Assembly: GCA_944367045.1 (NCBI GenBank)
Contig: CALVWI010000003.1
Span: forward strand, 55,311-119,310
Direction of reading: 5' to 3'
DNA length: 64,000 nucleotides
Source of the DNA: an uncultured Clostridia bacterium
GTDB lineage: Bacteria; Bacillota; Clostridia; Christensenellales; Borkfalkiaceae
Shown here: one piece after another, positions 1-64,000 of the stretch
How the letters are laid out: each line of letters begins with the position of its first letter
Numbering within the stretch: position 1 is the first letter of the stretch
Made by a program: the position numbers and the translations under genes
The notes under the pieces: generated by a model
The model's input: only the letters and a program-made list of their open reading frames with translations
Database searches by the model: none
Told to the model about the DNA's origin: nothing

Positions 1-1
1 C

Positions 2-1702
2 GTGCTTCACTGCGGGCTTCTCTGCCAGATCCGTATGGGCGAGCAGCGCAAGACGGGCTATCAGCGCATCCTTCCCGGCACGCATGAATTCCAGACCGAA
101 GTCATCGACAACGTCGCCGACCTCATCTACTTCGCGAAGGGCGACATCTCCTCGTCCGACCCCAACGAGTCCTACTGGGCAAAGGTGCGTTCGGATATGG
201 GTCACCCCGAGCCCTTCGAGCTCGATTACATCGGCATCGGCAACGAGAACTGGGGCTTCGAGTACTTCGACAACTTCCAGGCCTGCCTCATCGGCGTGCG
301 CCAGTATATGTACAAGGGCCGTCAGACCGACCTTCTCGAGAAGTTCGGGATCACCGTCGTCACGACGGCGGGCGTTGACATCCGTCCCTCCGACTCCAAC
401 GACTCGTGGAAGATCATCAACGAAAAGTACCGCGACATGATCGTCGACGAGCACGTCTACAACTCCTACCAGTGGTTCATCGACAACACCAAGCGCTATG
501 ACTGCTACGACAGAGACGGCGCGAAGGTGTTCATGGGCGAGTACGCGATGCACACGATGGCAGACGGCAGAGGCCGCCTCAACGGCGACAACAACCTCCG
601 CTCGGCGCTCTCCGAGGCTGCCTTCCTCACGGGCTGCGAGCGCAACTCTGACGTCGTTAAGATGACCTGCTACGCGCCTCTGTTTGCGTCCACCTACAAC
701 TACCGCTGGACACCCAACATGATCTGGTTCAACGCGCGTGACATCATGCTTACCCCCAACTACTACGTGCAGCAGATGTTCGCGGGCAACACGGGCAGCT
801 ACACGCTCACCGACGTCGCTCCCGTCAACGACGACAACGCGGGCGGCCTGCTCATCGGCGGCCACAGAACGGCGAGCGCCGTCACCTCCGTCAAGGTCAA
901 GGACATCAAGACGGGCGACGTCATCTACTTCCACGACTTCAAGGACGGCATGGGCGGCTGGAAGGTCTACCCCAACTGCCGCGGCGGCCACATCGAGGAC
1001 GGCAAGCTCATCATCGAGGAGAGCGACGCCTTCAACGGCTTCTACTACGATGAGCAGAACTTCTCCGACTGCGAAGTGGAGATCGATTTCCGCCGTCTCT
1101 CGGGCGAGCAGAGCTTCATCGCGGGTGTGGGCGTCATGGACGTGCGCGACGCGGGCACGATGGACAGCGCAGGCTTCTCCATCTGTTGCCAGTACGGCAA
1201 GAACCACAAGGGCTACGACGTCTCCTTCGACAAGCGTGTGGACTTCATCCGCACCGTCTGCGAGATGATGGGCAAGGATAAGTTCATCGGCTACAGCCCC
1301 GAAGGCAACAAGATGAAGCTCATCTACACGCAGAAGACCTTCAATGCCTACCTTCAGAAGGACGGCCATTGGCACGAGATCCTCTTCAAGAACATCTGGA
1401 AGGTCAACGAGCGCGTCTTCAACAGCGTTACGGTCGGCGACGACGGCAAGATCTATTTGAAAGTCGTCAACGTCTCCGGTCAGGACGAGGAGATGGAGGC
1501 AGATCTCGTTCACTTCGGGCCCAAGAGCAAGGTCACCGAGACGACGCTCTGGCATGAGGATCCCACCGTCATCAACGAGATCAAGATGAAGGCGGGCAAG
1601 ACGCACAACATTGAGCCCACCGTCACCGAGTTCGCGCTCGAGGGCAACGTCTTAAAGCGCACCATCAAGAATAACAGCGTCAACGTCTTCGTCATTGAAT
1701 GA
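2..1702 (+). CDS. GH51 alpha-L-arabinofuranosidase, C-terminal part (5' end outside window)
   Basis: Releases terminal arabinofuranose from arabinoxylan or arabinan side chains. The open frame runs in from the window edge, so the N-terminal part of the enzyme is missing here. The GH51 acid/base Glu lies in IGNENWG (about residue 82 of the visible part) and the probable nucleophile Glu in VFMGEYA (about residue 181). From about residue 305 to 500 a beta-rich stretch starting IYFHDFKDGMGGW looks like an inserted LamG/CBM-like sandwich. The canonical C-terminal beta domain resumes near residue 520. No signal peptide can be judged because the start is absent. A strong terminator follows, so it is the last gene of its unit. 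Confidence 0.85.
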   Translation: MLHCGLLCQIRMGEQRKTGYQRILPGTHEFQTEVIDNVADLIYFAKGDISSSDPNESYWAKVRSDMGHPEPFELDYIGIGNENWGFEYFDNFQACLIGVRQYMYKGRQTDLLEKFGITVVTTAGVDIRPSDSNDSWKIINEKYRDMIVDEHVYNSYQWFIDNTKRYDCYDRDGAKVFMGEYAMHTMADGRGRLNGDNNLRSALSEAAFLTGCERNSDVVKMTCYAPLFASTYNYRWTPNMIWFNARDIMLTPNYYVQQMFAGNTGSYTLTDVAPVNDDNAGGLLIGGHRTASAVTSVKVKDIKTGDVIYFHDFKDGMGGWKVYPNCRGGHIEDGKLIIEESDAFNGFYYDEQNFSDCEVEIDFRRLSGEQSFIAGVGVMDVRDAGTMDSAGFSICCQYGKNHKGYDVSFDKRVDFIRTVCEMMGKDKFIGYSPEGNKMKLIYTQKTFNAYLQKDGHWHEILFKNIWKVNERVFNSVTVGDDGKIYLKVVNVSGQDEEMEADLVHFGPKSKVTETTLWHEDPTVINEIKMKAGKTHNIEPTVTEFALEGNVLKRTIKNNSVNVFVIE

Positions 1703-1717
1703 CGTCTTTCGGAAAGG

Positions 1718-1747
1718 CTCCCCGCAGCAATGCGGGGAGTTTATTTT
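1718..1747 (+). terminator. Rho-independent terminator of the GH51 gene
   Basis: Nine-base-pair stem CTCCCCGCA/TGCGGGGAG with a GCAA loop followed by a T-rich run. It separates the arabinofuranosidase from the spoIIIA operon. Confidence 0.9.
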
Positions 1748-1792
1748 CGACAAAACACGGCATGGGCCGCACCCTTCGGGGCGCGGTCCTTT

Positions 1793-1821
1793 TCATATCG
1801 AAAAGTTGCCGCCCATACAAT
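1793..1821 (+). promoter_or_regulatory. SigmaE-type promoter of the spoIIIA operon
   Basis: TCATATC (1793-1799), 14-bp spacer, CATACAAT (1814-1821). This matches the SigmaE pattern (xATATT, 13-15 bp, CATACAxT). The same layout is seen in front of spoIVA. The ATG of spoIIIAA starts six bases after the -10 element. Confidence 0.75.
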
Positions 1822-1827
1822 AGAGCG

Positions 1828-2667
1828 ATGTTGGAATTTCTCTCGCCGCGGCTCAAGGAGGCCGTGTCGCACGTCGATCAGGGCAAGCTCTTCGAGCTCC
1901 GCGTGCGCACGGGAAGGCCGCTTCTTGCAAACTATCGGGGGGCCTTCGTGCCTTTGGGACGGTGCGGGCCCGTCAAGACGCCGCAGAACGCCCTGCATCC
2001 CACGGCGGAGGAGGTCGAGGAGACCTTTCTCGCGGCGTGCGGCTATTCCGTCCACGCCGTGGAGAACGAGCTTCGGGAGGGCTTCGTCACGGCGGCATCG
2101 GGCGAGCGCGTCGGCATTGCTGGCACCTATGTCTACGAGGGCGGCGGCGTTCTCGCAGTGCATACCGTCACCTCGCTCTGTATCCGCGTGCCGCATGCGG
2201 TCAAGGGGTGCGCCGAGGCCATCTACGACCGCTGTTTGAAGGACGGCCTTTGCTCGCTGCTCCTTCTCTCGCCGCCGGGGTGGGGGAAGACGACGCTCCT
2301 GCGCGATCTTGTGCGCCTCGTCTCCGAGCGGACGGGGGTGAACATCCTCGTGAGCGACGAGCGCGGCGAACTCTCGGCGGGCGGCTTGGGGGAGACGGCG
2401 GACATCATCCGCTTTGCAGGAAAGATGACGGCCTTCACGGCGGGTATCCGCGCGATGCGGCCCGACCTCATCGTGACGGACGAGCTCCTCCCTGAGGACT
2501 ACGCGGCCGTCCGTCGGGCGGTGCAGGGAGGCGTCAAGGTGTTCGCCTCCGCCCATCTCACCCGCTATGAGGACGTGCCCGAAAAGCTCTTCTCGCGCTA
2601 CTTTCTCTTAAAGGGCGTGGGGGAGGTGGGTGCGGTGCTCGACGAGGACGGCCATGCTCTGGCTTAA
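1828..2667 (+). CDS. spoIIIAA: Stage III sporulation protein AA, secretion-type ATPase
   Basis: Cytosolic ATPase of the SpoIIIA-SpoIIQ channel that links mother cell and forespore after engulfment. The frame stays open upstream to 1699, but that part overlaps the terminator and promoter; MLEFLSPRLKEAV at 1828 fits the family start. Length is 279 residues, slightly shorter than Bacillus (about 307). A Walker A motif PPGWGKTT and the conserved VSDERGE segment are visible. First gene of the eight-gene operon; its end overlaps spoIIIAB by 14 bases. No ribosome-binding site precedes the ATG and the promoter is immediately upstream, so the mRNA may be leaderless. Confidence 0.93.
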   Translation: MLEFLSPRLKEAVSHVDQGKLFELRVRTGRPLLANYRGAFVPLGRCGPVKTPQNALHPTAEEVEETFLAACGYSVHAVENELREGFVTAASGERVGIAGTYVYEGGGVLAVHTVTSLCIRVPHAVKGCAEAIYDRCLKDGLCSLLLLSPPGWGKTTLLRDLVRLVSERTGVNILVSDERGELSAGGLGETADIIRFAGKMTAFTAGIRAMRPDLIVTDELLPEDYAAVRRAVQGGVKVFASAHLTRYEDVPEKLFSRYFLLKGVGEVGAVLDEDGHALA

Positions 2668-3124
2668 ACTGCTGCTTGCCGCGGCGACGGTCGCCTTTTC
2701 GACGGCGCTCGGGTACTTCCTGGCGGGCAAATACCGCGCGAGAAAGCTGTTCTTCGCAGAGTTTGCGCGCTTCAACGAGCGCTACCTTGCAGAACTTTCG
2801 TATGAGCGCCGTCCGCTCGGCAGCTTCCTTGCGGAGTGCTCCTTCGAGGGGGAGTTCGGAAAGACAGTCGAGGCGTTCCGCGAGCGTCGGGAGATTTCTT
2901 TCCCGTATTCTTTTCTCATTAAAGAGGAAAAGACGGACGGCGAGAACTACTTTTCCTCGCTCGGGCGAGGTGATGCACATACGCAGACAGCGTACTTCTC
3001 GGCGCAGGCGGGACGGCTCAAAGCGCTCAAAGAGGGGAGCGAGCGGGAGGCGAAGGCGCGGGGGGAACTCTACCTCAAACTGGGGCTTTTGGCGGGATTG
3101 GCGCTCGTCGTGCTCATCATCTGA
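2654..3124 (+). CDS. spoIIIAB: Stage III sporulation protein AB
   Basis: Membrane component of the SpoIIIA complex, structurally related to type II secretion GspF proteins. Start chosen at ATG 2654 (MLWLKLLLAAA), inside the end of spoIIIAA, which gives translational coupling. 156 residues: an N-terminal membrane helix, a soluble helical middle (LAELSYERRPLGSFLAEC), and a C-terminal membrane helix (LYLKLGLLAGLALVVLII), the usual SpoIIIAB layout. Confidence 0.9.
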   Translation: MLWLKLLLAAATVAFSTALGYFLAGKYRARKLFFAEFARFNERYLAELSYERRPLGSFLAECSFEGEFGKTVEAFRERREISFPYSFLIKEEKTDGENYFSSLGRGDAHTQTAYFSAQAGRLKALKEGSEREAKARGELYLKLGLLAGLALVVLII

Positions 3125-3133
3125 AGGGGACTT

Positions 3134-3334
3134 ATGGCAGACATTTCCGTGATCTTCAAACTGGCCGCGATCGGCATCGTCATCACCGTCGTGTGTCAGG
3201 TACTCAAAAAGTCCGACCGGGACGACATCGCGACGGTCGTCTCCATCGTGGGGCTCGTCATCGTGCTCACCGTTGCCGTGACGATGATCGGCGACCTCTT
3301 TGCCGTCATCAAAGACATCTTCGGGGTGAGCTGA
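3134..3334 (+). CDS. spoIIIAC: Stage III sporulation protein AC
   Basis: Small membrane protein of 66 residues with two predicted helices, the normal size for SpoIIIAC. Sits nine bases after spoIIIAB. Its stop codon shares one base with the ATG of spoIIIAD (TGATG), as expected for a tightly coupled operon. Confidence 0.92.
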   Translation: MADISVIFKLAAIGIVITVVCQVLKKSDRDDIATVVSIVGLVIVLTVAVTMIGDLFAVIKDIFGVS

Positions 3335-3726
3335 TGCCCATCTTTCAGCTCATCGGCATCGCCTTTGTGACGGCGGTCACCGCGCTTCTTTTGAAGTCCA
3401 CGCGCCCCGAGCTCGCCTTTGCGGTCACCGTCGCGGGGTGCATCATCCTCCTTCTCGTCATCCTCGACCTCGTGAAGGACAGCTTCTCAGTCCTCGGCGA
3501 CATCGCGGAGGGCACGGACATCGACGCCTCCCTCATCAAGACGCTCTTAAAGATGATCGGCATCGGGTATTTGGTGGAATTCAGCGCGGGACTTTTGAAT
3601 GACTTCGGACAAAATTCGCTTGCGGACAAGCTCATATTCGCGGGAAAGCTCGTCGTCCTCGTGCTTGCCGTGCCCATTCTGGAGAGCGTGCTTACGCTCA
3701 TCTCCTCGCTCATCAAACTCATATGA
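3334..3726 (+). CDS. spoIIIAD: Stage III sporulation protein AD
   Basis: Integral membrane protein of the SpoIIIA channel complex. ATG 3334 overlaps the stop of spoIIIAC; an open frame further upstream lies inside spoIIIAC and is not needed. 130 residues with about four hydrophobic helices (for example FAVTVAGCIILLLVILDLV). Overlaps spoIIIAE by an ATGA junction. Confidence 0.92.
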   Translation: MPIFQLIGIAFVTAVTALLLKSTRPELAFAVTVAGCIILLLVILDLVKDSFSVLGDIAEGTDIDASLIKTLLKMIGIGYLVEFSAGLLNDFGQNSLADKLIFAGKLVVLVLAVPILESVLTLISSLIKLI

Positions 3727-4910
3727 CCATGAAAAAATGCCTCATCCTGCTGCTTCTGTTGTTTCTCTTCCTTCCCGTATTTAGGGGAGAGGGGAGGGTG
3801 GCCTCTGCCGCCGAGAGCGATGATGCTGAACAGACCGCCGAGGAAGAACTTCAGGAAAATATATCCGAACTTTTGAATGAGCTTGACCTTACGGAGTTAC
3901 AGGAATACCTTGATACGCTCACGGAGTTTCATGGAATTTCTTTAAAGGACAAGCTCAAGGGGCTCATCGACGGCGATCTCTCCCTTGATTATGGCTCTTT
4001 GGGAGAAGCCGTTCTCTCCACTTTCTTGGATGAGATTTCCGTACTTTTGCCTGCATTTGCCATCATTTTGGCGGCGAGCCTGCTCTGCGGCGTCCTGAAC
4101 TCTGCGAAAAGCGGCTTTTTGCATAGTACTATGTCAGACATAATCGGCTTTGTTGCCTATCTTTCGGTGGGTGCGGTCGTGCTGTCCTGTCTCATCACGG
4201 TGCTTTCGTCCTGCTTTACGGCCATCGAGGCATTGGGTACGCAGATGGAGCTCGTCTATCCCATTCTCCTGACGCTCATGGCGGCGAGCGGGGGAAGCGT
4301 CTCTGCGGCCATCTTCCGCCCTGCCGTTACTTTTTTGAGCGGTGGTATCTTGAAATTGTTCACCGTCGTCGTTCTGCCCGTTTCGGTCGCCGTCCTTGTC
4401 CTCGGGTTCGTCGGAAACCTCTCGGGGGAGGTGAGAACGGAGAAACTTGGCGACTTCTTCAAGAGCATCTGTCGCTGGCTCATCGGGCTCTCGCTGGGGC
4501 TCTTCGGGCTCTTCCTCACCGTGCAGGGCATCGCCGCCGCCCAGTACGACGGCATCTCGCTCCGCACCGTCAAGTACGTCATCTCGGGCTCTGTGCCCGT
4601 CGTCGGTGGGTTTCTATCGGGAAGCGTCGATCTCGTCCTTGCGGGGAGTGCCCTCATCAAGAACGCGCTCGGCTCCTTCTCCGTGCTGCTGCTCGCGGCG
4701 GTCGTCTTGAAACCCTTACTTCTGCTCGCGGCGATGCAGCTCTTTCTTCGCATTTCGGCGGCTGCGACCGAGCCTGTCGGCGGCAAGATCCCTGCACTTC
4801 TTTCCCGCCTCGCGGGGGACATGGGGTACTTCACCGCCTCGCTGCTCTCCGTCGCGTTCCTCTACTTTTTGACGCTGCTCTTGCTCGTATGCAGTTCGGG
4901 GGTGCTCTGA
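3723..4910 (+). CDS. spoIIIAE: Stage III sporulation protein AE, carrying an in-frame palindromic element
   Basis: Polytopic membrane protein of the SpoIIIA channel, 395 residues, with an N-terminal signal-like helix (CLILLLLLFLFLPVF), an acidic soluble segment, and several membrane helices. The start at 3723 forms ATGA with the spoIIIAD stop; ATG 3729 is an alternative. Residues 133-140 read LHSTMSDI and are encoded by a dispersed palindromic repeat (4118-4145) that also occurs in dxs and in the flavoprotein at 49763-51007. The peptide falls just before a membrane helix (IIGFVAYLSVGAVVL). The frame is intact, so the protein is probably functional. Confidence 0.92.
   Translation: MTMKKCLILLLLLFLFLPVFRGEGRVASAAESDDAEQTAEEELQENISELLNELDLTELQEYLDTLTEFHGISLKDKLKGLIDGDLSLDYGSLGEAVLSTFLDEISVLLPAFAIILAASLLCGVLNSAKSGFLHSTMSDIIGFVAYLSVGAVVLSCLITVLSSCFTAIEALGTQMELVYPILLTLMAASGGSVSAAIFRPAVTFLSGGILKLFTVVVLPVSVAVLVLGFVGNLSGEVRTEKLGDFFKSICRWLIGLSLGLFGLFLTVQGIAAAQYDGISLRTVKYVISGSVPVVGGFLSGSVDLVLAGSALIKNALGSFSVLLLAAVVLKPLLLLAAMQLFLRISAAATEPVGGKIPALLSRLAGDMGYFTASLLSVAFLYFLTLLLLVCSSGVL
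4118..4145 (+). repeat. Palindromic element copy 1, inside spoIIIAE
   Basis: TTTGCATAGTACTATG followed by TCA and GACATAAT. The 12-bp CATAGTACTATG is a perfect palindrome, and TACTATGTC and GACATAATC form a second near-palindrome around one A. Read in the spoIIIAE frame it encodes LHSTMSDI. The other two frames on this strand contain TAG stops. Confidence 0.9.
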
Positions 4911-5383
4911 TGCAGGCCTACATTCTTTCCGTAGCAGGCGCGGTGCTGCTCTCCGCCGTCGTCTCCATCCTCGTGCCGGACGGCAAGCTCGGCCCGCTCA
5001 TTCGCGGCATGACCAAGCTCATCACGCTCATTTTGCTCGTCTCGCCCGTTATCTCGCTCTTCCGCGGCGGCGATTTCACTTTCGACGAGACCGCTTTTCG
5101 GGAGGATACTGCCTATCTCGCGGCCTCGGCGGAACGGGCGGAGGAGAGCGATGAGCGCGCCGTCGAAACTTGGCTTGAAAGCGAGTACGGCATCCTCGCC
5201 GAGGCGGACGTCGACCTTGCGGAGGACGGCAGCTATTCGGCAAAAAGCGTCACGGTGCGTGTCTCGGACTTCGGAATATACGACGGAGAAAAGCATATAG
5301 ATATATCGTTGCAAATCGAGGAGATGCTCGAAAAGCGCTTCGGCTGCGGAGCGGAAGTGCTTGCCGCGGAAGAGGACGAATGA
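4910..5383 (+). CDS. spoIIIAF: Stage III sporulation protein AF
   Basis: Component of the SpoIIIA complex. ATG 4910 shares a base with the spoIIIAE stop, giving 157 residues; an earlier ATG at 4889 lies within spoIIIAE. Two N-terminal membrane helices (AYILSVAGAVLLSAVVSILV and LITLILLVSPVISLF) precede a soluble C-terminal domain (VRVSDFGIYDGEKHIDI), as in the family. Confidence 0.88.
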   Translation: MQAYILSVAGAVLLSAVVSILVPDGKLGPLIRGMTKLITLILLVSPVISLFRGGDFTFDETAFREDTAYLAASAERAEESDERAVETWLESEYGILAEADVDLAEDGSYSAKSVTVRVSDFGIYDGEKHIDISLQIEEMLEKRFGCGAEVLAAEEDE

Positions 5384-5392
5384 GGAGGCCGC

Positions 5393-5740
5393 ATGAAAAG
5401 TCTCAGAAAGCTCTTTGAAAACAGGACGGCCCGCATCATCCTCGTCTGCGTCCTGGCGCTCGTCCTGCTCATCGCCATCTATGAGGTCTTCTTTGCCTCG
5501 GAGAGCACCGCGTCCTCTTACGACGAAACGGAGGCGGAGGCGCGCATCTCGACCATGCTCGAGCGGGTGGAGGGCATCGATGAGGCCTCGGTGATGATTG
5601 TCGAGGAGGAAGGGGTGACGGTCTCCTGCATCGTCGTCTACCGCGGGGAGGACAGTATCCTCTCACGCATGCGCATTCTCGACATCACGTCCTCGGCGCT
5701 CTCTATCCCTAAGGAAAAAGTGCAGGTGTACCTCTCATAA
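5393..5740 (+). CDS. spoIIIAG: Stage III sporulation protein AG, short form
   Basis: Forms the large ring of the feeding-tube channel in Bacillus. One N-terminal membrane helix (IILVCVLALVLLIAIY) is followed by a ring-building domain (TMLERVEGIDEASVMI ... SVSCIVVYRGEDS-like segment). Only 115 residues, against about 200-230 in Bacillus; the linker between helix and ring domain is much reduced. Good ribosome-binding site GAGGAGG-like just upstream. Family assignment rests on position and on the globular domain. Confidence 0.85.
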   Translation: MKSLRKLFENRTARIILVCVLALVLLIAIYEVFFASESTASSYDETEAEARISTMLERVEGIDEASVMIVEEEGVTVSCIVVYRGEDSILSRMRILDITSSALSIPKEKVQVYLS

Positions 5741-5767
5741 CGGAAATCATTTTGAAGGAGATAGAAA

Positions 5768-6253
5768 ATGTCAAACACCAAAAAGATCGCCATCATGTCG
5801 ACCCTTGTCCTGCTGCTTGCCGTGACGGCCGTGTTCAACTTCGTGCTTGCGGGCACGCCTGCGGATGCGGCGGCAGACGGCACGGCGCAGGAGGACTACT
5901 TCACGAGCTTCCGAGAGGAGCGCGTCGCGACGCGCAACGAGGAATTTTTACAGCTCGACAGCGTCATCGCGGCCTATGCTGCGGATTCCGCCGAATACAC
6001 CGAGGCCGTCGAGCAAAAACAGCGTATGGTGGAGGTGATGGAGACCGAGCTCGTCGTCGAGACGATGGTAAAGACTTTGGGCTTTACGGATGCCGTCGTT
6101 GCCATCGGGGCGGAGTCGGACAATATCAATATCTTTGTCAATTCGAGCGAACTGACGACGGAGAACGTGACGCAGATCTTCTCTATCATCGAGGATGAAC
6201 TGGGTATCCGCAACGGAAATATCGTCATCATGCCCATTTATGCGGAAAGCTGA
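5768..6253 (+). CDS. spoIIIAH: Stage III sporulation protein AH
   Basis: Mother-cell membrane protein whose extracellular YscJ/FliF-like domain pairs with SpoIIQ from the forespore. 161 residues: N-terminal membrane helix (IMSTLVLLLAVTAVFNFVLA), a charged helical stretch rich in Glu, then the ring-building domain (MVKTLGFTDAVVAIG ... VTQIFSIIEDELGI). Preceded by AAGGAGATAG as ribosome-binding site. Last gene of the spoIIIA operon. Confidence 0.9.
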   Translation: MSNTKKIAIMSTLVLLLAVTAVFNFVLAGTPADAAADGTAQEDYFTSFREERVATRNEEFLQLDSVIAAYAADSAEYTEAVEQKQRMVEVMETELVVETMVKTLGFTDAVVAIGAESDNINIFVNSSELTTENVTQIFSIIEDELGIRNGNIVIMPIYAES

Positions 6254-6284
6254 AAAAAATCGCCGTAAAAATACGGAAAGATAG

Positions 6285-6313
6285 TGGTAAAATGCGAAAA
6301 GATGTGCTATAAT
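6285..6313 (+). promoter_or_regulatory. Probable SigmaA promoter for the Asp23-nusB operon
   Basis: TATAAT at 6308-6313 with a weak -35 (TGGTAA, 6285-6290) at 17 bp. Lies in the 98-base gap after spoIIIAH and gives housekeeping expression of the genes that follow. Confidence 0.55.
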
Positions 6314-6351
6314 ACAGGAAAAGAGTATGGAACCTCCAAGGAGGACGTATT

Positions 6352-6729
6352 ATGGCAAGCATCAGATATAATCCCAACGGGCAGAAGGGCCGTATCTCGT
6401 ATAATTCGGATATCGTGAGCGGCATCATCGCGCTCAGCCTGCAGGAGACGGAGGGCATCGAGCTCGTCCCCTCCAAGAGCAAGGGCATCAAGGTCAACTT
6501 CGAAAAGGAGGGCATCTTTGCGGACATCTCCGTCATCGCGCACTACGGGTACAGCGTGCCCGAGCTCGCGTTCGCCATCCAGCAGACCGTCAAGCAGATG
6601 GTCGAATCCATGACGAAGTACCGCATCGCCAAGGTGGATGTCCACATCCAGAGCGTCGTCTTCCCCGAGCCGACGCCGCCCGCTCCGCCCGTCGTTGAGA
6701 ACCCCGAGCAAGAAAATCACAAAGCATAA
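6352..6729 (+). CDS. Asp23/Gls24 family protein (YqhY-like)
   Basis: 125-residue member of the Asp23/Gls24 family (YNSDIVSGIIALSLQETEGIEL, then VPELAFAIQQTVKQMV). In Bacillus the homologue yqhY sits between accC and nusB and is linked to control of acetyl-CoA carboxylase. Here it keeps the place before nusB but accB and accC are absent. Strong ribosome-binding site AAGGAGG. The proline-rich C-terminus (PEPTPPAPPVVENP) is low complexity. Confidence 0.88.
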   Translation: MASIRYNPNGQKGRISYNSDIVSGIIALSLQETEGIELVPSKSKGIKVNFEKEGIFADISVIAHYGYSVPELAFAIQQTVKQMVESMTKYRIAKVDVHIQSVVFPEPTPPAPPVVENPEQENHKA

Positions 6730-6735
6730 AGGGCC

Positions 6736-6760
6736 GCCCCGTCTGCACTGCGGACGGGGC
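6736..6760 (+). other. GC-rich hairpin between Asp23 gene and nusB
   Basis: Perfect eight-base arms GCCCCGTC/GACGGGGC with a nine-base loop. No run of T follows, so it is more likely an mRNA stabiliser or partial attenuator than a terminator. Confidence 0.5.
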
Positions 6761-6780
6761 TGTTCCGCAAGAGGAGATAC

Positions 6781-7173
6781 ATGAGAAGCCAAGCGAGAGA
6801 GGCGGCATTCAAGCTCGTCTTTGCCGATGAATTCGGCAGCGACACGGACGCACGGTTTGAAGCGCAGATCTATCACAAAGAGGGCCTCAACGAGGAGGAC
6901 CGCGCGTTCGCCCACAAGTTGGTGGGGCTCGTGAAGGAACATAAGGAAGAACTTTTACATGTGCTCGACGAAAAGGTCGAGCGCTTTGCGCAGTACCGCA
7001 TCTATACCGCAGACAGGGCAATCCTCCTTCTTGCGCTCGCGGAGATCAAGTATGTGGACGACGTCCCGCCCGTGGTCTCAGTGAGTGAAGCCGCCGGCCT
7101 TGCGCGCAAGTATTCCACGGAGAATTCGGCAAGCTTTGTCAACGGCGTGCTGGGAGGGGTCATCAACCAATGA
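6781..7173 (+). CDS. nusB: Transcription antitermination protein NusB
   Basis: RNA-binding all-helical factor of rRNA antitermination complexes. 130 residues, normal size; starts MRSQAREAAFKLVFA and contains the conserved DRAILLLALAEI and VVSVSEAAGLARKYS segments and a C-terminal FVNGVLGG. Its stop overlaps the folD start (ATGA). Confidence 0.95.
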   Translation: MRSQAREAAFKLVFADEFGSDTDARFEAQIYHKEGLNEEDRAFAHKLVGLVKEHKEELLHVLDEKVERFAQYRIYTADRAILLLALAEIKYVDDVPPVVSVSEAAGLARKYSTENSASFVNGVLGGVINQ

Positions 7174-8018
7174 AACTCATCGACGGAAAGGCGATCGCCG
7201 CCGATATCCGCGCGGAGCTCAAAGCCCGCACGGCGGCGTTTGAAGAAAAATACCGCAAAAAGATCGGGCTTGCGGTCGTGCTCATCGGCAATGATCCGGC
7301 CTCGCAGGTGTACGTCCGCAATAAGGTGAAGGCGTGCGAGGAGGCGGGCATCCGTTCCTTCCGCCACGACCTTCCCGAGGAGACCACCCAAAAGCAGGCG
7401 GAGGAGCTCGTCCTCGCGCTTGCGGAGGATGAGAATGTTCACGGCATCCTCGTGCAGCTGCCTTTGCCGAAGGGCCTCGATGAAAAGCGGCTCCTTGCGC
7501 TCATTCCTCCCGAAAAGGACGTGGACGGCTTCCTTGCAGAGAACATCGGCCGCCTCGCTCTCAAAGAGGAGGGAACGGTCGCCTGCACGCCCCTCGGCGT
7601 GATGGAGATGCTGAAGCGCTGCGGCATCGAGACGGCTGGAAAAAACGCTGTCGTCGTCGGGCGCAGCAACATCGTAGGCCGTCCCATGGTGCTCTTGCTG
7701 CTCAACGCCGATGCGACCGTTACCGTCTGCCACAGCAAGACGAAAAACCTGAAAGAGGAGTGCCTTCGCGCCGATATCTTGGTCGCCGCCATCGGGAAGC
7801 CCAAGTTCATCACGGCGGACATGGTCAAGGAAGGCGCCGTCGTCATCGACGTGGGCATGGACCGCGACGAGAACGGCAAGCTCTGCGGCGATGTGGACTT
7901 TGAAAACGTCAAGGAGAAGGCGTCCTACATCACCCCCGTCCCGGGCGGCGTAGGGCCGATGACCATCGCCATGCTCCTGAAAAATACCTGCGATGCGGCG
8001 GAGCGGGCGCAGAAATGA
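7170..8018 (+). CDS. folD: Bifunctional methylenetetrahydrofolate dehydrogenase/cyclohydrolase
   Basis: Interconverts methylene-, methenyl- and formyl-tetrahydrofolate with NADP. 282 residues, full length. Family motifs: YVRNKVKACEEAGI with the catalytic Lys, LPKGLDEKRLLALIPPEKDVDGF, VVGRSNIVGRP (cofactor region) and PVPGGVGPMT near the end. Overlaps both neighbours by four bases. In Bacillus xseA and xseB follow folD; here ispA follows directly. Confidence 0.96.
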   Translation: MKLIDGKAIAADIRAELKARTAAFEEKYRKKIGLAVVLIGNDPASQVYVRNKVKACEEAGIRSFRHDLPEETTQKQAEELVLALAEDENVHGILVQLPLPKGLDEKRLLALIPPEKDVDGFLAENIGRLALKEEGTVACTPLGVMEMLKRCGIETAGKNAVVVGRSNIVGRPMVLLLLNADATVTVCHSKTKNLKEECLRADILVAAIGKPKFITADMVKEGAVVIDVGMDRDENGKLCGDVDFENVKEKASYITPVPGGVGPMTIAMLLKNTCDAAERAQK

Positions 8019-8884
8019 GCGCGCTCCCTACGAACTATCAGATCTATCTCGACGCCTTCGAGCGCATCCTGCACGACTACTGCGCGGGGCTGAACGCTCC
8101 CGAGGGGCTTGCGGAGGGCATGCGCTATTCGCTGCTTGCGGGCGGTAAGCGGCTGCGGCCCGTCCTCTTCTTCGCGGCGCTCGATGCGTTCGGCGTCGAT
8201 TGGAAAAAGGAGAGGGAACTCGCCTTGGCGCTCGAGTGCATCCACACCTATTCGCTCATTCACGACGATCTGCCTGCGATGGACAACGACGATCTTCGCC
8301 GCGGAAAGCCCTCCAACCATAAGAAATTCGGCGAGGGCAATGCCATTTTGGCGGGGGATGCACTTTTGAGTGAGGCCTTCACGCTGGCGATTTTTGCCGC
8401 AAAGGACGAACCTCACCGCCGCGCGGGTGAAATCCTGGCGCGTGCCGCGGGTGCGGAAGGCATGGTCGCGGGGCAGTATGCGGACCTCGCCGCTGAGAGT
8501 GATGAACTGGCGGGCGAGAAGGAACTTGCCTTTATCTATGAAAACAAGACGGCGCAGCTCATCCGTGCGCCCCTCATGATGGCAGCGGCCATCGCAGGGA
8601 AGGATGAGACGCCGATGAAGGGGTTCGGCACCGCGCTCGGCATCCTCTTTCAGATGACGGACGACATTCTCGACGTCAAGGGGGAGAGCACCAACATGGG
8701 CAAGACGCTCGGCAAGGATGCGGAGGAGAACAAACTCACCTGCGTGCGCGTGTACGGCCTCGAAGGCGCAGAACGGCGTGCCGATCAACTCGCCGAGAAC
8801 GCCAAACGGCTTTTATCGCGGATGGACGCCAAGACGCAGTTCTTCGAAGAGCTCGTCGAATACGTCCGCGAGAGGGATCGCTGA
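8015..8884 (+). CDS. ispA: Farnesyl/geranyl diphosphate synthase
   Basis: Trans-prenyltransferase that condenses IPP with DMAPP and GPP. 289 residues. The first Asp-rich motif is DDLPAMDNDD, the second DDILD, and LAGGKRLRPVLF carries the substrate-binding residues. Located between folD and dxs, as in many Bacillota, so isoprenoid precursor supply and chain elongation share one transcript. Confidence 0.94.
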   Translation: MSALPTNYQIYLDAFERILHDYCAGLNAPEGLAEGMRYSLLAGGKRLRPVLFFAALDAFGVDWKKERELALALECIHTYSLIHDDLPAMDNDDLRRGKPSNHKKFGEGNAILAGDALLSEAFTLAIFAAKDEPHRRAGEILARAAGAEGMVAGQYADLAAESDELAGEKELAFIYENKTAQLIRAPLMMAAAIAGKDETPMKGFGTALGILFQMTDDILDVKGESTNMGKTLGKDAEENKLTCVRVYGLEGAERRADQLAENAKRLLSRMDAKTQFFEELVEYVRERDR

Positions 8885-8886
8885 AT

Positions 8887-10626
8887 ATGAGAGATATCAC
8901 GAATGGGGAGCTCAAGAACGCTTCCCTTTCTCAATTAAATGACATTTGCAGGGAGCTCAGAGAAGAGATCCTCGCGGCCGTCTCCGAGTGCGGCGGGCAC
9001 CTGTCCTCCAATTTGGGGGCTGTGGAGCTCACCGTCGCCCTGCACCGCGTCTTTGACTTCCCCAAGGATAAGCTCGTCTTTGACGTCGGGCATCAGTGCT
9101 ATGCGCACAAACTCCTCTCGGGGAGGGCCGCCGCGTTCCGCACGCTGCGTCAGGAGGGCGGCATCTCAGGGTTTCCCAAGCGCACGGAGAGCGAGTACGA
9201 CAGCTACGATACGGGGCACGCGGGCACGGCCATTTCGGCGGCGCTCGGCCTTGCGAAGGCGCGCGATCTGAAGGGGGAGGGCGGCTATGTCATCGCCCTC
9301 GTCGGCGACGGTTCCTTCAACAACGGCCTCATCTACGAGGCTCTCAACAGCCTGAAAATTCTCAACACGCACATCCTCATCGTGCTCAACGACAACGGCA
9401 TGTCCATCTCCGAGACGGTCGGGAGCATGTCGGGCATTCTCAAGGAGATCAAATCGGCGTCGGACGGCGCGGATGTTCCCGTCGAGGATTCGAAGGACGA
9501 TATCCGCCTCTTTGAGCGGTTCGGGCTCACTTACATGGGTGTTGTCAACGGCCACGATGTGGGCGAGCTGCTCACCGCCGTCGGAGAGGCAAAAGAAGCC
9601 TTAAAAGAGGGGAGCGTTCTCCTGCACGTCCACACGCGCAAGGGGTACGGCTACTCGTTTGCAGAGCGCGCTCCCACCGAGACGCACGGCGTGGGCGCAC
9701 AGAGCGGACATGAATATTCCGCGGCTTTGGGGGAGGAACTCACCGCCCTCGCCGAAAAGGACAGCCGCGTCGTCGCCGTGACGGCCGCCATGACAGACAG
9801 CCTCGGCCTTCGCGGGTTCTTTACAGAGTTTCCCGAGCGAGCGTATGACGTCGGCATCTGCGAGGAACACGCCGCCGTGCTCTCGGCCTCTCTTGCGGCA
9901 GGGGGAATACGCCCGTACTTTGCCATCTATTCGACGTTTCTGCAGCGCGCTTACGACGAGGTCATTCACGACATCTGCGGACAAAATTTGCCCGTCGTCA
10001 TCTGCCTAGACCGCGCCGGCATCACGGGAAGGGACGGGGAGACGCATCAGGGCGTGTTCGATCTCTCGTATCTTTCGCCCATTCCCAACCTCACCATTGC
10101 CGTTCCCAAGGATATTTCCGAGTTTCGCGCCATGCTGCGGGAAAGTCTTAAAATGAGCGGGCCGCTCGTCATTCGCTATCCGCGCGAGGGTTCGGAGGGG
10201 GCTGAACTGCCCGAAAATGGCATCGAGATTGGGAAATTTGAGGTTTTGCATAGTACTATGTCAGACATAGTATTGCTTGCGGCGGGGGAACGTTGCCTCT
10301 CGCTCGCCCGAAAAGTCTTACATAGAGCCAATGCGGAGGGCATTGACTTCACACTCGTCAACGCCCGCTTCGTAAAGCCGCTCGACGAGAAGCTGCTCTC
10401 GTCGCTCCCGCAAAGGACGGTCATTACCCTCGAGGACAACGTTCTCACGGGCGGCCTCGGGGACGCCGTCGCGCGGTTCTACCGCAATTCCGGGAAGCAC
10501 ATTTACGCCTTCGGGTACCGCGATGAGTTCATTCCGCATGGGGCGGTCTCCGATCTCATGGAGGAATACGGGCTGAGTGAAGAGGCAATTCTTGATTGCG
10601 TGAGGGAGCACTATGCGCGCCGATAA
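8887..10626 (+). CDS. dxs: 1-deoxy-D-xylulose-5-phosphate synthase with in-frame palindromic element
   Basis: First enzyme of the MEP pathway, thiamine-diphosphate dependent. The ThDP motif GDGSFNNGLIYEALN, the catalytic-domain GICEEHAAVLSASLAAGG and DRAGITGRDGETHQGVFD are all present. 579 residues, shorter than the usual 620 or so. Residues 454-462 read LHSTMSDIV and come from the dispersed palindromic element at 10245-10274; this is where the C-terminal domain normally has a variable loop followed by a beta strand (VLLAAG). The reading frame is preserved. The 3' end overlaps tlyA by 14 bases. Confidence 0.95.
   Translation: MRDITNGELKNASLSQLNDICRELREEILAAVSECGGHLSSNLGAVELTVALHRVFDFPKDKLVFDVGHQCYAHKLLSGRAAAFRTLRQEGGISGFPKRTESEYDSYDTGHAGTAISAALGLAKARDLKGEGGYVIALVGDGSFNNGLIYEALNSLKILNTHILIVLNDNGMSISETVGSMSGILKEIKSASDGADVPVEDSKDDIRLFERFGLTYMGVVNGHDVGELLTAVGEAKEALKEGSVLLHVHTRKGYGYSFAERAPTETHGVGAQSGHEYSAALGEELTALAEKDSRVVAVTAAMTDSLGLRGFFTEFPERAYDVGICEEHAAVLSASLAAGGIRPYFAIYSTFLQRAYDEVIHDICGQNLPVVICLDRAGITGRDGETHQGVFDLSYLSPIPNLTIAVPKDISEFRAMLRESLKMSGPLVIRYPREGSEGAELPENGIEIGKFEVLHSTMSDIVLLAAGERCLSLARKVLHRANAEGIDFTLVNARFVKPLDEKLLSSLPQRTVITLEDNVLTGGLGDAVARFYRNSGKHIYAFGYRDEFIPHGAVSDLMEEYGLSEEAILDCVREHYARR
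10245..10274 (+). repeat. Palindromic element copy 2, inside dxs
   Basis: TTTGCATAGTACTATG, TCA, GACATAGTAT. TACTATGTC and GACATAGTA are perfect inverted arms around one A. Same orientation and frame as in spoIIIAE, giving LHSTMSDIV. Confidence 0.9.
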
Positions 10627-11374
10627 GTACTTTGCGGGGCGCTTCGGCTCCCGCACCAAGGCTGCGGAGGCGCTCAAACGCGGTCTCGTCCTGCGCGGCG
10701 GCAAGCCGCTCTCACCCGATGACGAGGTGAAGGAGGGCGATGCCTTTGAGTTCCCCGCGCCCGAGGAGGCGTACGTCTCCAACGGCGGCTATAAATTGGC
10801 CCGCGGGTTGGATACCTTTCAAGAGGACGTCTCCGGCAAGGCGTTTTGCGACATCGGCGCGAGCACGGGCGGGTTTACCGATTGTCTGCTGCAGCGCGGG
10901 GCGCGGGCTGTCGTCTGCGTCGACGTGGGCGAGAGCCAGCTCGCTCCCTCCCTTGCTTCCGATCCGCGCGTCACTGTCATGGACAACACCAACGCCCGCT
11001 ATCTCAAACGCGCCGACCTTCCCTTTGCGGTGGATGGCGTCGTCTCGGACGTGAGTTTCATCTCGCTCGAGCTCATCCTTTCCGCCGTCTATGACATTCT
11101 GCCCGAGCACGGCAAGGCGTTTGTGCTCTTTAAGCCGCAGTTCGAGTGCGGCGGCAAGGGCCTCGGCAAGCGCGGCATTTTGCCCGTCTCCCGCCATGCG
11201 GCGCTCTTAGACAGTTTCTATGAGTTCTGCAGCGCGCTCTCTCTTGCGGCAAAAAATATCGTCAACGCGCCTATCCGCCCTCAGAAGAATGTCGAGTACG
11301 TCGTCCTTCTCGAAAAGGGCGGCGAGCCCGTTCCAAAATATGAATTTTTAGCGAAAGCAGCGCACCTCGTCTGA
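10613..11374 (+). CDS. tlyA: TlyA family rRNA 2'-O-methyltransferase
   Basis: N-terminal S4 RNA-binding domain (MRADKYFAGRFGSRTKAAEALKRG-type start) and a C-terminal FtsJ-like SAM domain (FCDIGASTGGFTDCLLQRGA, then DVSFISLELILSA and VLFKPQFECG). TlyA proteins methylate ribose in 16S/23S rRNA; the same family was once called haemolysin (YqxC in Bacillus). 253 residues, normal. Position between dxs and nadK/argR is conserved in Bacillota. Confidence 0.92.
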   Translation: MRADKYFAGRFGSRTKAAEALKRGLVLRGGKPLSPDDEVKEGDAFEFPAPEEAYVSNGGYKLARGLDTFQEDVSGKAFCDIGASTGGFTDCLLQRGARAVVCVDVGESQLAPSLASDPRVTVMDNTNARYLKRADLPFAVDGVVSDVSFISLELILSAVYDILPEHGKAFVLFKPQFECGGKGLGKRGILPVSRHAALLDSFYEFCSALSLAAKNIVNAPIRPQKNVEYVVLLEKGGEPVPKYEFLAKAAHLV

Positions 11375-11386
11375 AGGTGCGTTTTT
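11361..11386 (+). terminator. Rho-independent terminator overlapping the end of tlyA
   Basis: Stem CGCACCT/AGGTGCG with the tlyA stop codon in the loop, followed by TTTTT. Ends the Asp23-to-tlyA operon. The rest of the gap to nadK (11387-11487) is AT-rich and shows nothing else. Confidence 0.8.
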
Positions 11387-11487
11387 AATTTCGTGCATAT
11401 TTTCATTGTTTTGGGCGGATGATCTCGTTTTTCTCGGTCAAAGTTGTGTAAAAAATGTAAAAACATTCGCAAGTTTCCCTGAATCTC

Positions 11488-11516
11488 TTGCATTTATAAG
11501 TTTTTTCATGTATAAT
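11488..11516 (+). promoter_or_regulatory. SigmaA promoter directly in front of nadK
   Basis: TTGCAT (11488-11493), 17 bp, TATAAT (11511-11516). The nadK ATG begins nine bases after the -10 element and no ribosome-binding site fits in between, so the transcript should be leaderless or nearly so. Confidence 0.8.
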
Positions 11517-11525
11517 ATCTGGTAA

Positions 11526-12323
11526 ATGAAGATCGGAGTTTTATACAATCGGGATCGCGTGAGCGAAGGCTCTTTCCCCGCCATTGCCGAACGGTTTGCC
11601 CGCGGGGGCGGCGAGACGGTGCTCTTTTCCTCCCCGGAGGATGTCAGGGACGTCGACTGCCTGCTCATCCTGGGTGGCGACGGCACCGTGCTTCGGGCGA
11701 GCAAACCCGCCTCGCGCTATGATATTCCCATCGTCGCGGTCAACTACGGCACCTTGGGCTTTCTCACCGAATTCAAGCGGGGAGAGCTGGACGCCGCGGT
11801 GGACTTTATCCTCTCGGGCACGCACGTCGTGCAGAAGCGCACCATGCTCGAGGTCATCTTCCGCGGCAAGAGCACACACTGCCTCAACGAGCTCGTGCTT
11901 TCGCGCCCCGTCTCGGCGGAGGCGGACAGCCGTCTTGTGAAGATCTGCGTGACGATCGACGGGAAGGAGGCGGGCGTGTTCTCTGCGGACGGGCTCATCC
12001 TCTCCACACCGACGGGCTCGACGGCCTACTCGCTCTCGGCTGGGGGCAGCGTAATGTCGCCCGACTGCCGCACCTTTGAGCTCACGCCCATCTGCGCGTT
12101 CTCCTTGAGGAGCAGGCCCATCGTCTGCTCGGACGGGAGTACGCTGCGCTTCACGGCCGAGCCGCACGGCGGGGGGCTTCTGCTGCACGGCGATGGCGTG
12201 TTTCTGGGGGAACTTGAAAAGGACGACGAGCTCATCGTCAAGAAGAGCGACCGCGTCACAACATTTTGGGTCAAGGACGAAGGGGATACCTTCCGCCGCC
12301 TGACCGAGATCATCAACGGATAA
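11526..12323 (+). CDS. nadK: NAD kinase
   Basis: Phosphorylates NAD to NADP. 265 residues with LGGDGTVLRA (the GGDG motif), NYGTLGFLTEF and TPTGSTAYSLSAGG. The ATG at 11526 is so close to the promoter that a leaderless mRNA is predicted. In Bacillus the corresponding position between yqxC and ahrC is empty; nadK here is typical of Clostridia. Leads into argR-recN. Confidence 0.95.
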   Translation: MKIGVLYNRDRVSEGSFPAIAERFARGGGETVLFSSPEDVRDVDCLLILGGDGTVLRASKPASRYDIPIVAVNYGTLGFLTEFKRGELDAAVDFILSGTHVVQKRTMLEVIFRGKSTHCLNELVLSRPVSAEADSRLVKICVTIDGKEAGVFSADGLILSTPTGSTAYSLSAGGSVMSPDCRTFELTPICAFSLRSRPIVCSDGSTLRFTAEPHGGGLLLHGDGVFLGELEKDDELIVKKSDRVTTFWVKDEGDTFRRLTEIING

Positions 12324-12334
12324 AAGGGGGCAGT

Positions 12335-12790
12335 ATGCTGAGGAACGCAAGACACAACAAGATTTTGGAACTCATCGAGGAGAAGGAGATCGAGACGCAG
12401 GAGGAGCTGTGTAAGGAGCTTGCCGAGGCGAACTTTGCCGTGACGCAGGCGACCGTCTCGCGCGACGTGCGCGAACTCCGCCTCTTCAAGGTGGCGGGCA
12501 CCAAGAAGCGCTATCGCTATGCCGCCATCGGCAAGGGGGAGGAGGAGCTCTCCGACAAGATGCGCTCTCTCTTTCAGGCGTGCATTGAGAGCATCCAGAC
12601 GGTGGGCAACATCGTCGTCACCAAGACGCTCAACGGCAACGGCGCCAACGCGGGCGTCATCATCGATATGCTCAAGTATGCGGAGATCGTGGGGAGCATC
12701 GCGGGGGACGACACCGTGTTCTCCCTTTGCAAGACGGCGGAGGACGCCGAAGTCGTGCGCGGGAGACTCGAACGCCTCGCGGGGAACTAA
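12335..12790 (+). CDS. argR: Arginine repressor
   Basis: ArgR/AhrC regulator of arginine synthesis and breakdown. Start at ATG 12335 after AAAGGGGG; upstream open frame belongs to nadK. 151 residues: N-terminal winged helix (VTQATVSRDVRELRLFKV) and C-terminal oligomerisation/arginine-binding domain (GNGANAGVIIDMLKYAEIVG, GDDTVFSLC). No arginine genes are in the window; the location before recN is the conserved Bacillota arrangement. Confidence 0.94.
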   Translation: MLRNARHNKILELIEEKEIETQEELCKELAEANFAVTQATVSRDVRELRLFKVAGTKKRYRYAAIGKGEEELSDKMRSLFQACIESIQTVGNIVVTKTLNGNGANAGVIIDMLKYAEIVGSIAGDDTVFSLCKTAEDAEVVRGRLERLAGN

Positions 12791-12793
12791 AGT

Positions 12794-14479
12794 ATGCTCA
12801 AAACCTTATATCTCAAGAACATCGCCCTCGTCGACGAGGCGGAGATTGCCTTTTCGGAGGGTCTCAACGTGCTCTCGGGCGAGACGGGCGCGGGCAAGTC
12901 TGTGATTTTGGACAGCATCGACTTCGTCCTCGGCGCCAAGGCCGACAAGGGCATGATCCGCTCGGGGCAGACCGAGTGCTCGGTGCGTGCGGAATTTACC
13001 TGCGATCCCGAACTTTTGCGCCCCGTCCTCGAAGAACTCGACCTCGAGGAGAGCGACACCCTCCTCATCGTCCGCCGCCTGAATGCGGACGGCCGGAGCT
13101 CGCTTCGGGTCAACGGTTGCCCGATGACCGCTTCCATGCTCAAAAAGCTCACAGCGCACCTCGTGGACGTCCACGGGCAGAGTGAGCATTTCTTTTTGCT
13201 CAAAGAGGCCAACCAACTGCGCCTTTTGGACCAGATCGCCGACACCGGGGAAGAACGGGGCGTTGTCTCAGAGCTTTTGAAGGAGCGCCGCACCCTTGAG
13301 GAAAGACTTGCCTCCCTCGGCGGGGACGAGGGCGAACGCGAACGCCGCGCCGACATCCTCCGCTTCCAGATCGACGAACTCGAGACGGCCGCCCTCAAGG
13401 AGGGCGAGGAAGAGGAGCTCTCGGCGCTCAGTTTGAAATATCAGAATGCGGAGAAGATTTTGAGCGGACTCAAGACGGTGAGCGACGCGCTGCTCTCAGA
13501 CGGGGGCGGCACGGACGCCGTCACCACCGCGCAGAGGGGGCTTCTCTCCATTGTGAAGTACGGCGACTATTCGGCGCTTTCCGACCGTCTCGAAAATGCG
13601 CTTGCGGAACTCGAGGACATCGGCGAGACGGCTGCCTCGCTTGCGGAGGAGCTCGACATCGACGAGCGTGAAGCGGAGCGCGTGGAGAACCGCCTCGACG
13701 AGATCAAGTCGCTCAAGAAGAAGTACGGCGGGTCGGTCACGGAGGCCATCGCCTTTCTCGCCTGCGCCAAGGAGGAGCTTGCTCTCCTTGAAAACAGCGC
13801 CGAGGAGTGCGAGAAACTTAAAGTGCAGCTCGAGAAGAACGCCAAGGCGCTCTATGCGGCGTGCGAGACGCTCACAAGGAAGCGCAAGGCGGCCGCAGAA
13901 GGGTTTACGGAGCGCGTCATCGGGGAGCTCAAGACGCTCAACATTCCCTCCGCGCGCTTTGAGATCGCCTTCGAACACTACACGGAGGAGGACCTTCCCC
14001 GCGCCAATGCGGAGGGGCTGGACCGCGTCAAATTCCTCTTTTCTGCCAATGCGGGTGAGCCCGTCAAGGAACTCGGGAAGATCATCAGCGGTGGCGAGAT
14101 GAGCCGCTTCATGCTGGCGGTCAAGGCGCAGCTCTCGTCGGTCGGCACCATCGGTACCTACATCTTTGATGAGATCGACGCGGGCATCGGCGGCAAGACG
14201 GCGCGCGTGGTGGCGGAAAAGTTCTTCCTGATCTCCAAGCACACGCAGATCATCGCGGTCTCCCACCTCGCGCAGATCGCGGCGTTTGCAGACAGGGAGT
14301 TCCTCATCGAAAAGAAGGAAGAGGACGGGAGAACGTACTCCCGTATCCGCGCCCTCGACGAGGGGGAACGCAGAGAGGAGCTCGTGCGTCTCCTCGGCGG
14401 CGAGCGGAGCGAATCGGCTCTAAAGCACGCCGACGAACTTTTGGAGAGCGCTGCAGCTTATAAGCGAGAAAACGCCTGA
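12794..14479 (+). CDS. recN: DNA repair protein RecN
   Basis: SMC-like ATPase acting early in double-strand-break repair. 561 residues: Walker A GETGAGKSV near the N-terminus, long central coiled coil rich in Glu/Lys, and a C-terminal half with the signature SGGEMSRFMLAVK and Walker B IFDEIDAGIGG. Three bases after argR, so cotranscribed. No recognisable SOS box is seen just upstream. Confidence 0.95.
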   Translation: MLKTLYLKNIALVDEAEIAFSEGLNVLSGETGAGKSVILDSIDFVLGAKADKGMIRSGQTECSVRAEFTCDPELLRPVLEELDLEESDTLLIVRRLNADGRSSLRVNGCPMTASMLKKLTAHLVDVHGQSEHFFLLKEANQLRLLDQIADTGEERGVVSELLKERRTLEERLASLGGDEGERERRADILRFQIDELETAALKEGEEEELSALSLKYQNAEKILSGLKTVSDALLSDGGGTDAVTTAQRGLLSIVKYGDYSALSDRLENALAELEDIGETAASLAEELDIDEREAERVENRLDEIKSLKKKYGGSVTEAIAFLACAKEELALLENSAEECEKLKVQLEKNAKALYAACETLTRKRKAAAEGFTERVIGELKTLNIPSARFEIAFEHYTEEDLPRANAEGLDRVKFLFSANAGEPVKELGKIISGGEMSRFMLAVKAQLSSVGTIGTYIFDEIDAGIGGKTARVVAEKFFLISKHTQIIAVSHLAQIAAFADREFLIEKKEEDGRTYSRIRALDEGERREELVRLLGGERSESALKHADELLESAAAYKRENA

Positions 14480-14485
14480 GAGGGC

Positions 14486-14516
14486 AGAATATTCTTTTGA
14501 CGGCCTGCGCAAAGTA
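14486..14516 (+). promoter_or_regulatory. Possible SigmaG/SigmaF-type promoter of spoIVB
   Basis: AGAATA (14486-14491), 18 bp, CAAAGTA (14510-14516), a partial match to the forespore promoter pattern (TGAATA ... CATACTA). spoIVB is a SigmaG gene in Bacillus, which supports the reading. Confidence 0.35.
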
Positions 14517-14533
14517 ACCTCATGGGAGGACTT

Positions 14534-15571
14534 ATGCGCAGGCTGAATTTTTTGAAAAACATGCGGCGGAGCGTCGTGCCGGGGGTGTGTGCGGCGCTCC
14601 TCGTTCTGACGGCGGGGGCGGGCGGTGCCGTCGAGGCGGACGCGGCGGCGGAATATTATATCGGGGGCATGACGGCGGGGTTTGCCCTCCCCGCGGGCGG
14701 AACGGAGATCGTGGAACTCACGTCGGTCACGGGGGAGAACGGTGTGCGCCGGCCTGCGGAGGAGGCGGGTCTCAAGGCGGGCGATCTCATCTGTGCGGCG
14801 GACGGCATCGCCATCGAGAGTATCGAGGACCTCACGGCGGCGCTCGTGCGGAGCGGCGGCAACCCCATGACGCTCACCGTGCTGCGCGGGGGAGAGCGGC
14901 TCGAGTGCACCGTGCTTCCCGCGAAGGACGTGAAGTCGGACGCGTGGAAGATGGGTGTCCTCATCCGCGATATGCTCTCGGGTATCGGCACCATCACCTA
15001 CATCGAAATGAGCACGCGCCATTTCGGCGCGCTGGGACACGGGGTGAGCGACGGGCCTCTCCCTGATGCGGCCTCTGCAAAGGTGTTTGCGTGCAGCGTC
15101 ATCGGCGTCAACAAGGGGACGCGCGGCAGGGCGGGGGAGCTCAAGGGGCTCTTCCTCAACGACAAGGTCATCGCCCATGCCGAACTCTTCTGCGGCACGG
15201 GATTATTCGGCACCTTCGACAAGGGCTACGACTTCTCCGCGTGCGAGACGGCGGAGATCGCGCCCGTCTCCGAGGCGACCATCGGGAAGGCGGTCATCTA
15301 TTCGACGATCGACGGCACTTCGCCCAAAGCGTACGACATCGCCATCGCCAAGGTGGATGAGGGCGACCGCGACAACAAGAATTTTGTCATCAAGGTGACG
15401 GACGAGGAGCTCATCGAGGCGACGGGCGGCATTGTGCAGGGCATGAGCGGCAGCCCCATTTTGCAGAACGGCAAGCTCATCGGCGCCGTCACGCACGTCT
15501 TTCTGAATGACCCCACGCGGGGGTACGGCATCTCCATCGAGCGCATGATGGCGGGGGAGCGCGAGCGGTGA
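14534..15571 (+). CDS. spoIVB: SpoIVB forespore signalling serine peptidase (S55)
   Basis: Secreted from the forespore, it cleaves the SpoIVF complex and so triggers pro-SigmaK processing. Start set at ATG 14534 because GGGAGGA sits just upstream; ATG 14522 would overlap that site. N-terminal signal-anchor (SVVPGVCAALLVLTAGAGG), a PDZ domain (GLKAGDLICAADGIAIESIEDL), and the S55 peptidase domain with the His region HFGALGHGVSD and the catalytic Ser region GMSGSPILQNGKLIGAVTHV. In Bacillus spo0A follows; here it does not. Confidence 0.94.
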   Translation: MRRLNFLKNMRRSVVPGVCAALLVLTAGAGGAVEADAAAEYYIGGMTAGFALPAGGTEIVELTSVTGENGVRRPAEEAGLKAGDLICAADGIAIESIEDLTAALVRSGGNPMTLTVLRGGERLECTVLPAKDVKSDAWKMGVLIRDMLSGIGTITYIEMSTRHFGALGHGVSDGPLPDAASAKVFACSVIGVNKGTRGRAGELKGLFLNDKVIAHAELFCGTGLFGTFDKGYDFSACETAEIAPVSEATIGKAVIYSTIDGTSPKAYDIAIAKVDEGDRDNKNFVIKVTDEELIEATGGIVQGMSGSPILQNGKLIGAVTHVFLNDPTRGYGISIERMMAGERER

Positions 15572-16746
15572 ATAAATTGCGGACGCTTTCACAAACTGTT
15601 GGCATGAAACGGAAATGGACGATATTTGCGTGTGCGGCGGTGCTCGCGTGCGTCGGGAATATAATGTGCCTCGGCAATGCGGCGGGCGCGGAGCAGGTCA
15701 AGGCCGCCTATGTGTGTGAGGCGGAGAGCGGGACCGTCGTCACGGCGGAGAATGAGACGGAGCATCTCCCCATTGCAAGTATGTGCAAGGTGATGACGCT
15801 CCTCCTCGCCTTCGAGGCGGTGGACGCAGGCGAGCTCTCCCTTTCAGAGGAGATCGTCGTGAGTGACCACGCAGCGGGAATGGGTGGTTCGCAGGTCTTT
15901 TTGGACGAGGGCCTTGCTTATCCCGCAGGCGACCTTCTCAAGAGCATTGCGGTGTGTTCGGCGAACGATTCCTGCGTCGCCATCTCCGAACGGCTTGCGG
16001 GCAGCGAGGAGGCGTTCGTCGACCGCATGAACGAGCGGGTGCGTGAACTCGGGGCGGCGGATACGCTGTTCGCAAATTGCACCGGCCTTCCGCGGGAGCC
16101 GCAGTACTCGTGCGCGAGGGACGTCGCCCTCATGATGCGCGAGCTCATCAAGCACGAGCAGTTCTTCTCGTATGCGGGCGTGCGGCTCGAGGACTTCCAT
16201 CACCCCGATGGCAGAGTGACGACGATGACCAACACCAACAAGCTCTTAAACAAGCTCAACGGCTGCGACGGCGGCAAGACGGGCTTTACGCAGGAAGCGG
16301 GCTTCTGTCTCGCTGCGACCTGCAAGCGCGGTGACACCCGTCTCGTGTGTGTCGTCATCGGCGCGGAGAGTTCGGACGCGCGCTTCGAAAGTGTCACGCG
16401 GCTTCTCAATGAGACCTTTGCGAGCCACGAGCGGCGCATTGTCGCGGCGGCGGGGGAGGCGGTCGGCACCGTTCCCGTCAAGGGGAGCGTCGTGAAGGAA
16501 GCGGAAGTTGTACCCGAACGCTCGCTCGGCGTCTTTGTCAAAAAAGGCGAGGAAGTGGACGTAAGGACGGAACTCGTTCTGCCTGCTTGTCTCAAGGCGC
16601 CCGTTTCAATGGGGGAGAAAACGGGGGAGATCGTGCTTTTCCGAAACGGGGTCGAGATCGACCGCTGTGCGCTCGTCTCTTTGGCTGAAATTCCTCGCTA
16701 TTCGTACGGTGAGGCCTTCAAAGAGAGCGCAAGATTGTGGAATTGA
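15568..16746 (+). CDS. D-alanyl-D-alanine carboxypeptidase (DacF/PBP5 type, S11)
   Basis: Trims pentapeptides in peptidoglycan, here probably spore cortex given the neighbour. GTG 15568 overlaps the spoIVB stop and has GGGGGAG upstream; ATG 15604 is the alternative. 392 residues: signal peptide, SMCK (SxxK nucleophile motif), SAND (SxN), KTG (GCDGGKTGFTQEAGF), then a C-terminal PBP5-like beta domain. A second, shorter paralogue lies at 41621-42481. Confidence 0.92.
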   Translation: MNKLRTLSQTVGMKRKWTIFACAAVLACVGNIMCLGNAAGAEQVKAAYVCEAESGTVVTAENETEHLPIASMCKVMTLLLAFEAVDAGELSLSEEIVVSDHAAGMGGSQVFLDEGLAYPAGDLLKSIAVCSANDSCVAISERLAGSEEAFVDRMNERVRELGAADTLFANCTGLPREPQYSCARDVALMMRELIKHEQFFSYAGVRLEDFHHPDGRVTTMTNTNKLLNKLNGCDGGKTGFTQEAGFCLAATCKRGDTRLVCVVIGAESSDARFESVTRLLNETFASHERRIVAAAGEAVGTVPVKGSVVKEAEVVPERSLGVFVKKGEEVDVRTELVLPACLKAPVSMGEKTGEIVLFRNGVEIDRCALVSLAEIPRYSYGEAFKESARLWN

Positions 16747-16750
16747 CGGC

Positions 16751-16780
16751 TTTGCATAGTACTATGCCAGACATAATATA
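16751..16780 (+). repeat. Palindromic element copy 3, intergenic after the carboxypeptidase gene
   Basis: TTTGCATAGTACTATG, CCA, GACATAATATA. It differs from the copy at 39829-39858 by one base (C for T) over 30 bases. Four bases beyond the stop codon of the upstream gene. Confidence 0.9.
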
Positions 16781-16817
16781 TGATTTTCGTTCATAATGTC
16801 ATAAATTTTAAGAAAAG

Positions 16818-16845
16818 ACCCGCGGGAAAGACCTGCGGGTTTTTC
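16818..16845 (+). terminator. Rho-independent terminator upstream of lysA
   Basis: Nine-pair stem ACCCGCGGG/CCTGCGGGT (one G-U) with AAAGA loop and TTTTCT tail. Ends the recN-spoIVB-carboxypeptidase unit; the lysA promoter begins at its T-run. Confidence 0.85.
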
Positions 16846-16874
16846 TTGACGAAGGGGCATATTCGTGATATAAT
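16846..16874 (+). promoter_or_regulatory. SigmaA promoter of lysA
   Basis: TTGACG (16846-16851), 17 bp, TATAAT (16869-16874). Confidence 0.85.
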
Positions 16875-16904
16875 TTGCGAGAAAGTCACCAAGGAAGGTT
16901 GAAT

Positions 16905-18230
16905 ATGAATACCAGAGATACATTGAAGGTCAACGCCGCGGGGCATCTCGAGATCGGCGGCGCAGACTGCTGCGACCTTGCGAAGGAATTCGGGACGCCG
17001 CTCTACGTCTTTGACGAGGCCTACATCCGCAAGATGATGCGCCTCTATCAAGATACCATCAACGAGGAATACGGCGGGCACGGGCTCGTGCTCTACGCCT
17101 CCAAGGCGTTCTCTTGCAAGGCGATGTACGCGATCGCCAAGGAGGAGGGCATCGGCGTGGACGTCGTCTCGGGCGGCGAACTCTACACGGCGCTTTCCGT
17201 GGGCTTCCCTGCGGAGAAGATCTATCTCCACGGCAACAACAAGCTGCCCTATGAGAGAGCGGAGGCGCTCGATGCGCACATCGGCGGTATTATCGTGGAC
17301 GCCTACACCGAGGCGGATGCGCTCGACAAAGAGGCGGAGGAACGCGGCATCGTGCAGGACGTTCTCATCCGCGTCAATCCCGGTGTGGAGGCCCACACGC
17401 ACGCCTATGTGCAGACGGCAACGCCCGACTCTAAGTTCGGCTTTTCCGCTGCCGACGGCGCCGCGATGGCCATGACGAGGCACGTCCTTGAAAAGAAACA
17501 CCTCCGCCTGAGGGGCTTCCATTGCCACATCGGCTCGCAAATCTTTGAAAAGCAGTCCTTCGTGCTCGCGGCCGAGAAGATGTGCGCCTTCATCGAGGCG
17601 GTCAAGAAGGAGACGGGTTTCGAGGCGGACACCCTCAACCTCGGCGGCGGGTTCGGCATCTGGTACACGGACGAGGACGCCAAGCTCCCCGTGGAGGGCT
17701 ATAAGGGGTACCTCTCGGCGCTCATCGGGGCGGTGAAGGAGCAGTGTGCGGCGCGCGGGCTGAAGCAGCCCTTCCTTCTCATCGAGCCCGGCCGCTCCAT
17801 CGTCGGCGAAGCGGGCATCACGCTCTACACCGTTGGTGCCATCAAGGAGATCCCCGGCATCCGCAAGTACCTCGCCGTGGACGGCGGTATGTTCGATAAC
17901 CCCCGCTATTGCCTCTATCAGTCCAAATATACGGCGGTGCTTGCAAACCGTGCCGCGGAACAGCCCGTGGAGCGCGTCGCCATTGCGGGCAAGTGCTGTG
18001 AGAGCGGCGACCTCATCGGCGTCGACTTCAACCTGCCAAAGGCGAAGGAGGGCGACCTCATCGCAGTGCTCTCGACGGGCGCCTACAACTATTCGATGGC
18101 GAGCAACTACAACCGCAACTTCATCCCCGCGGCCGTGCTCGTCAAGGACGGCAAGGCGCGCTATATCATCAAGCCGCAGACGTATGAGGACCTCGTCAGA
18201 AACGACGTCGTTCCCGAAGATTTGAAATAA
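16905..18230 (+). CDS. lysA: Diaminopimelate decarboxylase
   Basis: PLP enzyme that makes L-lysine from meso-DAP, the last step of the pathway begun by asd-dapA-dapB at 59747-62505. Start ATG 16905 after AAGGAAGG. 441 residues: the PLP lysine lies in LVLYASKAFSCKAM, the phosphate-binding glycines in LNLGGGFGIWY, and EPGRSIVGEAG and CCESGD are the substrate-site signatures. No riboswitch is visible in its 30-base leader, unlike the dap operon. Confidence 0.95.
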   Translation: MNTRDTLKVNAAGHLEIGGADCCDLAKEFGTPLYVFDEAYIRKMMRLYQDTINEEYGGHGLVLYASKAFSCKAMYAIAKEEGIGVDVVSGGELYTALSVGFPAEKIYLHGNNKLPYERAEALDAHIGGIIVDAYTEADALDKEAEERGIVQDVLIRVNPGVEAHTHAYVQTATPDSKFGFSAADGAAMAMTRHVLEKKHLRLRGFHCHIGSQIFEKQSFVLAAEKMCAFIEAVKKETGFEADTLNLGGGFGIWYTDEDAKLPVEGYKGYLSALIGAVKEQCAARGLKQPFLLIEPGRSIVGEAGITLYTVGAIKEIPGIRKYLAVDGGMFDNPRYCLYQSKYTAVLANRAAEQPVERVAIAGKCCESGDLIGVDFNLPKAKEGDLIAVLSTGAYNYSMASNYNRNFIPAAVLVKDGKARYIIKPQTYEDLVRNDVVPEDLK

Positions 18231-18260
18231 CATAAAACTTATTTGTTTGGAGGAAATTCC

Positions 18261-18290
18261 ATTGCGCCTTTGATTTTTTCTGCTTATTAA
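18261..18290 (+). CDS. Possible nine-codon leader peptide of the ABC-F gene (ATT start)
   Basis: GGAGG at 18249-18253 is seven bases before ATT GCG CCT, which opens a nine-codon frame (reads IAPLIFSAY, first residue would be Met) closed by TAA at 18288-18290. The frame coincides with the left arm of a long-range hairpin. ATT is a rare start codon, known from infC. A TTG at 18262 would give only three codons. Speculative. Confidence 0.35.
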   Translation: MAPLIFSAY

Positions 18291-18404
18291 GGAACTTGCA
18301 CGAAGCTCTGCCGCGCTTGCGGCGGGCGGTTTTGTGCACCTTGCAGAAGATCAAAGGCGGGAAACTCTTTTTGTATTCCGCAGGGTCTCTCTGCGGAATT
18401 TTTA
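18265..18404 (+). promoter_or_regulatory. Attenuation-type leader of the ABC-F gene
   Basis: Left arm CGCCTTTGAT...TTCTGC (18265-18283) pairs with GCAGAAGATCAAAGGCG (18343-18359) with a small bulge. It is followed by a Rho-independent terminator, TTCCGCAG/CTGCGGAA (18376-18398) plus TTTTTA, 20 bases before the ATG. This is the usual design of drug-sensing leaders of ABC-F and erm genes, where a ribosome stalled on the leader peptide frees the arms and prevents termination. Confidence 0.65.
18376..18404 (+). terminator. Terminator in the leader of the ABC-F gene
   Basis: Eight-pair perfect stem TTCCGCAG/CTGCGGAA, seven-base loop, then TTTTTAT. It lies upstream of the coding sequence and downstream of lysA, so it acts as lysA terminator, attenuator, or both. 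Confidence 0.8.
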
Positions 18405-18421
18405 TATACTCAGGAGTTTTA

Positions 18422-19894
18422 ATGTCACATATTTCTTTCAGACAAGTCTCATTTACCTATCCGAGCGGGCTCCGTCCCGTCTTTGAAGATCTCACGCTCG
18501 CCCTCGATACCGACTGGAAACTCGGGATTGTCGGCAGGAACGGCATGGGCAAGAGTACGCTCTTCCGCCTTCTCACGGGAGAGTTGAAGGGGGAGGGGAG
18601 CATCTCCGCCCCGATCGGCTTTTTGAGGTTTCCGCTCGCCATCGATGACCGCACGCAGAGCGGTTACGAGATCACGGAGAGGTATCTCCGCGAGGAGGAG
18701 CTTTGGAAGGTGCTGCGCGAGGCAAACCTGCTCTCTCTTTCCGAGGACGTGCTCTTTCGGCCGTACGAGGCTCTCTCGGGCGGCGAGCAGACCAAAGTGC
18801 AGCTCTGTATCGTCTTTGCGTCCGATTGTTTCCCCCTGCTCGACGAGCCGACCGACCACCTCGACCGCGCGGGAAGAGAGGCCTTGGCGCAGTATCTTTC
18901 CGCAAAGAGCGGGTTTTTCCTCATCTCTCACGACCGCGCCGTGCTCGATAGGAGCTGCGACCACATTCTTTCGCTGGAAAAGACGGGCGTTTCCGTCACG
19001 CAGGGCAACTACACCGTCTGGCGGACGGAGCGGGATAAGCAAGAACGCGCGGACGCCGCAAAGAAGGAAAAGCTGGAAAAGGAGCGCGTGCGCCTCAGAC
19101 AGTCTGCGCAGCGCATCGCCGAGTGGTCGTCCAAAGCGGAGGGGGAAAAGTTCGGGACGCGCAATTCGGGCCTTCGCCCCGATCGCGGCTTTGTGGGGGC
19201 AAGGGCTGCGCGCGTCATGAAGCGTGCGACCGCCGCCTCTGACAGGACGCAGCGTGCCGAGGAGGGCATCGCGGAACTTTTGAAGGGCTATGAGGAGATC
19301 GAACAGCTGCGCCTCTTTCCGGAACCGTTCTTTCGTGAGACGCTGCTCGTCCTTTCCGACTGTTCTTTCACAAGGGAAGGGAAGATGCTCCTTCGCCCGA
19401 TTTCCTTTACAATGCGGCAGGGAGAGCGCGTCGCCGTCGAGGGGGTCAACGGAGCAGGAAAGAGCACGCTCTTCAAGCTCATCGTCGGGGAGTTAAAGGG
19501 CGAGGGGCCCATCGAACGCTCCCCGCAGCTGAAGATCTCCTATGTGCCGCAGACGTTCTCCTACCGCGGAACGCTTGCCGACTATGCCGCGGAATACGGC
19601 ATCGAGGAGGCGTACTTCAAGGCCATTCTCTCCAAGTTCGGGTTTTCAAAGAGTGATTTGAGCCGCGACCTCAGCGAAATGAGCGAGGGGCAGAAAAAGA
19701 AGGCCGCGCTTGCAAGGAGCCTCTCGGAACACGCCCACCTCTACATCTGGGACGAGCCGCTCAACTACCTCGACATCTCCTCGCGCGAGCAGATCGAATC
19801 GGCGCTCATCGAGTCGAACGCAAGCCTCCTGTTCGTGGAGCACGACGCCGCCTTCTCGGAGCGGGTCGCAACGCGCACCGTTCACCTGAAGTGA
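18422..19894 (+). CDS. ABC-F family ATPase, ribosome-protection type
   Basis: Cytosolic protein with two ABC domains and no membrane segment. ATG 18422 follows CAGGAG; the open frame upstream (from 18296) runs through the attenuator and is not coding. 490 residues. First domain: GRNGMGKST, LSGGEQTKV, DEPTDHLD. Interdomain linker about residues 195-300 is helical and charged. Second domain: GVNGAGKST, SEGQKKKAAL, DEPLNYLD. The layout resembles the Lsa/Vga-like antibiotic-resistance ABC-F proteins, which displace drugs from the ribosomal peptidyl-transferase centre. The attenuator leader supports drug-induced expression. Which drugs cannot be said. Confidence 0.85.
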   Translation: MSHISFRQVSFTYPSGLRPVFEDLTLALDTDWKLGIVGRNGMGKSTLFRLLTGELKGEGSISAPIGFLRFPLAIDDRTQSGYEITERYLREEELWKVLREANLLSLSEDVLFRPYEALSGGEQTKVQLCIVFASDCFPLLDEPTDHLDRAGREALAQYLSAKSGFFLISHDRAVLDRSCDHILSLEKTGVSVTQGNYTVWRTERDKQERADAAKKEKLEKERVRLRQSAQRIAEWSSKAEGEKFGTRNSGLRPDRGFVGARAARVMKRATAASDRTQRAEEGIAELLKGYEEIEQLRLFPEPFFRETLLVLSDCSFTREGKMLLRPISFTMRQGERVAVEGVNGAGKSTLFKLIVGELKGEGPIERSPQLKISYVPQTFSYRGTLADYAAEYGIEEAYFKAILSKFGFSKSDLSRDLSEMSEGQKKKAALARSLSEHAHLYIWDEPLNYLDISSREQIESALIESNASLLFVEHDAAFSERVATRTVHLK

Positions 19895-19946
19895 GCCATG
19901 CGGTGGATTCGCAACCGTACAAAATACAAAAAGCTACTTTTCTTGA

Positions 19947-19972
19947 AAAGCCCGTTTGAACGCGGGCTTTTT
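19947..19972 (+). terminator. Rho-independent terminator of the ABC-F gene
   Basis: AAAGCCCG/CGGGCTTT with an eight-base interior and T-run. Confidence 0.85.
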
Positions 19973-19987
19973 GTGTTTATAAATACG

Positions 19988-20016
19988 TTGACAAAATCGA
20001 TGAGGCCCGCCATACG
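19988..20016 (+). promoter_or_regulatory. Possible promoter of htpG
   Basis: A consensus TTGACA (19988-19993) is followed at 17 bp by CATACG, a poor -10. A short GC hairpin (CCGCC/GGCGG) overlaps it. No CIRCE operator is seen. Confidence 0.35.
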
Positions 20017-20040
20017 GGCGGTATTAAGGAGAACACGGTT

Positions 20041-21903
20041 ATGGAAAGACAGGGCAATATCAAGATCGCCAGCGAAAACATGATGCCCATCATCAAAAAG
20101 TGGCTGTATTCGGACAAGGACATCTTCCTTCGTGAGATCGTCTCCAACGCATCGGATGCGATCACCAAGTACAAGAAGCTCGTCTCGCTCGGGGAGGCGC
20201 CCGAGGACGAGGGCTACAAGATCGTCGTGACGACGGACGACAAGGCGGGAACGCTCACCGTCGAGGACAACGGCATCGGCATGACCGAGGAGGAAGTGGA
20301 GAAGTACATCACGCAGGTCGCCTTCTCGGGCGCGGCGGACTTCCTTGAAAAGTACGAAAAAGCGGGCGGAGAGGGCATCATCGGCCACTTCGGCCTCGGC
20401 TTCTACTCCGCATACATGGTCTCGGAGAACATCGAGATCTTCACGAAGTCCTACCGCGAAGATAGCCGCGGCGTTCACTGGGAGTCGGACGGCAACAGCA
20501 CCTACACCATCGGTGACTGCGACAAGGAGACGCGCGGCACCAAGATCGTCATGCACTTTGCGGAGGGCGAGAAGGAGTTTGCCAAGGAGAGTGAAATAAG
20601 GAAGCTCCTCAACAAGTACTGCTCCTTCATGCCCTATGAGATCTACCTCAACCCCAAGACGGACGAGGAACTCAACAAGGACCTCAAAGAGGGCGAGGAG
20701 CCTAAGAAGAACGTGCCCGTCAACACGACGGAGCCGCTCTATCTGAAACAGCCCAAGGACTGCACCGAAGAGGAGTATAAGGACTTCTACAGAAGGACGT
20801 TCTCGGACTTCAACGAGCCGCTCTTCTGGATCCACCTCAACATGGAATATCCTTTCCGCTTAAAGGGCATCCTCTACTTCCCGAAGGTGAGAAAGCAGGT
20901 GGAGCTCGAGCGCGGGCAGGTCAAGCTGTATTGCAATCAGGTGTACATCGCCGACAACATCAAGGAAGTCATTCCCGAATTCCTGATGCTTTTGAACGGC
21001 GTCATCGACTGCCCCGACATCCCGCTCAACGTCTCGCGTTCCTTCCTGCAGAACGATTCGCAGGTGCAGAAGATCGCCAAGCACATCACCAAGAAGGTGG
21101 CGGATAAGCTCAAGGAACTCTACCGCGACGACAAGGAGAAGTACGAGAACTGCTGGAGCGACATCGCGACCTTCGTGAAGTTCGGCTGTGTCAAGGACGA
21201 CCGCTTCTACGACCAGGTCAAGGATATCGTCATCTATAAGGATCTTAACGGGAACTATGTGCCGCTTTCCTCCATGTTCGGTGAGGAGGTCTCCGAGGAG
21301 GACGCCAAGAACGGCAAGGAGCCGCAGGCGGTCTACTACGTCTCGGACGAGAAGAAGCAGGCGCAGTACATCAAGATGTTCAAGGACGCCGGGCTGAATG
21401 CCATCGTCTGCGACACCTACATCGATCCTCACTTCATCAGCTATATCGAATACAAGAATCCCACCCGCGTGCGTTTTCTGCGCATCGATGCCGACATCGC
21501 AGGTGCGCTCAAGGACACGGGAGAAGACAATGCGGACGAGGCCAAGGAGATCCAGGGCATCTTCGAGAAGGTGCTCGAGGGCAAGCACGTGAAAGTGGCG
21601 ACGGAACGCTTGAAGGATGCGGATGTTCCCGCAGTCGTCAACGTCTCCGAATTCATGCGCAGAATGTCCGAGATGAATTCCTTCTACATGATGGGCGATT
21701 CGGCGGCGGACGTGACGCTCGTCGTCAACCTCAACAATGAGGCCGTGAAGGCGCTCAAGGGCGCGGGCGAGGAGGCGCAGAAGCTCTCTGTGCTGCAGAT
21801 GTATTACCTCGCAATGCTCGCCTACAAGCAGCTTTCGCCCGATGAACTTGCAGAATATACACATAATCAGAGCGAACTTATCAAAAAGTACCTCGCAAAT
21901 TAA
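20041..21903 (+). CDS. htpG: Chaperone HtpG (Hsp90)
   Basis: ATP-dependent chaperone, 620 residues, complete. GHKL ATPase domain with EIVSNASDAITKYK, VEDNGIGMTEEEV and GHFGLGFYSAYMV; middle domain with the catalytic-loop segment NVSRSFLQND; C-terminal dimerisation domain ending about residue 620. RBS AAGGAG. Monocistronic. Confidence 0.97.
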   Translation: MERQGNIKIASENMMPIIKKWLYSDKDIFLREIVSNASDAITKYKKLVSLGEAPEDEGYKIVVTTDDKAGTLTVEDNGIGMTEEEVEKYITQVAFSGAADFLEKYEKAGGEGIIGHFGLGFYSAYMVSENIEIFTKSYREDSRGVHWESDGNSTYTIGDCDKETRGTKIVMHFAEGEKEFAKESEIRKLLNKYCSFMPYEIYLNPKTDEELNKDLKEGEEPKKNVPVNTTEPLYLKQPKDCTEEEYKDFYRRTFSDFNEPLFWIHLNMEYPFRLKGILYFPKVRKQVELERGQVKLYCNQVYIADNIKEVIPEFLMLLNGVIDCPDIPLNVSRSFLQNDSQVQKIAKHITKKVADKLKELYRDDKEKYENCWSDIATFVKFGCVKDDRFYDQVKDIVIYKDLNGNYVPLSSMFGEEVSEEDAKNGKEPQAVYYVSDEKKQAQYIKMFKDAGLNAIVCDTYIDPHFISYIEYKNPTRVRFLRIDADIAGALKDTGEDNADEAKEIQGIFEKVLEGKHVKVATERLKDADVPAVVNVSEFMRRMSEMNSFYMMGDSAADVTLVVNLNNEAVKALKGAGEEAQKLSVLQMYYLAMLAYKQLSPDELAEYTHNQSELIKKYLAN

Positions 21904-21932
21904 AAAAATTTCTGTAAGTTTCTGTAAGGGCC

Positions 21933-21961
21933 TTGACATTCTGCTGTTAAGTTGATATAAT
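21933..21961 (+). promoter_or_regulatory. Perfect SigmaA promoter of the cold-shock gene
   Basis: TTGACA, 17 bp, TATAAT: full consensus in both elements, the strongest promoter in the window. Confidence 0.93.
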
Positions 21962-22060
21962 AAAACAGGCACTTGAGTTTGATACCTGATCGAGCACGAA
22001 GCGTGATCGTCAGCGCAACGCGGAAAAGGTTTTTCAGGCGGCGCCACAGGAGGTATTATT
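21962..22060 (+). promoter_or_regulatory. Structured 5' leader of the cold-shock gene
   Basis: About 90 untranslated bases with a GC-containing inverted repeat (GATCGAGCACG / CGTGATCGTC region, 21989-22012). Long structured leaders that act as RNA thermosensors are typical of csp genes. No known family signature was recognised. Confidence 0.45.
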
Positions 22061-22273
22061 GTGAACGGAACTGTTAAATGGTTCAACGACGGGAAAGGAT
22101 ATGGGTTCATTTCCAATGATGACGGGGGAGACGATATTTTCGTCCACTTCTCTGCGATCCAGACGGAAGGGTTTCGCACCCTGAAGGAAGGGCAGAAGGT
22201 CTCGTTTGAGACGGAACCCGATCCCAAGGACAGCGGGAAACTCCGCGCGGTGAACGTGGTACCCCTTTCCTAA
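22061..22273 (+). CDS. Cold-shock protein, CspA family
   Basis: Single cold-shock domain RNA chaperone, 70 residues. RNP1 is KGYGFIS and RNP2 is DIFVHFS. GTG start preceded by AGGAGG seven bases upstream. Expected to be among the most highly expressed genes given its consensus promoter. Confidence 0.95.
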
Positions 22274-22318
22274 GGCAGCGCGGCGGCACTTCAAGTTAAA
22301 TTGAAATTCTACTGCGAA

Positions 22319-22348
22319 AAAACACGGCGGAAAAGCCGTGTTTTTTCA
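22319..22348 (+). terminator. Rho-independent terminator of the cold-shock gene
   Basis: Ten-pair stem AAAACACGGC/GCCGTGTTTT with GGAAAA loop and T-run. An open frame of murC extends back into it, which is why the murC start was set downstream. Confidence 0.9.
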
Positions 22349-22397
22349 TGCCGTTTTGGGGAAACACACAATTCGGCGCGCCCGCATAGGATGGGAT

Positions 22398-23723
22398 ATG
22401 TTTTCCGATGTGTTCCCGGACGGCGTATATTTTGTGGGGATGGGCGGGGTGAGCATGAGTGCGCTCGCCTGCCTCTTGAAGGATCGCGGCGTTTCCGTGC
22501 GTGGGAGCGATGCGGGCGAGGGTCCGTTCACGCGCAAACTCGAGCGTGCGGGCATCCCCATTTATGTCGGCTCATCCGAACAAATCACGGAAGGCACGGT
22601 GGTCTACACGGGAGCGGTGGACGAAGATCATCCGCAGCTCGTTGCGGCAAAGCGGGCGGGAAAACGCCTCCTGCTGCGGGCGGAACTTCTCGGCCTTATC
22701 GCCGAGGGGTTCGGGCGGACGGTCTCTGTCGCAGGCTGCCACGGCAAGACGACAACGACCGCCATGCTCTCGCACGTCCTCATGGGGCGGCCGTTCACCT
22801 GCCACATCGGCGGGGAGGACCTCACGCTCTCCAACTGCCATTCCGACGGCGACGACATCTTCGTGACGGAGGCGTGCGAATTTCAGCGCAGTTTTCTGCA
22901 CCTCAAGAGCAGCATCGCCGTCATCCTCAACATCGAGCTCGACCACACCGACTGTTATGCCTCGGAGGAAGAGCTCTTTGAAGCCTACCGCACCTTTGCG
23001 GGGCAGGCGGAGCAGGTCGTCGTTAACGCCGACGACGTGCGGGCGAGGACGCTCCCGCACGCGCTCTCCTTCGGTCTTTCCGCGGGGGACATCCGCGCCT
23101 CGTCTCTCAAGAGCTGCGGGGAGCGCTACTCCTTCACGGTGACGGAGCGGGGCGTGCCGCTCGTGCGCGTCCGCCTCTCCTGCATCGGGAAGGTGCACGT
23201 CTATAACGCGCTCGCAGCCTTTGCCGCCGCCCGTCTTTTGGGGCTTTCGCCTAAGGAGATCGCAGACGGCCTTGCCTCTTTCCAAGGCGTCAAGCGGCGG
23301 TTCGAGCGCATCGGGAGCTTTCAGGGCGTTCCCGTCATCTCCGATTACGCCCATCACCCGCGGGAGATCGCCGCCGCCCTGAGAACGGCGGAGGCGGTCA
23401 CGGAGGGCACGGTGCGCGTCGTCTTTCAGCCGCACACCTATACGAGGACGCGAGACCTTTTGTACGGCTTTGTTTCGGCACTGAAAGGGGCGGAGAGCCC
23501 CGTCATCTACCGCACCTATGCCGCGCGGGAGAAGTTCGACTTTTGGGGAAGCGCTGCCTTGCTTGCGGCCCGCCTCCCCGAGGCGCGCTATGTGCAGACG
23601 CCGGAACAACTTGAACGCACGCTCTCCCATCTCATCAAGCCGAACGATCTCATCCTTGTGCTCGGTGCGGGGGACATCGACGCGATCGTGCGGCAAATGC
23701 TCAAAAAGACGCCCTCTCGGTGA
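22398..23723 (+). CDS. murC: UDP-N-acetylmuramate--L-alanine ligase
   Basis: Adds the first amino acid of the peptidoglycan stem. ATG 22398 (MFSDVFPDGVYFVGMGG) gives 441 residues, the family length; earlier ATG codons overlap the terminator. Nucleotide-binding VGMGGVSMSALA, P-loop VAGCHGKTTTT, and ISDYAHHPREI plus FQPHTYTRTRDL in the C-terminal ligase domain. No other mur genes nearby and no clear promoter was seen. Confidence 0.94.
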   Translation: MFSDVFPDGVYFVGMGGVSMSALACLLKDRGVSVRGSDAGEGPFTRKLERAGIPIYVGSSEQITEGTVVYTGAVDEDHPQLVAAKRAGKRLLLRAELLGLIAEGFGRTVSVAGCHGKTTTTAMLSHVLMGRPFTCHIGGEDLTLSNCHSDGDDIFVTEACEFQRSFLHLKSSIAVILNIELDHTDCYASEEELFEAYRTFAGQAEQVVVNADDVRARTLPHALSFGLSAGDIRASSLKSCGERYSFTVTERGVPLVRVRLSCIGKVHVYNALAAFAAARLLGLSPKEIADGLASFQGVKRRFERIGSFQGVPVISDYAHHPREIAAALRTAEAVTEGTVRVVFQPHTYTRTRDLLYGFVSALKGAESPVIYRTYAAREKFDFWGSAALLAARLPEARYVQTPEQLERTLSHLIKPNDLILVLGAGDIDAIVRQMLKKTPSR

Positions 23724-23736
23724 CGAGGGGGCGTTC
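23703..23736 (-). terminator. Terminator of the DUF815 gene, overlapping the 3' end of murC
   Basis: On the minus strand GCCCCCTCG/CGAGAGGGC stem with GTCTTTTT tail, just after the DUF815 stop. It lies across the murC stop codon, so it may also slow convergent transcription. Confidence 0.7.
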
Positions 23737-23742
23737 TTCATG

Positions 23743-24906
23743 TCAAAGTTCGATGGGTTTTTCCTTCTTTTGGCGGGCGACAAGGTAGTCGACGAACTGC
23801 CTTGCGCGGCGGGGGGAGCGGCCTCCGCGCAGGAGTGCCCAGCGTTCGGCGGCGGCATCGAGCGCCGTTCCCGAGAGGTGCACGCCGTCCTCTTGAGCGA
23901 GCGCGCGCACGATCTTGAGATACGCCTCCTTATTGGTCGCGGAGAAGAGCACGGTGATGCCGAAGCGGTCGGAGAGGGAGAGAAGTTCCTGTTCGTTTTC
24001 CTCGCGGTGCATGCTGTTCTCACGCGCGGACACGCTCTCCTCCACGATGTGGCGGCGGTTGGAGGTCGCGACGATCATTACGTTCTCGGCGTGCCCCTCG
24101 GCGCTGCCCTGAAGGGCGGTCTTGAGCGAGGAGATGCGGTCGTCATGCTCGCTTAAGGAGAAGTCGTCGATGAAGACGAGAAAGTAGAGGGGAATGGTCG
24201 CGAGATAGGACTTGAGCTTGGGGAGATGCCCGACGTTCTCCTTGGCGATCTCCACGAGGCGGAGCTTCTGCGGGAAGAAGTTCTTGACCATCGCATGGAC
24301 GGTGGAGGACTTGCCCGTGCCCCTGTCGCCGTAGAGCAGCATATCCGAGTAGGGCAGCCCGCGCACGAAGTTCTCGAGGTTGTCAAAGACCTGCGCCTTT
24401 TCGTACTCATAGCCCTTGAGGTCATGGAGCGTGATGGAGGAAGGGGAGCGGACGGGAAGCAGTTCGTCCTCGTCCGTCCAGCGGAACTCGGCGGCGGAGA
24501 TGAAGGGGCCGTAGCCTGAGCTCTGATAGAAGGAATAGAGGAGGTTGGCGGCCTTCTCGTCCCAGCTCATGAGGGGCGCGGAGGGCTTCCCGATGTTGAA
24601 GTCGGGCGAGGAAAATTCGAGGGAACGGCCGATCTCCGCAAGGTCGCAGATGTAGGCGCGCTTCAAATAGGGCGAGATGTTTCCGCCCGCTGCACAGGCG
24701 CGGGAGAAGGCGTTCTCGTCGTGGATGACGAGCTCCTTGACATATTCGGAGAAGTTGGTCTCGGCGCCGTGCTCGAAGAGTTCATGGAGGAAGCGTGCGC
24801 GTGCGGAGACATCGCCGTTGCGGTAGGCGCGATAGGCGGAGAGGACGGGATCCTTCAGGATGCCCGAGAGGACGGTGAGTTCGAGATAGCTCGTTTGTTC
24901 GTTCAT
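23743..24906 (-). CDS. AAA-type ATPase, DUF815 family
   Basis: 387 residues. An N-terminal helical region of about 190 residues is followed by an ATPase core with Walker A YGDRGTGKSST and Walker B LVFIDDFS, and ATSNRRH as sensor region. Such DUF815 proteins are widespread in Clostridia; their role is not established. Stands alone between convergent murC and divergent ilvC. Confidence 0.85.
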   Translation of the reverse strand: MNEQTSYLELTVLSGILKDPVLSAYRAYRNGDVSARARFLHELFEHGAETNFSEYVKELVIHDENAFSRACAAGGNISPYLKRAYICDLAEIGRSLEFSSPDFNIGKPSAPLMSWDEKAANLLYSFYQSSGYGPFISAAEFRWTDEDELLPVRSPSSITLHDLKGYEYEKAQVFDNLENFVRGLPYSDMLLYGDRGTGKSSTVHAMVKNFFPQKLRLVEIAKENVGHLPKLKSYLATIPLYFLVFIDDFSLSEHDDRISSLKTALQGSAEGHAENVMIVATSNRRHIVEESVSARENSMHREENEQELLSLSDRFGITVLFSATNKEAYLKIVRALAQEDGVHLSGTALDAAAERWALLRGGRSPRRARQFVDYLVARQKKEKPIEL

Positions 24907-24940
24907 GATGGTCCCTGCAAGTTGATATTTCTAAGCCAAC

Positions 24941-24969
24941 ATTATAAAGCAAGCGCGCAAAAAAAGCAA
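24941..24969 (-). promoter_or_regulatory. Promoter of the DUF815 gene
   Basis: Minus strand TTGCTT (24969-24964), 17 bp, TATAAT (24946-24941), 34 bases before the ATG. Confidence 0.7.
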
Positions 24970-24986
24970 CAAAAAGGCATAAATTA

Positions 24987-25027
24987 TTCGCCGTTTGCTT
25001 GACGAACGGCGAAAGGGGGCGTATAAT
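24987..25027 (+). promoter_or_regulatory. ilvC promoter with an operator-like inverted repeat
   Basis: TTGACG (24999-25004), 17 bp, TATAAT (25022-25027). Perfect nine-base arms TTCGCCGTT (24987-24995) and AACGGCGAA (25005-25013) enclose the -35 hexamer. A protein bound there would block RNA polymerase. No T-box or other riboswitch is visible. Confidence 0.75.
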
Positions 25028-25056
25028 ATACAGAAAAAGCAAGTTTTCGGAGGTAA

Positions 25057-26109
<1,053 letters not shown>

Positions 26110-26119
26110 CGAAAACGAC

Positions 26120-26153
26120 ATCCCGGCGGGGCTTTCCCCACCGGGATTTTTTT
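26120..26153 (+). terminator. Rho-independent terminator of ilvC
   Basis: ATCCCGG-C-GGGG / CCCC-A-CCGGGAT stem, four-base loop, then seven T. The following 145 bases to the glgB promoter hold nothing recognisable. Confidence 0.9.
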
Positions 26154-26298
26154 GTGCGCGTAGGAGATAAATTTACCGCTTTGCTCAAAATATGGGCGTG
26201 AGCGCGTTCCGCGTCGAAAAAGTGCCGAAAATCTTTCAGAAAATGCAACGAAGGGGCAAAATTTTTGCAAAAAAAGCGGAATAATTCGCATTTGGGTA

Positions 26299-26327
26299 TT
26301 GAAATTCGGGCCGGAATATAGTATAAT
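26299..26327 (+). promoter_or_regulatory. SigmaA promoter of the glycogen operon
   Basis: TTGAAA (26299-26304), 17 bp, TATAAT (26322-26327). A 72-base leader precedes glgB; the next genes have no clear internal promoters. Confidence 0.8.
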
Positions 26328-26399
26328 AAGCATGAACGGTGCGGCGAATGCACCACAATATGCAGTATCTTCGCAAGTTTTTGCGAACAAGGGGGTCCA

Positions 26400-28484
26400 A
26401 TGAGCAAAGAGCAACAAATGAGAAAGGAGCAACGACTCGAACAAGAGACGGATTTCCCGCTCTATCTCTATCATCACGGCAAGAACGACCGCATCTACGA
26501 AGTTTTCGGCGCGCATAAGATGCAGAAGGACGGGGAGGAAGGATATGTCTTCCGCGTCTGGGCGCCGCATGCAAAGCAGGTCGCCGTCGTCGGAGACTTC
26601 AACGGTTGGAACGCCGAAGCGAACGTCATGCAGCGCATGGTGGACGGGGAGACGTTTGAACTCTTCATCCCCGGGCTCAAGCAGTACGACGTCTACAAGT
26701 ACTGCATCACGGCTGCGGACGGCAGGCAGCTCATGAAAGCCGATCCCATCGGCTTCCACACCGAGACGCCTCCCGCGACCGCGTCCAAGCTCTACGACCT
26801 CGACGGTTATGAATGGAAGGACCAAGACTATCTCGAGGCCCTCTACAAGAAGAACGTCTATGCCTCGCCGATGAACATCTACGAGGTCAACCTCCTCTCC
26901 TGGAAGAAGCACGACGACGGGAATTACTATTCCTACCTCGACCTCGCGCGCGAGCTCGTGCCCTACGTCAAGGAGATGGGCTATACGCACGTCGAATTCA
27001 TGCCCGTGACGGAGTTCCCTTACGACGGTTCGTGGGGGTATCAGGTGACGGGGTACTTTGCCGTGACCTCCCGTCTCGGCACGCCCAAGGACTTCATGGC
27101 GCTCGTCGACGCCTTCCATCAGGCGGGCATCGGCGTCATCCTCGACTGGGTCCCCGCGCACTTCCCCAAGGATGCGCACGGCCTCTACGAGTTCGACGGC
27201 CAGCCGCTCTACGAGAGCAGCCAGTGGGACAGGATGGAACACAAGAGCTGGGGCACCCGCCGCTTTGATTACGGCAGGAACGAAGTTTTGTCCTTCCTCA
27301 TCTCCTCCGCCTGCTTCTTCTTCGACAAATTCCATTGCGACGGCCTTCGCGTGGACGCCGTCGCCTCCATGCTCTATCTCGACTACGACAAGCGGGAAGG
27401 GGAGTGGGTGCCCAACATCTACGGCGAGAACAAGAACCTCGAAGCCATCGCGTTCCTCCGCAAGCTCAACGAGGCAGTGTTCCTGCGCAATCCGCATGCT
27501 CTGATGATCGCGGAGGAGTCCACGGCATGGGGGCTCGTCACTAAGCCCGGTTCGGTGGGCGGCCTCGGGTTCAACTACAAGTGGAACATGGGCTGGATGA
27601 ACGACATGCTCTCGTATATCAGCCTCAATCCCTTCTTCCGCAAGAACAACCACAACAAGCTGACGTTCTCGATGATGTATGCTTTCTCCGAGAACTACGT
27701 CCTTCCCGTCTCTCACGACGAGGTGGTGTACGGCAAGTGCTCGCTCATCAACAAGATGCCGGGCACCTACGAGGAAAAGTTTGCGGGCGTCCGCTCCTTC
27801 CTCGGCTACATGATGGCACATCCCGGTAAGAAGCTCGGCTTCATGGGCTACGAGTTCGGTCAGTTCAACGAGTGGGATTATCACAAGCAGCTCGATTTCT
27901 TCCTCGTGGATGAGTACGAGATGCACAGAAAATTGCAGACGTATGTCAAAGAGCTGAACGATTTCTACAAGTCCAATCCCGCCTTCTTCGAGGTGGAGGA
28001 CTCGTGGGACGGTTTCGAATGGCTCGCTCCCAACGATGCCGACAGGAACATCGTCTCCTTCATCCGCAGGGATAAGAAGGGGAACGAGATCCTCGCGCTC
28101 GTCTCCTTCTCGGGGGCGGACAACCTCGGCTATTGGATGGGCGTCAACAAGCGCGGCAAGTACCGCGTCGTGTTCAACAGCGACGACAAGAAGTACGGCG
28201 GCGACGGCAAGATCAAGAAGAGCGTCTTTACGGCGACCAAGAAGCCCAGCCACGGCAAGCAGTTCTCCATCGTCATCGACGTACCCAAGCTCACCTGCAT
28301 CTATTTCGTGAAGGAGCCCGATCCGCCCAAGGCAGAGAAGCTCCCCGCAGCAGCGTCCAAGAAGAAGCCCGCAACGGCTTCGGTGAAGGCAAAGAGCGGC
28401 AAGGGCACCGCAGCAAAGGCAAAGGCGGGAAAGACTCCCGCGGCGACCACGGCAAAATCGGCGAAAGAGCCGGATGCAAAATAA
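26400..28484 (+). CDS. glgB: 1,4-alpha-glucan branching enzyme with a Lys/Ala-rich tail
   Basis: Introduces alpha-1,6 branches in glycogen. 694 residues. CBM48 domain ([22 protein letters not shown]), then GH13 barrel with nucleophile Asp in [12 protein letters not shown], acid Glu in [10 protein letters not shown] and the third Asp in [10 protein letters not shown]. After the C-terminal beta domain, residues from about 638 onward are a low-complexity tail of Lys, Ala, Pro and Thr that resembles histone H1-type sequence and is not part of the family core. AAGGGGG is the ribosome-binding site. Confidence 0.95.
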
Positions 28485-28515
28485 TCAAGGAAATCTGAAA
28501 GGGGGCATAGGCATT

Positions 28516-29712
<1,197 letters not shown>

Positions 29713-29717
29713 ATAGA

Positions 29718-30827
29718 ATGGCTTATTCGACGGTAGGAGTAATTTTCTCCAATGTGCATGACGAGAACATCCCCGAGCTCTCCCGCCACAGAACGATGGC
29801 ATCCATCCCGTTCGGCGGAAGATACCGCCTCATCGACTTCCCGTTGTCCAACATGGTCAACTCGGGCATCACGACGGTGGGCATCGTCACGAAAAATAAC
29901 TATCAGTCGCTGATCGACCACCTCGGCAGCGGCAAGGACTGGGATCTCGCGAGAAAGGACGGCGGCATCATCTTGCTCCCTCCCTATTCCGACGAGACGG
30001 ACGCCCCTTACACCTCGCGCCTCGAAGCGCTCAAGGGCATCACGGGCTTCCTCAACCACCGCAAGGAGGACTACGTCGTCATCTCCGACTGCGACGGCGT
30101 CGCCCGCATTGACATTGCGGACATCGTGCGCAGCCACGTCGCCAACCAAGCGGACATCACGATGGTCTACACCCAGACGGACGAGGTCGAGAGCTCTTAT
30201 TACATCACGCTCGATCCCGATGAGACGGGCCGCATCCAGGGCGTGCAGATCAATCCCAAGCTGAGCGGCAAGGCCAACATGTACATCAACGTGATGGTGC
30301 TCAACCGCGAGTTCCTCATCGACCTCATCGGCAACGCCGTGACGAGAGGACTGACGAGTTTCGGCAAGGACATCCTCGCCAAGAGTACGGACACGCTCCG
30401 CATCTACGGCTATAAGTTCGACGGGTACTATGCGGGCATCGATTCGCTCGAGAACTACTTCCGTCATAGCATGGAGCTTCTCAAGAAGGACGTCAGGAGC
30501 GAGCTGTTCGCCAACCGCGACATCTACACGAAGGTCCGCGACTCCGCGCCTTCCAAGTACATCGACGGGGCTGTTGTCAAAGATTCGCTCATCTCGGACG
30601 GCTGCTTGATCGAGGGCACGGTGGAAAATTCCATCCTGTTCCGCGGCGTCAAAGTCGGGAAGGGGAGCGTCGTCAAGAATTCCATCATCATGCAGGACAC
30701 CGTCATCGAATCGGGGGTGGAACTCAACTGCGTGATCACAGACAAGAACGTCGTCATCCGCGACAGACGTCATCTTTCGGGATGCGAAGAACTTCCTTAC
30801 TTTGTATCCAAGGGCAGAATGATCTGA
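29718..30827 (+). CDS. glgD: Glucose-1-phosphate adenylyltransferase subunit GlgD
   Basis: Regulatory partner of GlgC in Bacillota. 369 residues, with the family region FGGRYRLIDFPLSNMVNSGI but no GG-x-G-x-R nucleotide loop at the N-terminus (AYSTVGVIFSNVHDEN instead), which explains its low activity alone. Has the C-terminal beta helix repeats (VVKDSLISDGCLIEGTVENS region). Confidence 0.93.
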   Translation: MAYSTVGVIFSNVHDENIPELSRHRTMASIPFGGRYRLIDFPLSNMVNSGITTVGIVTKNNYQSLIDHLGSGKDWDLARKDGGIILLPPYSDETDAPYTSRLEALKGITGFLNHRKEDYVVISDCDGVARIDIADIVRSHVANQADITMVYTQTDEVESSYYITLDPDETGRIQGVQINPKLSGKANMYINVMVLNREFLIDLIGNAVTRGLTSFGKDILAKSTDTLRIYGYKFDGYYAGIDSLENYFRHSMELLKKDVRSELFANRDIYTKVRDSAPSKYIDGAVVKDSLISDGCLIEGTVENSILFRGVKVGKGSVVKNSIIMQDTVIESGVELNCVITDKNVVIRDRRHLSGCEELPYFVSKGRMI

Positions 30828-30871
30828 TCTGTGTATGACACAAAATAAGACAAGGGGGGTCAGTTGAACCT

Positions 30872-32590
30872 ATGGCTAACACGAAAAGCGCATCCAATGC
30901 ATCCAAGAACAAGAAACCCGCAGCAAAGACCGCGAAGAAGACGCCCGCGGAAGAGCTCGTGAAGGAAGAGAAGGTACTCGAGGAGGTCGCGGCAGCGCCC
31001 GCGGCCCCCGCCGAGCCCGCTCCCGCCGAGCCTGTCGCAGAGGCGCCCCAGGAGCCCGCTCCCGAAGTCAAGGCGGAGGAACAGCCTGCGGCTCCCATCG
31101 AGGTCGTTGCTCCCGAGACGGAAGCGCCCGCGGAGGAACCCGCTCCCGAGGTGAAGGTGGAGGAGAAAAAGAAGATCCTCTTCGTTGCCTCCGAGGCGGC
31201 GCCCTTCATCGCAACGGGCGGCCTCGCCGAAGTCATCGGATCTCTCTCCAAGGCACTCGCCAAGGAAGACCGGTATGACGTCCGCGTCATCATCCCGCTC
31301 TATCAGGACATCAAGAAGGAGTACCGCAAGGACTTCCGCTTCATCGGCAACATCTTCGTACCGCTGTCGTGGCGCAATCAGTACTGCGGCATCTTTGAGT
31401 ACGTCAAGGACAACGTGACGTTCTACTTCGTGGATAACGAGTACTACTTCAAGCGTCCGGGCTGCTACGGCTACTACGACGACGGCGAGCGGTTCGCCTT
31501 CTTCTGCCGCAGCGTCATGGAGATCCTCGGCTTCCTCAACTTCTATCCCGACATCCTGCACTGTCACGATTGGCAGGCGGCGCTCGCGGCTATCTACCTC
31601 AAGACCATCTACTGCTTCCGTCCCGAGTACCAGTTCATCCGTGCGGTGTTCACCATCCACAACATCGAGTACCAGGGCCAGTATTCGCTCGACATCCTCG
31701 AGGATCTCTTCGGCATTTCCTACCGCTATCAGTACCTCGTGGAGTACGACCGCTGCATCAACCTGATGAAGGGCGCCATCGAGTGCTGTGAGCAGTTCAC
31801 GACGGTCAGCCCGACGTACGCGGGCGAGATCAAGGATCCGTACTATTCGCACGGCCTCGATCCCATCGTGCGCCGCAACGAGTTCAAGCTGTGCGGCATC
31901 CTCAACGGCATCGATCCCGACTACTACAATCCCGAGACCGACCGCGCGCTGTTTGCCAACTACAACGCGGAGGATACGTCCGGCAAGGCAGTCTGCAAGG
32001 AAGAGCTGCAGCGCATGCTCAACCTGCCCGTCAAGCCCGAGACGCCCATCATCGCGATGATCACCCGCCTCGTGGCGCACAAGGGCCTCGACCTCGTCAA
32101 GGAAGTCATCGAACAGGCGCTCCGTCAGGACATCCAGTTCGTCCTCCTCGGTACGGGCGATTCTATGTATGAGAACTACTTCTCCGATCTTGCGAGGAGG
32201 TATCAGGGCAAGGTGGTGTCCATCATCTCCTTCAACTCCGATCTCTCGAGAAAGATCTATTCGGGCGCAGATATCTTCCTGATGCCCTCCAAGAGTGAGC
32301 CCTGCGGCCTTTCGCAGATGATCGCGTCCCGCTACGGAACGGTGGCCATCGTCCGTGAGACGGGCGGTCTGCGCGACAGCATCACGCCTTACGGCGCGGG
32401 CGGCAACGGGTTCACCTTCCACGACTACAACGCATATGATATGCTCTATGTCATCAACGAGGCGATCGGCGTCTACCACAACAAGGACGAGTGGAAGAAG
32501 CTCATGCACAAGGCGATGACGACCGACTTCACCTGGGCGAAGTCTGCAAAGTATTACGAGGGTCTCTACCTCGGTATGTTGATGCACTGA
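30872..32590 (+). CDS. glgA: Glycogen synthase with a long low-complexity N-terminal extension
   Basis: GT5 enzyme that elongates glycogen from ADP-glucose. The catalytic part begins near residue 99 (KKKILFVASEAAPFIATGGL) and includes HCHDWQAALAAIYLK, FTIHNIEYQGQY, ILNGIDPDYYNPETD and the EPCGLSQ motif. The first 98 residues are Lys/Ala-rich then Pro/Glu/Ala-rich and resemble the tail of GlgB. The usual Lys of the KTGGL motif is Ala here, as also seen in some Clostridia (from memory). The RBS GGGGGG is about 12 bases from the ATG. Confidence 0.94.
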   Translation: MANTKSASNASKNKKPAAKTAKKTPAEELVKEEKVLEEVAAAPAAPAEPAPAEPVAEAPQEPAPEVKAEEQPAAPIEVVAPETEAPAEEPAPEVKVEEKKKILFVASEAAPFIATGGLAEVIGSLSKALAKEDRYDVRVIIPLYQDIKKEYRKDFRFIGNIFVPLSWRNQYCGIFEYVKDNVTFYFVDNEYYFKRPGCYGYYDDGERFAFFCRSVMEILGFLNFYPDILHCHDWQAALAAIYLKTIYCFRPEYQFIRAVFTIHNIEYQGQYSLDILEDLFGISYRYQYLVEYDRCINLMKGAIECCEQFTTVSPTYAGEIKDPYYSHGLDPIVRRNEFKLCGILNGIDPDYYNPETDRALFANYNAEDTSGKAVCKEELQRMLNLPVKPETPIIAMITRLVAHKGLDLVKEVIEQALRQDIQFVLLGTGDSMYENYFSDLARRYQGKVVSIISFNSDLSRKIYSGADIFLMPSKSEPCGLSQMIASRYGTVAIVRETGGLRDSITPYGAGGNGFTFHDYNAYDMLYVINEAIGVYHNKDEWKKLMHKAMTTDFTWAKSAKYYEGLYLGMLMH

Positions 32591-32625
32591 GAAGAACAAA
32601 ATTTTGGAGATAACGATAAAGCACA

Positions 32626-35055
32626 ATGGGTAATTTAACGCAACAGGAAGCACAGCAGTTGATCGGCGGCAAGCTCACCCGTTATTTCGGCGTGAGTGCC
32701 GCCGAGGCAACGCGGGAGCAGGTCTACAAGGCAGTTGTCATGAGCGTGAGAGACATCATGCTCGAAAAGCGCCTTCAATTCCATCTCAAGATGAAGGCCG
32801 CGCGCGCAAAGCGGGTGTACTATCTCTGCATGGAATTCTTGATGGGCCGTTCCCTCAAGAACAGCGTCTACAACCTCGGCATCCGCGATGCCATCGAAGG
32901 GGCGCTCAAGGATCAGTATAAGCTGACCCTCGAGGACCTGTATGAGGAGGAGCCCGACGCAGGGCTCGGGAACGGGGGACTCGGCCGCCTCGCCGCCTGC
33001 TTTTTGGACGGTCTTGCGACCCAGAACTATCCCGCGATGGGGTTCTCCATTCTCTATCAGTACGGCCTCTTCAAGCAGAAGATCGTGGACGGCTGGCAGA
33101 TCGAACTTCCCGACGTCTGGCTTCCGGGCGGCGAGTGTTGGCTCACCCAGCGCAGCGATAAGCAGTTCACTGTCAAGTTTGACGGCGAGATCGAGGAGCG
33201 CTGGACGGACCACGGCATGGAGACCATCTACCGCAACGCCAAGGAAGTGGAGGCGGTCGCTTACGACATGATGGTGTCGGGCGCCGACTCTCAGGCGGTG
33301 AGCGTGCTCCGTCTGTGGCGTTCGCGTGCCAAGCAGGACTTCAACATGAAGCTCTTCTCTCAGGGCAATTACGACGAAGTCATGCGCGAAGACAGCGAAG
33401 CCGAACTCATTTCCAAAGTGCTTTATCCTTCCGACAACCACTATGAAGGCAAGACCCTGCGCTTGAAGCAGCAGTATTTCCTCGTCTCCGCCTCCATTCA
33501 GTGCATCGTCTCCGACCATAAGCGCAGATACGGCTCTCTCGCGCTTCTGCCCCATATGGCGGCAATCCACATCAACGATACGCACCCTGCGCTCGCCATC
33601 CCCGAGCTCATGCGCGTCCTCGTCGACGAGAATTTCTTCGAGTGGACGACGGCTTGGAACATCACGACGGCGACGTGCGCCTACACCAACCACACGGTGC
33701 TTGCCGAAGCGCTCGAGACGTGGCCCGAGGACCTCATTTCGCGCAGGCTGCCGCGTATCTACAACATCTTAAAGGAGATCAACCGCCGCTTCTGCGAGGA
33801 CCTCTGGCAGAAATATCCCGGCGATTGGGATAAGATCTCGAGGATGTCCGTGCTCTCGCACAACACTGTGCACATGGCCAATCTCTGCGTCATGGGTACG
33901 CACTGCGTCAACGGCGTCTCCGAGCTCCACAGCAACATCATCAAGGAGAGCATCTTCCGCGACTTCTACGACTATACGCCCGAGAAGTTCCAAAATGTGA
34001 CGAACGGCATCGCGCACCGCCGCTGGCTCAACCAGTCCAACCCCGAGCTGTGCGAACTCCTCAGCGACACGATCGGCGAGGGCTATGCCAAGAACGCGGA
34101 GAAGCTCGCGGAGTTCAAGAAGTTTGAGAACGACGAGAGCGTCTTAAAGCGTCTCGGTGAGATCAAGCACATCAAGAAGATGCAGCTTGCGGAGCGCGTC
34201 AAGAAGGTGCAGGGCGTCGATATCGACCCCGAGACGCTCTTCGACGTGCAGGCAAAGCGTCTTCACGAGTACAAGCGCCAGCTCCTCAATGTGCTGCACA
34301 TCATCTCCGATTACAATGCCCTTCGTGAGAACCCCGAGCTCGACCTCGTGCCCAAGACGTACATCTTCGCGGCCAAGGCGGCAGCGGGATACGACATGGC
34401 GAAGGAGACCATCAAGCTCATCTGCTTTCTTGCTGAGGAGATCAGAAAACAGCCCAAGATCCGCGAGAAGCTCAACGTCGTGTTCCTTGAAAACTACAAC
34501 GTGACGATGTCTGAGACGCTCATGCCGGCCTCCGAGATCTCCGAACAGATCTCCCTTGCGGGCAAGGAAGCGAGCGGTACGGGCAACATGAAGTTCATGA
34601 TCAACGGTGCGCTCACCATCGGGACCCTCGACGGCGCCAATGTGGAGATGCGCGAGCGGGTGGGGGACGACAACATCTTTATCTTCGGCCTCAACGCCGA
34701 GGAGGTCAGCGAAGTCTGGAATAAGGGCTATTCTTCGAGCTCCTACTACAACAAGAACCAAAATATGCGCAAGGTGATCGAGTCGCTCATCGTCGGCTTC
34801 AACGGGAATTCCTTCTCGGAGATCGCGAACTATCTCCTGCATCGCTCGCCCGTCGCCGATCCCTACATGTGCCTGGCGGACTTCGAGTCCTATCTTCAGA
34901 CGCAGAATGCGATGTCCGAGCTCTACCGTACCGATAAGATGAGCTGGAACAAGAAGTCTCTCAACAATATTGCTGCGGCAGGGTATTTCTCTGCAGACCG
35001 CAGCGTCCGCGAATACGCAAGAAATATTTGGAACTTGAAAGCGCTCGACAAATAA
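32626..35055 (+). CDS. glgP: Glycogen/maltodextrin phosphorylase
   Basis: Releases glucose-1-phosphate from glycogen ends. 809 residues, standard. Conserved DAGLGNGGLGRLAACFLDG, HINDTHPALAIPELMR, HEYKRQLLNVLHII and the PLP-binding segment EASGTGNMKFMINGALTIGT with its Lys. Present in the same operon as synthesis genes, so turnover and storage are expressed together. Confidence 0.95.
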   Translation: MGNLTQQEAQQLIGGKLTRYFGVSAAEATREQVYKAVVMSVRDIMLEKRLQFHLKMKAARAKRVYYLCMEFLMGRSLKNSVYNLGIRDAIEGALKDQYKLTLEDLYEEEPDAGLGNGGLGRLAACFLDGLATQNYPAMGFSILYQYGLFKQKIVDGWQIELPDVWLPGGECWLTQRSDKQFTVKFDGEIEERWTDHGMETIYRNAKEVEAVAYDMMVSGADSQAVSVLRLWRSRAKQDFNMKLFSQGNYDEVMREDSEAELISKVLYPSDNHYEGKTLRLKQQYFLVSASIQCIVSDHKRRYGSLALLPHMAAIHINDTHPALAIPELMRVLVDENFFEWTTAWNITTATCAYTNHTVLAEALETWPEDLISRRLPRIYNILKEINRRFCEDLWQKYPGDWDKISRMSVLSHNTVHMANLCVMGTHCVNGVSELHSNIIKESIFRDFYDYTPEKFQNVTNGIAHRRWLNQSNPELCELLSDTIGEGYAKNAEKLAEFKKFENDESVLKRLGEIKHIKKMQLAERVKKVQGVDIDPETLFDVQAKRLHEYKRQLLNVLHIISDYNALRENPELDLVPKTYIFAAKAAAGYDMAKETIKLICFLAEEIRKQPKIREKLNVVFLENYNVTMSETLMPASEISEQISLAGKEASGTGNMKFMINGALTIGTLDGANVEMRERVGDDNIFIFGLNAEEVSEVWNKGYSSSSYYNKNQNMRKVIESLIVGFNGNSFSEIANYLLHRSPVADPYMCLADFESYLQTQNAMSELYRTDKMSWNKKSLNNIAAAGYFSADRSVREYARNIWNLKALDK

Positions 35056-35109
35056 TTGCTTTCGCACACCGCAGCTTCGGGCTGCAATGAATGGAACCGA
35101 AAAGAGAAT

Positions 35110-36936
35110 ATGGACCTATATTATAACCCGTTGGATCGGGCGTGTAAAAGTATAGTCGGCGCGATTCCAAGAAAATCTGTTGTAAGGCTCAATGTTTACA
35201 AAGAGAAGCACCCCGGCGGAGAAGATTATTTCTCCGCTGAAGTTTGTAACCTCGTTTTGAGGCGCGACGAAAAGAATTATCAATACTACCAGATGACCCG
35301 AACGGACTTCGGGTGGACGATTTCACTCAAATTCAACGAAACGGGGCTTTTCTTCTACTACTTTTCCATTGGCGGACGCTACCTCGGCTGCGGCAACTAC
35401 CATAAGGGAAAGATGTTCACGAGCAATCCCGTCAACTGGCAGCTCACCGTCTACGATGAGAGCTACGAGACGCCCGGTTGGTTCAAGGGCGGCATCATGT
35501 ACCAGATCTTCCCCGACCGCTTCAACCGTTCGGGGGATGAGACGCTCAAGCACGGCATCATGCGCAAGTGGGGGGATCAGCCCTATTATCGCCCGAACGG
35601 CGAGGGAAAGGTCCTCAACAACGATTTCTTCGGTGGCAACCTCAAGGGCGTCAAGGAGAAGCTCGGCTATTTGAAGATGCTGGGCGTCACCATCCTCTAC
35701 TTCAATCCCATCTTTCAGGCGTTCTCCAATCACCGCTACGACACGGGCGATTATATGGAGATCGATCCCAATCTCGGGACGAAGGAAGACTTGGATGCGC
35801 TCATCGAGGAGGCCAAGGAACTCGGGATCCGTGTCATCCTGGACGGTGTCTTCAACCACACGGGCGATGACAGCCGATACTTCAACCGCTACGCCAACTA
35901 TCCCAGCCTCGGGGCCTATCAGTCCACGCAGTCTCCCTACTATGATTGGTACACCTTCCACGGCTCCCACGACAGCTACGACAGCTGGTGGGGAATCGAG
36001 ACGCTCCCCGCCATCAAGGAGAGCTCCGAGAGCTACCAGAACTTCATGTTTTCGGAGGACGGCGTCATCAAGAACTGGCTGCGGCACGGCATCGGTGGTT
36101 ACCGTCTCGACGTCGCCGACGAGCTCCCCGGATTCTTCTTGAAAAAGCTGCGCAAGGCTGCCAAGGAACAGGATGCAAACGCAATCATCATCGGCGAGGT
36201 CTGGGAGGACGCCTCCAACAAGATCGCCTACGGTGTGCGCCGCGAGTACTTTCAGGGCGAGGAACTCGACAGCGTGATGAACTATCCGCTCAAGGATGCC
36301 ATCATCAACTTCCTTCTTTCGGGGAACACAAGTCGCCTCAGAGAAGTTATCTCGATGCTCATCGACCACTATCCGAAGTCGACGCTCGATTGCCTCATGA
36401 ACCATTTGGGGACGCATGATACGGCTCGCATTCTGACCGTACTCGGCGGTAAGAGCTGTCAGACGAAGGATGAGATGGCCGTGACGAGCCTCAATGAAAA
36501 AGAGCTTGCTTCGGCGAAGGAACTTCTGAAGATGGGCGCCGTCCTGCAGTTTACGCTCCCCGGCGTTCCGTGCATCTACTATGGCGATGAGATCGGTATG
36601 CAGGGCTACAGCGATCCGTTCTGCCGCGGCTGTTACGATTGGGAAAACGGTGATTTGCAGCTTAGAAGTTTTTACGAACAGTTGGGCAAGATCCGCCACA
36701 AGCTAACCGACATCTTTCGCGAGGGAATTTACAGGGAGGTGTACGCGACGCAGACCTTCCTCGTCTATGAGAGGAAATCGGATGCGGGCAGCGTATACAT
36801 CTATGTGAACCGAGGCTCTTGCCAATATCGCATCAAGTTCAACGGAACCTATCAGGAGTTTATAAGCGGGCAAAAGCTCAAAAACGAAATCGTAATCAAA
36901 AAGGGAGAATACGGCATCCTCGCCCGTTGTAAGTAA
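35110..36936 (+). CDS. GH13 alpha-amylase family enzyme (neopullulanase/cyclomaltodextrinase type)
   Basis: Intracellular, no signal peptide. Start set at ATG 35110; the open frame upstream (35056) lacks a ribosome-binding site. 608 residues: about 130-residue N-terminal beta domain resembling CBM34, then the barrel with GVFNHTGDDSRYF, nucleophile Asp in GGYRLDVADEL, acid Glu in IIIGEVWEDAS, and GTHDTARIL. Likely debranches or cleaves maltodextrins produced by the phosphorylase. Last gene of the glycogen operon. Exact specificity not assignable. Confidence 0.88.
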   Translation: MDLYYNPLDRACKSIVGAIPRKSVVRLNVYKEKHPGGEDYFSAEVCNLVLRRDEKNYQYYQMTRTDFGWTISLKFNETGLFFYYFSIGGRYLGCGNYHKGKMFTSNPVNWQLTVYDESYETPGWFKGGIMYQIFPDRFNRSGDETLKHGIMRKWGDQPYYRPNGEGKVLNNDFFGGNLKGVKEKLGYLKMLGVTILYFNPIFQAFSNHRYDTGDYMEIDPNLGTKEDLDALIEEAKELGIRVILDGVFNHTGDDSRYFNRYANYPSLGAYQSTQSPYYDWYTFHGSHDSYDSWWGIETLPAIKESSESYQNFMFSEDGVIKNWLRHGIGGYRLDVADELPGFFLKKLRKAAKEQDANAIIIGEVWEDASNKIAYGVRREYFQGEELDSVMNYPLKDAIINFLLSGNTSRLREVISMLIDHYPKSTLDCLMNHLGTHDTARILTVLGGKSCQTKDEMAVTSLNEKELASAKELLKMGAVLQFTLPGVPCIYYGDEIGMQGYSDPFCRGCYDWENGDLQLRSFYEQLGKIRHKLTDIFREGIYREVYATQTFLVYERKSDAGSVYIYVNRGSCQYRIKFNGTYQEFISGQKLKNEIVIKKGEYGILARCK

Positions 36937-36975
36937 GAAATATGGATACTATGTCACGCATAGTATCCATATTTC
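36937..36975 (+). repeat. Palindromic element copy 4, symmetric form after the amylase gene
   Basis: Perfect 17-base arms GAAATATGGATACTATG and CATAGTATCCATATTTC separated by TCACG. It begins one base after the stop codon of the GH13 gene. The left half carries GGATACTATG in place of GCATAGTACTATG. No T-run follows, but the hairpin could end or protect the glycogen mRNA. Confidence 0.9.
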
Positions 36976-37500
36976 ATGCGAAATTGATAGACACCTCTAC
37001 GAAATAGCTTAAATCTCGAGATGAATTCCGTGGTGCTGCAAGTCTTGAACATCAAATTCCATGGAGAGCGTCCCGGATCTTTTTCGATCCTATACGCCCG
37101 GGTGATTGTGTCGAATCGCTAATCGGTAAAGGACGATTTTTATAACGGCGGCTGGTTTGATTGCCGTAAAAATGCGTAAACTCATCCTGAAAAGCTTTTT
37201 TTGTCACAACTCTTCTTAAAATCGGCATTTTGCGAATAGTTCTGTCTGTCTCCTCTTCGCTTTTTTCCATCATTTCAGGAAAAAATTCCCCTGAGCAGCG
37301 GGGAGGAATGTTTTGAAATCATGGGAGGAGCATCCTTATACTGTTCGGTAGTCAGCTGATTTGAGTGGTGAATCATACCGAAGCAGACCCTGTGCTTTGC
37401 GTCGATCAGTTGCTTTGTCCCTCTATGGGATGCATGATTTATTTTTTTATGGCATATCCTACTCTACTATTCGTAAAATCATTAACTCTGCGTAAAATGT
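36976..37500 (-). other. AT-rich non-coding stretch with possible gene relics
   Basis: About 525 bases with no convincing gene. A 73-codon frame at 37052-37273 on the minus strand begins MMEKSEEETDRTIRKM, and an overlapping-region minus-strand frame about 37275-37450 reads HASHRGTKQLIDAKHR then FGMIHHSNQL before a stop. Neither has a clear ribosome-binding site or recognised family. They look like fragments of decayed genes. Base composition is clearly lower in GC than the flanking glycogen genes. Confidence 0.35.
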
Positions 37501-37513
37501 TTGTCTCTCCCGA

Positions 37514-37542
37514 TTGACGTTTGGCTTTCTTCGTGCTATAAT
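37514..37542 (+). promoter_or_regulatory. SigmaA promoter six bases from the recombinase ATG
   Basis: TTGACG (37514-37519), 17 bp, TATAAT (37537-37542), then ATTCCC and ATG. The expected transcription start is the A of the ATG. Confidence 0.8.
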
Positions 37543-37548
37543 ATTCCC

Positions 37549-38604
37549 ATGAAGCAGGATTACTATCAGGAACGCAACCTCAAGAATCTGGACCGCATTG
37601 AGGGCCTTTTGCAGGAGCTCCCCTCTTTTTGCGAAGATTTTTTGCGCGGCATTGAGCCTCGGACGAGCGTCCTCACGCGTCTAAATTATTGCTACGACTT
37701 GCGCATTTTCTTCGATTTTCTTGCGAAGAAGCGTATTCGCGGTAAGCAGGTCACGGAAGTCACCCTCGAAGACCTGGAGCGTGTGTCGGATACCGACATC
37801 GAGATTTACCTGAGCTATCTTTCCAACTATACTTTTCACGGGAAGCGGCTCTCATGCGATGAGCGTGCCAAGGCCCGCAAGCTTTCTGCCGTGCGTTCGC
37901 TCTTCAAGTACTTTTTTAATAAGGGCCTCATTGAGGTCAACAACACGGCCAAGGTCCCCACTCCCAAGCTTCATGAGAAAGAGATCGTCCGTCTCGAACA
38001 GGATGAAGTGAGTTCTTTACTTGACGTCGCGGAGGATGGCAGCGGCTTTTCTGTGCATGCCGAGGGCTATCATTCCAAGACAAAGATCCGCGATACCGCC
38101 ATTTTGACGCTTTTTTTGGGCACAGGTATTCGTATTTCCGAGCTTGTCGGTCTTAATAATGAGAGTATTGATTTTTCGACAAATTCGTTCCTTGTGACGC
38201 GCAAGGGCGGCAATCAGGCTGTGTTGTATTTTTCCGAGGAGGTCGGGGATGCGCTCGGAGCGTATCTCGCACAAAAGGAGGACGATCCGCGTGTCCCGCC
38301 GGAGGAGCACGCCCTCTTTCTTTCTATGCAATACCGGCGGATTACTGTGCGTGCAGTCGAGAATCTTGTAAAAAAGTACGCAAAAATCGTCTCCCCTCTC
38401 AAAAAAATTACTCCTCATAAGCTGCGTTCCACCTATGGCACCGCCCTCTACCGCGAAACGGGCGATATATACATCGTTGCCGATGTCCTCGGCCATAAGG
38501 ATGTCAATACAACTCGAAAGCATTATGCGGCCATCACAGAGGACCATAGAAAATCTGTCGCCAATGCGGTCCATCTTAGAAATACCAAGAAGGATAATAC
38601 ATGA
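37549..38604 (+). CDS. Tyrosine recombinase, XerC/XerD family
   Basis: 351 residues from ATG 37549; an in-frame ATTG-rich extension upstream overlaps the promoter. N-terminal SAM-like core-binding domain (SVLTRLNYCYDLRIFFDFL) and catalytic domain with Arg in GTGIRISELVGLN, Lys in VTRKGG, HKLR (HPHKLR-type box), HKDVNTTRKHY with the final His and the Tyr nucleophile. May be the chromosomal dimer-resolution enzyme or a specialised recombinase. Two copies of the palindromic element (36937, 39829) bracket it and hflX. The mRNA is predicted leaderless. Overlaps hflX by ATGA. Confidence 0.9.
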   Translation: MKQDYYQERNLKNLDRIEGLLQELPSFCEDFLRGIEPRTSVLTRLNYCYDLRIFFDFLAKKRIRGKQVTEVTLEDLERVSDTDIEIYLSYLSNYTFHGKRLSCDERAKARKLSAVRSLFKYFFNKGLIEVNNTAKVPTPKLHEKEIVRLEQDEVSSLLDVAEDGSGFSVHAEGYHSKTKIRDTAILTLFLGTGIRISELVGLNNESIDFSTNSFLVTRKGGNQAVLYFSEEVGDALGAYLAQKEDDPRVPPEEHALFLSMQYRRITVRAVENLVKKYAKIVSPLKKITPHKLRSTYGTALYRETGDIYIVADVLGHKDVNTTRKHYAAITEDHRKSVANAVHLRNTKKDNT

Positions 38605-39818
38605 ATCAATCGAAGGAACGTGTTTTTGTAATACAGCCAATTGAGAGCGATAACTATCGTGTACTTCAGGAGGAGGCTGTTTCGCTCATTGAAAGCGCCA
38701 ATGCCGATTATGCGGGTACTGTCTATCAGAAGATCCGAGAGATCAATCCTGCGACTTATATCGGTGAAGGCAAGGTCGAGGAGATCCGCGAGATGCTTGA
38801 AGGTCTCGACGTCACCGTCCTCTTCAACGGGGAGCTCTCCCCTTCTCAGACGCTCAATCTTTCGGCGGCGCTTGAGGGAAGAAAGGTCATTGACCGTACG
38901 ACGCTCATCCTCGACATCTTCGCGCTGCGCGCCGAGAGCAGCGAGGGAAAAATTCAGGTCGAGCTCGCTCAGCTCAAGTACCTCTACCCGCGACTTCGTG
39001 GTAAGGGTGAAGCACTGTCACGTCTCGGAGGCGGGATCGGGACGCGCGGCCCCGGTGAGACGCAGCTGGAAACTGACCGCCGTCACATCCGTGCTCGCAT
39101 CCATGCTTTGGAAAGCAAACTCGACGACCTGCAGCAGCGCCGCACCATGCTTGCGGAGCGCAGAAAAAAAGACAAGGTGCTCACGATTGCCCTTGTCGGT
39201 TACACAAATACGGGAAAATCTACCCTTCTCAACGCCATGACGGGCGCAGATGTCCTCGTGAAGGACGCCCTCTTTGCGACGCTCGATCCCACTTCCCGCC
39301 TCTTTACCATTGAGGACGTGCCTTTCTTGATGATCGATACCGTCGGATTCCTGCAAAATTTGCCGCACCACCTCATCGAGGCGTTCAAATCGACGCTGGA
39401 GAGTGCGCTCTGGTGCGATTTAGCATTGATCGTCTGCAATGCAGCGGGAAAATATGAGCTCGAGAAGCAGACGACTTTGGAGACGCTTCGCGGAATGGGA
39501 TTTTCTGCCCCCTATCTCATCGTCTACAATCAGTGCGATAAGCTCACAGATCTTGACACACTTCCGCATGACGGCATTGCCATTTCGGCAAAGTATGGCA
39601 TGGGATTGGATGCTCTTCGCGCAAAGATTTTTGAACTTCTCGAGGAAAATTTTGTCCGATGCAAGCTGAAGATTCCCTATGCGGCTTTTTCGGAGTACGC
39701 TGCCATTCGAAAACTTTTGACGGAACGCTCCGTCTCTTATACCGATGACGGCATGGAAGTGGATGCGATCGTCCCTGCCATCCATGCGTCAAAAGTGCAA
39801 AAATTGATTGTAAAGTGA
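38601..39818 (+). CDS. hflX: GTPase HflX
   Basis: Ribosome-associated GTPase that splits stalled 70S particles. 405 residues: N-terminal HflX domain (NPATYIGEGKVEEIREM, LAQLKYLYPRLRG), GIGTRGPGETQLE, coiled coil, then G domain with GYTNTGKSTLLNAMTG, DTVGF and NQCDK. Starts within the stop of the recombinase. Codon usage is visibly less GC-rich than in the glycogen genes. Confidence 0.94.
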   Translation: MNQSKERVFVIQPIESDNYRVLQEEAVSLIESANADYAGTVYQKIREINPATYIGEGKVEEIREMLEGLDVTVLFNGELSPSQTLNLSAALEGRKVIDRTTLILDIFALRAESSEGKIQVELAQLKYLYPRLRGKGEALSRLGGGIGTRGPGETQLETDRRHIRARIHALESKLDDLQQRRTMLAERRKKDKVLTIALVGYTNTGKSTLLNAMTGADVLVKDALFATLDPTSRLFTIEDVPFLMIDTVGFLQNLPHHLIEAFKSTLESALWCDLALIVCNAAGKYELEKQTTLETLRGMGFSAPYLIVYNQCDKLTDLDTLPHDGIAISAKYGMGLDALRAKIFELLEENFVRCKLKIPYAAFSEYAAIRKLLTERSVSYTDDGMEVDAIVPAIHASKVQKLIVK

Positions 39819-39828
39819 GTGGATAGCG

Positions 39829-39858
39829 TATATTATGTCTGACATAGTACTATGCAAA
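39829..39858 (-). repeat. Palindromic element copy 5, intergenic between convergent hflX and the Cys-rich gene
   Basis: On the minus strand it reads TTTGCATAGTACTATG, TCA, GACATAATATA, identical to copy 3 except for one base. It begins 11 bases after the hflX stop and ends 11 bases before the stop of the convergent small gene. Confidence 0.9.
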
Positions 39859-39869
39859 CCATTCATAAA

Positions 39870-40055
39870 TCAATTTTCGTGGTAATCTTTCGGGTCTGTG
39901 TATACCCTATCGATCTTGATCGAGGCAAAATCTTTGATATCGAGACATTTCCCGCAATTGTCGCAGATCTTATTGGGATCGAGGTCGCAGATCTCGCACT
40001 CCATGCAATTGTCGCAGTCCTTCGTTTCATCCAAAATACATTTGATTCGTTCCAT
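39870..40055 (-). CDS. Small Cys-rich protein
   Basis: 61 residues starting MERIKCILDETKDCD, preceded by AAAGGTGA; a longer frame to 40103 lacks such a site. Eight Cys fall in CDNCMECEICDLD and CDNCGKCLD-type pairs, which suggests zinc or iron-sulphur binding. Similar short proteins seem to occur in many Clostridia (from memory); function unknown. Divergent from lexA with about 140 bases between starts, so it may share control by the SOS box in between. Confidence 0.75.
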   Translation of the reverse strand: MERIKCILDETKDCDNCMECEICDLDPNKICDNCGKCLDIKDFASIKIDRVYTDPKDYHEN

Positions 40056-40129
40056 TCTGTTCACCTTTGCTGTTATTATACCCTTCTTTGGAGAAAAAGA
40101 CAAGTTTTTTCCGAATTTTTATTTTTCTT

Positions 40130-40143
40130 AGAACATTTGTTTG
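40130..40143 (+). promoter_or_regulatory. Candidate LexA operator (SOS box)
   Basis: AGAACATTTGTTTG resembles the Bacillota SOS box CGAACxxxxGTTYG (GAAC, four bases, GTTT). It lies just upstream of the lexA -35 element and between two divergent genes. Confidence 0.55.
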
Positions 40144-40151
40144 CGATTCTC

Positions 40152-40180
40152 TTGCTTTTTCGTTTAGATTGTGCTATACT
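40152..40180 (+). promoter_or_regulatory. lexA promoter
   Basis: TTGCTT (40152-40157), 17 bp, TATACT (40175-40180); then TAAGAGGTG and the ATG at 40199. Confidence 0.7.
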
Positions 40181-40198
40181 ATCAGTAAGAGGTGCGAT

Positions 40199-40798
40199 AT
40201 GGTCGATCAGAGCAAGCTCAACGATGTTCTTTCCTACGTCAATAAGTTCAATGAAGAGAACGGATTCCCCCCTACCGTCCGCGATATCTGTTCTGCGCTC
40301 GGCATCAAGTCGACGGCGACGGCGTACAGCTATATCAATCGCTTGCGGGAAGCCGGATTTCTTCACAAGGCTGACAGGAAGAAGCGCGCCGTTTCGGTCG
40401 TTGGTTCGGATACCATCAAGGTGCCTCTGGTCGGTACCGTTACGGCAGGCCAGCCCATTCTTGCGGTCGAGAACTTCGAGCAGTTCTATACCCTTCCCGC
40501 TGCCGAATTTCATGGCGAGGACCTGTTTTTGCTGCGTGTCCGCGGCGAAAGTATGATCGAAGCAGGCATCTTTGACGGTGATAAGGTCGTCGTGCGAAAG
40601 CAGGACGAGGCTGAGAACGGCGATATCGTGGTTGCGCTTTTTGATGACGGCATCGAAGAGGGCGCGACGGTCAAACGATTTTTCCTTCGTGACGGTAAGT
40701 ACATTCTTCACCCCGAAAACAGTTCGATGTCCGACTTCGTGCTCGACAATGTGACCATTCTCGGCAAGGTCATCGGCCTGCTCCGCAGCTTCTCTTGA
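40199..40798 (+). CDS. lexA: LexA repressor
   Basis: SOS repressor, 199 residues from ATG 40199 (MVDQSKLNDVLSYVNKF); the frame upstream includes the promoter. N-terminal winged helix (VRDICSALGIKSTATAYSYINRL), Ala-Gly self-cleavage site in GTVTAGQPILA, catalytic Ser in RGESMIEAGI and catalytic Lys in ATVKRFFL. Probably autoregulated through the box at 40130-40143. Confidence 0.95.
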   Translation: MVDQSKLNDVLSYVNKFNEENGFPPTVRDICSALGIKSTATAYSYINRLREAGFLHKADRKKRAVSVVGSDTIKVPLVGTVTAGQPILAVENFEQFYTLPAAEFHGEDLFLLRVRGESMIEAGIFDGDKVVVRKQDEAENGDIVVALFDDGIEEGATVKRFFLRDGKYILHPENSSMSDFVLDNVTILGKVIGLLRSFS

Positions 40799-40812
40799 TG
40801 CTCAAAACGCAA

Positions 40813-40840
40813 AGCGTCTCCATTTCGGAGGCGCTTTTTT
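40813..40840 (+). terminator. Rho-independent terminator of lexA
   Basis: AGCGTCTCC/GGAGGCGCT (one G-U) with six T; it may also serve the convergent rluB gene. Confidence 0.85.
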
Positions 40841-40846
40841 CATGCT

Positions 40847-41551
40847 TCAAAGGTTTTGTAAGTAGTAGACTTCCTCGGGCGTGAGCTTGCGCACTTTTCC
40901 GCGGTCAAGACCGCTCAAGGTGAGCTCGCCGATCTTGATGCGTTTCAAAAAGTCGATGTGCTTGCCGATGACGTCGAACATCTTTCTGATCTCGCGGTTC
41001 TTGCCTTCGGTGAGGATGACGTGCAGCTTCGTGTAGTTTTTATCCGTCTCTACGACATTGATCTTGCATTTCTTGGTGACAACGCCTCGCTCGATCTCCA
41101 AGCCGGCACGCAGGCGGTTGAGCTCTGCTGGGGTGACTGTCCCTTCGATGCGGACGAGGTAGGTCTTCGGGATCTCGCTCTGGGGCGCGGTCAGGCGGTA
41201 GGCAAGGTCGCCGTCATTGGTGAGGATGAGGAGACCCTCCGTCTCATAGTCGAGGCGGCCGACGGGATAAACTCTTCCCGCACCTGTGGGGAGCAGGTCC
41301 ATGACGGTCTTTCTGTCCTTGTCGTCGGAGACGGTGCAGACATATCCCTTAGGTTTGTTGAGAAGGTAGTATTCGTACTTTACCTTGTGCGAGAGGATCT
41401 TTCCGTCCAGTTCGACGACGTCGGAGGGCTCCACATTATCCCCTGCGACGGCGATGCGTCCGTTGATCTTCACTCGCCCTTCGCTGACGAGGGTATCGCT
41501 CCCGCGGCGCGAGGCCACGCCCTGTTCCGCCAAAAATTTGTTGATGCGCAT
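40847..41551 (-). CDS. Pseudouridine synthase, RsuA/RluB family
   Basis: Modifies 23S or 16S rRNA. 234 residues: S4 domain (MRINKFLAEQGVASRRGSD) and catalytic domain with the Asp in VGRLDYETEGLLIL, plus LTEGKNREIRKMF. Closest in pattern to RluB. Downstream of the carboxypeptidase gene by 70 bases and possibly cotranscribed with it, as in several Clostridia. Confidence 0.92.
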   Translation of the reverse strand: MRINKFLAEQGVASRRGSDTLVSEGRVKINGRIAVAGDNVEPSDVVELDGKILSHKVKYEYYLLNKPKGYVCTVSDDKDRKTVMDLLPTGAGRVYPVGRLDYETEGLLILTNDGDLAYRLTAPQSEIPKTYLVRIEGTVTPAELNRLRAGLEIERGVVTKKCKINVVETDKNYTKLHVILTEGKNREIRKMFDVIGKHIDFLKRIKIGELTLSGLDRGKVRKLTPEEVYYLQNL

Positions 41552-41620
41552 TCTTCTGCCGTATCTCCCGTGTTTCTTGTCTCTATCATAGATGAATTCG
41601 GCAAAAAAATCAAGTCCTTT

Positions 41621-42481
41621 TCAGGGCCTAGCATCAACTTCCAAGCGGGAAAACGCTTCGTTCAGCAATTCCTCTGTCCTCTCATACATCTGAGGGGAGT
41701 TCAGGACGACGGAGACGAGCAACCTCCCCTCTTGCTCCGCCGCCCCGACGAGGCAGCGGCCCGCCTCCTTGGTAAACCCCGTCTTGACGCCGCACGCGCC
41801 CTCCAGACGGGTGAGAAGTTTGTTCTTGTTGCGCCATCCGCCTTCGGGGTAAAATTGGGTGGAGACGATCTTGCGGAAGGTCTCGTTCTCCATGGCGGCC
41901 GCCGCGATGAGGGCGAGGTCGCGCGCCGTCGTATAGTGCCCTTCTGCGGGCAGTCCGTGGGGATTTGCGAAGCGGCTGTGTTCCGCGCCGAGTTCCGCGG
42001 CCCGTATGTTCATGAGCGCGGCAAATTTTTGGACGCTCCCGCTGCGATGAACGGCGAGCGAGACGGCGCAGTCGTTCCCGGAGCGCAGCATCAGCCCGTA
42101 GAGAAGCTCCTCCACCGTATGCATCTCCCCTTTTCGAAGATACACGCTCGAACCGCCCGCCAGCTCTGCCTCGGGGGGAACTTCAACGGGCTCGTTGAGA
42201 GCACAGTCCTCGAGAATGATGAGCGCCGTCAGAATTTTTGTCGTGCTCGCCATGGGGAGCTGGACGTCGGCATCTTTCTCCAGGAGAAATCGGCGGGTGG
42301 AAACTTCGATGACGCACTCCGCGCGGCTCTCTGCGGCGGGCGTCGTCTCGCACGGAGAAACGGCGGCCTGTGAGCGCCTTAGGGCGGGCAGGGAGATGCA
42401 GCTCAACAAGAGGAGGAGAACGAGGACGAGCGGGAAGAGGCTCGCCTTAACTTTTCGCATACTTCTTGGAGATCTGCTCAA
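41621..42481 (-). CDS. D-alanyl-D-alanine carboxypeptidase, short S11 paralogue
   Basis: 286 residues with signal sequence (SLFPLVLVLLLLLSCISL), STTK (SxxK), SGND (SxN) and KTG (GVKTGFTKEAG). Lacks the C-terminal PBP5 domain that the paralogue at 15568 has, which is typical of sporulation DacB-type or endolysin-like members. The TTG start at 42481 has AGGAGA upstream; ATG 42460 is the alternative. Overlaps the gerW-type gene and is its operon partner. Confidence 0.9.
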   Translation of the reverse strand: MSRSPRSMRKVKASLFPLVLVLLLLLSCISLPALRRSQAAVSPCETTPAAESRAECVIEVSTRRFLLEKDADVQLPMASTTKILTALIILEDCALNEPVEVPPEAELAGGSSVYLRKGEMHTVEELLYGLMLRSGNDCAVSLAVHRSGSVQKFAALMNIRAAELGAEHSRFANPHGLPAEGHYTTARDLALIAAAAMENETFRKIVSTQFYPEGGWRNKNKLLTRLEGACGVKTGFTKEAGRCLVGAAEQEGRLLVSVVLNSPQMYERTEELLNEAFSRLEVDARP

Positions 42482-42824
42482 TGAGTTCTCCTGCCTTCTC
42501 GATGACGCGGTCTAAAGGCCTGTCGCCCAGCTGTACGAGGCGGCAGGTCGTGCCGTCGTCGATGAGGAACCCCACGGGCTTCATGGTGACGACGGTTCCC
42601 GCTCCGCCCGCAAAGGGCGCCGTTTCGTCTTCCTTGAGGACCTTCGCTTCCGCATACTCCCCTCCCCCGGACAGGTACCCCATTGTCACCTTAGTGAGCG
42701 GGATGATCTGGGTGCCGCTCGTCGAAAAGACGGGCTTGCCGATGACGGTGTCCACGTCGACGAGACGGGTGAGCCGCTCCGCCGTGCCCTCTATGAGATC
42801 GTCGATTTTTTTTCTTCCATCCAT
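42447..42824 (-). CDS. ytfJ: Sporulation protein YtfJ (GerW family)
   Basis: 125 residues from ATG 42824 (MDGRKKIDDLIEGTAERL), preceded by TGGAGG; a longer frame to 42950 overlaps the upstream gene. Contains the family segments GKPVFSTSGTQIIPLTKVTMGYLSGGG and GAGTVVTMKPVGFL. Forespore protein needed for normal germination in Bacillus. Pairs with a DUF2953 gene as ytfI-ytfJ do in Bacillus. Confidence 0.92.
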   Translation of the reverse strand: MDGRKKIDDLIEGTAERLTRLVDVDTVIGKPVFSTSGTQIIPLTKVTMGYLSGGGEYAEAKVLKEDETAPFAGGAGTVVTMKPVGFLIDDGTTCRLVQLGDRPLDRVIEKAGELIEQISKKYAKS

Positions 42825-43336
42825 GTGATAAAAGCCTCCATTGCGAGTTTGATGAGCAGGACGAGCACGGCAAAGAGGTTGAACTTCACCTTGATGCGCG
42901 ACGTCAGCCGCGTGCCCGTCGAGAGTAGGACGTCGTTTCGGATTCGGCACTTTCCCTGAAAGGCTGCGCCCGCCGCGTTTCCGAGGCTTAAGAGCGCTGC
43001 GGCAAGGAAGATATCGTGCGCGTCCGTGCCCGTCTCGGTGATGGCCTGCACTTCTGTGATGTGAAAGCCGTGCAGCTTGTTGAGATCGGGCCGCGATAAG
43101 AGCATCTGCCCGTAAGGAAGCAGGAGCGCCTTCTTCCGCGAGAGATGTACGGCGATGCCCTCCGCACGTGGCTCGATGTAGCCGCCCAAGAGTCGCAGCA
43201 GGCCGTACAGCCGAACGCCGAAGAACAGCTTCCGCGCCTTCAAGTCGAGGTGAACATCGAGCGATACCGTGATCGGGAAAAAAGCGATAAAAAGCGCTGC
43301 CCCCGCGGTCAATGCAGCGATCGTCAGCCCTTCCAT
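42791..43336 (-). CDS. DUF2953 protein (YtfI-like)
   Basis: 181 residues with an N-terminal membrane helix (IAALTAGAALFIAFFPI), the segment VSLDVHLDLKARKLFFGVRLYGLLRLLGG typical of DUF2953, and a C-terminal helix (LFAVLVLLIKLAMEAF). Overlaps ytfJ by 34 bases. Function unknown; association with ytfJ suggests a sporulation role. Confidence 0.82.
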   Translation of the reverse strand: MEGLTIAALTAGAALFIAFFPITVSLDVHLDLKARKLFFGVRLYGLLRLLGGYIEPRAEGIAVHLSRKKALLLPYGQMLLSRPDLNKLHGFHITEVQAITETGTDAHDIFLAAALLSLGNAAGAAFQGKCRIRNDVLLSTGTRLTSRIKVKFNLFAVLVLLIKLAMEAFITWMEEKKSTIS

Positions 43337-43340
43337 ATCC

Positions 43341-43370
43341 CCATTATGCGTGTCTTGCGGAAAAATATGA
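43341..43370 (-). promoter_or_regulatory. Possible sporulation promoter of the DUF2953-ytfJ operon
   Basis: Minus strand TCATATT (43370-43364), 15 bp, CATAATGG (43348-43341), a partial SigmaE/F-like match only four bases from the ATG. Tentative. Confidence 0.3.
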
Positions 43371-43388
43371 GAGACGGTTTCGACACAT

Positions 43389-43416
43389 CAAAAAAGACGC
43401 CCCCAAAGGGAGCGCC
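43389..43416 (-). terminator. Rho-independent terminator of the scpAB operon
   Basis: Minus strand GGCGCTCCC/GGGGGCGTC stem (two G-U pairs), TTT loop, six or more T. It separates scpB from the sporulation gene set. Confidence 0.82.
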
Positions 43417-43430
43417 TATGGAAATCATTG

Positions 43431-44147
43431 TTAAGAGATCTTGACGATGTCCGTCTCGTCGAGGCCGCGCAGGAAGTCGGGGATCTCGTAGCCGTCGCCC
43501 GTCGTCTCTTCGCGGGGAGTTTCCGGCTTTTCGTCCTGCTTCTCTGCCTGACTGTCCGCGCCGTCCGCAGCCGCCGTCTCCTCGTGGTACTCATCGCGCG
43601 CATAGAGGTAGCTGTCGTGCTCCTCGCTGCGGCCGATGGCGGCCATGAGCGCGTCGTAATCGGGCAGGTCTTCAAGCGAGTGCAGCTTGAAGCGCTTTAA
43701 AAACTCGTCCGTCGTCGCATAGAGGATGGGCCTGCCCACGGCGTCCTTTCGTCCGCAGGGATAGATGAGGTTGAGCTCGAGGAGCGCACGCACCGCGTAG
43801 TCGCTGTTGAGCCCGCGCAGAAGTTCGATCTCCGTCTTGGTGATGGGCTGCTTGTAGGCGATGATGGCCGCACACTCGAGGATGGTGCGGGTGAGCTCCT
43901 TCTCGCGGATGGGGTTCAAGACGGCCTCCACGCTCTCCTTGTAGAGCGGGTTGGAGCCGAGTTGCGCCTTTCCGTTGAAGAGGAGCAGCTGGATGCCCCC
44001 CTCCTCGCCGTAGCGCTCCTTGAGTTCGTCGAGGGCCTTCTTGACCTCCCCCTTCGTCGCATTGAGTTTTTCCGAAATGTCGGCAAGCGGGACGGCCTTG
44101 CCCGAGGCAAACAGGATGGCCTCAATCGTATTCGTCAATTTGTCCAA
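43431..44147 (-). CDS. scpB: Segregation and condensation protein B
   Basis: Winged-helix partner of ScpA and Smc in chromosome condensation. 238 residues: TIEAILFASGKAVPLADISEKL, CAAIIAYKQPITKTEIELLRG and DAVGRPILYATTDEFLKRF are conserved. The last 60 residues are an acidic tail (EETAAADGADSQAEKQDEK) variable in the family. Overlaps scpA by 26 bases. Confidence 0.95.
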   Translation of the reverse strand: MDKLTNTIEAILFASGKAVPLADISEKLNATKGEVKKALDELKERYGEEGGIQLLLFNGKAQLGSNPLYKESVEAVLNPIREKELTRTILECAAIIAYKQPITKTEIELLRGLNSDYAVRALLELNLIYPCGRKDAVGRPILYATTDEFLKRFKLHSLEDLPDYDALMAAIGRSEEHDSYLYARDEYHEETAAADGADSQAEKQDEKPETPREETTGDGYEIPDFLRGLDETDIVKIS

Positions 44148-44916
44148 TCGGTTCCTCCTTGCGGTCGGGGTTGAGGGAAATGGTGATCTCCCCGAACGTC
44201 TCGTTCTGCCTGACGCGCAGATACTGATACTTCAAAAGTTCCAAGATGGCCTGAAAGGTCGTGACGATCTCGGACTTGGTGTGATCCTTCGTGAAGAGCT
44301 GCTCGAATTGGATGCTCTTGCCCGATTCCACCGACTCCATCACGAAGTGGATCTTCTCCTCGACGGTGTATTCGTCGCGCGGGATCTCTCTCACTTCGTC
44401 CTGCGCGCGGGCGTACTCCTGTTTGATGAGGAGCTTCGAGAAGGCCTTGACGAGCCCGTCCAGCGTGAGGTTGTCGAGCGAAAAGACGGTGCGCGTCTCG
44501 CCGACGTGCTTGTCGGGCTCCTTGAAGAAGTAGCCGATGGTCTCCATCTCCTTGAGCTTGACGGTCTCCTCTTTGATGAGGCGGAATTCCTCGAGGGCGC
44601 GGATGAGCTCCGCCTTATCCTCCTCGATCTCCATGTCGAGTTCGGGGTCCTCCTCGAGGTTGGGCACGAGGCTCTGCGCCTTGATCTTGATGATGGTTGC
44701 GGCGATGTTGAGGTAGTCGCTCACCTTGTCCACGTCGAGGTACGGAAGCCCTTTCATATAGGCGAGGAACTGCTCGGTAACTTGTGAGACGAAGACGTCT
44801 TTTATCTCGATCTCCTCCTTGTTGATGAGGTACAGAAGCAGATCGAGCGGGCCTTCAAAATTGCTTAAGACCGTCGTATAGTCGACGGTCGATTCGAAGT
44901 TTTCGCGGTTTACCAT
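44122..44916 (-). CDS. scpA: Segregation and condensation protein A
   Basis: Kleisin subunit of the bacterial condensin. ATG 44916 (MVNRENFESTVDYTTVL) is four bases after the M50 gene; longer upstream frame lies inside that gene. 264 residues: FEGPLDLLLYLINKEEIEIKD at the N-terminus and a C-terminal winged helix (VTTFQAILELLKYQYLRVRQ). Confidence 0.95.
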   Translation of the reverse strand: MVNRENFESTVDYTTVLSNFEGPLDLLLYLINKEEIEIKDVFVSQVTEQFLAYMKGLPYLDVDKVSDYLNIAATIIKIKAQSLVPNLEEDPELDMEIEEDKAELIRALEEFRLIKEETVKLKEMETIGYFFKEPDKHVGETRTVFSLDNLTLDGLVKAFSKLLIKQEYARAQDEVREIPRDEYTVEEKIHFVMESVESGKSIQFEQLFTKDHTKSEIVTTFQAILELLKYQYLRVRQNETFGEITISLNPDRKEEPIGQIDEYD

Positions 44917-44920
44917 AACG

Positions 44921-45628
44921 TTAAATGAGAGGGATGGGCCAGCTGAAGATGGCGCTCCAAAGCGCCTTGATGGGCCAGCCGAGGATGTTCGTCGCAAAGG
45001 ACATCACCCACCCGAGGATATCGAGATAGGCCATCTGCGAGACGCCGAAGCGGACGAACAGGTCGCAGATGAAGCTTTCTACGATGAGGAAGAGAAGGAT
45101 GTAATAGCCGTATTTGCGGAGGAATTGGAACACCTTGCCTCGGCGCTTGTTGAGGGCGTCAACGATGCGGAAACCGTCCAAAGGATAGAACGGCAGCAGG
45201 TTGAACACGCAGAAGGAGAGGCTGTAAGCAAAGATGAGCTGCAGGAAGGTCGCAAGCAGCATATAGACATAGTACGGCAGTACACCGTTCAAGGAGTAAC
45301 TCACCCAAAAATACAGCGGGTAGATGATGAGCGCCGTCAAAAAGTTCGTAACGACGCCCGCACTCGCCGTGAGCGCCATGCCGCTGCGGTACTTCTTGAA
45401 GTTATTGGGGTTGATGGGGACGGGTTTCGCCCAGCCGAAACCGACGAAGGCAAAGCAAAGGAGCCCCACCAAGTCAAAGTGCTTGAAGGGGTTGAGCGTG
45501 AGCCGCCCGTTCCACTTGGGCGTAGGATCGCCGCACTTGACTGCGACGAATGCGTGTGCAAACTCATGGAGCGTCAGCACGATGACGACGGCAAGAAAAC
45601 TTGCCACTAGGCCGATTACATAGCTCAT
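44921..45628 (-). CDS. Site-2 protease family membrane metalloprotease (M50)
   Basis: 235 residues from ATG 45628. HEFAHAF is the zinc-binding HExxH in the first helix; PFYPLDGFRIVDAL is the NPDG-like second motif. Five or six membrane helices. A minimal S2P of the YwhC type rather than SpoIVFB, since no CBS domain is present. The upstream gene scpA is downstream here, a common order in Clostridia. The mRNA is predicted leaderless. Confidence 0.9.
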   Translation of the reverse strand: MSYVIGLVASFLAVVIVLTLHEFAHAFVAVKCGDPTPKWNGRLTLNPFKHFDLVGLLCFAFVGFGWAKPVPINPNNFKKYRSGMALTASAGVVTNFLTALIIYPLYFWVSYSLNGVLPYYVYMLLATFLQLIFAYSLSFCVFNLLPFYPLDGFRIVDALNKRRGKVFQFLRKYGYYILLFLIVESFICDLFVRFGVSQMAYLDILGWVMSFATNILGWPIKALWSAIFSWPIPLI

Positions 45629-45634
45629 GATGAT

Positions 45635-45663
45635 ATTATATCGGAATTGCCTTGAAAAATCAA
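45635..45663 (-). promoter_or_regulatory. SigmaA promoter six bases from the M50 gene ATG
   Basis: Minus strand TTGATT (45663-45658), 17 bp, TATAAT (45640-45635), then ATCATC and ATG 45628. No ribosome-binding site fits. Confidence 0.8.
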
Positions 45664-45764
45664 CCGATTGACAAAGCGGGATGTAAACTCGCACACAAAA
45701 TTCACTTTCTCGTCAGAAATCGTCGTCCTCGCCTTATTCCCCCGATCGCCCCCTCTCGCCGCAA

Positions 45765-45799
45765 TAAAAAAAACGCTGCGGCGAAATGCCGCAGCGTTT
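45765..45799 (-). terminator. Rho-independent terminator of ispH-rpsA
   Basis: Twelve-pair stem AAACGCTGCGGC/GCCGCAGCGTTT with five-base loop and a T-run on the minus strand. Confidence 0.93.
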
Positions 45800-45809
45800 A
45801 AAAATTCAC

Positions 45810-47936
45810 TTACTTGTTCTCTTCTTCGCCGTCGAGATGAAGGAGCTCTGCGATGGAAGCGCCGCCGTAGCCGCCTTCCTTCCACTCTCTGTACTCTTCC
45901 TCTTCGCCCTCGGGAGCGTTGAAGTTCTTCCTGCCGCCCTTCTTACCCTTGCCGCGGCCGTTCTCTCTGTCGCCGCGCTCAGGACGGTTCTCGGAACGGT
46001 AGTCCTGCTCGGGCTTGGGCTGGAGTGCCTTGATGGAGAGCGTGATGCGCTTCTCTGCAGGGTTGAAGGCGAGGATCTTCGCGTCCACTTCCTCCCCGAT
46101 GGAGAGCACGGACGTGGGATTGTCGAGCCACTCGTGCGAGATCTGGGAGACATGGACGAGGCCGTCGATGCCCTTCTCGAGCTCCACGAATGCGCCGTAG
46201 GAGACGATGCGGACGACCTTGCCGTGGACGATGTCGCCCTCGTGATACTTCTCTGCCGCAAGATCCCAAGGCTGAGGCTGAAGCTGCTTGTAGCCGATGG
46301 AGACCTTCTTCTTCTCGCGGTCGACGTTGAGCACCTTGAACTGATAGCGCTTGCCGATCTCGAGCACATCCGTGACGTTCTTGACGCCCGTCCATGCGAG
46401 GTCGGAGATGTGAGCGAGGCAGTCGAACCCGTTGACGGAGACGAATGCACCGAAGTTGGTCACGCGCTCCACCTTGCCTTCGACGACGTCGCCGACGTGG
46501 ATAGAATCGAAGAATGCCTCTTCTTTCGCGGCCTTGGCAGCCTCGCGTGCTTCCTTCTCTGCTTCAAGGATGACGCGCTGGGATGCGATGATCTCCTTTC
46601 TGCGCTCCTTTCTGATCTCAAGGAGCTTCAGACGAAGCTTCTTGCCGACATACTTCTCAAGGTTGCGCACATAACCGGTGCGGATCTCCCTTGCAGGAAC
46701 GAAAACGGGATAGGTGCCGAGCTCAGCCGTGAGCCCGCCCTTGTTGAAGCCCGTGCAGGTGACGGTGAATTCCTTGCCGTCCTCGATCTCTTTGAGCATC
46801 TCCTCCTCTTCGCGGAGCTTCTTCACCATCTTCTGGGACAGCTTCACACGAGGGGATACTTCCATGACGATGACGTCGATCTCTTCGCCGACCTTTGCCG
46901 CATACTCTTCGCGGCTATATGTTTCGCAGTCAAGCTCTTCTTTCGGGAGCAAAATCTCCAGTTTGCCCGAAGCGGACACATAGACCCCTTCGTCCGTAGC
47001 GGATACGATCTTGACAGTGATCAGCTGACCTTTCTTGTACCGCTCCTCTTTGCCCATCTCCTCAACGACATCCTGCATTGTCGTTGCCTGAACTTCCGCG
47101 TTGCTTTCTTCCATCTTAAAAAGAACCTCCTGAGTTTGCCAATCGGGAGTACTTGCTCCCGCAATGACGCCTACCCTATTAAAAAATTTAATTTTCTCAT
47201 ACTCGAACGCCTCCGCGTTCTGCAGCCAATAGACATGCCTGCAGTTCTTGGTTGCGATCTCGTATAATTTCCCGGTGTTGCTGCTGTTTTTCCCGCCGAT
47301 GACGAGAACAGCCTCAGAGCGGCGGGCGATTTCTTGTGCTTCACGCTGCCGCCATACAGTAGTATAACAAATCGTGTGAAAAATCTCAACTGTTTTTTGA
47401 CACACTTTGCGAAGATTTTCGCACGTTTCCGAAAAACTTTGCTCCGAAAAGGTGGTCTGTGCCACAACGGAGACCTCTTTTTCTGCCAAAATGCTGAAAT
47501 CATCGTCGGGAGAAGAGAAAACGTACGCCTCGCCCCCATCTTTGACCCAGCCGATGAGCCCGACCGTCTCGGGGTGCTCCGCGTGCCCGATGATGACGAT
47601 CGTCCGTCCCTTTTCGCTCTCGCTTTCAACGAGGCGCTGCGAGCGCCGCACGAACGCACAGGTACAGTCGACGACGCGGATGTGTCGCCGCTCACATTCG
47701 AGGAAGGTTCCCTTCCCCACGCCGTGCGAGCGGATGAGCAGCGTCGCCCCCTCGGGAACTTCTTCAACGCTTTCCACCGTGGGGATGCCGCGCGAACGGA
47801 TGCGCTCGACGACATCGGGGTTATGGATGAGCTCGCCGAGGATATAGGTATTCTCGGGCTCCACGGCAAGAGCCGTGTCCACCGCCTTTCTCACGCCCGC
47901 GCAGAAGCCGCAGTATTTTCCGAGCAGCACCTGCAT
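45810..47936 (-). CDS. IspH-ribosomal protein S1 fusion
   Basis: 708 residues. Residues 1 to about 285 are HMB-PP reductase, the last MEP-pathway enzyme, with the three Fe-S cysteines in KYCGFCAGV, DCTCAF and RCR/KNCRH-region plus GELIHNPDV, RSHGVGKG, QTTFSEQ and NSSNTGK. From about 300 follow four S1 RNA-binding domains (KKGQLITVKIVSATDEG, GKEFTVTCTGFNKGG, VGDVVEGKVERVTNFGAF, EGDIVHGKVVRIVSYGAF) and an Arg/Gly/Lys-rich tail. Such IspH-S1 fusions are known in Clostridia. Last gene of the chorismate mutase-Cmk, plsC operon. Confidence 0.95.
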   Translation of the reverse strand: MQVLLGKYCGFCAGVRKAVDTALAVEPENTYILGELIHNPDVVERIRSRGIPTVESVEEVPEGATLLIRSHGVGKGTFLECERRHIRVVDCTCAFVRRSQRLVESESEKGRTIVIIGHAEHPETVGLIGWVKDGGEAYVFSSPDDDFSILAEKEVSVVAQTTFSEQSFSETCENLRKVCQKTVEIFHTICYTTVWRQREAQEIARRSEAVLVIGGKNSSNTGKLYEIATKNCRHVYWLQNAEAFEYEKIKFFNRVGVIAGASTPDWQTQEVLFKMEESNAEVQATTMQDVVEEMGKEERYKKGQLITVKIVSATDEGVYVSASGKLEILLPKEELDCETYSREEYAAKVGEEIDVIVMEVSPRVKLSQKMVKKLREEEEMLKEIEDGKEFTVTCTGFNKGGLTAELGTYPVFVPAREIRTGYVRNLEKYVGKKLRLKLLEIRKERRKEIIASQRVILEAEKEAREAAKAAKEEAFFDSIHVGDVVEGKVERVTNFGAFVSVNGFDCLAHISDLAWTGVKNVTDVLEIGKRYQFKVLNVDREKKKVSIGYKQLQPQPWDLAAEKYHEGDIVHGKVVRIVSYGAFVELEKGIDGLVHVSQISHEWLDNPTSVLSIGEEVDAKILAFNPAEKRITLSIKALQPKPEQDYRSENRPERGDRENGRGKGKKGGRKNFNAPEGEEEEYREWKEGGYGGASIAELLHLDGEEENK

Positions 47937-47939
47937 CGT

Positions 47940-48692
47940 TTATTTCCTCTTGTGTTTCTTGGCCTTCTTGGCGGCCTGTTCCTTGCGGAACCCGTCGCGC
48001 ATCTCGTAGAGCTTGTTCTTGATCTTCTCTTCTGCCGCCTCGTAGTCCTCGGGGGTGAGCTTGCGGCCGTAAAATTCGGAAAGCTCCATCGGCTCGCCGA
48101 ATACGACGTGCGTCTTTTTGAAGAGCTTTGGCCTGTTGCAGATGACGAAGGGAATGACGGGCGTCTTGGTTTTGATGGCAAGCAGTGCGGACCCCCCGCG
48201 GAAGGGTAGGAACTCGTCACTGTCCGTCTTGTTGCGCGTGCCTTCGGGGAACATACTGATCTTCTCCCCGTTCTTGAGGACGCGCATGGAGTCCATCAAG
48301 GTGTGCACGTCGGAGCCGTCGCGCATCGCGCCGATGACCCCCACCTTCTTTGCGACGGGCCCCAAAACAGGCGCGCGCATGATGGAGTCCTTGGCGAGAT
48401 AATGCAGGCCGTCCTTCGTCGTATGGGCGGGATAGAATACGTCCCACAGGCAGTAGTGGTTGCCGACATAGATATATGGCCCGGGGCCGACCTTTTTATA
48501 CCCGTACAGCTTGAACGGATATAAGATCGCGTGGATGGGATAGAAGAAAAAGCGCAGGACGTCCATGAGGCGGATGCGGTGATAGCCGTCCTTTTGGGCG
48601 GGGAACAGCCGCACGCTCTCCTGTTTCTTGCTCTTTTTCTCTTTTTTTGCCTTGACGGGCTTTCCTTCCGCAGAAGAGAGGTTTTCTTCCAT
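47940..48692 (-). CDS. plsC: 1-acyl-sn-glycerol-3-phosphate acyltransferase
   Basis: Phospholipid synthesis, second acylation. 250 residues: GNHYCLWD carries the His-x4-Asp catalytic motif, FPEGTRNK the substrate motif. N-terminal and C-terminal tails are Lys-rich (VKAKKEKKSKKQES, KKAKKHKRK). Its start touches the stop of the preceding cmk fusion (TGATG-type), and it is three bases from ispH-rpsA. Confidence 0.92.
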   Translation of the reverse strand: MEENLSSAEGKPVKAKKEKKSKKQESVRLFPAQKDGYHRIRLMDVLRFFFYPIHAILYPFKLYGYKKVGPGPYIYVGNHYCLWDVFYPAHTTKDGLHYLAKDSIMRAPVLGPVAKKVGVIGAMRDGSDVHTLMDSMRVLKNGEKISMFPEGTRNKTDSDEFLPFRGGSALLAIKTKTPVIPFVICNRPKLFKKTHVVFGEPMELSEFYGRKLTPEDYEAAEEKIKNKLYEMRDGFRKEQAAKKAKKHKRK

Positions 48693-49699
48693 CAGATCTT
48701 CTCCTGGATCCTGCGCTTCAGCTCGGCGAGGACCTCCTCGGGCGTCATGTGAGAGGTGTCGATGAGCACGGCGTCCTCCGCCTTCTTGAGCGGCGCGAGA
48801 GCGCGGGAGGAATCCTGCCTGTCGCGGCGGACGATCTCCTCCTCGAGCTCCTTTTTATCCACTTTATAGCCCTTCGCGGTGAGCTCGTCGTAGCGTCGCT
48901 GAGCACGCACGGCGGGGTCTGCCGTGAGGAAGAACTTGAAGTCCGCCTCGGGCAGCACGAAGGTGCCGATGTCCCTGCCGTCGAGCACACAGCTCATCTT
49001 ATCTGCGATCTCCCGCTGCTTTTCCACCATCTTGAGGCGGACGGCGGGATACTGCGACACCGTGGAGGCTGCCATGGAGACCTCGGGCTCGCGGATGCGC
49101 TCGGAGACATCCTCCCCGTCGAGGACGGTCTTCTGCACGCCGTCTTCATATTTTATCTCGAGGGCGAGATCGCGCATACAGTCGATGACGGCGGTCTCGT
49201 CGGAGATGTCCGTGCCCGTCTTGAGCGCCTTGAGCGCACAGGCGCGGTACATGGCTCCCGTATCCAGATAGAGGATGTTCATGTCCTTGGCGAGGGCCTT
49301 AGCCATCGTCGATTTTCCGCTGCCGGCAGGCCCGTCGATGGCGATGTTGATCTTGGAGGCGATGTCCTTGCGAAGGACGCGTGCCCCGCGCAGGTACACG
49401 TGGTGCGGCGTGATGTTCTTTTCGACGAAGATCATCACGCGGATGCACAGGGGAAGCCCCCCGTCGATGTCAGGCTCCTGCGCAGAGAAGAGCGGGCTCG
49501 TAGCATACCCCGCCTCCCGCGCCGCCTTGGCGGGATAATAGGAATGGATATCGGACGTGCTGGAAAAGACGATACTCAGGATCTCATCGGGATGGAGGGA
49601 GTTGCGGCTCACCGTCTGATCGATGAGCTCCTTCACGGCCTTTCTGATCTCGTCCGCATCGTCATGCACGATGGTCGTCGCGCCGCGGATCACTGTCAT
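48692..49699 (-). CDS. Chorismate mutase (AroH type)-cytidylate kinase fusion
   Basis: 335 residues. Residues 1 to about 112 match the AroH chorismate mutase fold of Bacillus: VIRGATTI with the catalytic Arg, SSTSDIHSYYPAKAAREAG, QEPDIDGGLPLCIRVM with the active-site Glu, Cys and Arg, and VYLRGARVLR. From about 117 a complete CMP kinase follows: IDGPAGSGKSTMAKALAK, YLDTGAMYRA, DGRDIGTFV, RRDRQDSSRA. The linker is only a few residues, so it looks like fusion of two adjacent genes. Both active sites appear intact. Head of the plsC, ispH-rpsA operon. Not a fusion I can place with certainty. Confidence 0.92.
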   Translation of the reverse strand: MTVIRGATTIVHDDADEIRKAVKELIDQTVSRNSLHPDEILSIVFSSTSDIHSYYPAKAAREAGYATSPLFSAQEPDIDGGLPLCIRVMIFVEKNITPHHVYLRGARVLRKDIASKINIAIDGPAGSGKSTMAKALAKDMNILYLDTGAMYRACALKALKTGTDISDETAVIDCMRDLALEIKYEDGVQKTVLDGEDVSERIREPEVSMAASTVSQYPAVRLKMVEKQREIADKMSCVLDGRDIGTFVLPEADFKFFLTADPAVRAQRRYDELTAKGYKVDKKELEEEIVRRDRQDSSRALAPLKKAEDAVLIDTSHMTPEEVLAELKRRIQEKI

Positions 49700-49732
49700 A
49701 ATTTTTCCTCACAGATTCATTGGTATGCTTCC

Positions 49733-49761
49733 ATTATAAAGGATAGCGCCCGTAAAGTCAA
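49733..49761 (-). promoter_or_regulatory. SigmaA promoter of the chorismate mutase-Cmk operon
   Basis: Minus strand TTGACT (49761-49756), 17 bp, TATAAT (49738-49733); 33-base leader with GAGGAA before the ATG. Confidence 0.85.
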
Positions 49762-49762
49762 A

Positions 49763-51007
49763 TCATTCGTTCAAATTTCCGTTCTCATGAGCGGCGGCGC
49801 GTCCCGCAGTCCAGCCCGTCGAGAAGGCGATCTGCAGATTGAACCCGCCCGTGAAGGCGTCGACGTCGAGTACCTCGCCCGCAAAATATACGTCCTTTTC
49901 AAGCTTGCTCTCCATCGTCTTAGGGGAGACCTCCTTGAGATCCACCCCGCCTGAGGTCACGACAGCCTCGGAAAAGCTGCGAAGGGAGACGGGCTCGACG
50001 GGGAAATTTTTGAGCACTTTTACGAGGCCTGCGCGCTCCTCTCTCGTCACGGCGTTCGCCTGTTTCGTGGGAGAGATGTTTGCTGCATTCAGGACGGGGA
50101 TACACAGGGCGGCGGGCAAGAGGCCGCGCATGACGTTCTTCATTTGCTCATTCTTGCGCTCGGTGAGATCGCGCACGAGGCGGGCGTTGAGCGTCTCCGT
50201 GTCGAGCGCGGGCTTGAAATCGATGAAGAGTTCGATCTCCTTTAAGGGAAGGCGGTTGATGAGCGCGGAGAGCGTTAATACGAGCGGCCCGCTGATACCG
50301 TAGTGCGTCAGGAGCATCTCGCCCTGCTCGGAGAAGATGACCTTCCCTCCGCGCTTTGCGAAGAGACAGACGTTCTTTAAGGAGACGCCCTGCAGCTTGG
50401 AAAAATCGCCCTTGCAGTTGATCCCGACGAGGGACGGCACGCAGGGCACGATCTTGTGACCGAGCTCCTTTGCAAAGTGCAGCCCGTCTCCCGTGGAGCC
50501 CGTCGAAGGGTATGAGAGCCCGCCCGTCGCAATGATGACGGCATGGCAGGAATAGGTGGCTTTATCGGATACTATGTCACGCATAGTACTATGCAAAACG
50601 CCGATTTCCTTCACATATTCGTTCAAATGGATGCAAACCCCCGCCGAAAGGCAGGCTCTTTCCAACATTTTGGTGACGTCGCTCGCATGGTCGGAGACGG
50701 GAAACACCCTGTTCCCCCGCTCCACCTTGACGGGAAGAGAGAAGCGTTCGCACAGCTCCATCATCCTTTCGGGCGGGAACGCCCAGACGGCGCCCGTCAG
50801 AAATTTGCCGCCGTGAACGACGTTCCCCAAAAATTCATCGGGCGGGCAGTCGTTGGTGAGATTGCACCTGCCCTTCCCCGTGATGTAGATCTTCTTTCCA
50901 AGTTTTTCGTTTCTTTCTAAAAGCGTCACCTCGGCGCCCTCACTCGCAGCCGCATAGGCCGCCATGAGCCCCGCTGCGCCGCCGCCGATGACCACGACCT
51001 TTCTCAT
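49763..51007 (-). CDS. FAD-dependent oxidoreductase, HI0933/BaiN family, with in-frame palindromic element
   Basis: 414 residues. FAD-binding GGGAAGLMAAYAAASEGAEV at the N-terminus, KLGKKIYITGKGRCNLTN (family hallmark), ATGGLSYPSTGSTGDG, and FAGEVLDVDAFTGGFNLQ near the C-terminus. Substrate is unknown for most members. Residues 138-146 read LHSTMRDIV and are encoded by a copy of the palindromic element (50565-50597); the following VSDKATYSCHAVIIATGG restores the family pattern. Own promoter upstream; sits directly before the cmk-operon promoter. Confidence 0.92.
   Translation of the reverse strand: MRKVVVIGGGAAGLMAAYAAASEGAEVTLLERNEKLGKKIYITGKGRCNLTNDCPPDEFLGNVVHGGKFLTGAVWAFPPERMMELCERFSLPVKVERGNRVFPVSDHASDVTKMLERACLSAGVCIHLNEYVKEIGVLHSTMRDIVSDKATYSCHAVIIATGGLSYPSTGSTGDGLHFAKELGHKIVPCVPSLVGINCKGDFSKLQGVSLKNVCLFAKRGGKVIFSEQGEMLLTHYGISGPLVLTLSALINRLPLKEIELFIDFKPALDTETLNARLVRDLTERKNEQMKNVMRGLLPAALCIPVLNAANISPTKQANAVTREERAGLVKVLKNFPVEPVSLRSFSEAVVTSGGVDLKEVSPKTMESKLEKDVYFAGEVLDVDAFTGGFNLQIAFSTGWTAGRAAAHENGNLNE
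50565..50597 (-). repeat. Palindromic element copy 6, inside the BaiN-type gene
   Basis: On the minus strand TTTGCATAGTACTATG, CGT, GACATAGTATCCG. The spacer is CGT instead of TCA, so the encoded peptide is LHSTMRDIVS. The GACATAGTATCC half matches copy 4. Confidence 0.9.
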
Positions 51008-51033
51008 CGCTCTCTCCGTTGTATTTTTACCTC

Positions 51034-51062
51034 ATTTTAGCGGAAAATACGCGCTTTGTCAA
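51034..51062 (-). promoter_or_regulatory. SigmaA promoter of the BaiN-type gene
   Basis: Minus strand TTGACA (51062-51057), 17 bp, TAAAAT (51039-51034). Confidence 0.82.
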
Positions 51063-51087
51063 GCAACGGAACTTTTCATTCCGCATG

Positions 51088-51113
51088 CAAAAGGGAGAGC
51101 TTTAAGCCCTCCC
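51088..51113 (-). terminator. Rho-independent terminator of spoIVA
   Basis: Minus strand GGGAGGGC/GCTCTCCC with a TTAAA loop and TTTT tail. Confidence 0.8.
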
Positions 51114-51119
51114 CTCTTT

Positions 51120-52586
51120 TTAAATGAGAATGCAGATGACGCCGCCCTTTCCCTCGTTGACGATGCGCGTCACCGTGCGGCGCATCTTCTTCTGCACGTT
51201 CTCCGCCATCGAGCGGTTCTTGATGTAGAGCTCATCGCCGAGAAGCTCCTTGAGCGTCTTGCCGAACATATTGGTATTCCACGCGGTCTCGGGGCGGGTC
51301 GCCATGTTCTCCGCGAGCGTCTTTGCGAAGGCCTCGCTTTGTTCCTCGTTGCCGAGTGCCGGCCGCACCTCGCCGCTGAGATCCACGCGGATGATGTGAT
51401 AGCTCGGGGCGTCCGCGTGCAGGTCGACGCCGATGCGACCACCCTTCTTGACGACTTTGGGCTCCCGAAGGTCCATCTCGTCCTCCTCGGGCGGCACGAT
51501 GCCATAGCCGTAGTCTCTTGCGTCCTCAAAGGCCTTCCCGACGCGCTCATACAGCTTTTTGGCGTCTTTTAAGGAGGCGACATAGTTCATGAGGGCATAA
51601 TCGTCGCCGATCTCCGTTCCGCACATCTCGCCGAGAACGCGGTAGAACGCCCCCTCCTTGGCCTCGGTCTTGACGTTCGCCCTTCCCGTCGCGGGCTCCA
51701 ATTTGACGCTGACGGGCGGAGAGAGCCGCTCGCTGCCGTTAAAGAGCGTGTCTAAAAGCGCACAGTCGCTCATCTTGGTGATGCGGGAGGCGACCTGTCG
51801 AATGGAGTCGAGCGCCTCCGAGATGATGGGCGAATCGGCGTCAAAGACGCGCATCCACTCGGGAAGTTCGACGTCCACGGTGAGCACGGGGAATTCGTAG
51901 AGGACGCGCTCCAAAACGAGCGTCAGTTCCTCCCGCCCCATCTTCTCGGCATTGACGCAAAGCACCGGGGAGGCGTACTTCTCCTCTAAAGCGGAACGCA
52001 GTTCCTCGCAATTCTCGGGCTCGCGGCAGTTCAAGAGGATGACGAAGGGCTTTTCGATCTCCTTCATCTCGGCGATGCACCGTGCTTCGGCGTCCTCATA
52101 TTCCGCACGCGAGAGGCCCGTGACCGAGCCGTCCGTCGTCATTACGATGCCGATGGTCGAGTGATCGCGCATCACCTTGCGCGTCCCCTCTTCCGCCGCC
52201 TCCTGGAAGGGCATGGGTGTCTCGCTCCACGGGGTCTTGACGAGGCGCGGCTGACCGTCCTCCTCGAATCCCGCCGCCCCCTGCACGGGGAATCCCACGC
52301 AGTCGACGAGCCGAACGTTTGCCGTCGCCCTTCCGAAGGTGACGGGAATGGCCTCCTCGGGCACGAACTTGGGTTCCGTCGTCATCACCGTCCGTCCCGA
52401 GGCAGCCTGCGGGAGTTCATCGATCATGCGCTGGCGCTTGCTGCCCTCCGCTTCGGGAAGCACGAGCTCCTCCATGAACCGCTTGATAAACGTCGATTTG
52501 CCCGTCCTCACGGGTCCCACGACACCGATATAGATCTCTCCGCCCGTGCGCGCGGCAATGTCCTCATAAACGCCGATATCTTCCAT
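51120..52586 (-). CDS. spoIVA: Stage IV sporulation protein A
   Basis: ATPase that polymerises on the forespore surface and anchors coat and cortex assembly. 488 residues: MEDIGVYEDIAARTGGEIYIGVVGPVRTGKST with the P-loop, MTTEPKFVPEEA and VRLVDCVGFPV (switch region), and the conserved C-terminal end GKGGVICILI-like. Monocistronic with a good SigmaE promoter. Confidence 0.97.
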   Translation of the reverse strand: MEDIGVYEDIAARTGGEIYIGVVGPVRTGKSTFIKRFMEELVLPEAEGSKRQRMIDELPQAASGRTVMTTEPKFVPEEAIPVTFGRATANVRLVDCVGFPVQGAAGFEEDGQPRLVKTPWSETPMPFQEAAEEGTRKVMRDHSTIGIVMTTDGSVTGLSRAEYEDAEARCIAEMKEIEKPFVILLNCREPENCEELRSALEEKYASPVLCVNAEKMGREELTLVLERVLYEFPVLTVDVELPEWMRVFDADSPIISEALDSIRQVASRITKMSDCALLDTLFNGSERLSPPVSVKLEPATGRANVKTEAKEGAFYRVLGEMCGTEIGDDYALMNYVASLKDAKKLYERVGKAFEDARDYGYGIVPPEEDEMDLREPKVVKKGGRIGVDLHADAPSYHIIRVDLSGEVRPALGNEEQSEAFAKTLAENMATRPETAWNTNMFGKTLKELLGDELYIKNRSMAENVQKKMRRTVTRIVNEGKGGVICILI

Positions 52587-52612
52587 ACGACCCTCCGCCT
52601 GTTTTCTTCTCT

Positions 52613-52641
52613 ATCGTATGGTGAATGGGGCGCGAATATGA
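52613..52641 (-). promoter_or_regulatory. SigmaE-type promoter of spoIVA
   Basis: Minus strand TCATATT (52641-52635), 14 bp, CATACGAT (52620-52613). Same spacing and near-identical elements as before spoIIIAA. Confidence 0.8.
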
Positions 52642-52652
52642 ATGAAAGTACG

Positions 52653-52680
52653 AAAAAGGCGGCCTCTCAAAGGGACCGCC
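52653..52680 (-). terminator. Rho-independent terminator of the cupin gene
   Basis: Minus strand GGCGG-TCCC / GAGG-CCGCC stem with TTTTT tail. It overlaps the upstream side of the spoIVA promoter. Confidence 0.75.
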
Positions 52681-52686
52681 ATGTGT

Positions 52687-53106
52687 TCAAAGTGCGTTGT
52701 AGTCCTCGTCCTCGACGGCTTCCAGCCATTCGTTCTTGGTCTCTTCGCCGGGGACTTCGACGGCGATGTGCGAGAACCAGCTGTCCTTCTTCGCGCCGTG
52801 CCAGTGTTTGACGTTCGCAGGAATGACGACGACATCGCCCGGCTTCAAGCTGCGGGCGGGAAGCCCCCATTCCTGATACCAGCCCTCCCCCGCGACGCAG
52901 AGGAGCAACTGTCCGCCGCCCGACTTTGCGCGGTGGATGTGCCAATTATTGCGGCAGCCGGGCTCGAACGTCACATTTGCCATGAAGGGCGAGACCCCTG
53001 CTGGCGTGAGCGGGTTTAAGTAGGACTTCCCGATGAAGAACTCTGCGAATGCGCTGTTCTCCTGTCCGATGCCGAAGATGTTTTCCTTTTCAAATTGTTT
53101 ATCCAT
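52687..53106 (-). CDS. Cupin-domain protein
   Basis: 139 residues from ATG 53106 (MDKQFEKENIFGIG). The metal-binding His pair is NNWHIHRAKSGGGQ, with Gln in place of the usual Glu, and VKHWHGA supplies the last His. Cupins of this kind are commonly paired with carboxymuconolactone decarboxylase-like proteins, as here (11 bases from the next gene). Substrate unknown. Confidence 0.85.
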   Translation of the reverse strand: MDKQFEKENIFGIGQENSAFAEFFIGKSYLNPLTPAGVSPFMANVTFEPGCRNNWHIHRAKSGGGQLLLCVAGEGWYQEWGLPARSLKPGDVVVIPANVKHWHGAKKDSWFSHIAVEVPGEETKNEWLEAVEDEDYNAL

Positions 53107-53117
53107 CGTATCACCTC

Positions 53118-53870
53118 TCAAGATAAAATTTCTTTTGCGCAATTTAAGGCGTTAAACAGGCGCGGAACGCCCATATAGGGCATGGCGTGGACGAGGGCGC
53201 AGACGATTTTCTCCTTCGTGCAGCCCGTCTTTAACGCCCCTTCGACGTGCGAGCGCACCTGCATCTCCGCGCCGCCCATCGCCGCCAGCATGACGACGGT
53301 GAGGAGCTCCCGCGTCTTGCGGTCGAGGCCCTTGCGCGTCATATAGTCGGAAAAGCAGAACTCGGTGAGAAAGCGCGGTACGGCCTCCGCAAATTCGCCC
53401 GGAAGCCAAGCGTAGCGCTCCTTGATCTCATCGCCGTAGACGGGCTCCTGCATGGCAAGGCCGCGTGCGTATCGGTTTTCTTCCGTCACCGTCTCGCAAT
53501 TTTCAAGCGGAAGAGAGATGTCGTTTTGTTCGAACACCTCGTCTATCGCAGCAATGGCATTCAGCGTCTTGGGGAAGCCGATGAAGGGCGCGCACTCGTA
53601 GATGGCCTCTCGGATCTCAACGGGCGTGAGACCGACGTGCAGGCAGGCACCCGTGTGCGCTTTGAGCTGCGGGAGCGTCTGATTGACCGCAAGTACGGTG
53701 ATGGTGATGAGCTCGCGCATCTTGTCGTCGAGAGAGCCCGTATAGCTCACCTCGCCGAAGATGAAGCGCTGCAGAAGGCGCATGAATTCAGCGTCATTCC
53801 CCTCGTTTCCTGCGGGCTCTCCGCCGAACAGCTGCTTGAATTTTGCTCTGCACTTTTCAATTCTGTCCAT
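53118..53870 (-). CDS. Carboxymuconolactone decarboxylase-like protein, two domains
   Basis: 250 residues, two AhpD-like repeats: LDDKMRELITITVLAVNQTLPQLKAHTGACL and GLDRKTRELLTVVMLAAMGGAEMQVRSHVEGAL, each followed by an IREAIYECAPFIGFPK or IVCALVHAMPYMGVPR segment. The CxxC peroxidase motif of AhpD is absent. Probably an enzyme of small-molecule metabolism together with the cupin; true decarboxylase activity is not implied. Confidence 0.85.
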   Translation of the reverse strand: MDRIEKCRAKFKQLFGGEPAGNEGNDAEFMRLLQRFIFGEVSYTGSLDDKMRELITITVLAVNQTLPQLKAHTGACLHVGLTPVEIREAIYECAPFIGFPKTLNAIAAIDEVFEQNDISLPLENCETVTEENRYARGLAMQEPVYGDEIKERYAWLPGEFAEAVPRFLTEFCFSDYMTRKGLDRKTRELLTVVMLAAMGGAEMQVRSHVEGALKTGCTKEKIVCALVHAMPYMGVPRLFNALNCAKEILS

Positions 53871-53881
53871 AGTTCCCTCCT

Positions 53882-53926
53882 AAAAAATACGCAGAGGCGG
53901 ACGCACTGAAACCTGCTCAGGCGTCC
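53882..53926 (-). other. Hairpin between the helical-repeat gene and the CMD gene
   Basis: Minus strand GGACGC-CTGA / TCAG-T-GCGTCC hairpin, then an ATTTTTTA tract about ten bases later and the AGGAGG of the CMD gene. Could be a weak terminator or an attenuator. Confidence 0.35.
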
Positions 53927-54756
53927 GTCTTTTTGTCCGTCGTGAAGTCGGGCATGATCTGCGACTGTGCGGAGATCTCCTGAAAATAGGGATCGTTCGA
54001 AAAGTCGCGCACCTTGGTGTACTCGCCGCCCAGCGCCTCGATGGCGTACTTGAGCTCCTGATATTCGAGGTAGTTGGTCTCGTCGCGGTCGATGTAGTCG
54101 AGGAGCGCGGGGAGCGCGCGGTCATCGCCGTAGCTTGCGAGGTAGCTCGCGTGCATGGGGATGTCGTCGGGTGCGGTACGGAATTCGTTCAAGAGGATGT
54201 TGAACACCTCGTCGTCGCGCTGTTTGCAGCGGGAGAGGATCTCAAGCATATACTCCCGCTCCACGCCCTCGCGGTAGAGGGCGAGCGCGCGGTCCTTGAC
54301 GGCGTCCGCATTGCCCTTTAAGTACTCGGTGACGGTGTCCTTGAGCTCCTCGTCGTCCGTCGAAGTCAGAATGTCGAGATAGACGGGAAGCGCCTTTCTG
54401 CTGCTGCCTGCGAGGTTGACGGAGAGCGTCAGAAGTTCTCCGTCTGTCCCCTTCATGAGCTCAAGAAGCGCATCGGGACAGCCGCGCGATTCGATCTCGC
54501 GGCACAGAAAGTCGGAGACGGCGATCCCCGCCTTGTGATGTTCCTTCAAAGCTTCAACGAGTTCTTCGTCCGTCATGGAGGAATAGTAGCCCTTGGGCGT
54601 CGTGCCGATGCTCTTGATGGTCGTATCCCCGAATTTGCGGTAGAGGCGCGGGATGAGGTCCTCCCATTGCTTTTCGGTGTATTCGCCCGCGTGCTCCTCC
54701 ATATACTCGGAGAGCTTGCGGTCGAAGAGTTCGTCAAAATCGATGAGTCTTTTCAT
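53917..54756 (-). CDS. Uncharacterised helical-repeat protein
   Basis: 279 residues, not recognised. Predicted all-helical, acidic, with repeats of two-helix units (LPVYLDILTSTDDEELKDTV, DRALALYREGVEREYMLEIL, LPALLDYIDRDETNYLEY) that resemble HEAT-type arrays. Starts MKRLIDFDELFDRKLSEYMEEH. 12 bases after the TPR gene and cotranscribed with it, so they probably act together. No signal peptide or membrane helix. Confidence 0.65.
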   Translation of the reverse strand: MKRLIDFDELFDRKLSEYMEEHAGEYTEKQWEDLIPRLYRKFGDTTIKSIGTTPKGYYSSMTDEELVEALKEHHKAGIAVSDFLCREIESRGCPDALLELMKGTDGELLTLSVNLAGSSRKALPVYLDILTSTDDEELKDTVTEYLKGNADAVKDRALALYREGVEREYMLEILSRCKQRDDEVFNILLNEFRTAPDDIPMHASYLASYGDDRALPALLDYIDRDETNYLEYQELKYAIEALGGEYTKVRDFSNDPYFQEISAQSQIMPDFTTDKKTDA

Positions 54757-54768
54757 ATCGTCCCCCTT

Positions 54769-56436
54769 TCAGATGAGAAAGTTGAGTATCTCTTTCACGG
54801 TATGCACGTTGGCGCCGAAGAGCTTTGCGATGTTGTCGATGTTGTTCTCGCCTTCCGAGAGGCGCGCCTCGCGGTAGATGACGGCGGCAAGAGCGTCCTT
54901 TTCGGAGAAGAAGTCGTCCGCGCCCGCATCGACGAGCGTGTAGTTGACGTCCTCGGCAGCATACAGGAGCTTGCGCTCGTTGTCGTCCGCGGAGATGGCG
55001 TAGCGGGAGTAGACCTCGGCAAAGGCCGTGAGGAATTCTTCGGGGCGGCGGCCGTCGAACTCCATCTTGTGCGTATAGAATTCGCGGTAGAAGTTGCAGA
55101 TGACGACGCCGTAGGAGTTGTCCTCGTTGCGCTCGACGAGGTCCTGCATCATGGAGAGCTTGACGAGCTCATCCGCTTCAAAGTCGAGCAGGATCTCGCG
55201 TACGGCGTCGTCCGCGCGGCACTTGACCGCCACCTTCGCCGCGAGCTGCTGGAGCTTCTGATCCCGCCCCTCGAGCTGATCGAAGGCAAGGCGGATGTAG
55301 TTCAAGACCTCCTTCTCGCCGCCGAGGCGCTCGGCCATCTCGGGTTCCACGCCGTCCGCCATCAGGAGGAAGGAGGAGAGCTCCTTGTAGTCCGCATCGG
55401 GCAGGCGGTAGAAGTAGTTGAGCGAAACTTCCTTATCTCCGCGCAGGCGCTCGAGGTAGAGCTTTGCGATGACCTTGCGGGGATAGACGGTCGTCAGCGT
55501 CTCGAGCGAGGAGATGGCGTCCTCCTTCTTTCCAGAGCGGAAGGCCGCGACGGCATGGAACCAGAGGATGTTGTCATCGTACGGCTGCATTCCCTTGAGT
55601 TTGGTGAGCTTTTGATAGGCGTCCTCGTCAAGGCCGGTCTCGCACAGTGCCGTCGCGATGCGGTAGAGGTCCTCCACCGTGTCCGCGTCGATCTTTGCGA
55701 GTTTCTTTCCTACTTCTTTTGCCTCCTCCTTGCGGTCCTGCGCACCTAAAACGGCGCAGTACGTCGTGAGGGCATGGATGTTGTCGGGGTAGTACTCGAG
55801 CATCTTCTCGCACTCCTCGGCAGCGCCCGCCGTGTCCCCCGTGAGCAGCTTGCACATGGCGATGAGCCCGCACGCCGAAGGGAAGTCCGTGCTCTCGGGT
55901 TCGATCTCGGAGAGCACCTCCTTGGCCTTGTCCAGCTCCCCCATCTTGACGAACATCACGCCGCGGCGCAGAAGTTCGGGGTCGGAGACGGTGCCGTCGT
56001 CCGAGTGGACGAGGCGCAGCTGCGGGCGGTGCTCGTCGGGTGCATAGTCCTCTTCGTCATAGTCGGAGGGAGGCGGCGTCTCGCCCGAGACCTCATAGGA
56101 GCGGCGGTAGAAGAGCTCGGCTCTCAGTCCGTCCCCCATGTTGGCAAAGGCGACGGAGAGCCCCTCGTACCCCTCGCCGAAGTCGGCCTCGTTGCAGGTG
56201 TCGAGAAAGCGGAACCACGCGTCCGCGCACGGGATCCAGAGCGAGAGCGACTCGTAGATGTCCGCATAGAGCGCAGAGGCGTCCGCACTCGGCTGATACA
56301 TCTCCGCACGCTTGTTGAGCATGGTGAGCGCCCCCATGTAGTCGCCCGATTCATATCGTTTTTCGGCGGACTCGAGCAAGAACTCGTCGCTGAAGTCCAG
56401 CCGTTGGATGCCGTCGTCCTGTTTTTCTCTTCTCAT
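54769..56436 (-). CDS. Tetratricopeptide-repeat protein
   Basis: 555 residues, cytosolic, TPR-like through the first 350 residues (YESGDYMGALTMLNKRAEMY, PSACGLIAMCKLLTGDTAGAAEECEKML, EDLYRIATALCETGLDEDAYQKL). The C-terminal 200 residues are helical without clear repeats. Overlaps the Hsp33 gene by four bases. Partner of the helical-repeat gene downstream. Function unknown. Confidence 0.75.
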   Translation of the reverse strand: MRREKQDDGIQRLDFSDEFLLESAEKRYESGDYMGALTMLNKRAEMYQPSADASALYADIYESLSLWIPCADAWFRFLDTCNEADFGEGYEGLSVAFANMGDGLRAELFYRRSYEVSGETPPPSDYDEEDYAPDEHRPQLRLVHSDDGTVSDPELLRRGVMFVKMGELDKAKEVLSEIEPESTDFPSACGLIAMCKLLTGDTAGAAEECEKMLEYYPDNIHALTTYCAVLGAQDRKEEAKEVGKKLAKIDADTVEDLYRIATALCETGLDEDAYQKLTKLKGMQPYDDNILWFHAVAAFRSGKKEDAISSLETLTTVYPRKVIAKLYLERLRGDKEVSLNYFYRLPDADYKELSSFLLMADGVEPEMAERLGGEKEVLNYIRLAFDQLEGRDQKLQQLAAKVAVKCRADDAVREILLDFEADELVKLSMMQDLVERNEDNSYGVVICNFYREFYTHKMEFDGRRPEEFLTAFAEVYSRYAISADDNERKLLYAAEDVNYTLVDAGADDFFSEKDALAAVIYREARLSEGENNIDNIAKLFGANVHTVKEILNFLI

Positions 56437-57308
56437 GTGTCCTCCCTGCCGAACATGCGGCAGATATCCGCTTCGTCAAAGCGGTAGTCGGTGTTGCATT
56501 CGTGACAGTGGACGACGATGCCGCCGTCCTCTTTGATGAGCTTCTCCGCCTGCGCCTTCCCGAGGGAGAGTACGGCGCGCTCGGCGCGCTCTCTCGAGCA
56601 AGAACAGCGAAAGACGATGGGCCGCTCGCTCTCTGTCTCCGCCTCGAAGCGCTTTAAGATGCTCTCCGCGCCCTCCTCCTCGATGATGCGGGAGACGGCG
56701 GAGTACTGCTTGATGGCTTCCTCGGCGCGCGTGATGTGCTCGTCCTCCGCGCCAGGAAAGGGCTGTAAAAAGACACCGCCTGCGCCGAGGCACGCCCCGT
56801 CTTTCCCGATGCGGACGCCCAGCGCGATGGCCGTGGGCCGCTGTTCGCTGTAAAAGAAGTAGGAGGAGAAGTCCTCCGCGATCTCTCCCGAGACGAGCGG
56901 GCTCGTGCCGACAAAGGGCAGTCTGTCTCCGTCGTCGCGGACAACGGTGAGCGTGCCGCTCTTTCCCACGCACCCGCCTACGTCGAGCTTCCCGTCCGCA
57001 CGCGGGGGCAGGATGACGTCGGGATGTTCGATGAACCCGCGCATATGCAGCGCGCCGTCGCCCGAGACGGAGATCTTGCCGCCCGGGCCGCCGCCGTCGA
57101 TCTGAACGGTGAGCGTGCTCTCGTCCGATTTGAGCCAGCTGCAGAGGTACGCCGCCGCCGTGAAGGTGCGGCCGAGCGCCGCCGCCGCGACGGGCGAGAG
57201 ATGATGGCGCGCGATCGCCTCATTCACGAGCGCGGTCGTATCGAGCACGGCGAGGGAGATATCCCCCCACGCAATGGCACGGTAGATGGTACTTACGGTT
57301 TTCGGCAT
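56433..57308 (-). CDS. hslO: Redox-regulated chaperone Hsp33
   Basis: Holdase activated by oxidative unfolding. 291 residues, complete. The C-terminal zinc site CSC (FRCSCSRERAERAV) and CxxC (VVHCHECNTDYRF) is intact. N-terminal RAIAWGDISLAVLDTTALVNEA and GGPGGKISV segments are conserved. Overlaps both neighbours by 4 and 16 bases in an operon. Confidence 0.94.
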   Translation of the reverse strand: MPKTVSTIYRAIAWGDISLAVLDTTALVNEAIARHHLSPVAAAALGRTFTAAAYLCSWLKSDESTLTVQIDGGGPGGKISVSGDGALHMRGFIEHPDVILPPRADGKLDVGGCVGKSGTLTVVRDDGDRLPFVGTSPLVSGEIAEDFSSYFFYSEQRPTAIALGVRIGKDGACLGAGGVFLQPFPGAEDEHITRAEEAIKQYSAVSRIIEEEGAESILKRFEAETESERPIVFRCSCSRERAERAVLSLGKAQAEKLIKEDGGIVVHCHECNTDYRFDEADICRMFGREDT

Positions 57309-58030
57309 AGAAAGTTGATCCGGTCGCTCCCCTCTTTCCCTTCGCCGAGGTGCCCCTCGACGCGGATGAGCTCGAAGCCCGCCCTTTGAAGCGCGGCCGA
57401 AACGTCCTCCTCTTCATGGATATATTGGGTATGGTGTTCGTCGAAGCGGTCGTACGCGCCGTCCTTCCTTTTGACGAACAGAGTGACGTCCATCTCTACC
57501 TTGTCTCCTGCAAGGGAATTGAAAGAGAGATAGGTCACTTCGTCGCGGTCGTCACAGGAGACAGTATCTGCAACTTTTTTGCGCAGTTTGTACGGCGAGC
57601 TCAGATCGAGCCAAAAGATCCCGCCCTTTTCAAGCGCTTTTAAGACGTGCGTGAACGCCGCCGGAAGTTTCTTTTGCGGAATGTAGTTGAAACAGTCGTT
57701 GGGCGAGAGGATGAAGTCGTACTTTTTGGGCGCTTTGAGAGCTGCGGCGTCGGCGAGGAAGAAGGGAATACGCAGCCCCTCCTCGCGGGCGAGCTCCTCC
57801 CCCTTGGTGAGCATGGCGGGCGAGATGTCCGTCCCCTCCATCGAGTACCCCGCTTTCGCGAGCGCACGGCAGAAAGCGCCGCTCCCGCAGCCGAGCTCGA
57901 GCCCGCACTTCCCCGCATGGAGAGACGCGAGCCCGTCAATAAAATACTGCGACCATGAAGCATAGTCGCAGTCGTCATTCAAGTATTCGAACCACTCGGC
58001 GAGCGGACCGTAAGCTTGCTTCATATTCAT
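57293..58030 (-). CDS. SAM-dependent methyltransferase, class I
   Basis: 245 residues from ATG 58030, sharing bases with the upstream stop. Motif I is GLELGCGSGAFCRALAKAG, followed by GTDISPAML and FILSPNDCFNYI. C-terminal barrel-like part (MDVTLFVKRKDGAYDRFDEHH) is seen in small-molecule methyltransferases. Substrate unknown. Confidence 0.85.
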   Translation of the reverse strand: MNMKQAYGPLAEWFEYLNDDCDYASWSQYFIDGLASLHAGKCGLELGCGSGAFCRALAKAGYSMEGTDISPAMLTKGEELAREEGLRIPFFLADAAALKAPKKYDFILSPNDCFNYIPQKKLPAAFTHVLKALEKGGIFWLDLSSPYKLRKKVADTVSCDDRDEVTYLSFNSLAGDKVEMDVTLFVKRKDGAYDRFDEHHTQYIHEEEDVSAALQRAGFELIRVEGHLGEGKEGSDRINFLCRKP

Positions 58031-59340
58031 CAACGCTTGTTGAGCATCTTGGGCGCCTTTTTGAGCTTGCCCTTCTTTTTCTTCTTGTCGTCGTCCTCAA
58101 GCGCGCGCTCGAGTTCTTCGAACTGCTTGTTGTACTCGACGTACTGTTCGTCGTTCTCGTGCTCCTTCGCGTACGCCTTTGCGTCCTCGTCGATGGCGTC
58201 CTTGCTCTCCTTGAGGCGCTGAAGGTCCTCTCTCGAGAAGGAATCGGGGAGCTGATACACTTCGAGGTCGTCATCGAGCGGCTTGATGGGACGGCTGACG
58301 AGCTGGCTCTTGCCCTGCGCTAAGATCATGCGGCGGTATTCGCGCACGGCCTCCGAACTTTCTCCCTGCGTCTGAGGGGCGCTGCCGCCGATCTTGTCCT
58401 CCTTGGGCGTGCGGCTGTAGAGACCGCGGCCCGTCTTGACGCCGAGGCTGGGGTTGACGAACTTATCGAACGCCCACTGCGAGTAGTCCATCCAGACGAG
58501 CATCGCATAGGAGAGCCCGAAGAGCAGCATCACGATGACGGCGATGACGACGATGAAGCTGATGCCCGTAAAGAGAAGTGCCACGGGGATGAGCGCGACG
58601 ACGGCAAAGAACACCGTCTGCGGGAAGGTGGCGACCGTCATGACGACCGCATTGCGGAAGAGCGCCCAAGGGCCCTGCTTGTAGTTGATGCCGAGGGAGA
58701 TCATCCATAGCGCGATGAGACCCATGAGTGCGACGAGCACATACCCCACGACTTTTGAGACGACCATCCATACGGGCGCGACGTCCATGGCGATGCACCA
58801 GTTGGCGAGATTGCCCATCGTCTGCGCCACGAAGAGCGTGATCGTAAACAGGAAGACCGCTTCGACGACGTTCCAGAAGTTGCGGCGGATGCCGCGCACA
58901 AAGTCGTTGGCGACGAAGATGCCCTCCGTCCAGATGAGGTTGCGGATGATATACATGCCGCCCGAAAGACCGACGGCCGCGATGAGCCCCGCCACGATGA
59001 AGAGCGCAAAGAAGATGAGATCGTTCTGGAAGGCCGTCCATTCCGCGACGCCCACGACGTTGGGGATGACGGGATAGCCGACGCCGAGGCCGGAACCGTA
59101 GGGCCCGATCATATCCTGCGCCGAATTGACGAGCAGACGCCAGACATAAACAAGGATGAGCGGGATGAAGGTGATGAGCGTCAGAAGATTGACGAGCATG
59201 AGGCGCCCGAACCTCCCCTTCATGATGTCCCAAAACAGTTGCCAGCGGTTGGTGGGAAGCGTACTGCGGGCGTAGTCCTCGCTGCGTTCCTTCCCTTCCA
59301 GCCAACGGGCAACGAGGCCCTTGCGTTCTCTGTCTGCCAT
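58030..59340 (-). CDS. Polytopic membrane protein, YesL/DUF624-like
   Basis: 436 residues from ATG 59340 (MADRERKGLVARWLEGKE), RBS GAGGAGA. N-terminal NRWQLFWDIMKGRFGRLMLVNLLTLI and FVANDFVRGIRRNFW match YesL/DUF624. About six membrane helices to residue 300. A charged cytoplasmic C-terminal tail of about 130 residues ends in Lys-rich coiled coil (EDDDKKKKKGKLKKAPKM). Head of the operon containing the methyltransferase, Hsp33 and TPR genes. Confidence 0.75.
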   Translation of the reverse strand: MADRERKGLVARWLEGKERSEDYARSTLPTNRWQLFWDIMKGRFGRLMLVNLLTLITFIPLILVYVWRLLVNSAQDMIGPYGSGLGVGYPVIPNVVGVAEWTAFQNDLIFFALFIVAGLIAAVGLSGGMYIIRNLIWTEGIFVANDFVRGIRRNFWNVVEAVFLFTITLFVAQTMGNLANWCIAMDVAPVWMVVSKVVGYVLVALMGLIALWMISLGINYKQGPWALFRNAVVMTVATFPQTVFFAVVALIPVALLFTGISFIVVIAVIVMLLFGLSYAMLVWMDYSQWAFDKFVNPSLGVKTGRGLYSRTPKEDKIGGSAPQTQGESSEAVREYRRMILAQGKSQLVSRPIKPLDDDLEVYQLPDSFSREDLQRLKESKDAIDEDAKAYAKEHENDEQYVEYNKQFEELERALEDDDKKKKKGKLKKAPKMLNKR

Positions 59341-59396
59341 ATGTTTCTCCTCGGAAATAAGCGAATGTAACTTGGGGCGAAAACCCCGATGAGAGT

Positions 59397-59425
59397 ATTT
59401 TAACACGAATCGGAAAATATTTCAA
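59397..59425 (-). promoter_or_regulatory. SigmaA promoter of the membrane protein-Hsp33 operon
   Basis: Minus strand TTGAAA (59425-59420), 17 bp, TAAAAT (59402-59397); a small GGGG/CCCC hairpin lies in the leader. Confidence 0.75.
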
Positions 59426-59444
59426 CTGTTCAAGGGGAAATTCT

Positions 59445-59473
59445 TTGACTTTTCACAGGGCATATGATAAAAT
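59445..59473 (+). promoter_or_regulatory. SigmaA promoter of the asd-dapA-dapB operon
   Basis: TTGACT (59445-59450), 17 bp, TAAAAT (59468-59473), directly before the riboswitch. Confidence 0.75.
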
Positions 59474-59476
59474 AAG

Positions 59477-59660
59477 GGCGCTGAGAAGAGGAGCGGCCGA
59501 ACAAGAGTACTGCTTTTGAGGAAGAGAGGCTTCCGAAGAGAGAGCGGGAAAGGGTATCGCCGCCGAAACGGATGTGCGTCCTCTCGCCTTCCGTTGGGAA
59601 TAAGGGAGAATACCTTTATTACTGTCACCGCGGTGATGCGCTTTCGGCGGGCCCGATGAG
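59477..59660 (+). ncRNA. Lysine riboswitch (L-box)
   Basis: About 180 bases with the conserved core pieces in order: GGCGCTGAGAAG-type P1/P2 start, AAGAGTA, GAAAGGGTATCGCCGCCGAA, ACGGATG, GTTGGGAATA, ACTGTCACCGCGGTGATGCG. The two ends can pair to close P1. It precedes a terminator and lysine-pathway genes, as in other Bacillota. Lysine binding should favour termination. Confidence 0.9.
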
Positions 59661-59677
59661 GGGAACGAGAAAATGCA

Positions 59678-59703
59678 GGCGGTGAAAGTTCACCGCCTTT
59701 TTT
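59678..59703 (+). terminator. Expression-platform terminator of the lysine riboswitch
   Basis: Nine-pair stem GGCGGTGAA/TTCACCGCC, two-base loop, six T, 43 bases before the asd start. Confidence 0.88.
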
Positions 59704-59746
59704 GCAAGTCTTTTTTTATAAGCATATTATCAAAGGAGCCACATTC

Positions 59747-60832
59747 ATGAAGCAACTGCACTATAACGTCGCCGTCGTCGGCGCAACGGGCATGGTCGGT
59801 CAGCGCTTTGTCACGCTGCTCGAAGGCCACCCCTGGTTCACCCCCGTCGCCCTGCTTGCGAGCGCACGCTCTGCCGGCAAGACCTATGAGGAGGCGGTCG
59901 GTCATAAGTGGGCGATGACCCGCCCCATCCCCGAGTACGCCAAGAAGATGGTCGTCCTCGATGCCACGGCGGATGCGGAGAGCCTTGTCGGCAAGGTCGA
60001 CTTCGTGTTCTGCGCCGTCGATATGAAGAAGGAGGAGATCCGCGCCCTCGAGGAAAAGTATGCAAAGCTCGAGATCCCCGTCGTCTCCAACAACTCGGCG
60101 CACCGCTTCACGCCCGACGTTCCCATGATCATTCCCGAGGTCAACCCCGAGCACCTCGAAATCATCCCCGCACAGAGGAAGCGCCTTCAGACCAAGCGCG
60201 GCTTCATCGCCGTCAAGAGCAACTGCTCGCTGCAGTCCTATGTTCCCCTCCTTCACCCGCTGAAGAAGTTCGGCATCGAGGCATGCGCCGTCTGCACCTA
60301 TCAGGCTATTTCGGGCGCGGGCAAGACCTTTGAGACTATGCCCGAGATCGTCGACAACGTCATTCCCTACATCGGCGGCGAGGAGGAAAAGAGCGAGAAG
60401 GAGCCCCTCAAGATCTGGGGCAATATCGAGGGAGACAAGATCGTTCCCGCCGAGGGCCCCGTCATCACGGCGCAGTGCCTCAGAGTTCCCGTCTCGGACG
60501 GCCACACGGCGGCGGTGTTCGTGAAGTTTCAAAATAAGCCCGCGAAGGAAGAGATCCTCGCAGAATGGGCGGCCTTCAAGGGCGAGCCGCAGGAGCTCGA
60601 GCTTCCCTCCGCTCCCAAGCAGTTCCTCCATTACTTCGAGGAGGACAACCGCCCGCAGCCCAAGCTCGACAGGATGCTTGAGAACGGCATGGCGGTGAGC
60701 GCCGGCAGATTGCGTGACGATGCGCTCTTTGACTACCGCTTCGTGGGGCTCTCCCACAACACGCTGCGCGGTGCGGCGGGCGGCGCTGTGCTGCTTGCAG
60801 AGCTGCTTGCAGCCAAGGGATATTTTGACTGA
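59747..60832 (+). CDS. asd: Aspartate-semialdehyde dehydrogenase, archaeal/fungal-type
   Basis: Makes aspartate semialdehyde for lysine, DAP and threonine synthesis. ATG 59747 after AAAGGAG, 361 residues. NADP-binding GATGMVGQRF, VVSNNSAHR, and the active-site Cys in SNCSLQSYV. Length and SNNSAHR place it in the type found in archaea and fungi, which some Clostridia also carry. First gene under the lysine riboswitch. Confidence 0.95.
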   Translation: MKQLHYNVAVVGATGMVGQRFVTLLEGHPWFTPVALLASARSAGKTYEEAVGHKWAMTRPIPEYAKKMVVLDATADAESLVGKVDFVFCAVDMKKEEIRALEEKYAKLEIPVVSNNSAHRFTPDVPMIIPEVNPEHLEIIPAQRKRLQTKRGFIAVKSNCSLQSYVPLLHPLKKFGIEACAVCTYQAISGAGKTFETMPEIVDNVIPYIGGEEEKSEKEPLKIWGNIEGDKIVPAEGPVITAQCLRVPVSDGHTAAVFVKFQNKPAKEEILAEWAAFKGEPQELELPSAPKQFLHYFEEDNRPQPKLDRMLENGMAVSAGRLRDDALFDYRFVGLSHNTLRGAAGGAVLLAELLAAKGYFD

Positions 60833-60865
60833 GACCGCCATTCGGCGTCAAACAGGGAGGAGACA

Positions 60866-61756
60866 ATGACCGGATTTTTGAGAGGCTCTGCAACGGCGAT
60901 GATCACCCCGTTCAACGAGAACGGCGTCGATCTTGCATCGTTCGGCGAGATGATGGAGTACCAGATCGCGGGCGGGACGAAGGCGCTCATCGTGCTCGGC
61001 ACGACGGGCGAACCCGCCATCATGACCGAAGAGGAGAAGGAATCGCTCATCCGCTATGCCGTCGAAAAGGCGGCGGGGCGCGTCAAGATCGTCATCGGCA
61101 CGGGCAGCAACAACACGAAGAAGGCGGTCGAGGGCACCATCCGTGCAGAAAAAATGGGTGCGGACGGCATCCTCGCGGTCACGCCCTACTACAACAAGTG
61201 CACGCAGAACGGCCTTGTCGCCTACTACCGCGCCATCGCGGAGGCGACCACCCTTCCCGTCATCTGCTACAACGTTCCGGGCCGCACGGGCGTCAACATC
61301 CTGCCCGAGACGATGGCGAAGATCGCCGAGATCCCCAACATTGCAGGCATCAAGGAGGCGAGCGGCAACATGGCGCAGGTGCTGGAGACGGCGCGCCTCA
61401 TCCGCGGCAAGTGCGACCTCTATTCGGGCGAGGATGCGCTCAACATGCCCATTCTGGCGGCGGGCGGCACGGCGGTCATCTCCGTCGTCTCCAACATCGC
61501 CCCCAAGGCTGTCAAGGAGCTGTGCGACGCCGTTCTCGCGGGCGACCTGAAGCGCGCCAATGAGTGCAACGACAAGCTCATCCCGCTCTCCAAGGCGTGC
61601 TTCATTGAGGTCAACCCTATCCCCGCCAAGGCGGGCATGAACGCCCTCGGCTTCAAGGCGGGCATTCCCCGCGCGCCCCTTACGGAGATCGAGGAGGCAC
61701 ACCGCGAAGTGCTCATCAAAACCATGAAAGACTTCGGGCTGGAGGTGAAGGCATGA
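60866..61756 (+). CDS. dapA: 4-hydroxy-tetrahydrodipicolinate synthase
   Basis: Condenses pyruvate with aspartate semialdehyde. 296 residues: GTTGEPAIMTEEEK, VTPYYNKCTQNG with the Tyr, and IAGIKEASGNMAQ with the Schiff-base Lys. RBS GGGAGGAG. Overlaps dapB by ATGA. Confidence 0.97.
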   Translation: MTGFLRGSATAMITPFNENGVDLASFGEMMEYQIAGGTKALIVLGTTGEPAIMTEEEKESLIRYAVEKAAGRVKIVIGTGSNNTKKAVEGTIRAEKMGADGILAVTPYYNKCTQNGLVAYYRAIAEATTLPVICYNVPGRTGVNILPETMAKIAEIPNIAGIKEASGNMAQVLETARLIRGKCDLYSGEDALNMPILAAGGTAVISVVSNIAPKAVKELCDAVLAGDLKRANECNDKLIPLSKACFIEVNPIPAKAGMNALGFKAGIPRAPLTEIEEAHREVLIKTMKDFGLEVKA

Positions 61757-62505
61757 ACGTCGTTCTCTGCGGCGCGTGCGGCCGCATGGGCAGAAACGTT
61801 GCCGAGGCCTGCCGTGAGCGCGGCGTCACCGTGACGGCGGGCGTCGACGTCGTCCCTTCCCCTATGCCCTTCCCCGTCTATACCTCCTTTGCGGACGTCA
61901 AGGAGCCTGCGGACGTCGTCATCGACTTCTCCCCCGCTTCCTCTGTGATGGAGCGCCTTGCGTTCTGCAAGGAGCGGAAGATCGGCATCGTCATTGCGGG
62001 CACGGCGTTCTCCGACGAGGACGAGGCGCTCATCAACGAGGCCGCGAAGGACATCCCCGTGTTCCAGACGGGCAACCTCTCCGTGGGCGTCAATCTCCTG
62101 CAGATGCTTGCAAAGAAGGCGGCGGAGGTGCTCGGCGACGGCTTTGACGCGGAGATCATCGAGCGCCACCACAACCAGAAGAAGGACGCCCCCTCGGGCA
62201 CGGCGCTCATGCTTGCAAAGAGCGTCAACGAGGGCTTCGGCGGCGACAAGGAGAACGTCTACGGGCGGCACGGGCTGGTCGGCGCGCGCAAGAAGAGCGA
62301 GATCGGCATCCACGCCGTGCGCGGCGGTACCATCGTCGGCGAGCATGAGGTCATGTTTGCGGGGCAGGACGAGATCGTCACCCTCTCCCATTCGGCACGC
62401 AGCCGCATGGTGTTCGCGCAGGGTGCGCTCCGCGCCGCGGCCTGGCTCATCGCTCGACCCGCGGGAAAGTATGACATGAACGATCTCCTTCGCGACGTTC
62501 TCTGA
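61753..62505 (+). CDS. dapB: 4-hydroxy-tetrahydrodipicolinate reductase
   Basis: Third step of lysine/DAP synthesis and the source of dipicolinate for spores. 250 residues: N-terminal GACGRMGRNV nucleotide-binding motif and ERHHNQKKDAPSGTA substrate motif. lysA, the last gene, lies separately at 16905. Confidence 0.96.
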   Translation: MNVVLCGACGRMGRNVAEACRERGVTVTAGVDVVPSPMPFPVYTSFADVKEPADVVIDFSPASSVMERLAFCKERKIGIVIAGTAFSDEDEALINEAAKDIPVFQTGNLSVGVNLLQMLAKKAAEVLGDGFDAEIIERHHNQKKDAPSGTALMLAKSVNEGFGGDKENVYGRHGLVGARKKSEIGIHAVRGGTIVGEHEVMFAGQDEIVTLSHSARSRMVFAQGALRAAAWLIARPAGKYDMNDLLRDVL

Positions 62506-62553
62506 GATTCCGAAAAAAAGGCGTCGAAATTTACAAAAATGTGCGAATATCGC

Positions 62554-62582
62554 TTGACTTGAGCGCGGCTTTTTGGTATGAT
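62554..62582 (+). promoter_or_regulatory. Promoter of the tRNA-Thr gene
   Basis: TTGACT (62554-62559), 17 bp, TATGAT (62577-62582). Confidence 0.82.
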
Positions 62583-62628
62583 ATACAAGCTGTGACGCGG
62601 GTGACTGCGGCTCAGGAAAAGCGAATAT

Positions 62629-62704
<76 letters not shown>

Positions 62705-62726
62705 TCGTCGCCGCAAGGCGCATTTT

Positions 62727-62763
62727 GCAACAGGGCAGGAAAATTCCTGCCCTGTTGCTTTTT
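62727..62763 (+). terminator. Rho-independent terminator of the tRNA transcript
   Basis: Fifteen-pair perfect stem GCAACAGGGCAGGAA/TTCCTGCCCTGTTGC, then CTTTTT-type tail. Confidence 0.92.
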
Positions 62764-62780
62764 ACGCCTGCGCCTCCTCT

Positions 62781-62817
62781 TCCCAAAAAATCTTTGCAAA
62801 GCAAATCTTTTTTGGGA
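62781..62817 (+). other. Long inverted repeat after the tRNA terminator
   Basis: TCCCAAAAAA / TTTTTTGGGA ten-base arms with an inner TTTGC/GCAAA stem and a TC mismatch on each side. Reads as a terminator-like hairpin in either direction. Purpose unclear. Confidence 0.6.
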
Positions 62818-62869
62818 GCCCTGTTTGCCCCTATCAGCGAGCAGCTATTTCGTACAACAGAGACATAAC

Positions 62870-62895
62870 GGCGGTCTTCGGGCCGCCTTTTGTTT
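62870..62895 (+). terminator. Terminator with TTCG tetraloop
   Basis: GGCGGTC/GGCCGCC seven-pair stem (one G-U) closed by TTCG, followed by TTTTGTTTT. The coding-like frame across 62635-62868 covers the tRNA and is not a gene. Confidence 0.8.
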
Positions 62896-62926
62896 TGCAG
62901 ATTTGCGAAATCCCCTCTTCTCGTTG

Positions 62927-62959
62927 AAAAGGCCGCCCTCGGATGAGAGCGGCCTTTTT
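62927..62959. terminator. Bidirectional terminator before the metal transporter genes
   Basis: AAAAGGCCGC / GCGGCCTTTTT hairpin; the minus-strand side ends the transporter operon about 40 bases after its last stop codon. Confidence 0.75.
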
Positions 62960-62998
62960 CAAGTCCAATATAGCAATAATAAAGTCCAACAGCAAGTT

Positions 62999-63880
62999 TT
63001 ATACGCTCTTTGTGCGGGCGCGGAGTTTCCCCGCAAGCGTGAAGGCGAGGAAGGCGAGAAGGTCGATGGCGACGATGGTCGAGCCGACGGGCGTCGAGAG
63101 CCAGATGGAGAGCAGCACGCCCAGCACCGAGCAGACGACGGAGACGATCGCCGAACAGATGACGACGAGCTTAAAACTCTTAAAGACGCGCATCGCCGAG
63201 AGCGCGGGGAAGATGACGAGTGCCGAGATGAGCAGCGACCCGACGAGGTTCATCGCAAGCACGATGATGAAGGCGATGACGACGGCGATGAGGAGGTTGT
63301 ACGCCCCCGTCTTGACGCCCGTCGCCTTTGCGAAGGTCTCGTCGAAGGTGACGCCGAAGATCTTGTTGTAGAAGAGAACGTACACCAGGATGACGAGCAC
63401 ACTCATCGCAATGCAGATCCAAAGGTCGGTCGCATTCACCATGAGAATGGAGGACGAGCCGAAGAGCGTCGTGCAGACGTCGCCCGCCAAATTCCCCGCG
63501 TTCGAGAAGCTGTAGATGAGATACCCCAGCGCCAGCGAGGAGACGGAGATGAGCGCGAGCGTCGCATCGCCGTTGAGCTTGGTCTTGCGGCCGCCCGTAC
63601 GAAGGAGCAGGATGGCCGCAAGCACGGTGACGGGCAGGACGATGAAGGTATCGTTGAAGTCGAATGCCTGCCCCGCCGCGACCGCGACGACCGCCGCGAT
63701 CGCCTGTCCGCCGAACGCGACGTGCGAGAGGCCGTCTCCGATGAAGGAGAACCGCTTCAAAACGAGCGTCACGCCGAGGAGTGCCGCGCACAGCGCCGTC
63801 AGGACGCAGATGATGAGCGCGTACCACACGAAGGGGAAGTTGAAGAACTGCAGAAATTCCGTAAAGCTGATGACGTTCAT
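62999..63880 (-). CDS. Metal (Zn/Mn) ABC transporter permease, ABC-3 family
   Basis: 293 residues, ZnuB/MntB-like, with eight or nine hydrophobic helices (WYALIICVLTALCAALLGVTL through STIVAIDLLAFLAFTLAG). Contains FSFIGDGLSHVAFGGQAI, the conserved cytoplasmic loop contacting the ATPase, and MNLVGSLLISALVIFPAL. Starts inside the stop of the ATPase gene. Metal specificity not assignable. Confidence 0.92.
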   Translation of the reverse strand: MNVISFTEFLQFFNFPFVWYALIICVLTALCAALLGVTLVLKRFSFIGDGLSHVAFGGQAIAAVVAVAAGQAFDFNDTFIVLPVTVLAAILLLRTGGRKTKLNGDATLALISVSSLALGYLIYSFSNAGNLAGDVCTTLFGSSSILMVNATDLWICIAMSVLVILVYVLFYNKIFGVTFDETFAKATGVKTGAYNLLIAVVIAFIIVLAMNLVGSLLISALVIFPALSAMRVFKSFKLVVICSAIVSVVCSVLGVLLSIWLSTPVGSTIVAIDLLAFLAFTLAGKLRARTKSV

Positions 63881-64000
63881 GCCGACAGCCCTCCCCGCGC
63901 GAAGATCTTGCCGACCTCGCTTCTCTCGTACTCCTCCACCGTGCCGAAGAAGGCGCTGCCGTGCAGGACGTGCAAAATGTGCGTCGCGTACGCGAGCACG
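63877..64000 (-). CDS. Metal ABC transporter ATP-binding protein, C-terminal end (5' part outside window)
   Basis: 41 codons before the window edge: VLAYATHILHVLHGSAFFG then YERSEVGKIFARGG and a TGA that overlaps the permease ATG (ATGA). The LHG-SAFFG end is typical of ZnuC/MntA ATPases. Only the C-terminal tail is visible. Confidence 0.7.
   Translation of the reverse strand, partial: VLAYATHILHVLHGSAFFGTVEEYERSEVGKIFARGGLSA

Follow-up and report, generated by a model that had tools for sequence, protein, structure and literature searches.

A conserved 24-bp core with helix-phased A+T wings behind and within genes of a Clostridia genus: candidate DNA-wrapping sites

Core copies in the window and its genes

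The window is a stretch of 64,000 nucleotides from an uncultured Clostridia bacterium (contig CALVWI010000003.1). It contains five copies of a 26-mer core, starting at 4121, 10248 and 16754 on the plus strand and at 39855 and 50594 on the minus strand, with 2, 0, 0, 0 and 0 mismatches, respectively, to the form given in an earlier note on this DNA; 100 dinucleotide shuffles of the sequence gave 0 matches. The nearly invariant part spans 24 bp and can be written CATAGTACTATG-YNW-GACATARTA. Among the 12-mers of the window, CATAGTACTATG is the most frequent, with a two-strand count of 10 (5 sites), and it also tops the over-represented 12-mers in 232 kb of the genome's other contigs (8 counts over both strands versus 0.03 expected). 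The earlier note had listed six copies with a shared core. Five of them are borne out, and the sixth (Table 1) is a different palindrome of 39 bp, read off the sequence as 17-base arms around a 5-base spacer; it lacks the CATAGTACTATG part, has only TACTATG-N5-CATAGTA in common with the other copies and resembles them weakly. In the proposed TACTATG/CATAGTA hairpin, base 7 (mostly C) lies opposite A in most copies, and this Watson-Crick pair is formed in 25% of 115 non-redundant copies.

Table 1 Sites in the window, with wing scores and the share of window positions at which each score is exceeded
Site	Extent	Strand	Core	Centre	Wing score	Positions exceeding (%)
In spoIIIAE	4061..4211	+	4118-4146	4136	0.28	0.20
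In dxs	10188..10338	+	10245-10273	10263	0.24	0.65
8 bp past the stop of a D-Ala-D-Ala-carboxypeptidase-like gene	16694..16844	+	16751-16779	16769	0.31	0.07
Variant palindrome, inner unit only, directly after a glycoside-hydrolase-like gene	36937..36975	no own orientation			0.20 and 0.15 (two strands)	1.9 and 5.6
15 bp past the stop of a small minus-strand ORF	39765..39915	-	39830-39858	39840	0.26	0.36
In a BaiN-type flavoprotein gene	50504..50654	-	50569-50597	50579	0.32	0.06

Three copies lie within genes, and reading the loci confirmed that all three are in the sense orientation and in a single frame that gives LHSTM(S/R)DI: the encoded peptides are LHSTMSDII (spoIIIAE), LHSTMSDIV (dxs) and LHSTMRDIV (BaiN-type gene). 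The Dxs and TIGR00275 flavoprotein host genes score above the NCBIfam cut-offs; the latter we take to be of the BaiN type, following the name used in the earlier note. The SpoIIIAE host gene matches with an E-value of 1e-54, yet falls under the curated cut-off, and every family match of the D-Ala-D-Ala-carboxypeptidase-like gene is below such cut-offs. Tolerance of the core in coding sequence was upheld. The claim that only one frame is tolerated holds mostly but not strictly, since the glmS gene of this genome has a copy whose reading frame differs and gives INIVLCQTYY. The stop of a convergent plus-strand gene lies 11 bp away from the far end of the intergenic minus-strand site.

Helix-phased wings and placement of the units

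The earlier note put the length of the element at about 30 bp, which proved far too short. On both sides of the core, A+T content rises and falls with each turn of the helix, symmetrically around the core's midpoint, from about -85 to +75, so that phased A+T wings extend about 75-85 bp on each side; these wings are a new finding. Among the 112 of 115 non-redundant copies with full flanks, the amplitude is 0.235 on the left and 0.175 on the right, while 200 sets of random positions drawn from these loci reach 0.038 at most. The best periods are 10.40 and 10.50, respectively. Between -85 and +75, none of 300 null sets matches the periodic signal in 31-bp windows. About six A/T tracts are present on each side of the core, and runs of A or of T are exchangeable within them. 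The same pattern is found in 9 coding copies, in 21 copies of the window's genome and at 26 sites of another genus, where the peak positions are near-identical. Core and wings go together in coding orthologues: scored with the wing profile taken from the other genus, the wing mean is 0.222 with the motif (n=67) and -0.020 without it (n=43). Averaged over copies, core and wings together make up a single unit of about 150 bp. Many positions without the core have wing scores as high as those of the units, which weighs against the gyrase interpretation given below. Strict A-tract bending was considered as a description of the wings and rejected: TpA steps number 439 in the A/T peaks versus 771 predicted by column composition, but their share (0.104) is just slightly under the loci background (0.129).

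Within the genus, the units sit behind gene 3' ends or within genes, at fixed places and mostly along transcription. The 115 copies include 57 in tandem gaps in the sense orientation, 5 in tandem gaps in antisense, 34 in convergent gaps and 3 in divergent gaps. The sense bias is weak in genus g32 (genome G211), where a hand count of the matches scoring 19 bits or more within genes and tandem gaps gave 10:6. The strong sense bias and 3' placement in the genus of the window would suit an mRNA element, namely a sense-strand signal in a 3' UTR or between cistrons. We nevertheless consider this quite unlikely, because helix-phased A/T on both sides with exchangeable runs is a property of DNA, the pair 7-21 is not Watson-Crick in 75% of copies, no consistent covariation exists beyond the core, several copies directly follow an apparent terminator T-run (by eye), and the window's sites have no Rfam family.

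Still less probable are polar replication-arrest sites of the RTP/Ter kind, or promoters and operators. By eye, sites along a contig often share one orientation, and if CATAAT is a -10 box, the A/T steps have a spacing like that generally known for UP elements; however, the RTP family was found in 0 of 14 genomes with a positive B. subtilis control, divergent gaps are nearly empty (3/115), and some copies adjoin a ribosome-binding site (by eye). Replichore polarity was rejected as the source of orientation: the site follows the adjacent gene in 6 of the 7 listed conflicts between gene and neighbourhood, only two of which (L162 and L173) are non-palindromic by our reading. The G+C skew is too weak for placing the origin or terminus, and a search of the window and five further contigs with a Bacillus dif sequence found no dif site (best 9/28 mismatches in those contigs).

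Spread of the motif and its origin in place

The predicted high genome-wide copy number was confirmed, with 21 copies at up to 2 mismatches in the window's genome against 0 in the control, and 21-23 sites across counts. The motif occurs in 37 of the 37 tested genomes of this genus (probably Candidatus Gallimonas) and in 0 of 24 genomes from other families of the order. At up to 2 mismatches, 29 genus genomes contain 4 to 32 copies each and G091 contains 45. In genera without the motif, other repeats appeared when variant forms were sought. Motif-bearing contigs make up 37% of the window's genome, compared with a simulated mean of 57% (P 0.0012, assuming that contigs are numbered by size and with missing sizes interpolated). 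Carriage by phages was considered and dismissed, as 44 scattered viral matches to a short pattern were judged to be chance.

The earlier note had proposed a mobile insertion similar to the Rickettsia palindromic elements, and this did not survive comparison of orthologous loci. The core lies at the same codons in SpoIIIAE, Dxs and BaiN genes, almost never with added length. At up to 3 mismatches, it is present at these codons in 27 of 30 Dxs loci and 27 of 30 SpoIIIAE loci of the genus (the best 30 of 40 and 39 genomes with a match, respectively). Among 30 BaiN loci, 13 have the core, 3 fall in between and 14 differ in sequence there; two of these 14 (L112 and L120) differ in length and the rest do not. 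In the SpoIIIAE loci L088 and L094, the DNA motif is largely lost (9 and 7 mismatches), but the similar peptides LDSTMTDII and LDSSMSEIV are still encoded; the motif therefore seems to use a permissive place. The core is absent from the sister genera that were read. The peptide is absent from the loci read in sister genera and other families, and its conservation in distant orthologues, which the earlier note named as grounds for refutation, does not hold. No precise empty site was found among 452 aligned locus pairs, which were chosen for carrying the motif and cover gaps less well than genes. A linked transposase or RAYT gene was likewise not found: the window's genome (93% complete) has no Y1 transposase match, and neither do six other carriers (G001, G030, G019, G211, G071 and G068), the same search giving matches in 9 of 21 genomes.

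In genes, the units arose by base changes in place, as these alignments indicate, whereas the case against insertions or deletions as their source is weaker in intergenic gaps. Insertion of a mobile palindromic element of the RPE, REP/RAYT or MITE type into genes and gene ends would explain a dispersed and partly palindromic repeat with small inverted arrays at some loci and fully palindromic forms in 9 of 115 copies, and at one gene start carriers exceed a non-carrier in length. Against it stand the near-constant length of coding sites, the conserved orthologous positions, the lack of precise empty sites in the aligned pairs and the seven carriers without a Y1 match. The mobile reading is largely refuted for genes, and we regard it as extremely improbable overall. 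The repeat reads as a site selected in place rather than a jumping element. A DNA uptake sequence accumulated through uptake bias would also evolve in place in permissive codons, and Haemophilus uptake sequences have A/T tracts, as do the flanks here. It is nonetheless highly unlikely, as the window's genome has just the 21-23 copies, about six tracts flank each side, and orientation is strongly tied to transcription.

Rickettsia palindromic elements, which are insertions, resemble the units in being read in frame within unrelated genes, but the units replace codons in place. The BIME/REP elements of enterobacteria are palindromic, occur in arrays and are intergenic at gene 3' ends. Unlike them, the units are also present in coding sequence without insertion and include phased wings, and unlike REP with RAYT, the seven carriers gave no RAYT match. 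BIME-2 is described as being cut by gyrase in PMC6379681.

Candidate wrapping proteins

We tentatively propose that the units are DNA-wrapping sites, most likely strong gyrase sites. Phased A/T tracts would bend the DNA around a protein, and the putative wrapper is DNA gyrase, acting on its GyrA C-terminal domains. Positive supercoils would collect downstream of transcription units, where gyrase works; strong gyrase sites would fix their removal at gene ends, and where a site lies within a gene, the protein would have to accept LHSTMSDI. Gyrases wrap up to 120-140 bp, with a 10-11 bp periodicity in all tested, according to PMC12324340. Gyrase is the likeliest candidate because of this wrap length, the symmetric motif, the 10-11 bp G+C periodicity and its downstream action. 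As an average over copies, the units have symmetric flanks with a 10-11 bp G+C/A+T periodicity over about 130 bp. Protein candidates searched were the Y1 transposase, RTP and GyrA, and the window's genome encodes GyrA in one gene with six C-terminal repeat matches (contig C19), so that the host gyrase has the wrapping C-terminal domain.

TAT^G occurs on both strands of the core; each side has it in 112 of 115 copies, a figure to which the search design itself contributes. PMC10117906 describes -2A/-1T preferences of type IIA enzymes and cutting before G with quinolones. When the core was compared with -4G/+8C, -2A/+6T and -1T/+5A, half of the symmetric set was present per 4-nt register; -2A/-1T was present on one side per register and -4G/+8C was absent. 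The symmetry centre of the core (14.0-14.5) is on or near a base, which counts against gyrase, since a 4-nt stagger needs a centre between bases. The near invariance of the core over 24 bp, compared with the degenerate motifs of gyrase, suggests a sequence-specific binder, and no gyrase site is known to us whose orientation has to follow that of a gene. According to PMC6379681, downstream enrichment of gyrase is driven by transcription and not hard-wired in sequence.

It is distinctly possible, if doubtful, that another, new protein recognises the 24-bp core by its sequence and has the flanks wrapped around it, as part of a chromosome-organising system. Both the nearly invariant core and the concentration of 21-23 sites on contigs amounting to 37% of the genome are in favour of such a protein, but the macrodomain proteins are not known to wrap 150 bp. 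There is perhaps one new sequence-specific wrapping system, nucleosome-like in length and phasing, that marks gene ends in part of the Gallimonas-containing family; we give this claim, too, a minority of our confidence. The copy number is comparable to that of matS, RacA or SlmA sites. Like matS, RacA ram and SlmA sites, the units number in the tens, are conserved, lie both within and between genes and are spread unevenly along the chromosome; to our knowledge, those sites are short palindromes without 150-bp phased flanks. If a new system is at work, about 150 bp of housekeeping genes have been shaped at the DNA level with nothing inserted, and unrelated proteins share a peptide through the packaging of their DNA.

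The units would provide a natural set of discrete genome-wide sites of the wrapping type that evolved in place, and matched orthologues with and without the site allow a direct test of what hard-wired sites for topoisomerases or packaging do at gene ends. If the wrapping interpretation is true, DNA-level packaging signals dictate an eight-residue peptide in unrelated proteins, which would caution against taking conserved peptides as protein function.

Returning to gyrase, known sites were compared with the wing profile. The profile did not pick out the pBR322 site, presumably near 990, which was sought in the pSC101 record; matches at 4806 and 4903 are among the best in pSC101, for which the par position is assumed. 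In a scan of phage Mu, the annotated gyrase cut site was not singled out: 4-11% of positions score at least as high as the maximum found within some 10 bp of it (z 1.2-1.7). The Mu right arm, reported as essential in PMC10052514, has an A/T phase (modulo 10.4) of 5.0 versus 5.7 and 6.3 here, about 1 bp off, and as one sequence reaches the 97th percentile; the left arm, at the 77th percentile, gives a weak signal whose phase (1.7) does not match. Compared with strong gyrase sites (the Mu SGS, pSC101 par and the E. coli motif), the units stand apart by having a core that hardly varies over 24 bp, by occurring many times per genome and also within genes, and by following the sense orientation in this genus. 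They are alike in length (about 130-150 bp), symmetry, helix-phased A/T and a preference for places downstream of transcription units, and the Mu cut site lies 20 bp past a gene end, like the 3'-end sites described here.

Copies of the core in the genome and the family

Five of the six copies that the earlier note had claimed in the window match its core where it had placed them, and the sixth, a palindromic variant, has only the inner unit. Shuffled windows gave no core matches. The copy number is above chance in the window's own genome (G000; 1.887 Mb, 46 contigs, 93% complete), where the core was found at 21 places with up to two mismatches, compared with none for a reversed control; a slightly shortened core gave 23 places. 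The sites are confined to 12 contigs (C1, C3, C8, C10, C12, C14, C20, C22, C25, C26, C27, and C33) that make up 37% of the genome, a clustering with a simulation P of 0.0012 when contigs are assumed to be size-ordered and their sizes are interpolated. Full or nearly full palindromes account for nine of 115 non-redundant copies (L144, L153, L175, L040, L236, L147, L167, L169, and L195), and in some of these the outer arms vary between copies yet still pair (TTAGC/GCTAA, TTATC/GATAA, TTTC/GAAA). Arrays of more TACTATG-N5-CATAGTA-like units, in both orientations, lie immediately behind a full copy at two loci.

A shorter core, with up to one mismatch, was matched in all 37 genomes of the genus (probably Candidatus Gallimonas) and in none of 24 genomes from other families of the order. 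In a family-wide draw of 201 genomes, 82 matched with up to two mismatches; they include all 29 genus genomes in the draw and come from seven of 18 genera, two of which (g27 and g31) have at most one match per genome. Two genera without the motif in this draw contain other repeats (G076:C12, L448-L455; G072:C1, L438-L447), such as overlapping 12-mers of GGTGATTCCGTTACTTCTATTGG, present 13-18 times in 160 kb with both strands counted.

Positions of the palindromic variant and other features in the window, and of the arrays
Feature	Position	Strand	Remarks
Palindromic variant	window 36937-36975		39-bp palindrome
Array, locus L009	1990-2126		C1 39389-39525
Array, locus L010	2007-2088		C1 121506-121587
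Small Cys-rich ORF	window 39870-40055	-	beside lexA (40199-40798); no NCBIfam match
Lysine riboswitch	window 59478-59651
tRNA	window 62629-62701

Phased wings and placement relative to genes

When copies are aligned on the core, the A+T fraction on either side of it oscillates in step with the helical turn, with peaks near ±17, 27, 37, 48, 58, and 69. Between -85 and +75, the amplitude at 10.4 bp in 31-bp windows is above that of all 300 random-position sets; outside this span it falls inside the null range, though slightly above the 99th percentile at -115 and -125. The two wing amplitudes were 0.240 and 0.197 for nine coding copies (null maxima 0.109 and 0.113), 0.239 and 0.165 for 21 own-genome copies (null 0.090 and 0.073), and 0.203 and 0.148 for 26 sites in G211, a genome of another genus (null 0.075 and 0.094). 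The Gallimonas copies were collected with the 24-bp core alone. The G211 matrix also spanned 20 bases before and 4 after the core, so the innermost left peaks in G211 are partly built in, whereas the outer peaks are not. For the five full copies in the window, 0.06-0.65% of window positions have a higher wing score. The wings alone do not define a site: many core-less positions reach equal scores.

Placement of 24 sites in G000 was read against gene calls made in this analysis. Five sites lie in genes, all in the sense orientation, and 17 of the 19 intergenic sites come after the 3' end of a gene on the same strand; these 17 include the palindromic variant, which has no orientation of its own. 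Of the remaining two, one is not behind a same-strand gene and one is at a locus edge. With orthologous repeats kept in, genic copies in relatives are sense in 31 of 31 cases, and 104 gap copies lie behind a same-strand gene, 8 behind an opposite-strand gene, and 6 with none near. The 115 non-redundant copies comprise 57 tandem-sense, 5 tandem-antisense, 34 convergent, 3 divergent, 9 in-gene sense, 2 in-gene antisense, and 5 edge cases, while random positions are about equally sense and antisense. In 355 kb of G211, a hand count of matches of at least 19 bits indicated that the 3' placement persists (10 convergent versus 1 divergent) and that the orientation bias is weak (10 sense versus 6 antisense). 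No common function was apparent among the host genes examined.

Coding copies in orthologous genes

Of 41 genus genomes, 40, 39, and 41 have an orthologue or distant relative of Dxs, SpoIIIAE, and the BaiN-type flavoprotein, respectively, and the best 30 loci per gene were read. Among these genus loci, the core is present at the same codons with up to three mismatches in 27, 27, and 13; two, two, and three loci have 4-7 mismatches, and one, one, and 14 have more than seven. Length differs in two of the 14 core-less BaiN loci (L112 and L120) and is unchanged in the others. Outside the genus, the core and the peptide are both missing from the orthologous loci read. Over the columns of the core, 20 of the 22 SpoIIIAE loci there are of equal length, the exceptions being the shorter L398 and L404, and of the six closest Dxs loci, L357, L359, and L362 are of equal length and the other three are 1-4 residues longer. 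The proposal of a mobile element inserting into genes is not borne out, since core-less loci are mostly of equal length and the core occupies the same codons within the genus. The peptide LHSTM(S/R)DI is thus most plausibly a side effect of a DNA signal sited where the protein would tolerate it. Further genic copies occur in miaA (frame LHSNMSDII) and in glmS (a different frame). The BaiN-type genes of two relatives (L115 and L116) have one in-frame TAA inside the match.

The case against insertion is weaker for copies between genes. At one gene start between genes, the carriers L194, L210, and L172 are longer than the non-carrier L160; the upstream part is lengthened and the coding part is not. 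The ATG of the core is the start codon of a downstream gene that resembles purB by eye (L194 2489, L210 6714, and L172 2404).

The strongest test of the wings is the orthologue comparison using the G211 profile, with the centre placed on the core wherever it was recognisable. Mean wing scores with the core present were 0.256, 0.168, and 0.264 for Dxs, SpoIIIAE, and BaiN (27, 27, and 13 loci), compared with 0.042, -0.036, and -0.025 with the core absent (7, 22, and 14 loci); single loci overlap, ranging from 0.03 to 0.40 with the core and reaching 0.18 without it. The pooled test, which excluded seven intermediate loci and included sister genera in the core-less set, gave P = 1e-17, a value that overstates the evidence because the loci share descent. 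BaiN loci with and without the core separate inside a single genus.

Candidate wrapping protein

The sequence evidence that these are predicted DNA-wrapping sites is indirect but strong, and the sites are likely newly described. No report combining at least four of palindromic repeats, gyrase binding, intergenic placement, coding placement, and 10-bp periodicity was found in the open-licence PMC literature, nor did titles among the matches listed there for Gallimonas and Borkfalkia mention such sites. The string CATAGTACTATG occurs in one open-licence PMC paper, on oat markers.

Our best guess for the wrapper is gyrase. In the published work consulted (PMC6379681, PMC12324340, PMC12393610, PMC10052514, PMC10117906), the E. 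coli gyrase motif is the nearest description of the pattern seen here, and E. coli Topo IV has no periodic flanks. The core is, however, much more fixed here than in described gyrase motifs, and it shows half of the type IIA base preferences. The wing profile does not pick out the Mu gyrase site, of which the right arm alone is roughly in phase with the sites described here, and a scan of pSC101 with the same profile was ambiguous. The GyrA gene of G000 has six C-terminal repeat matches.
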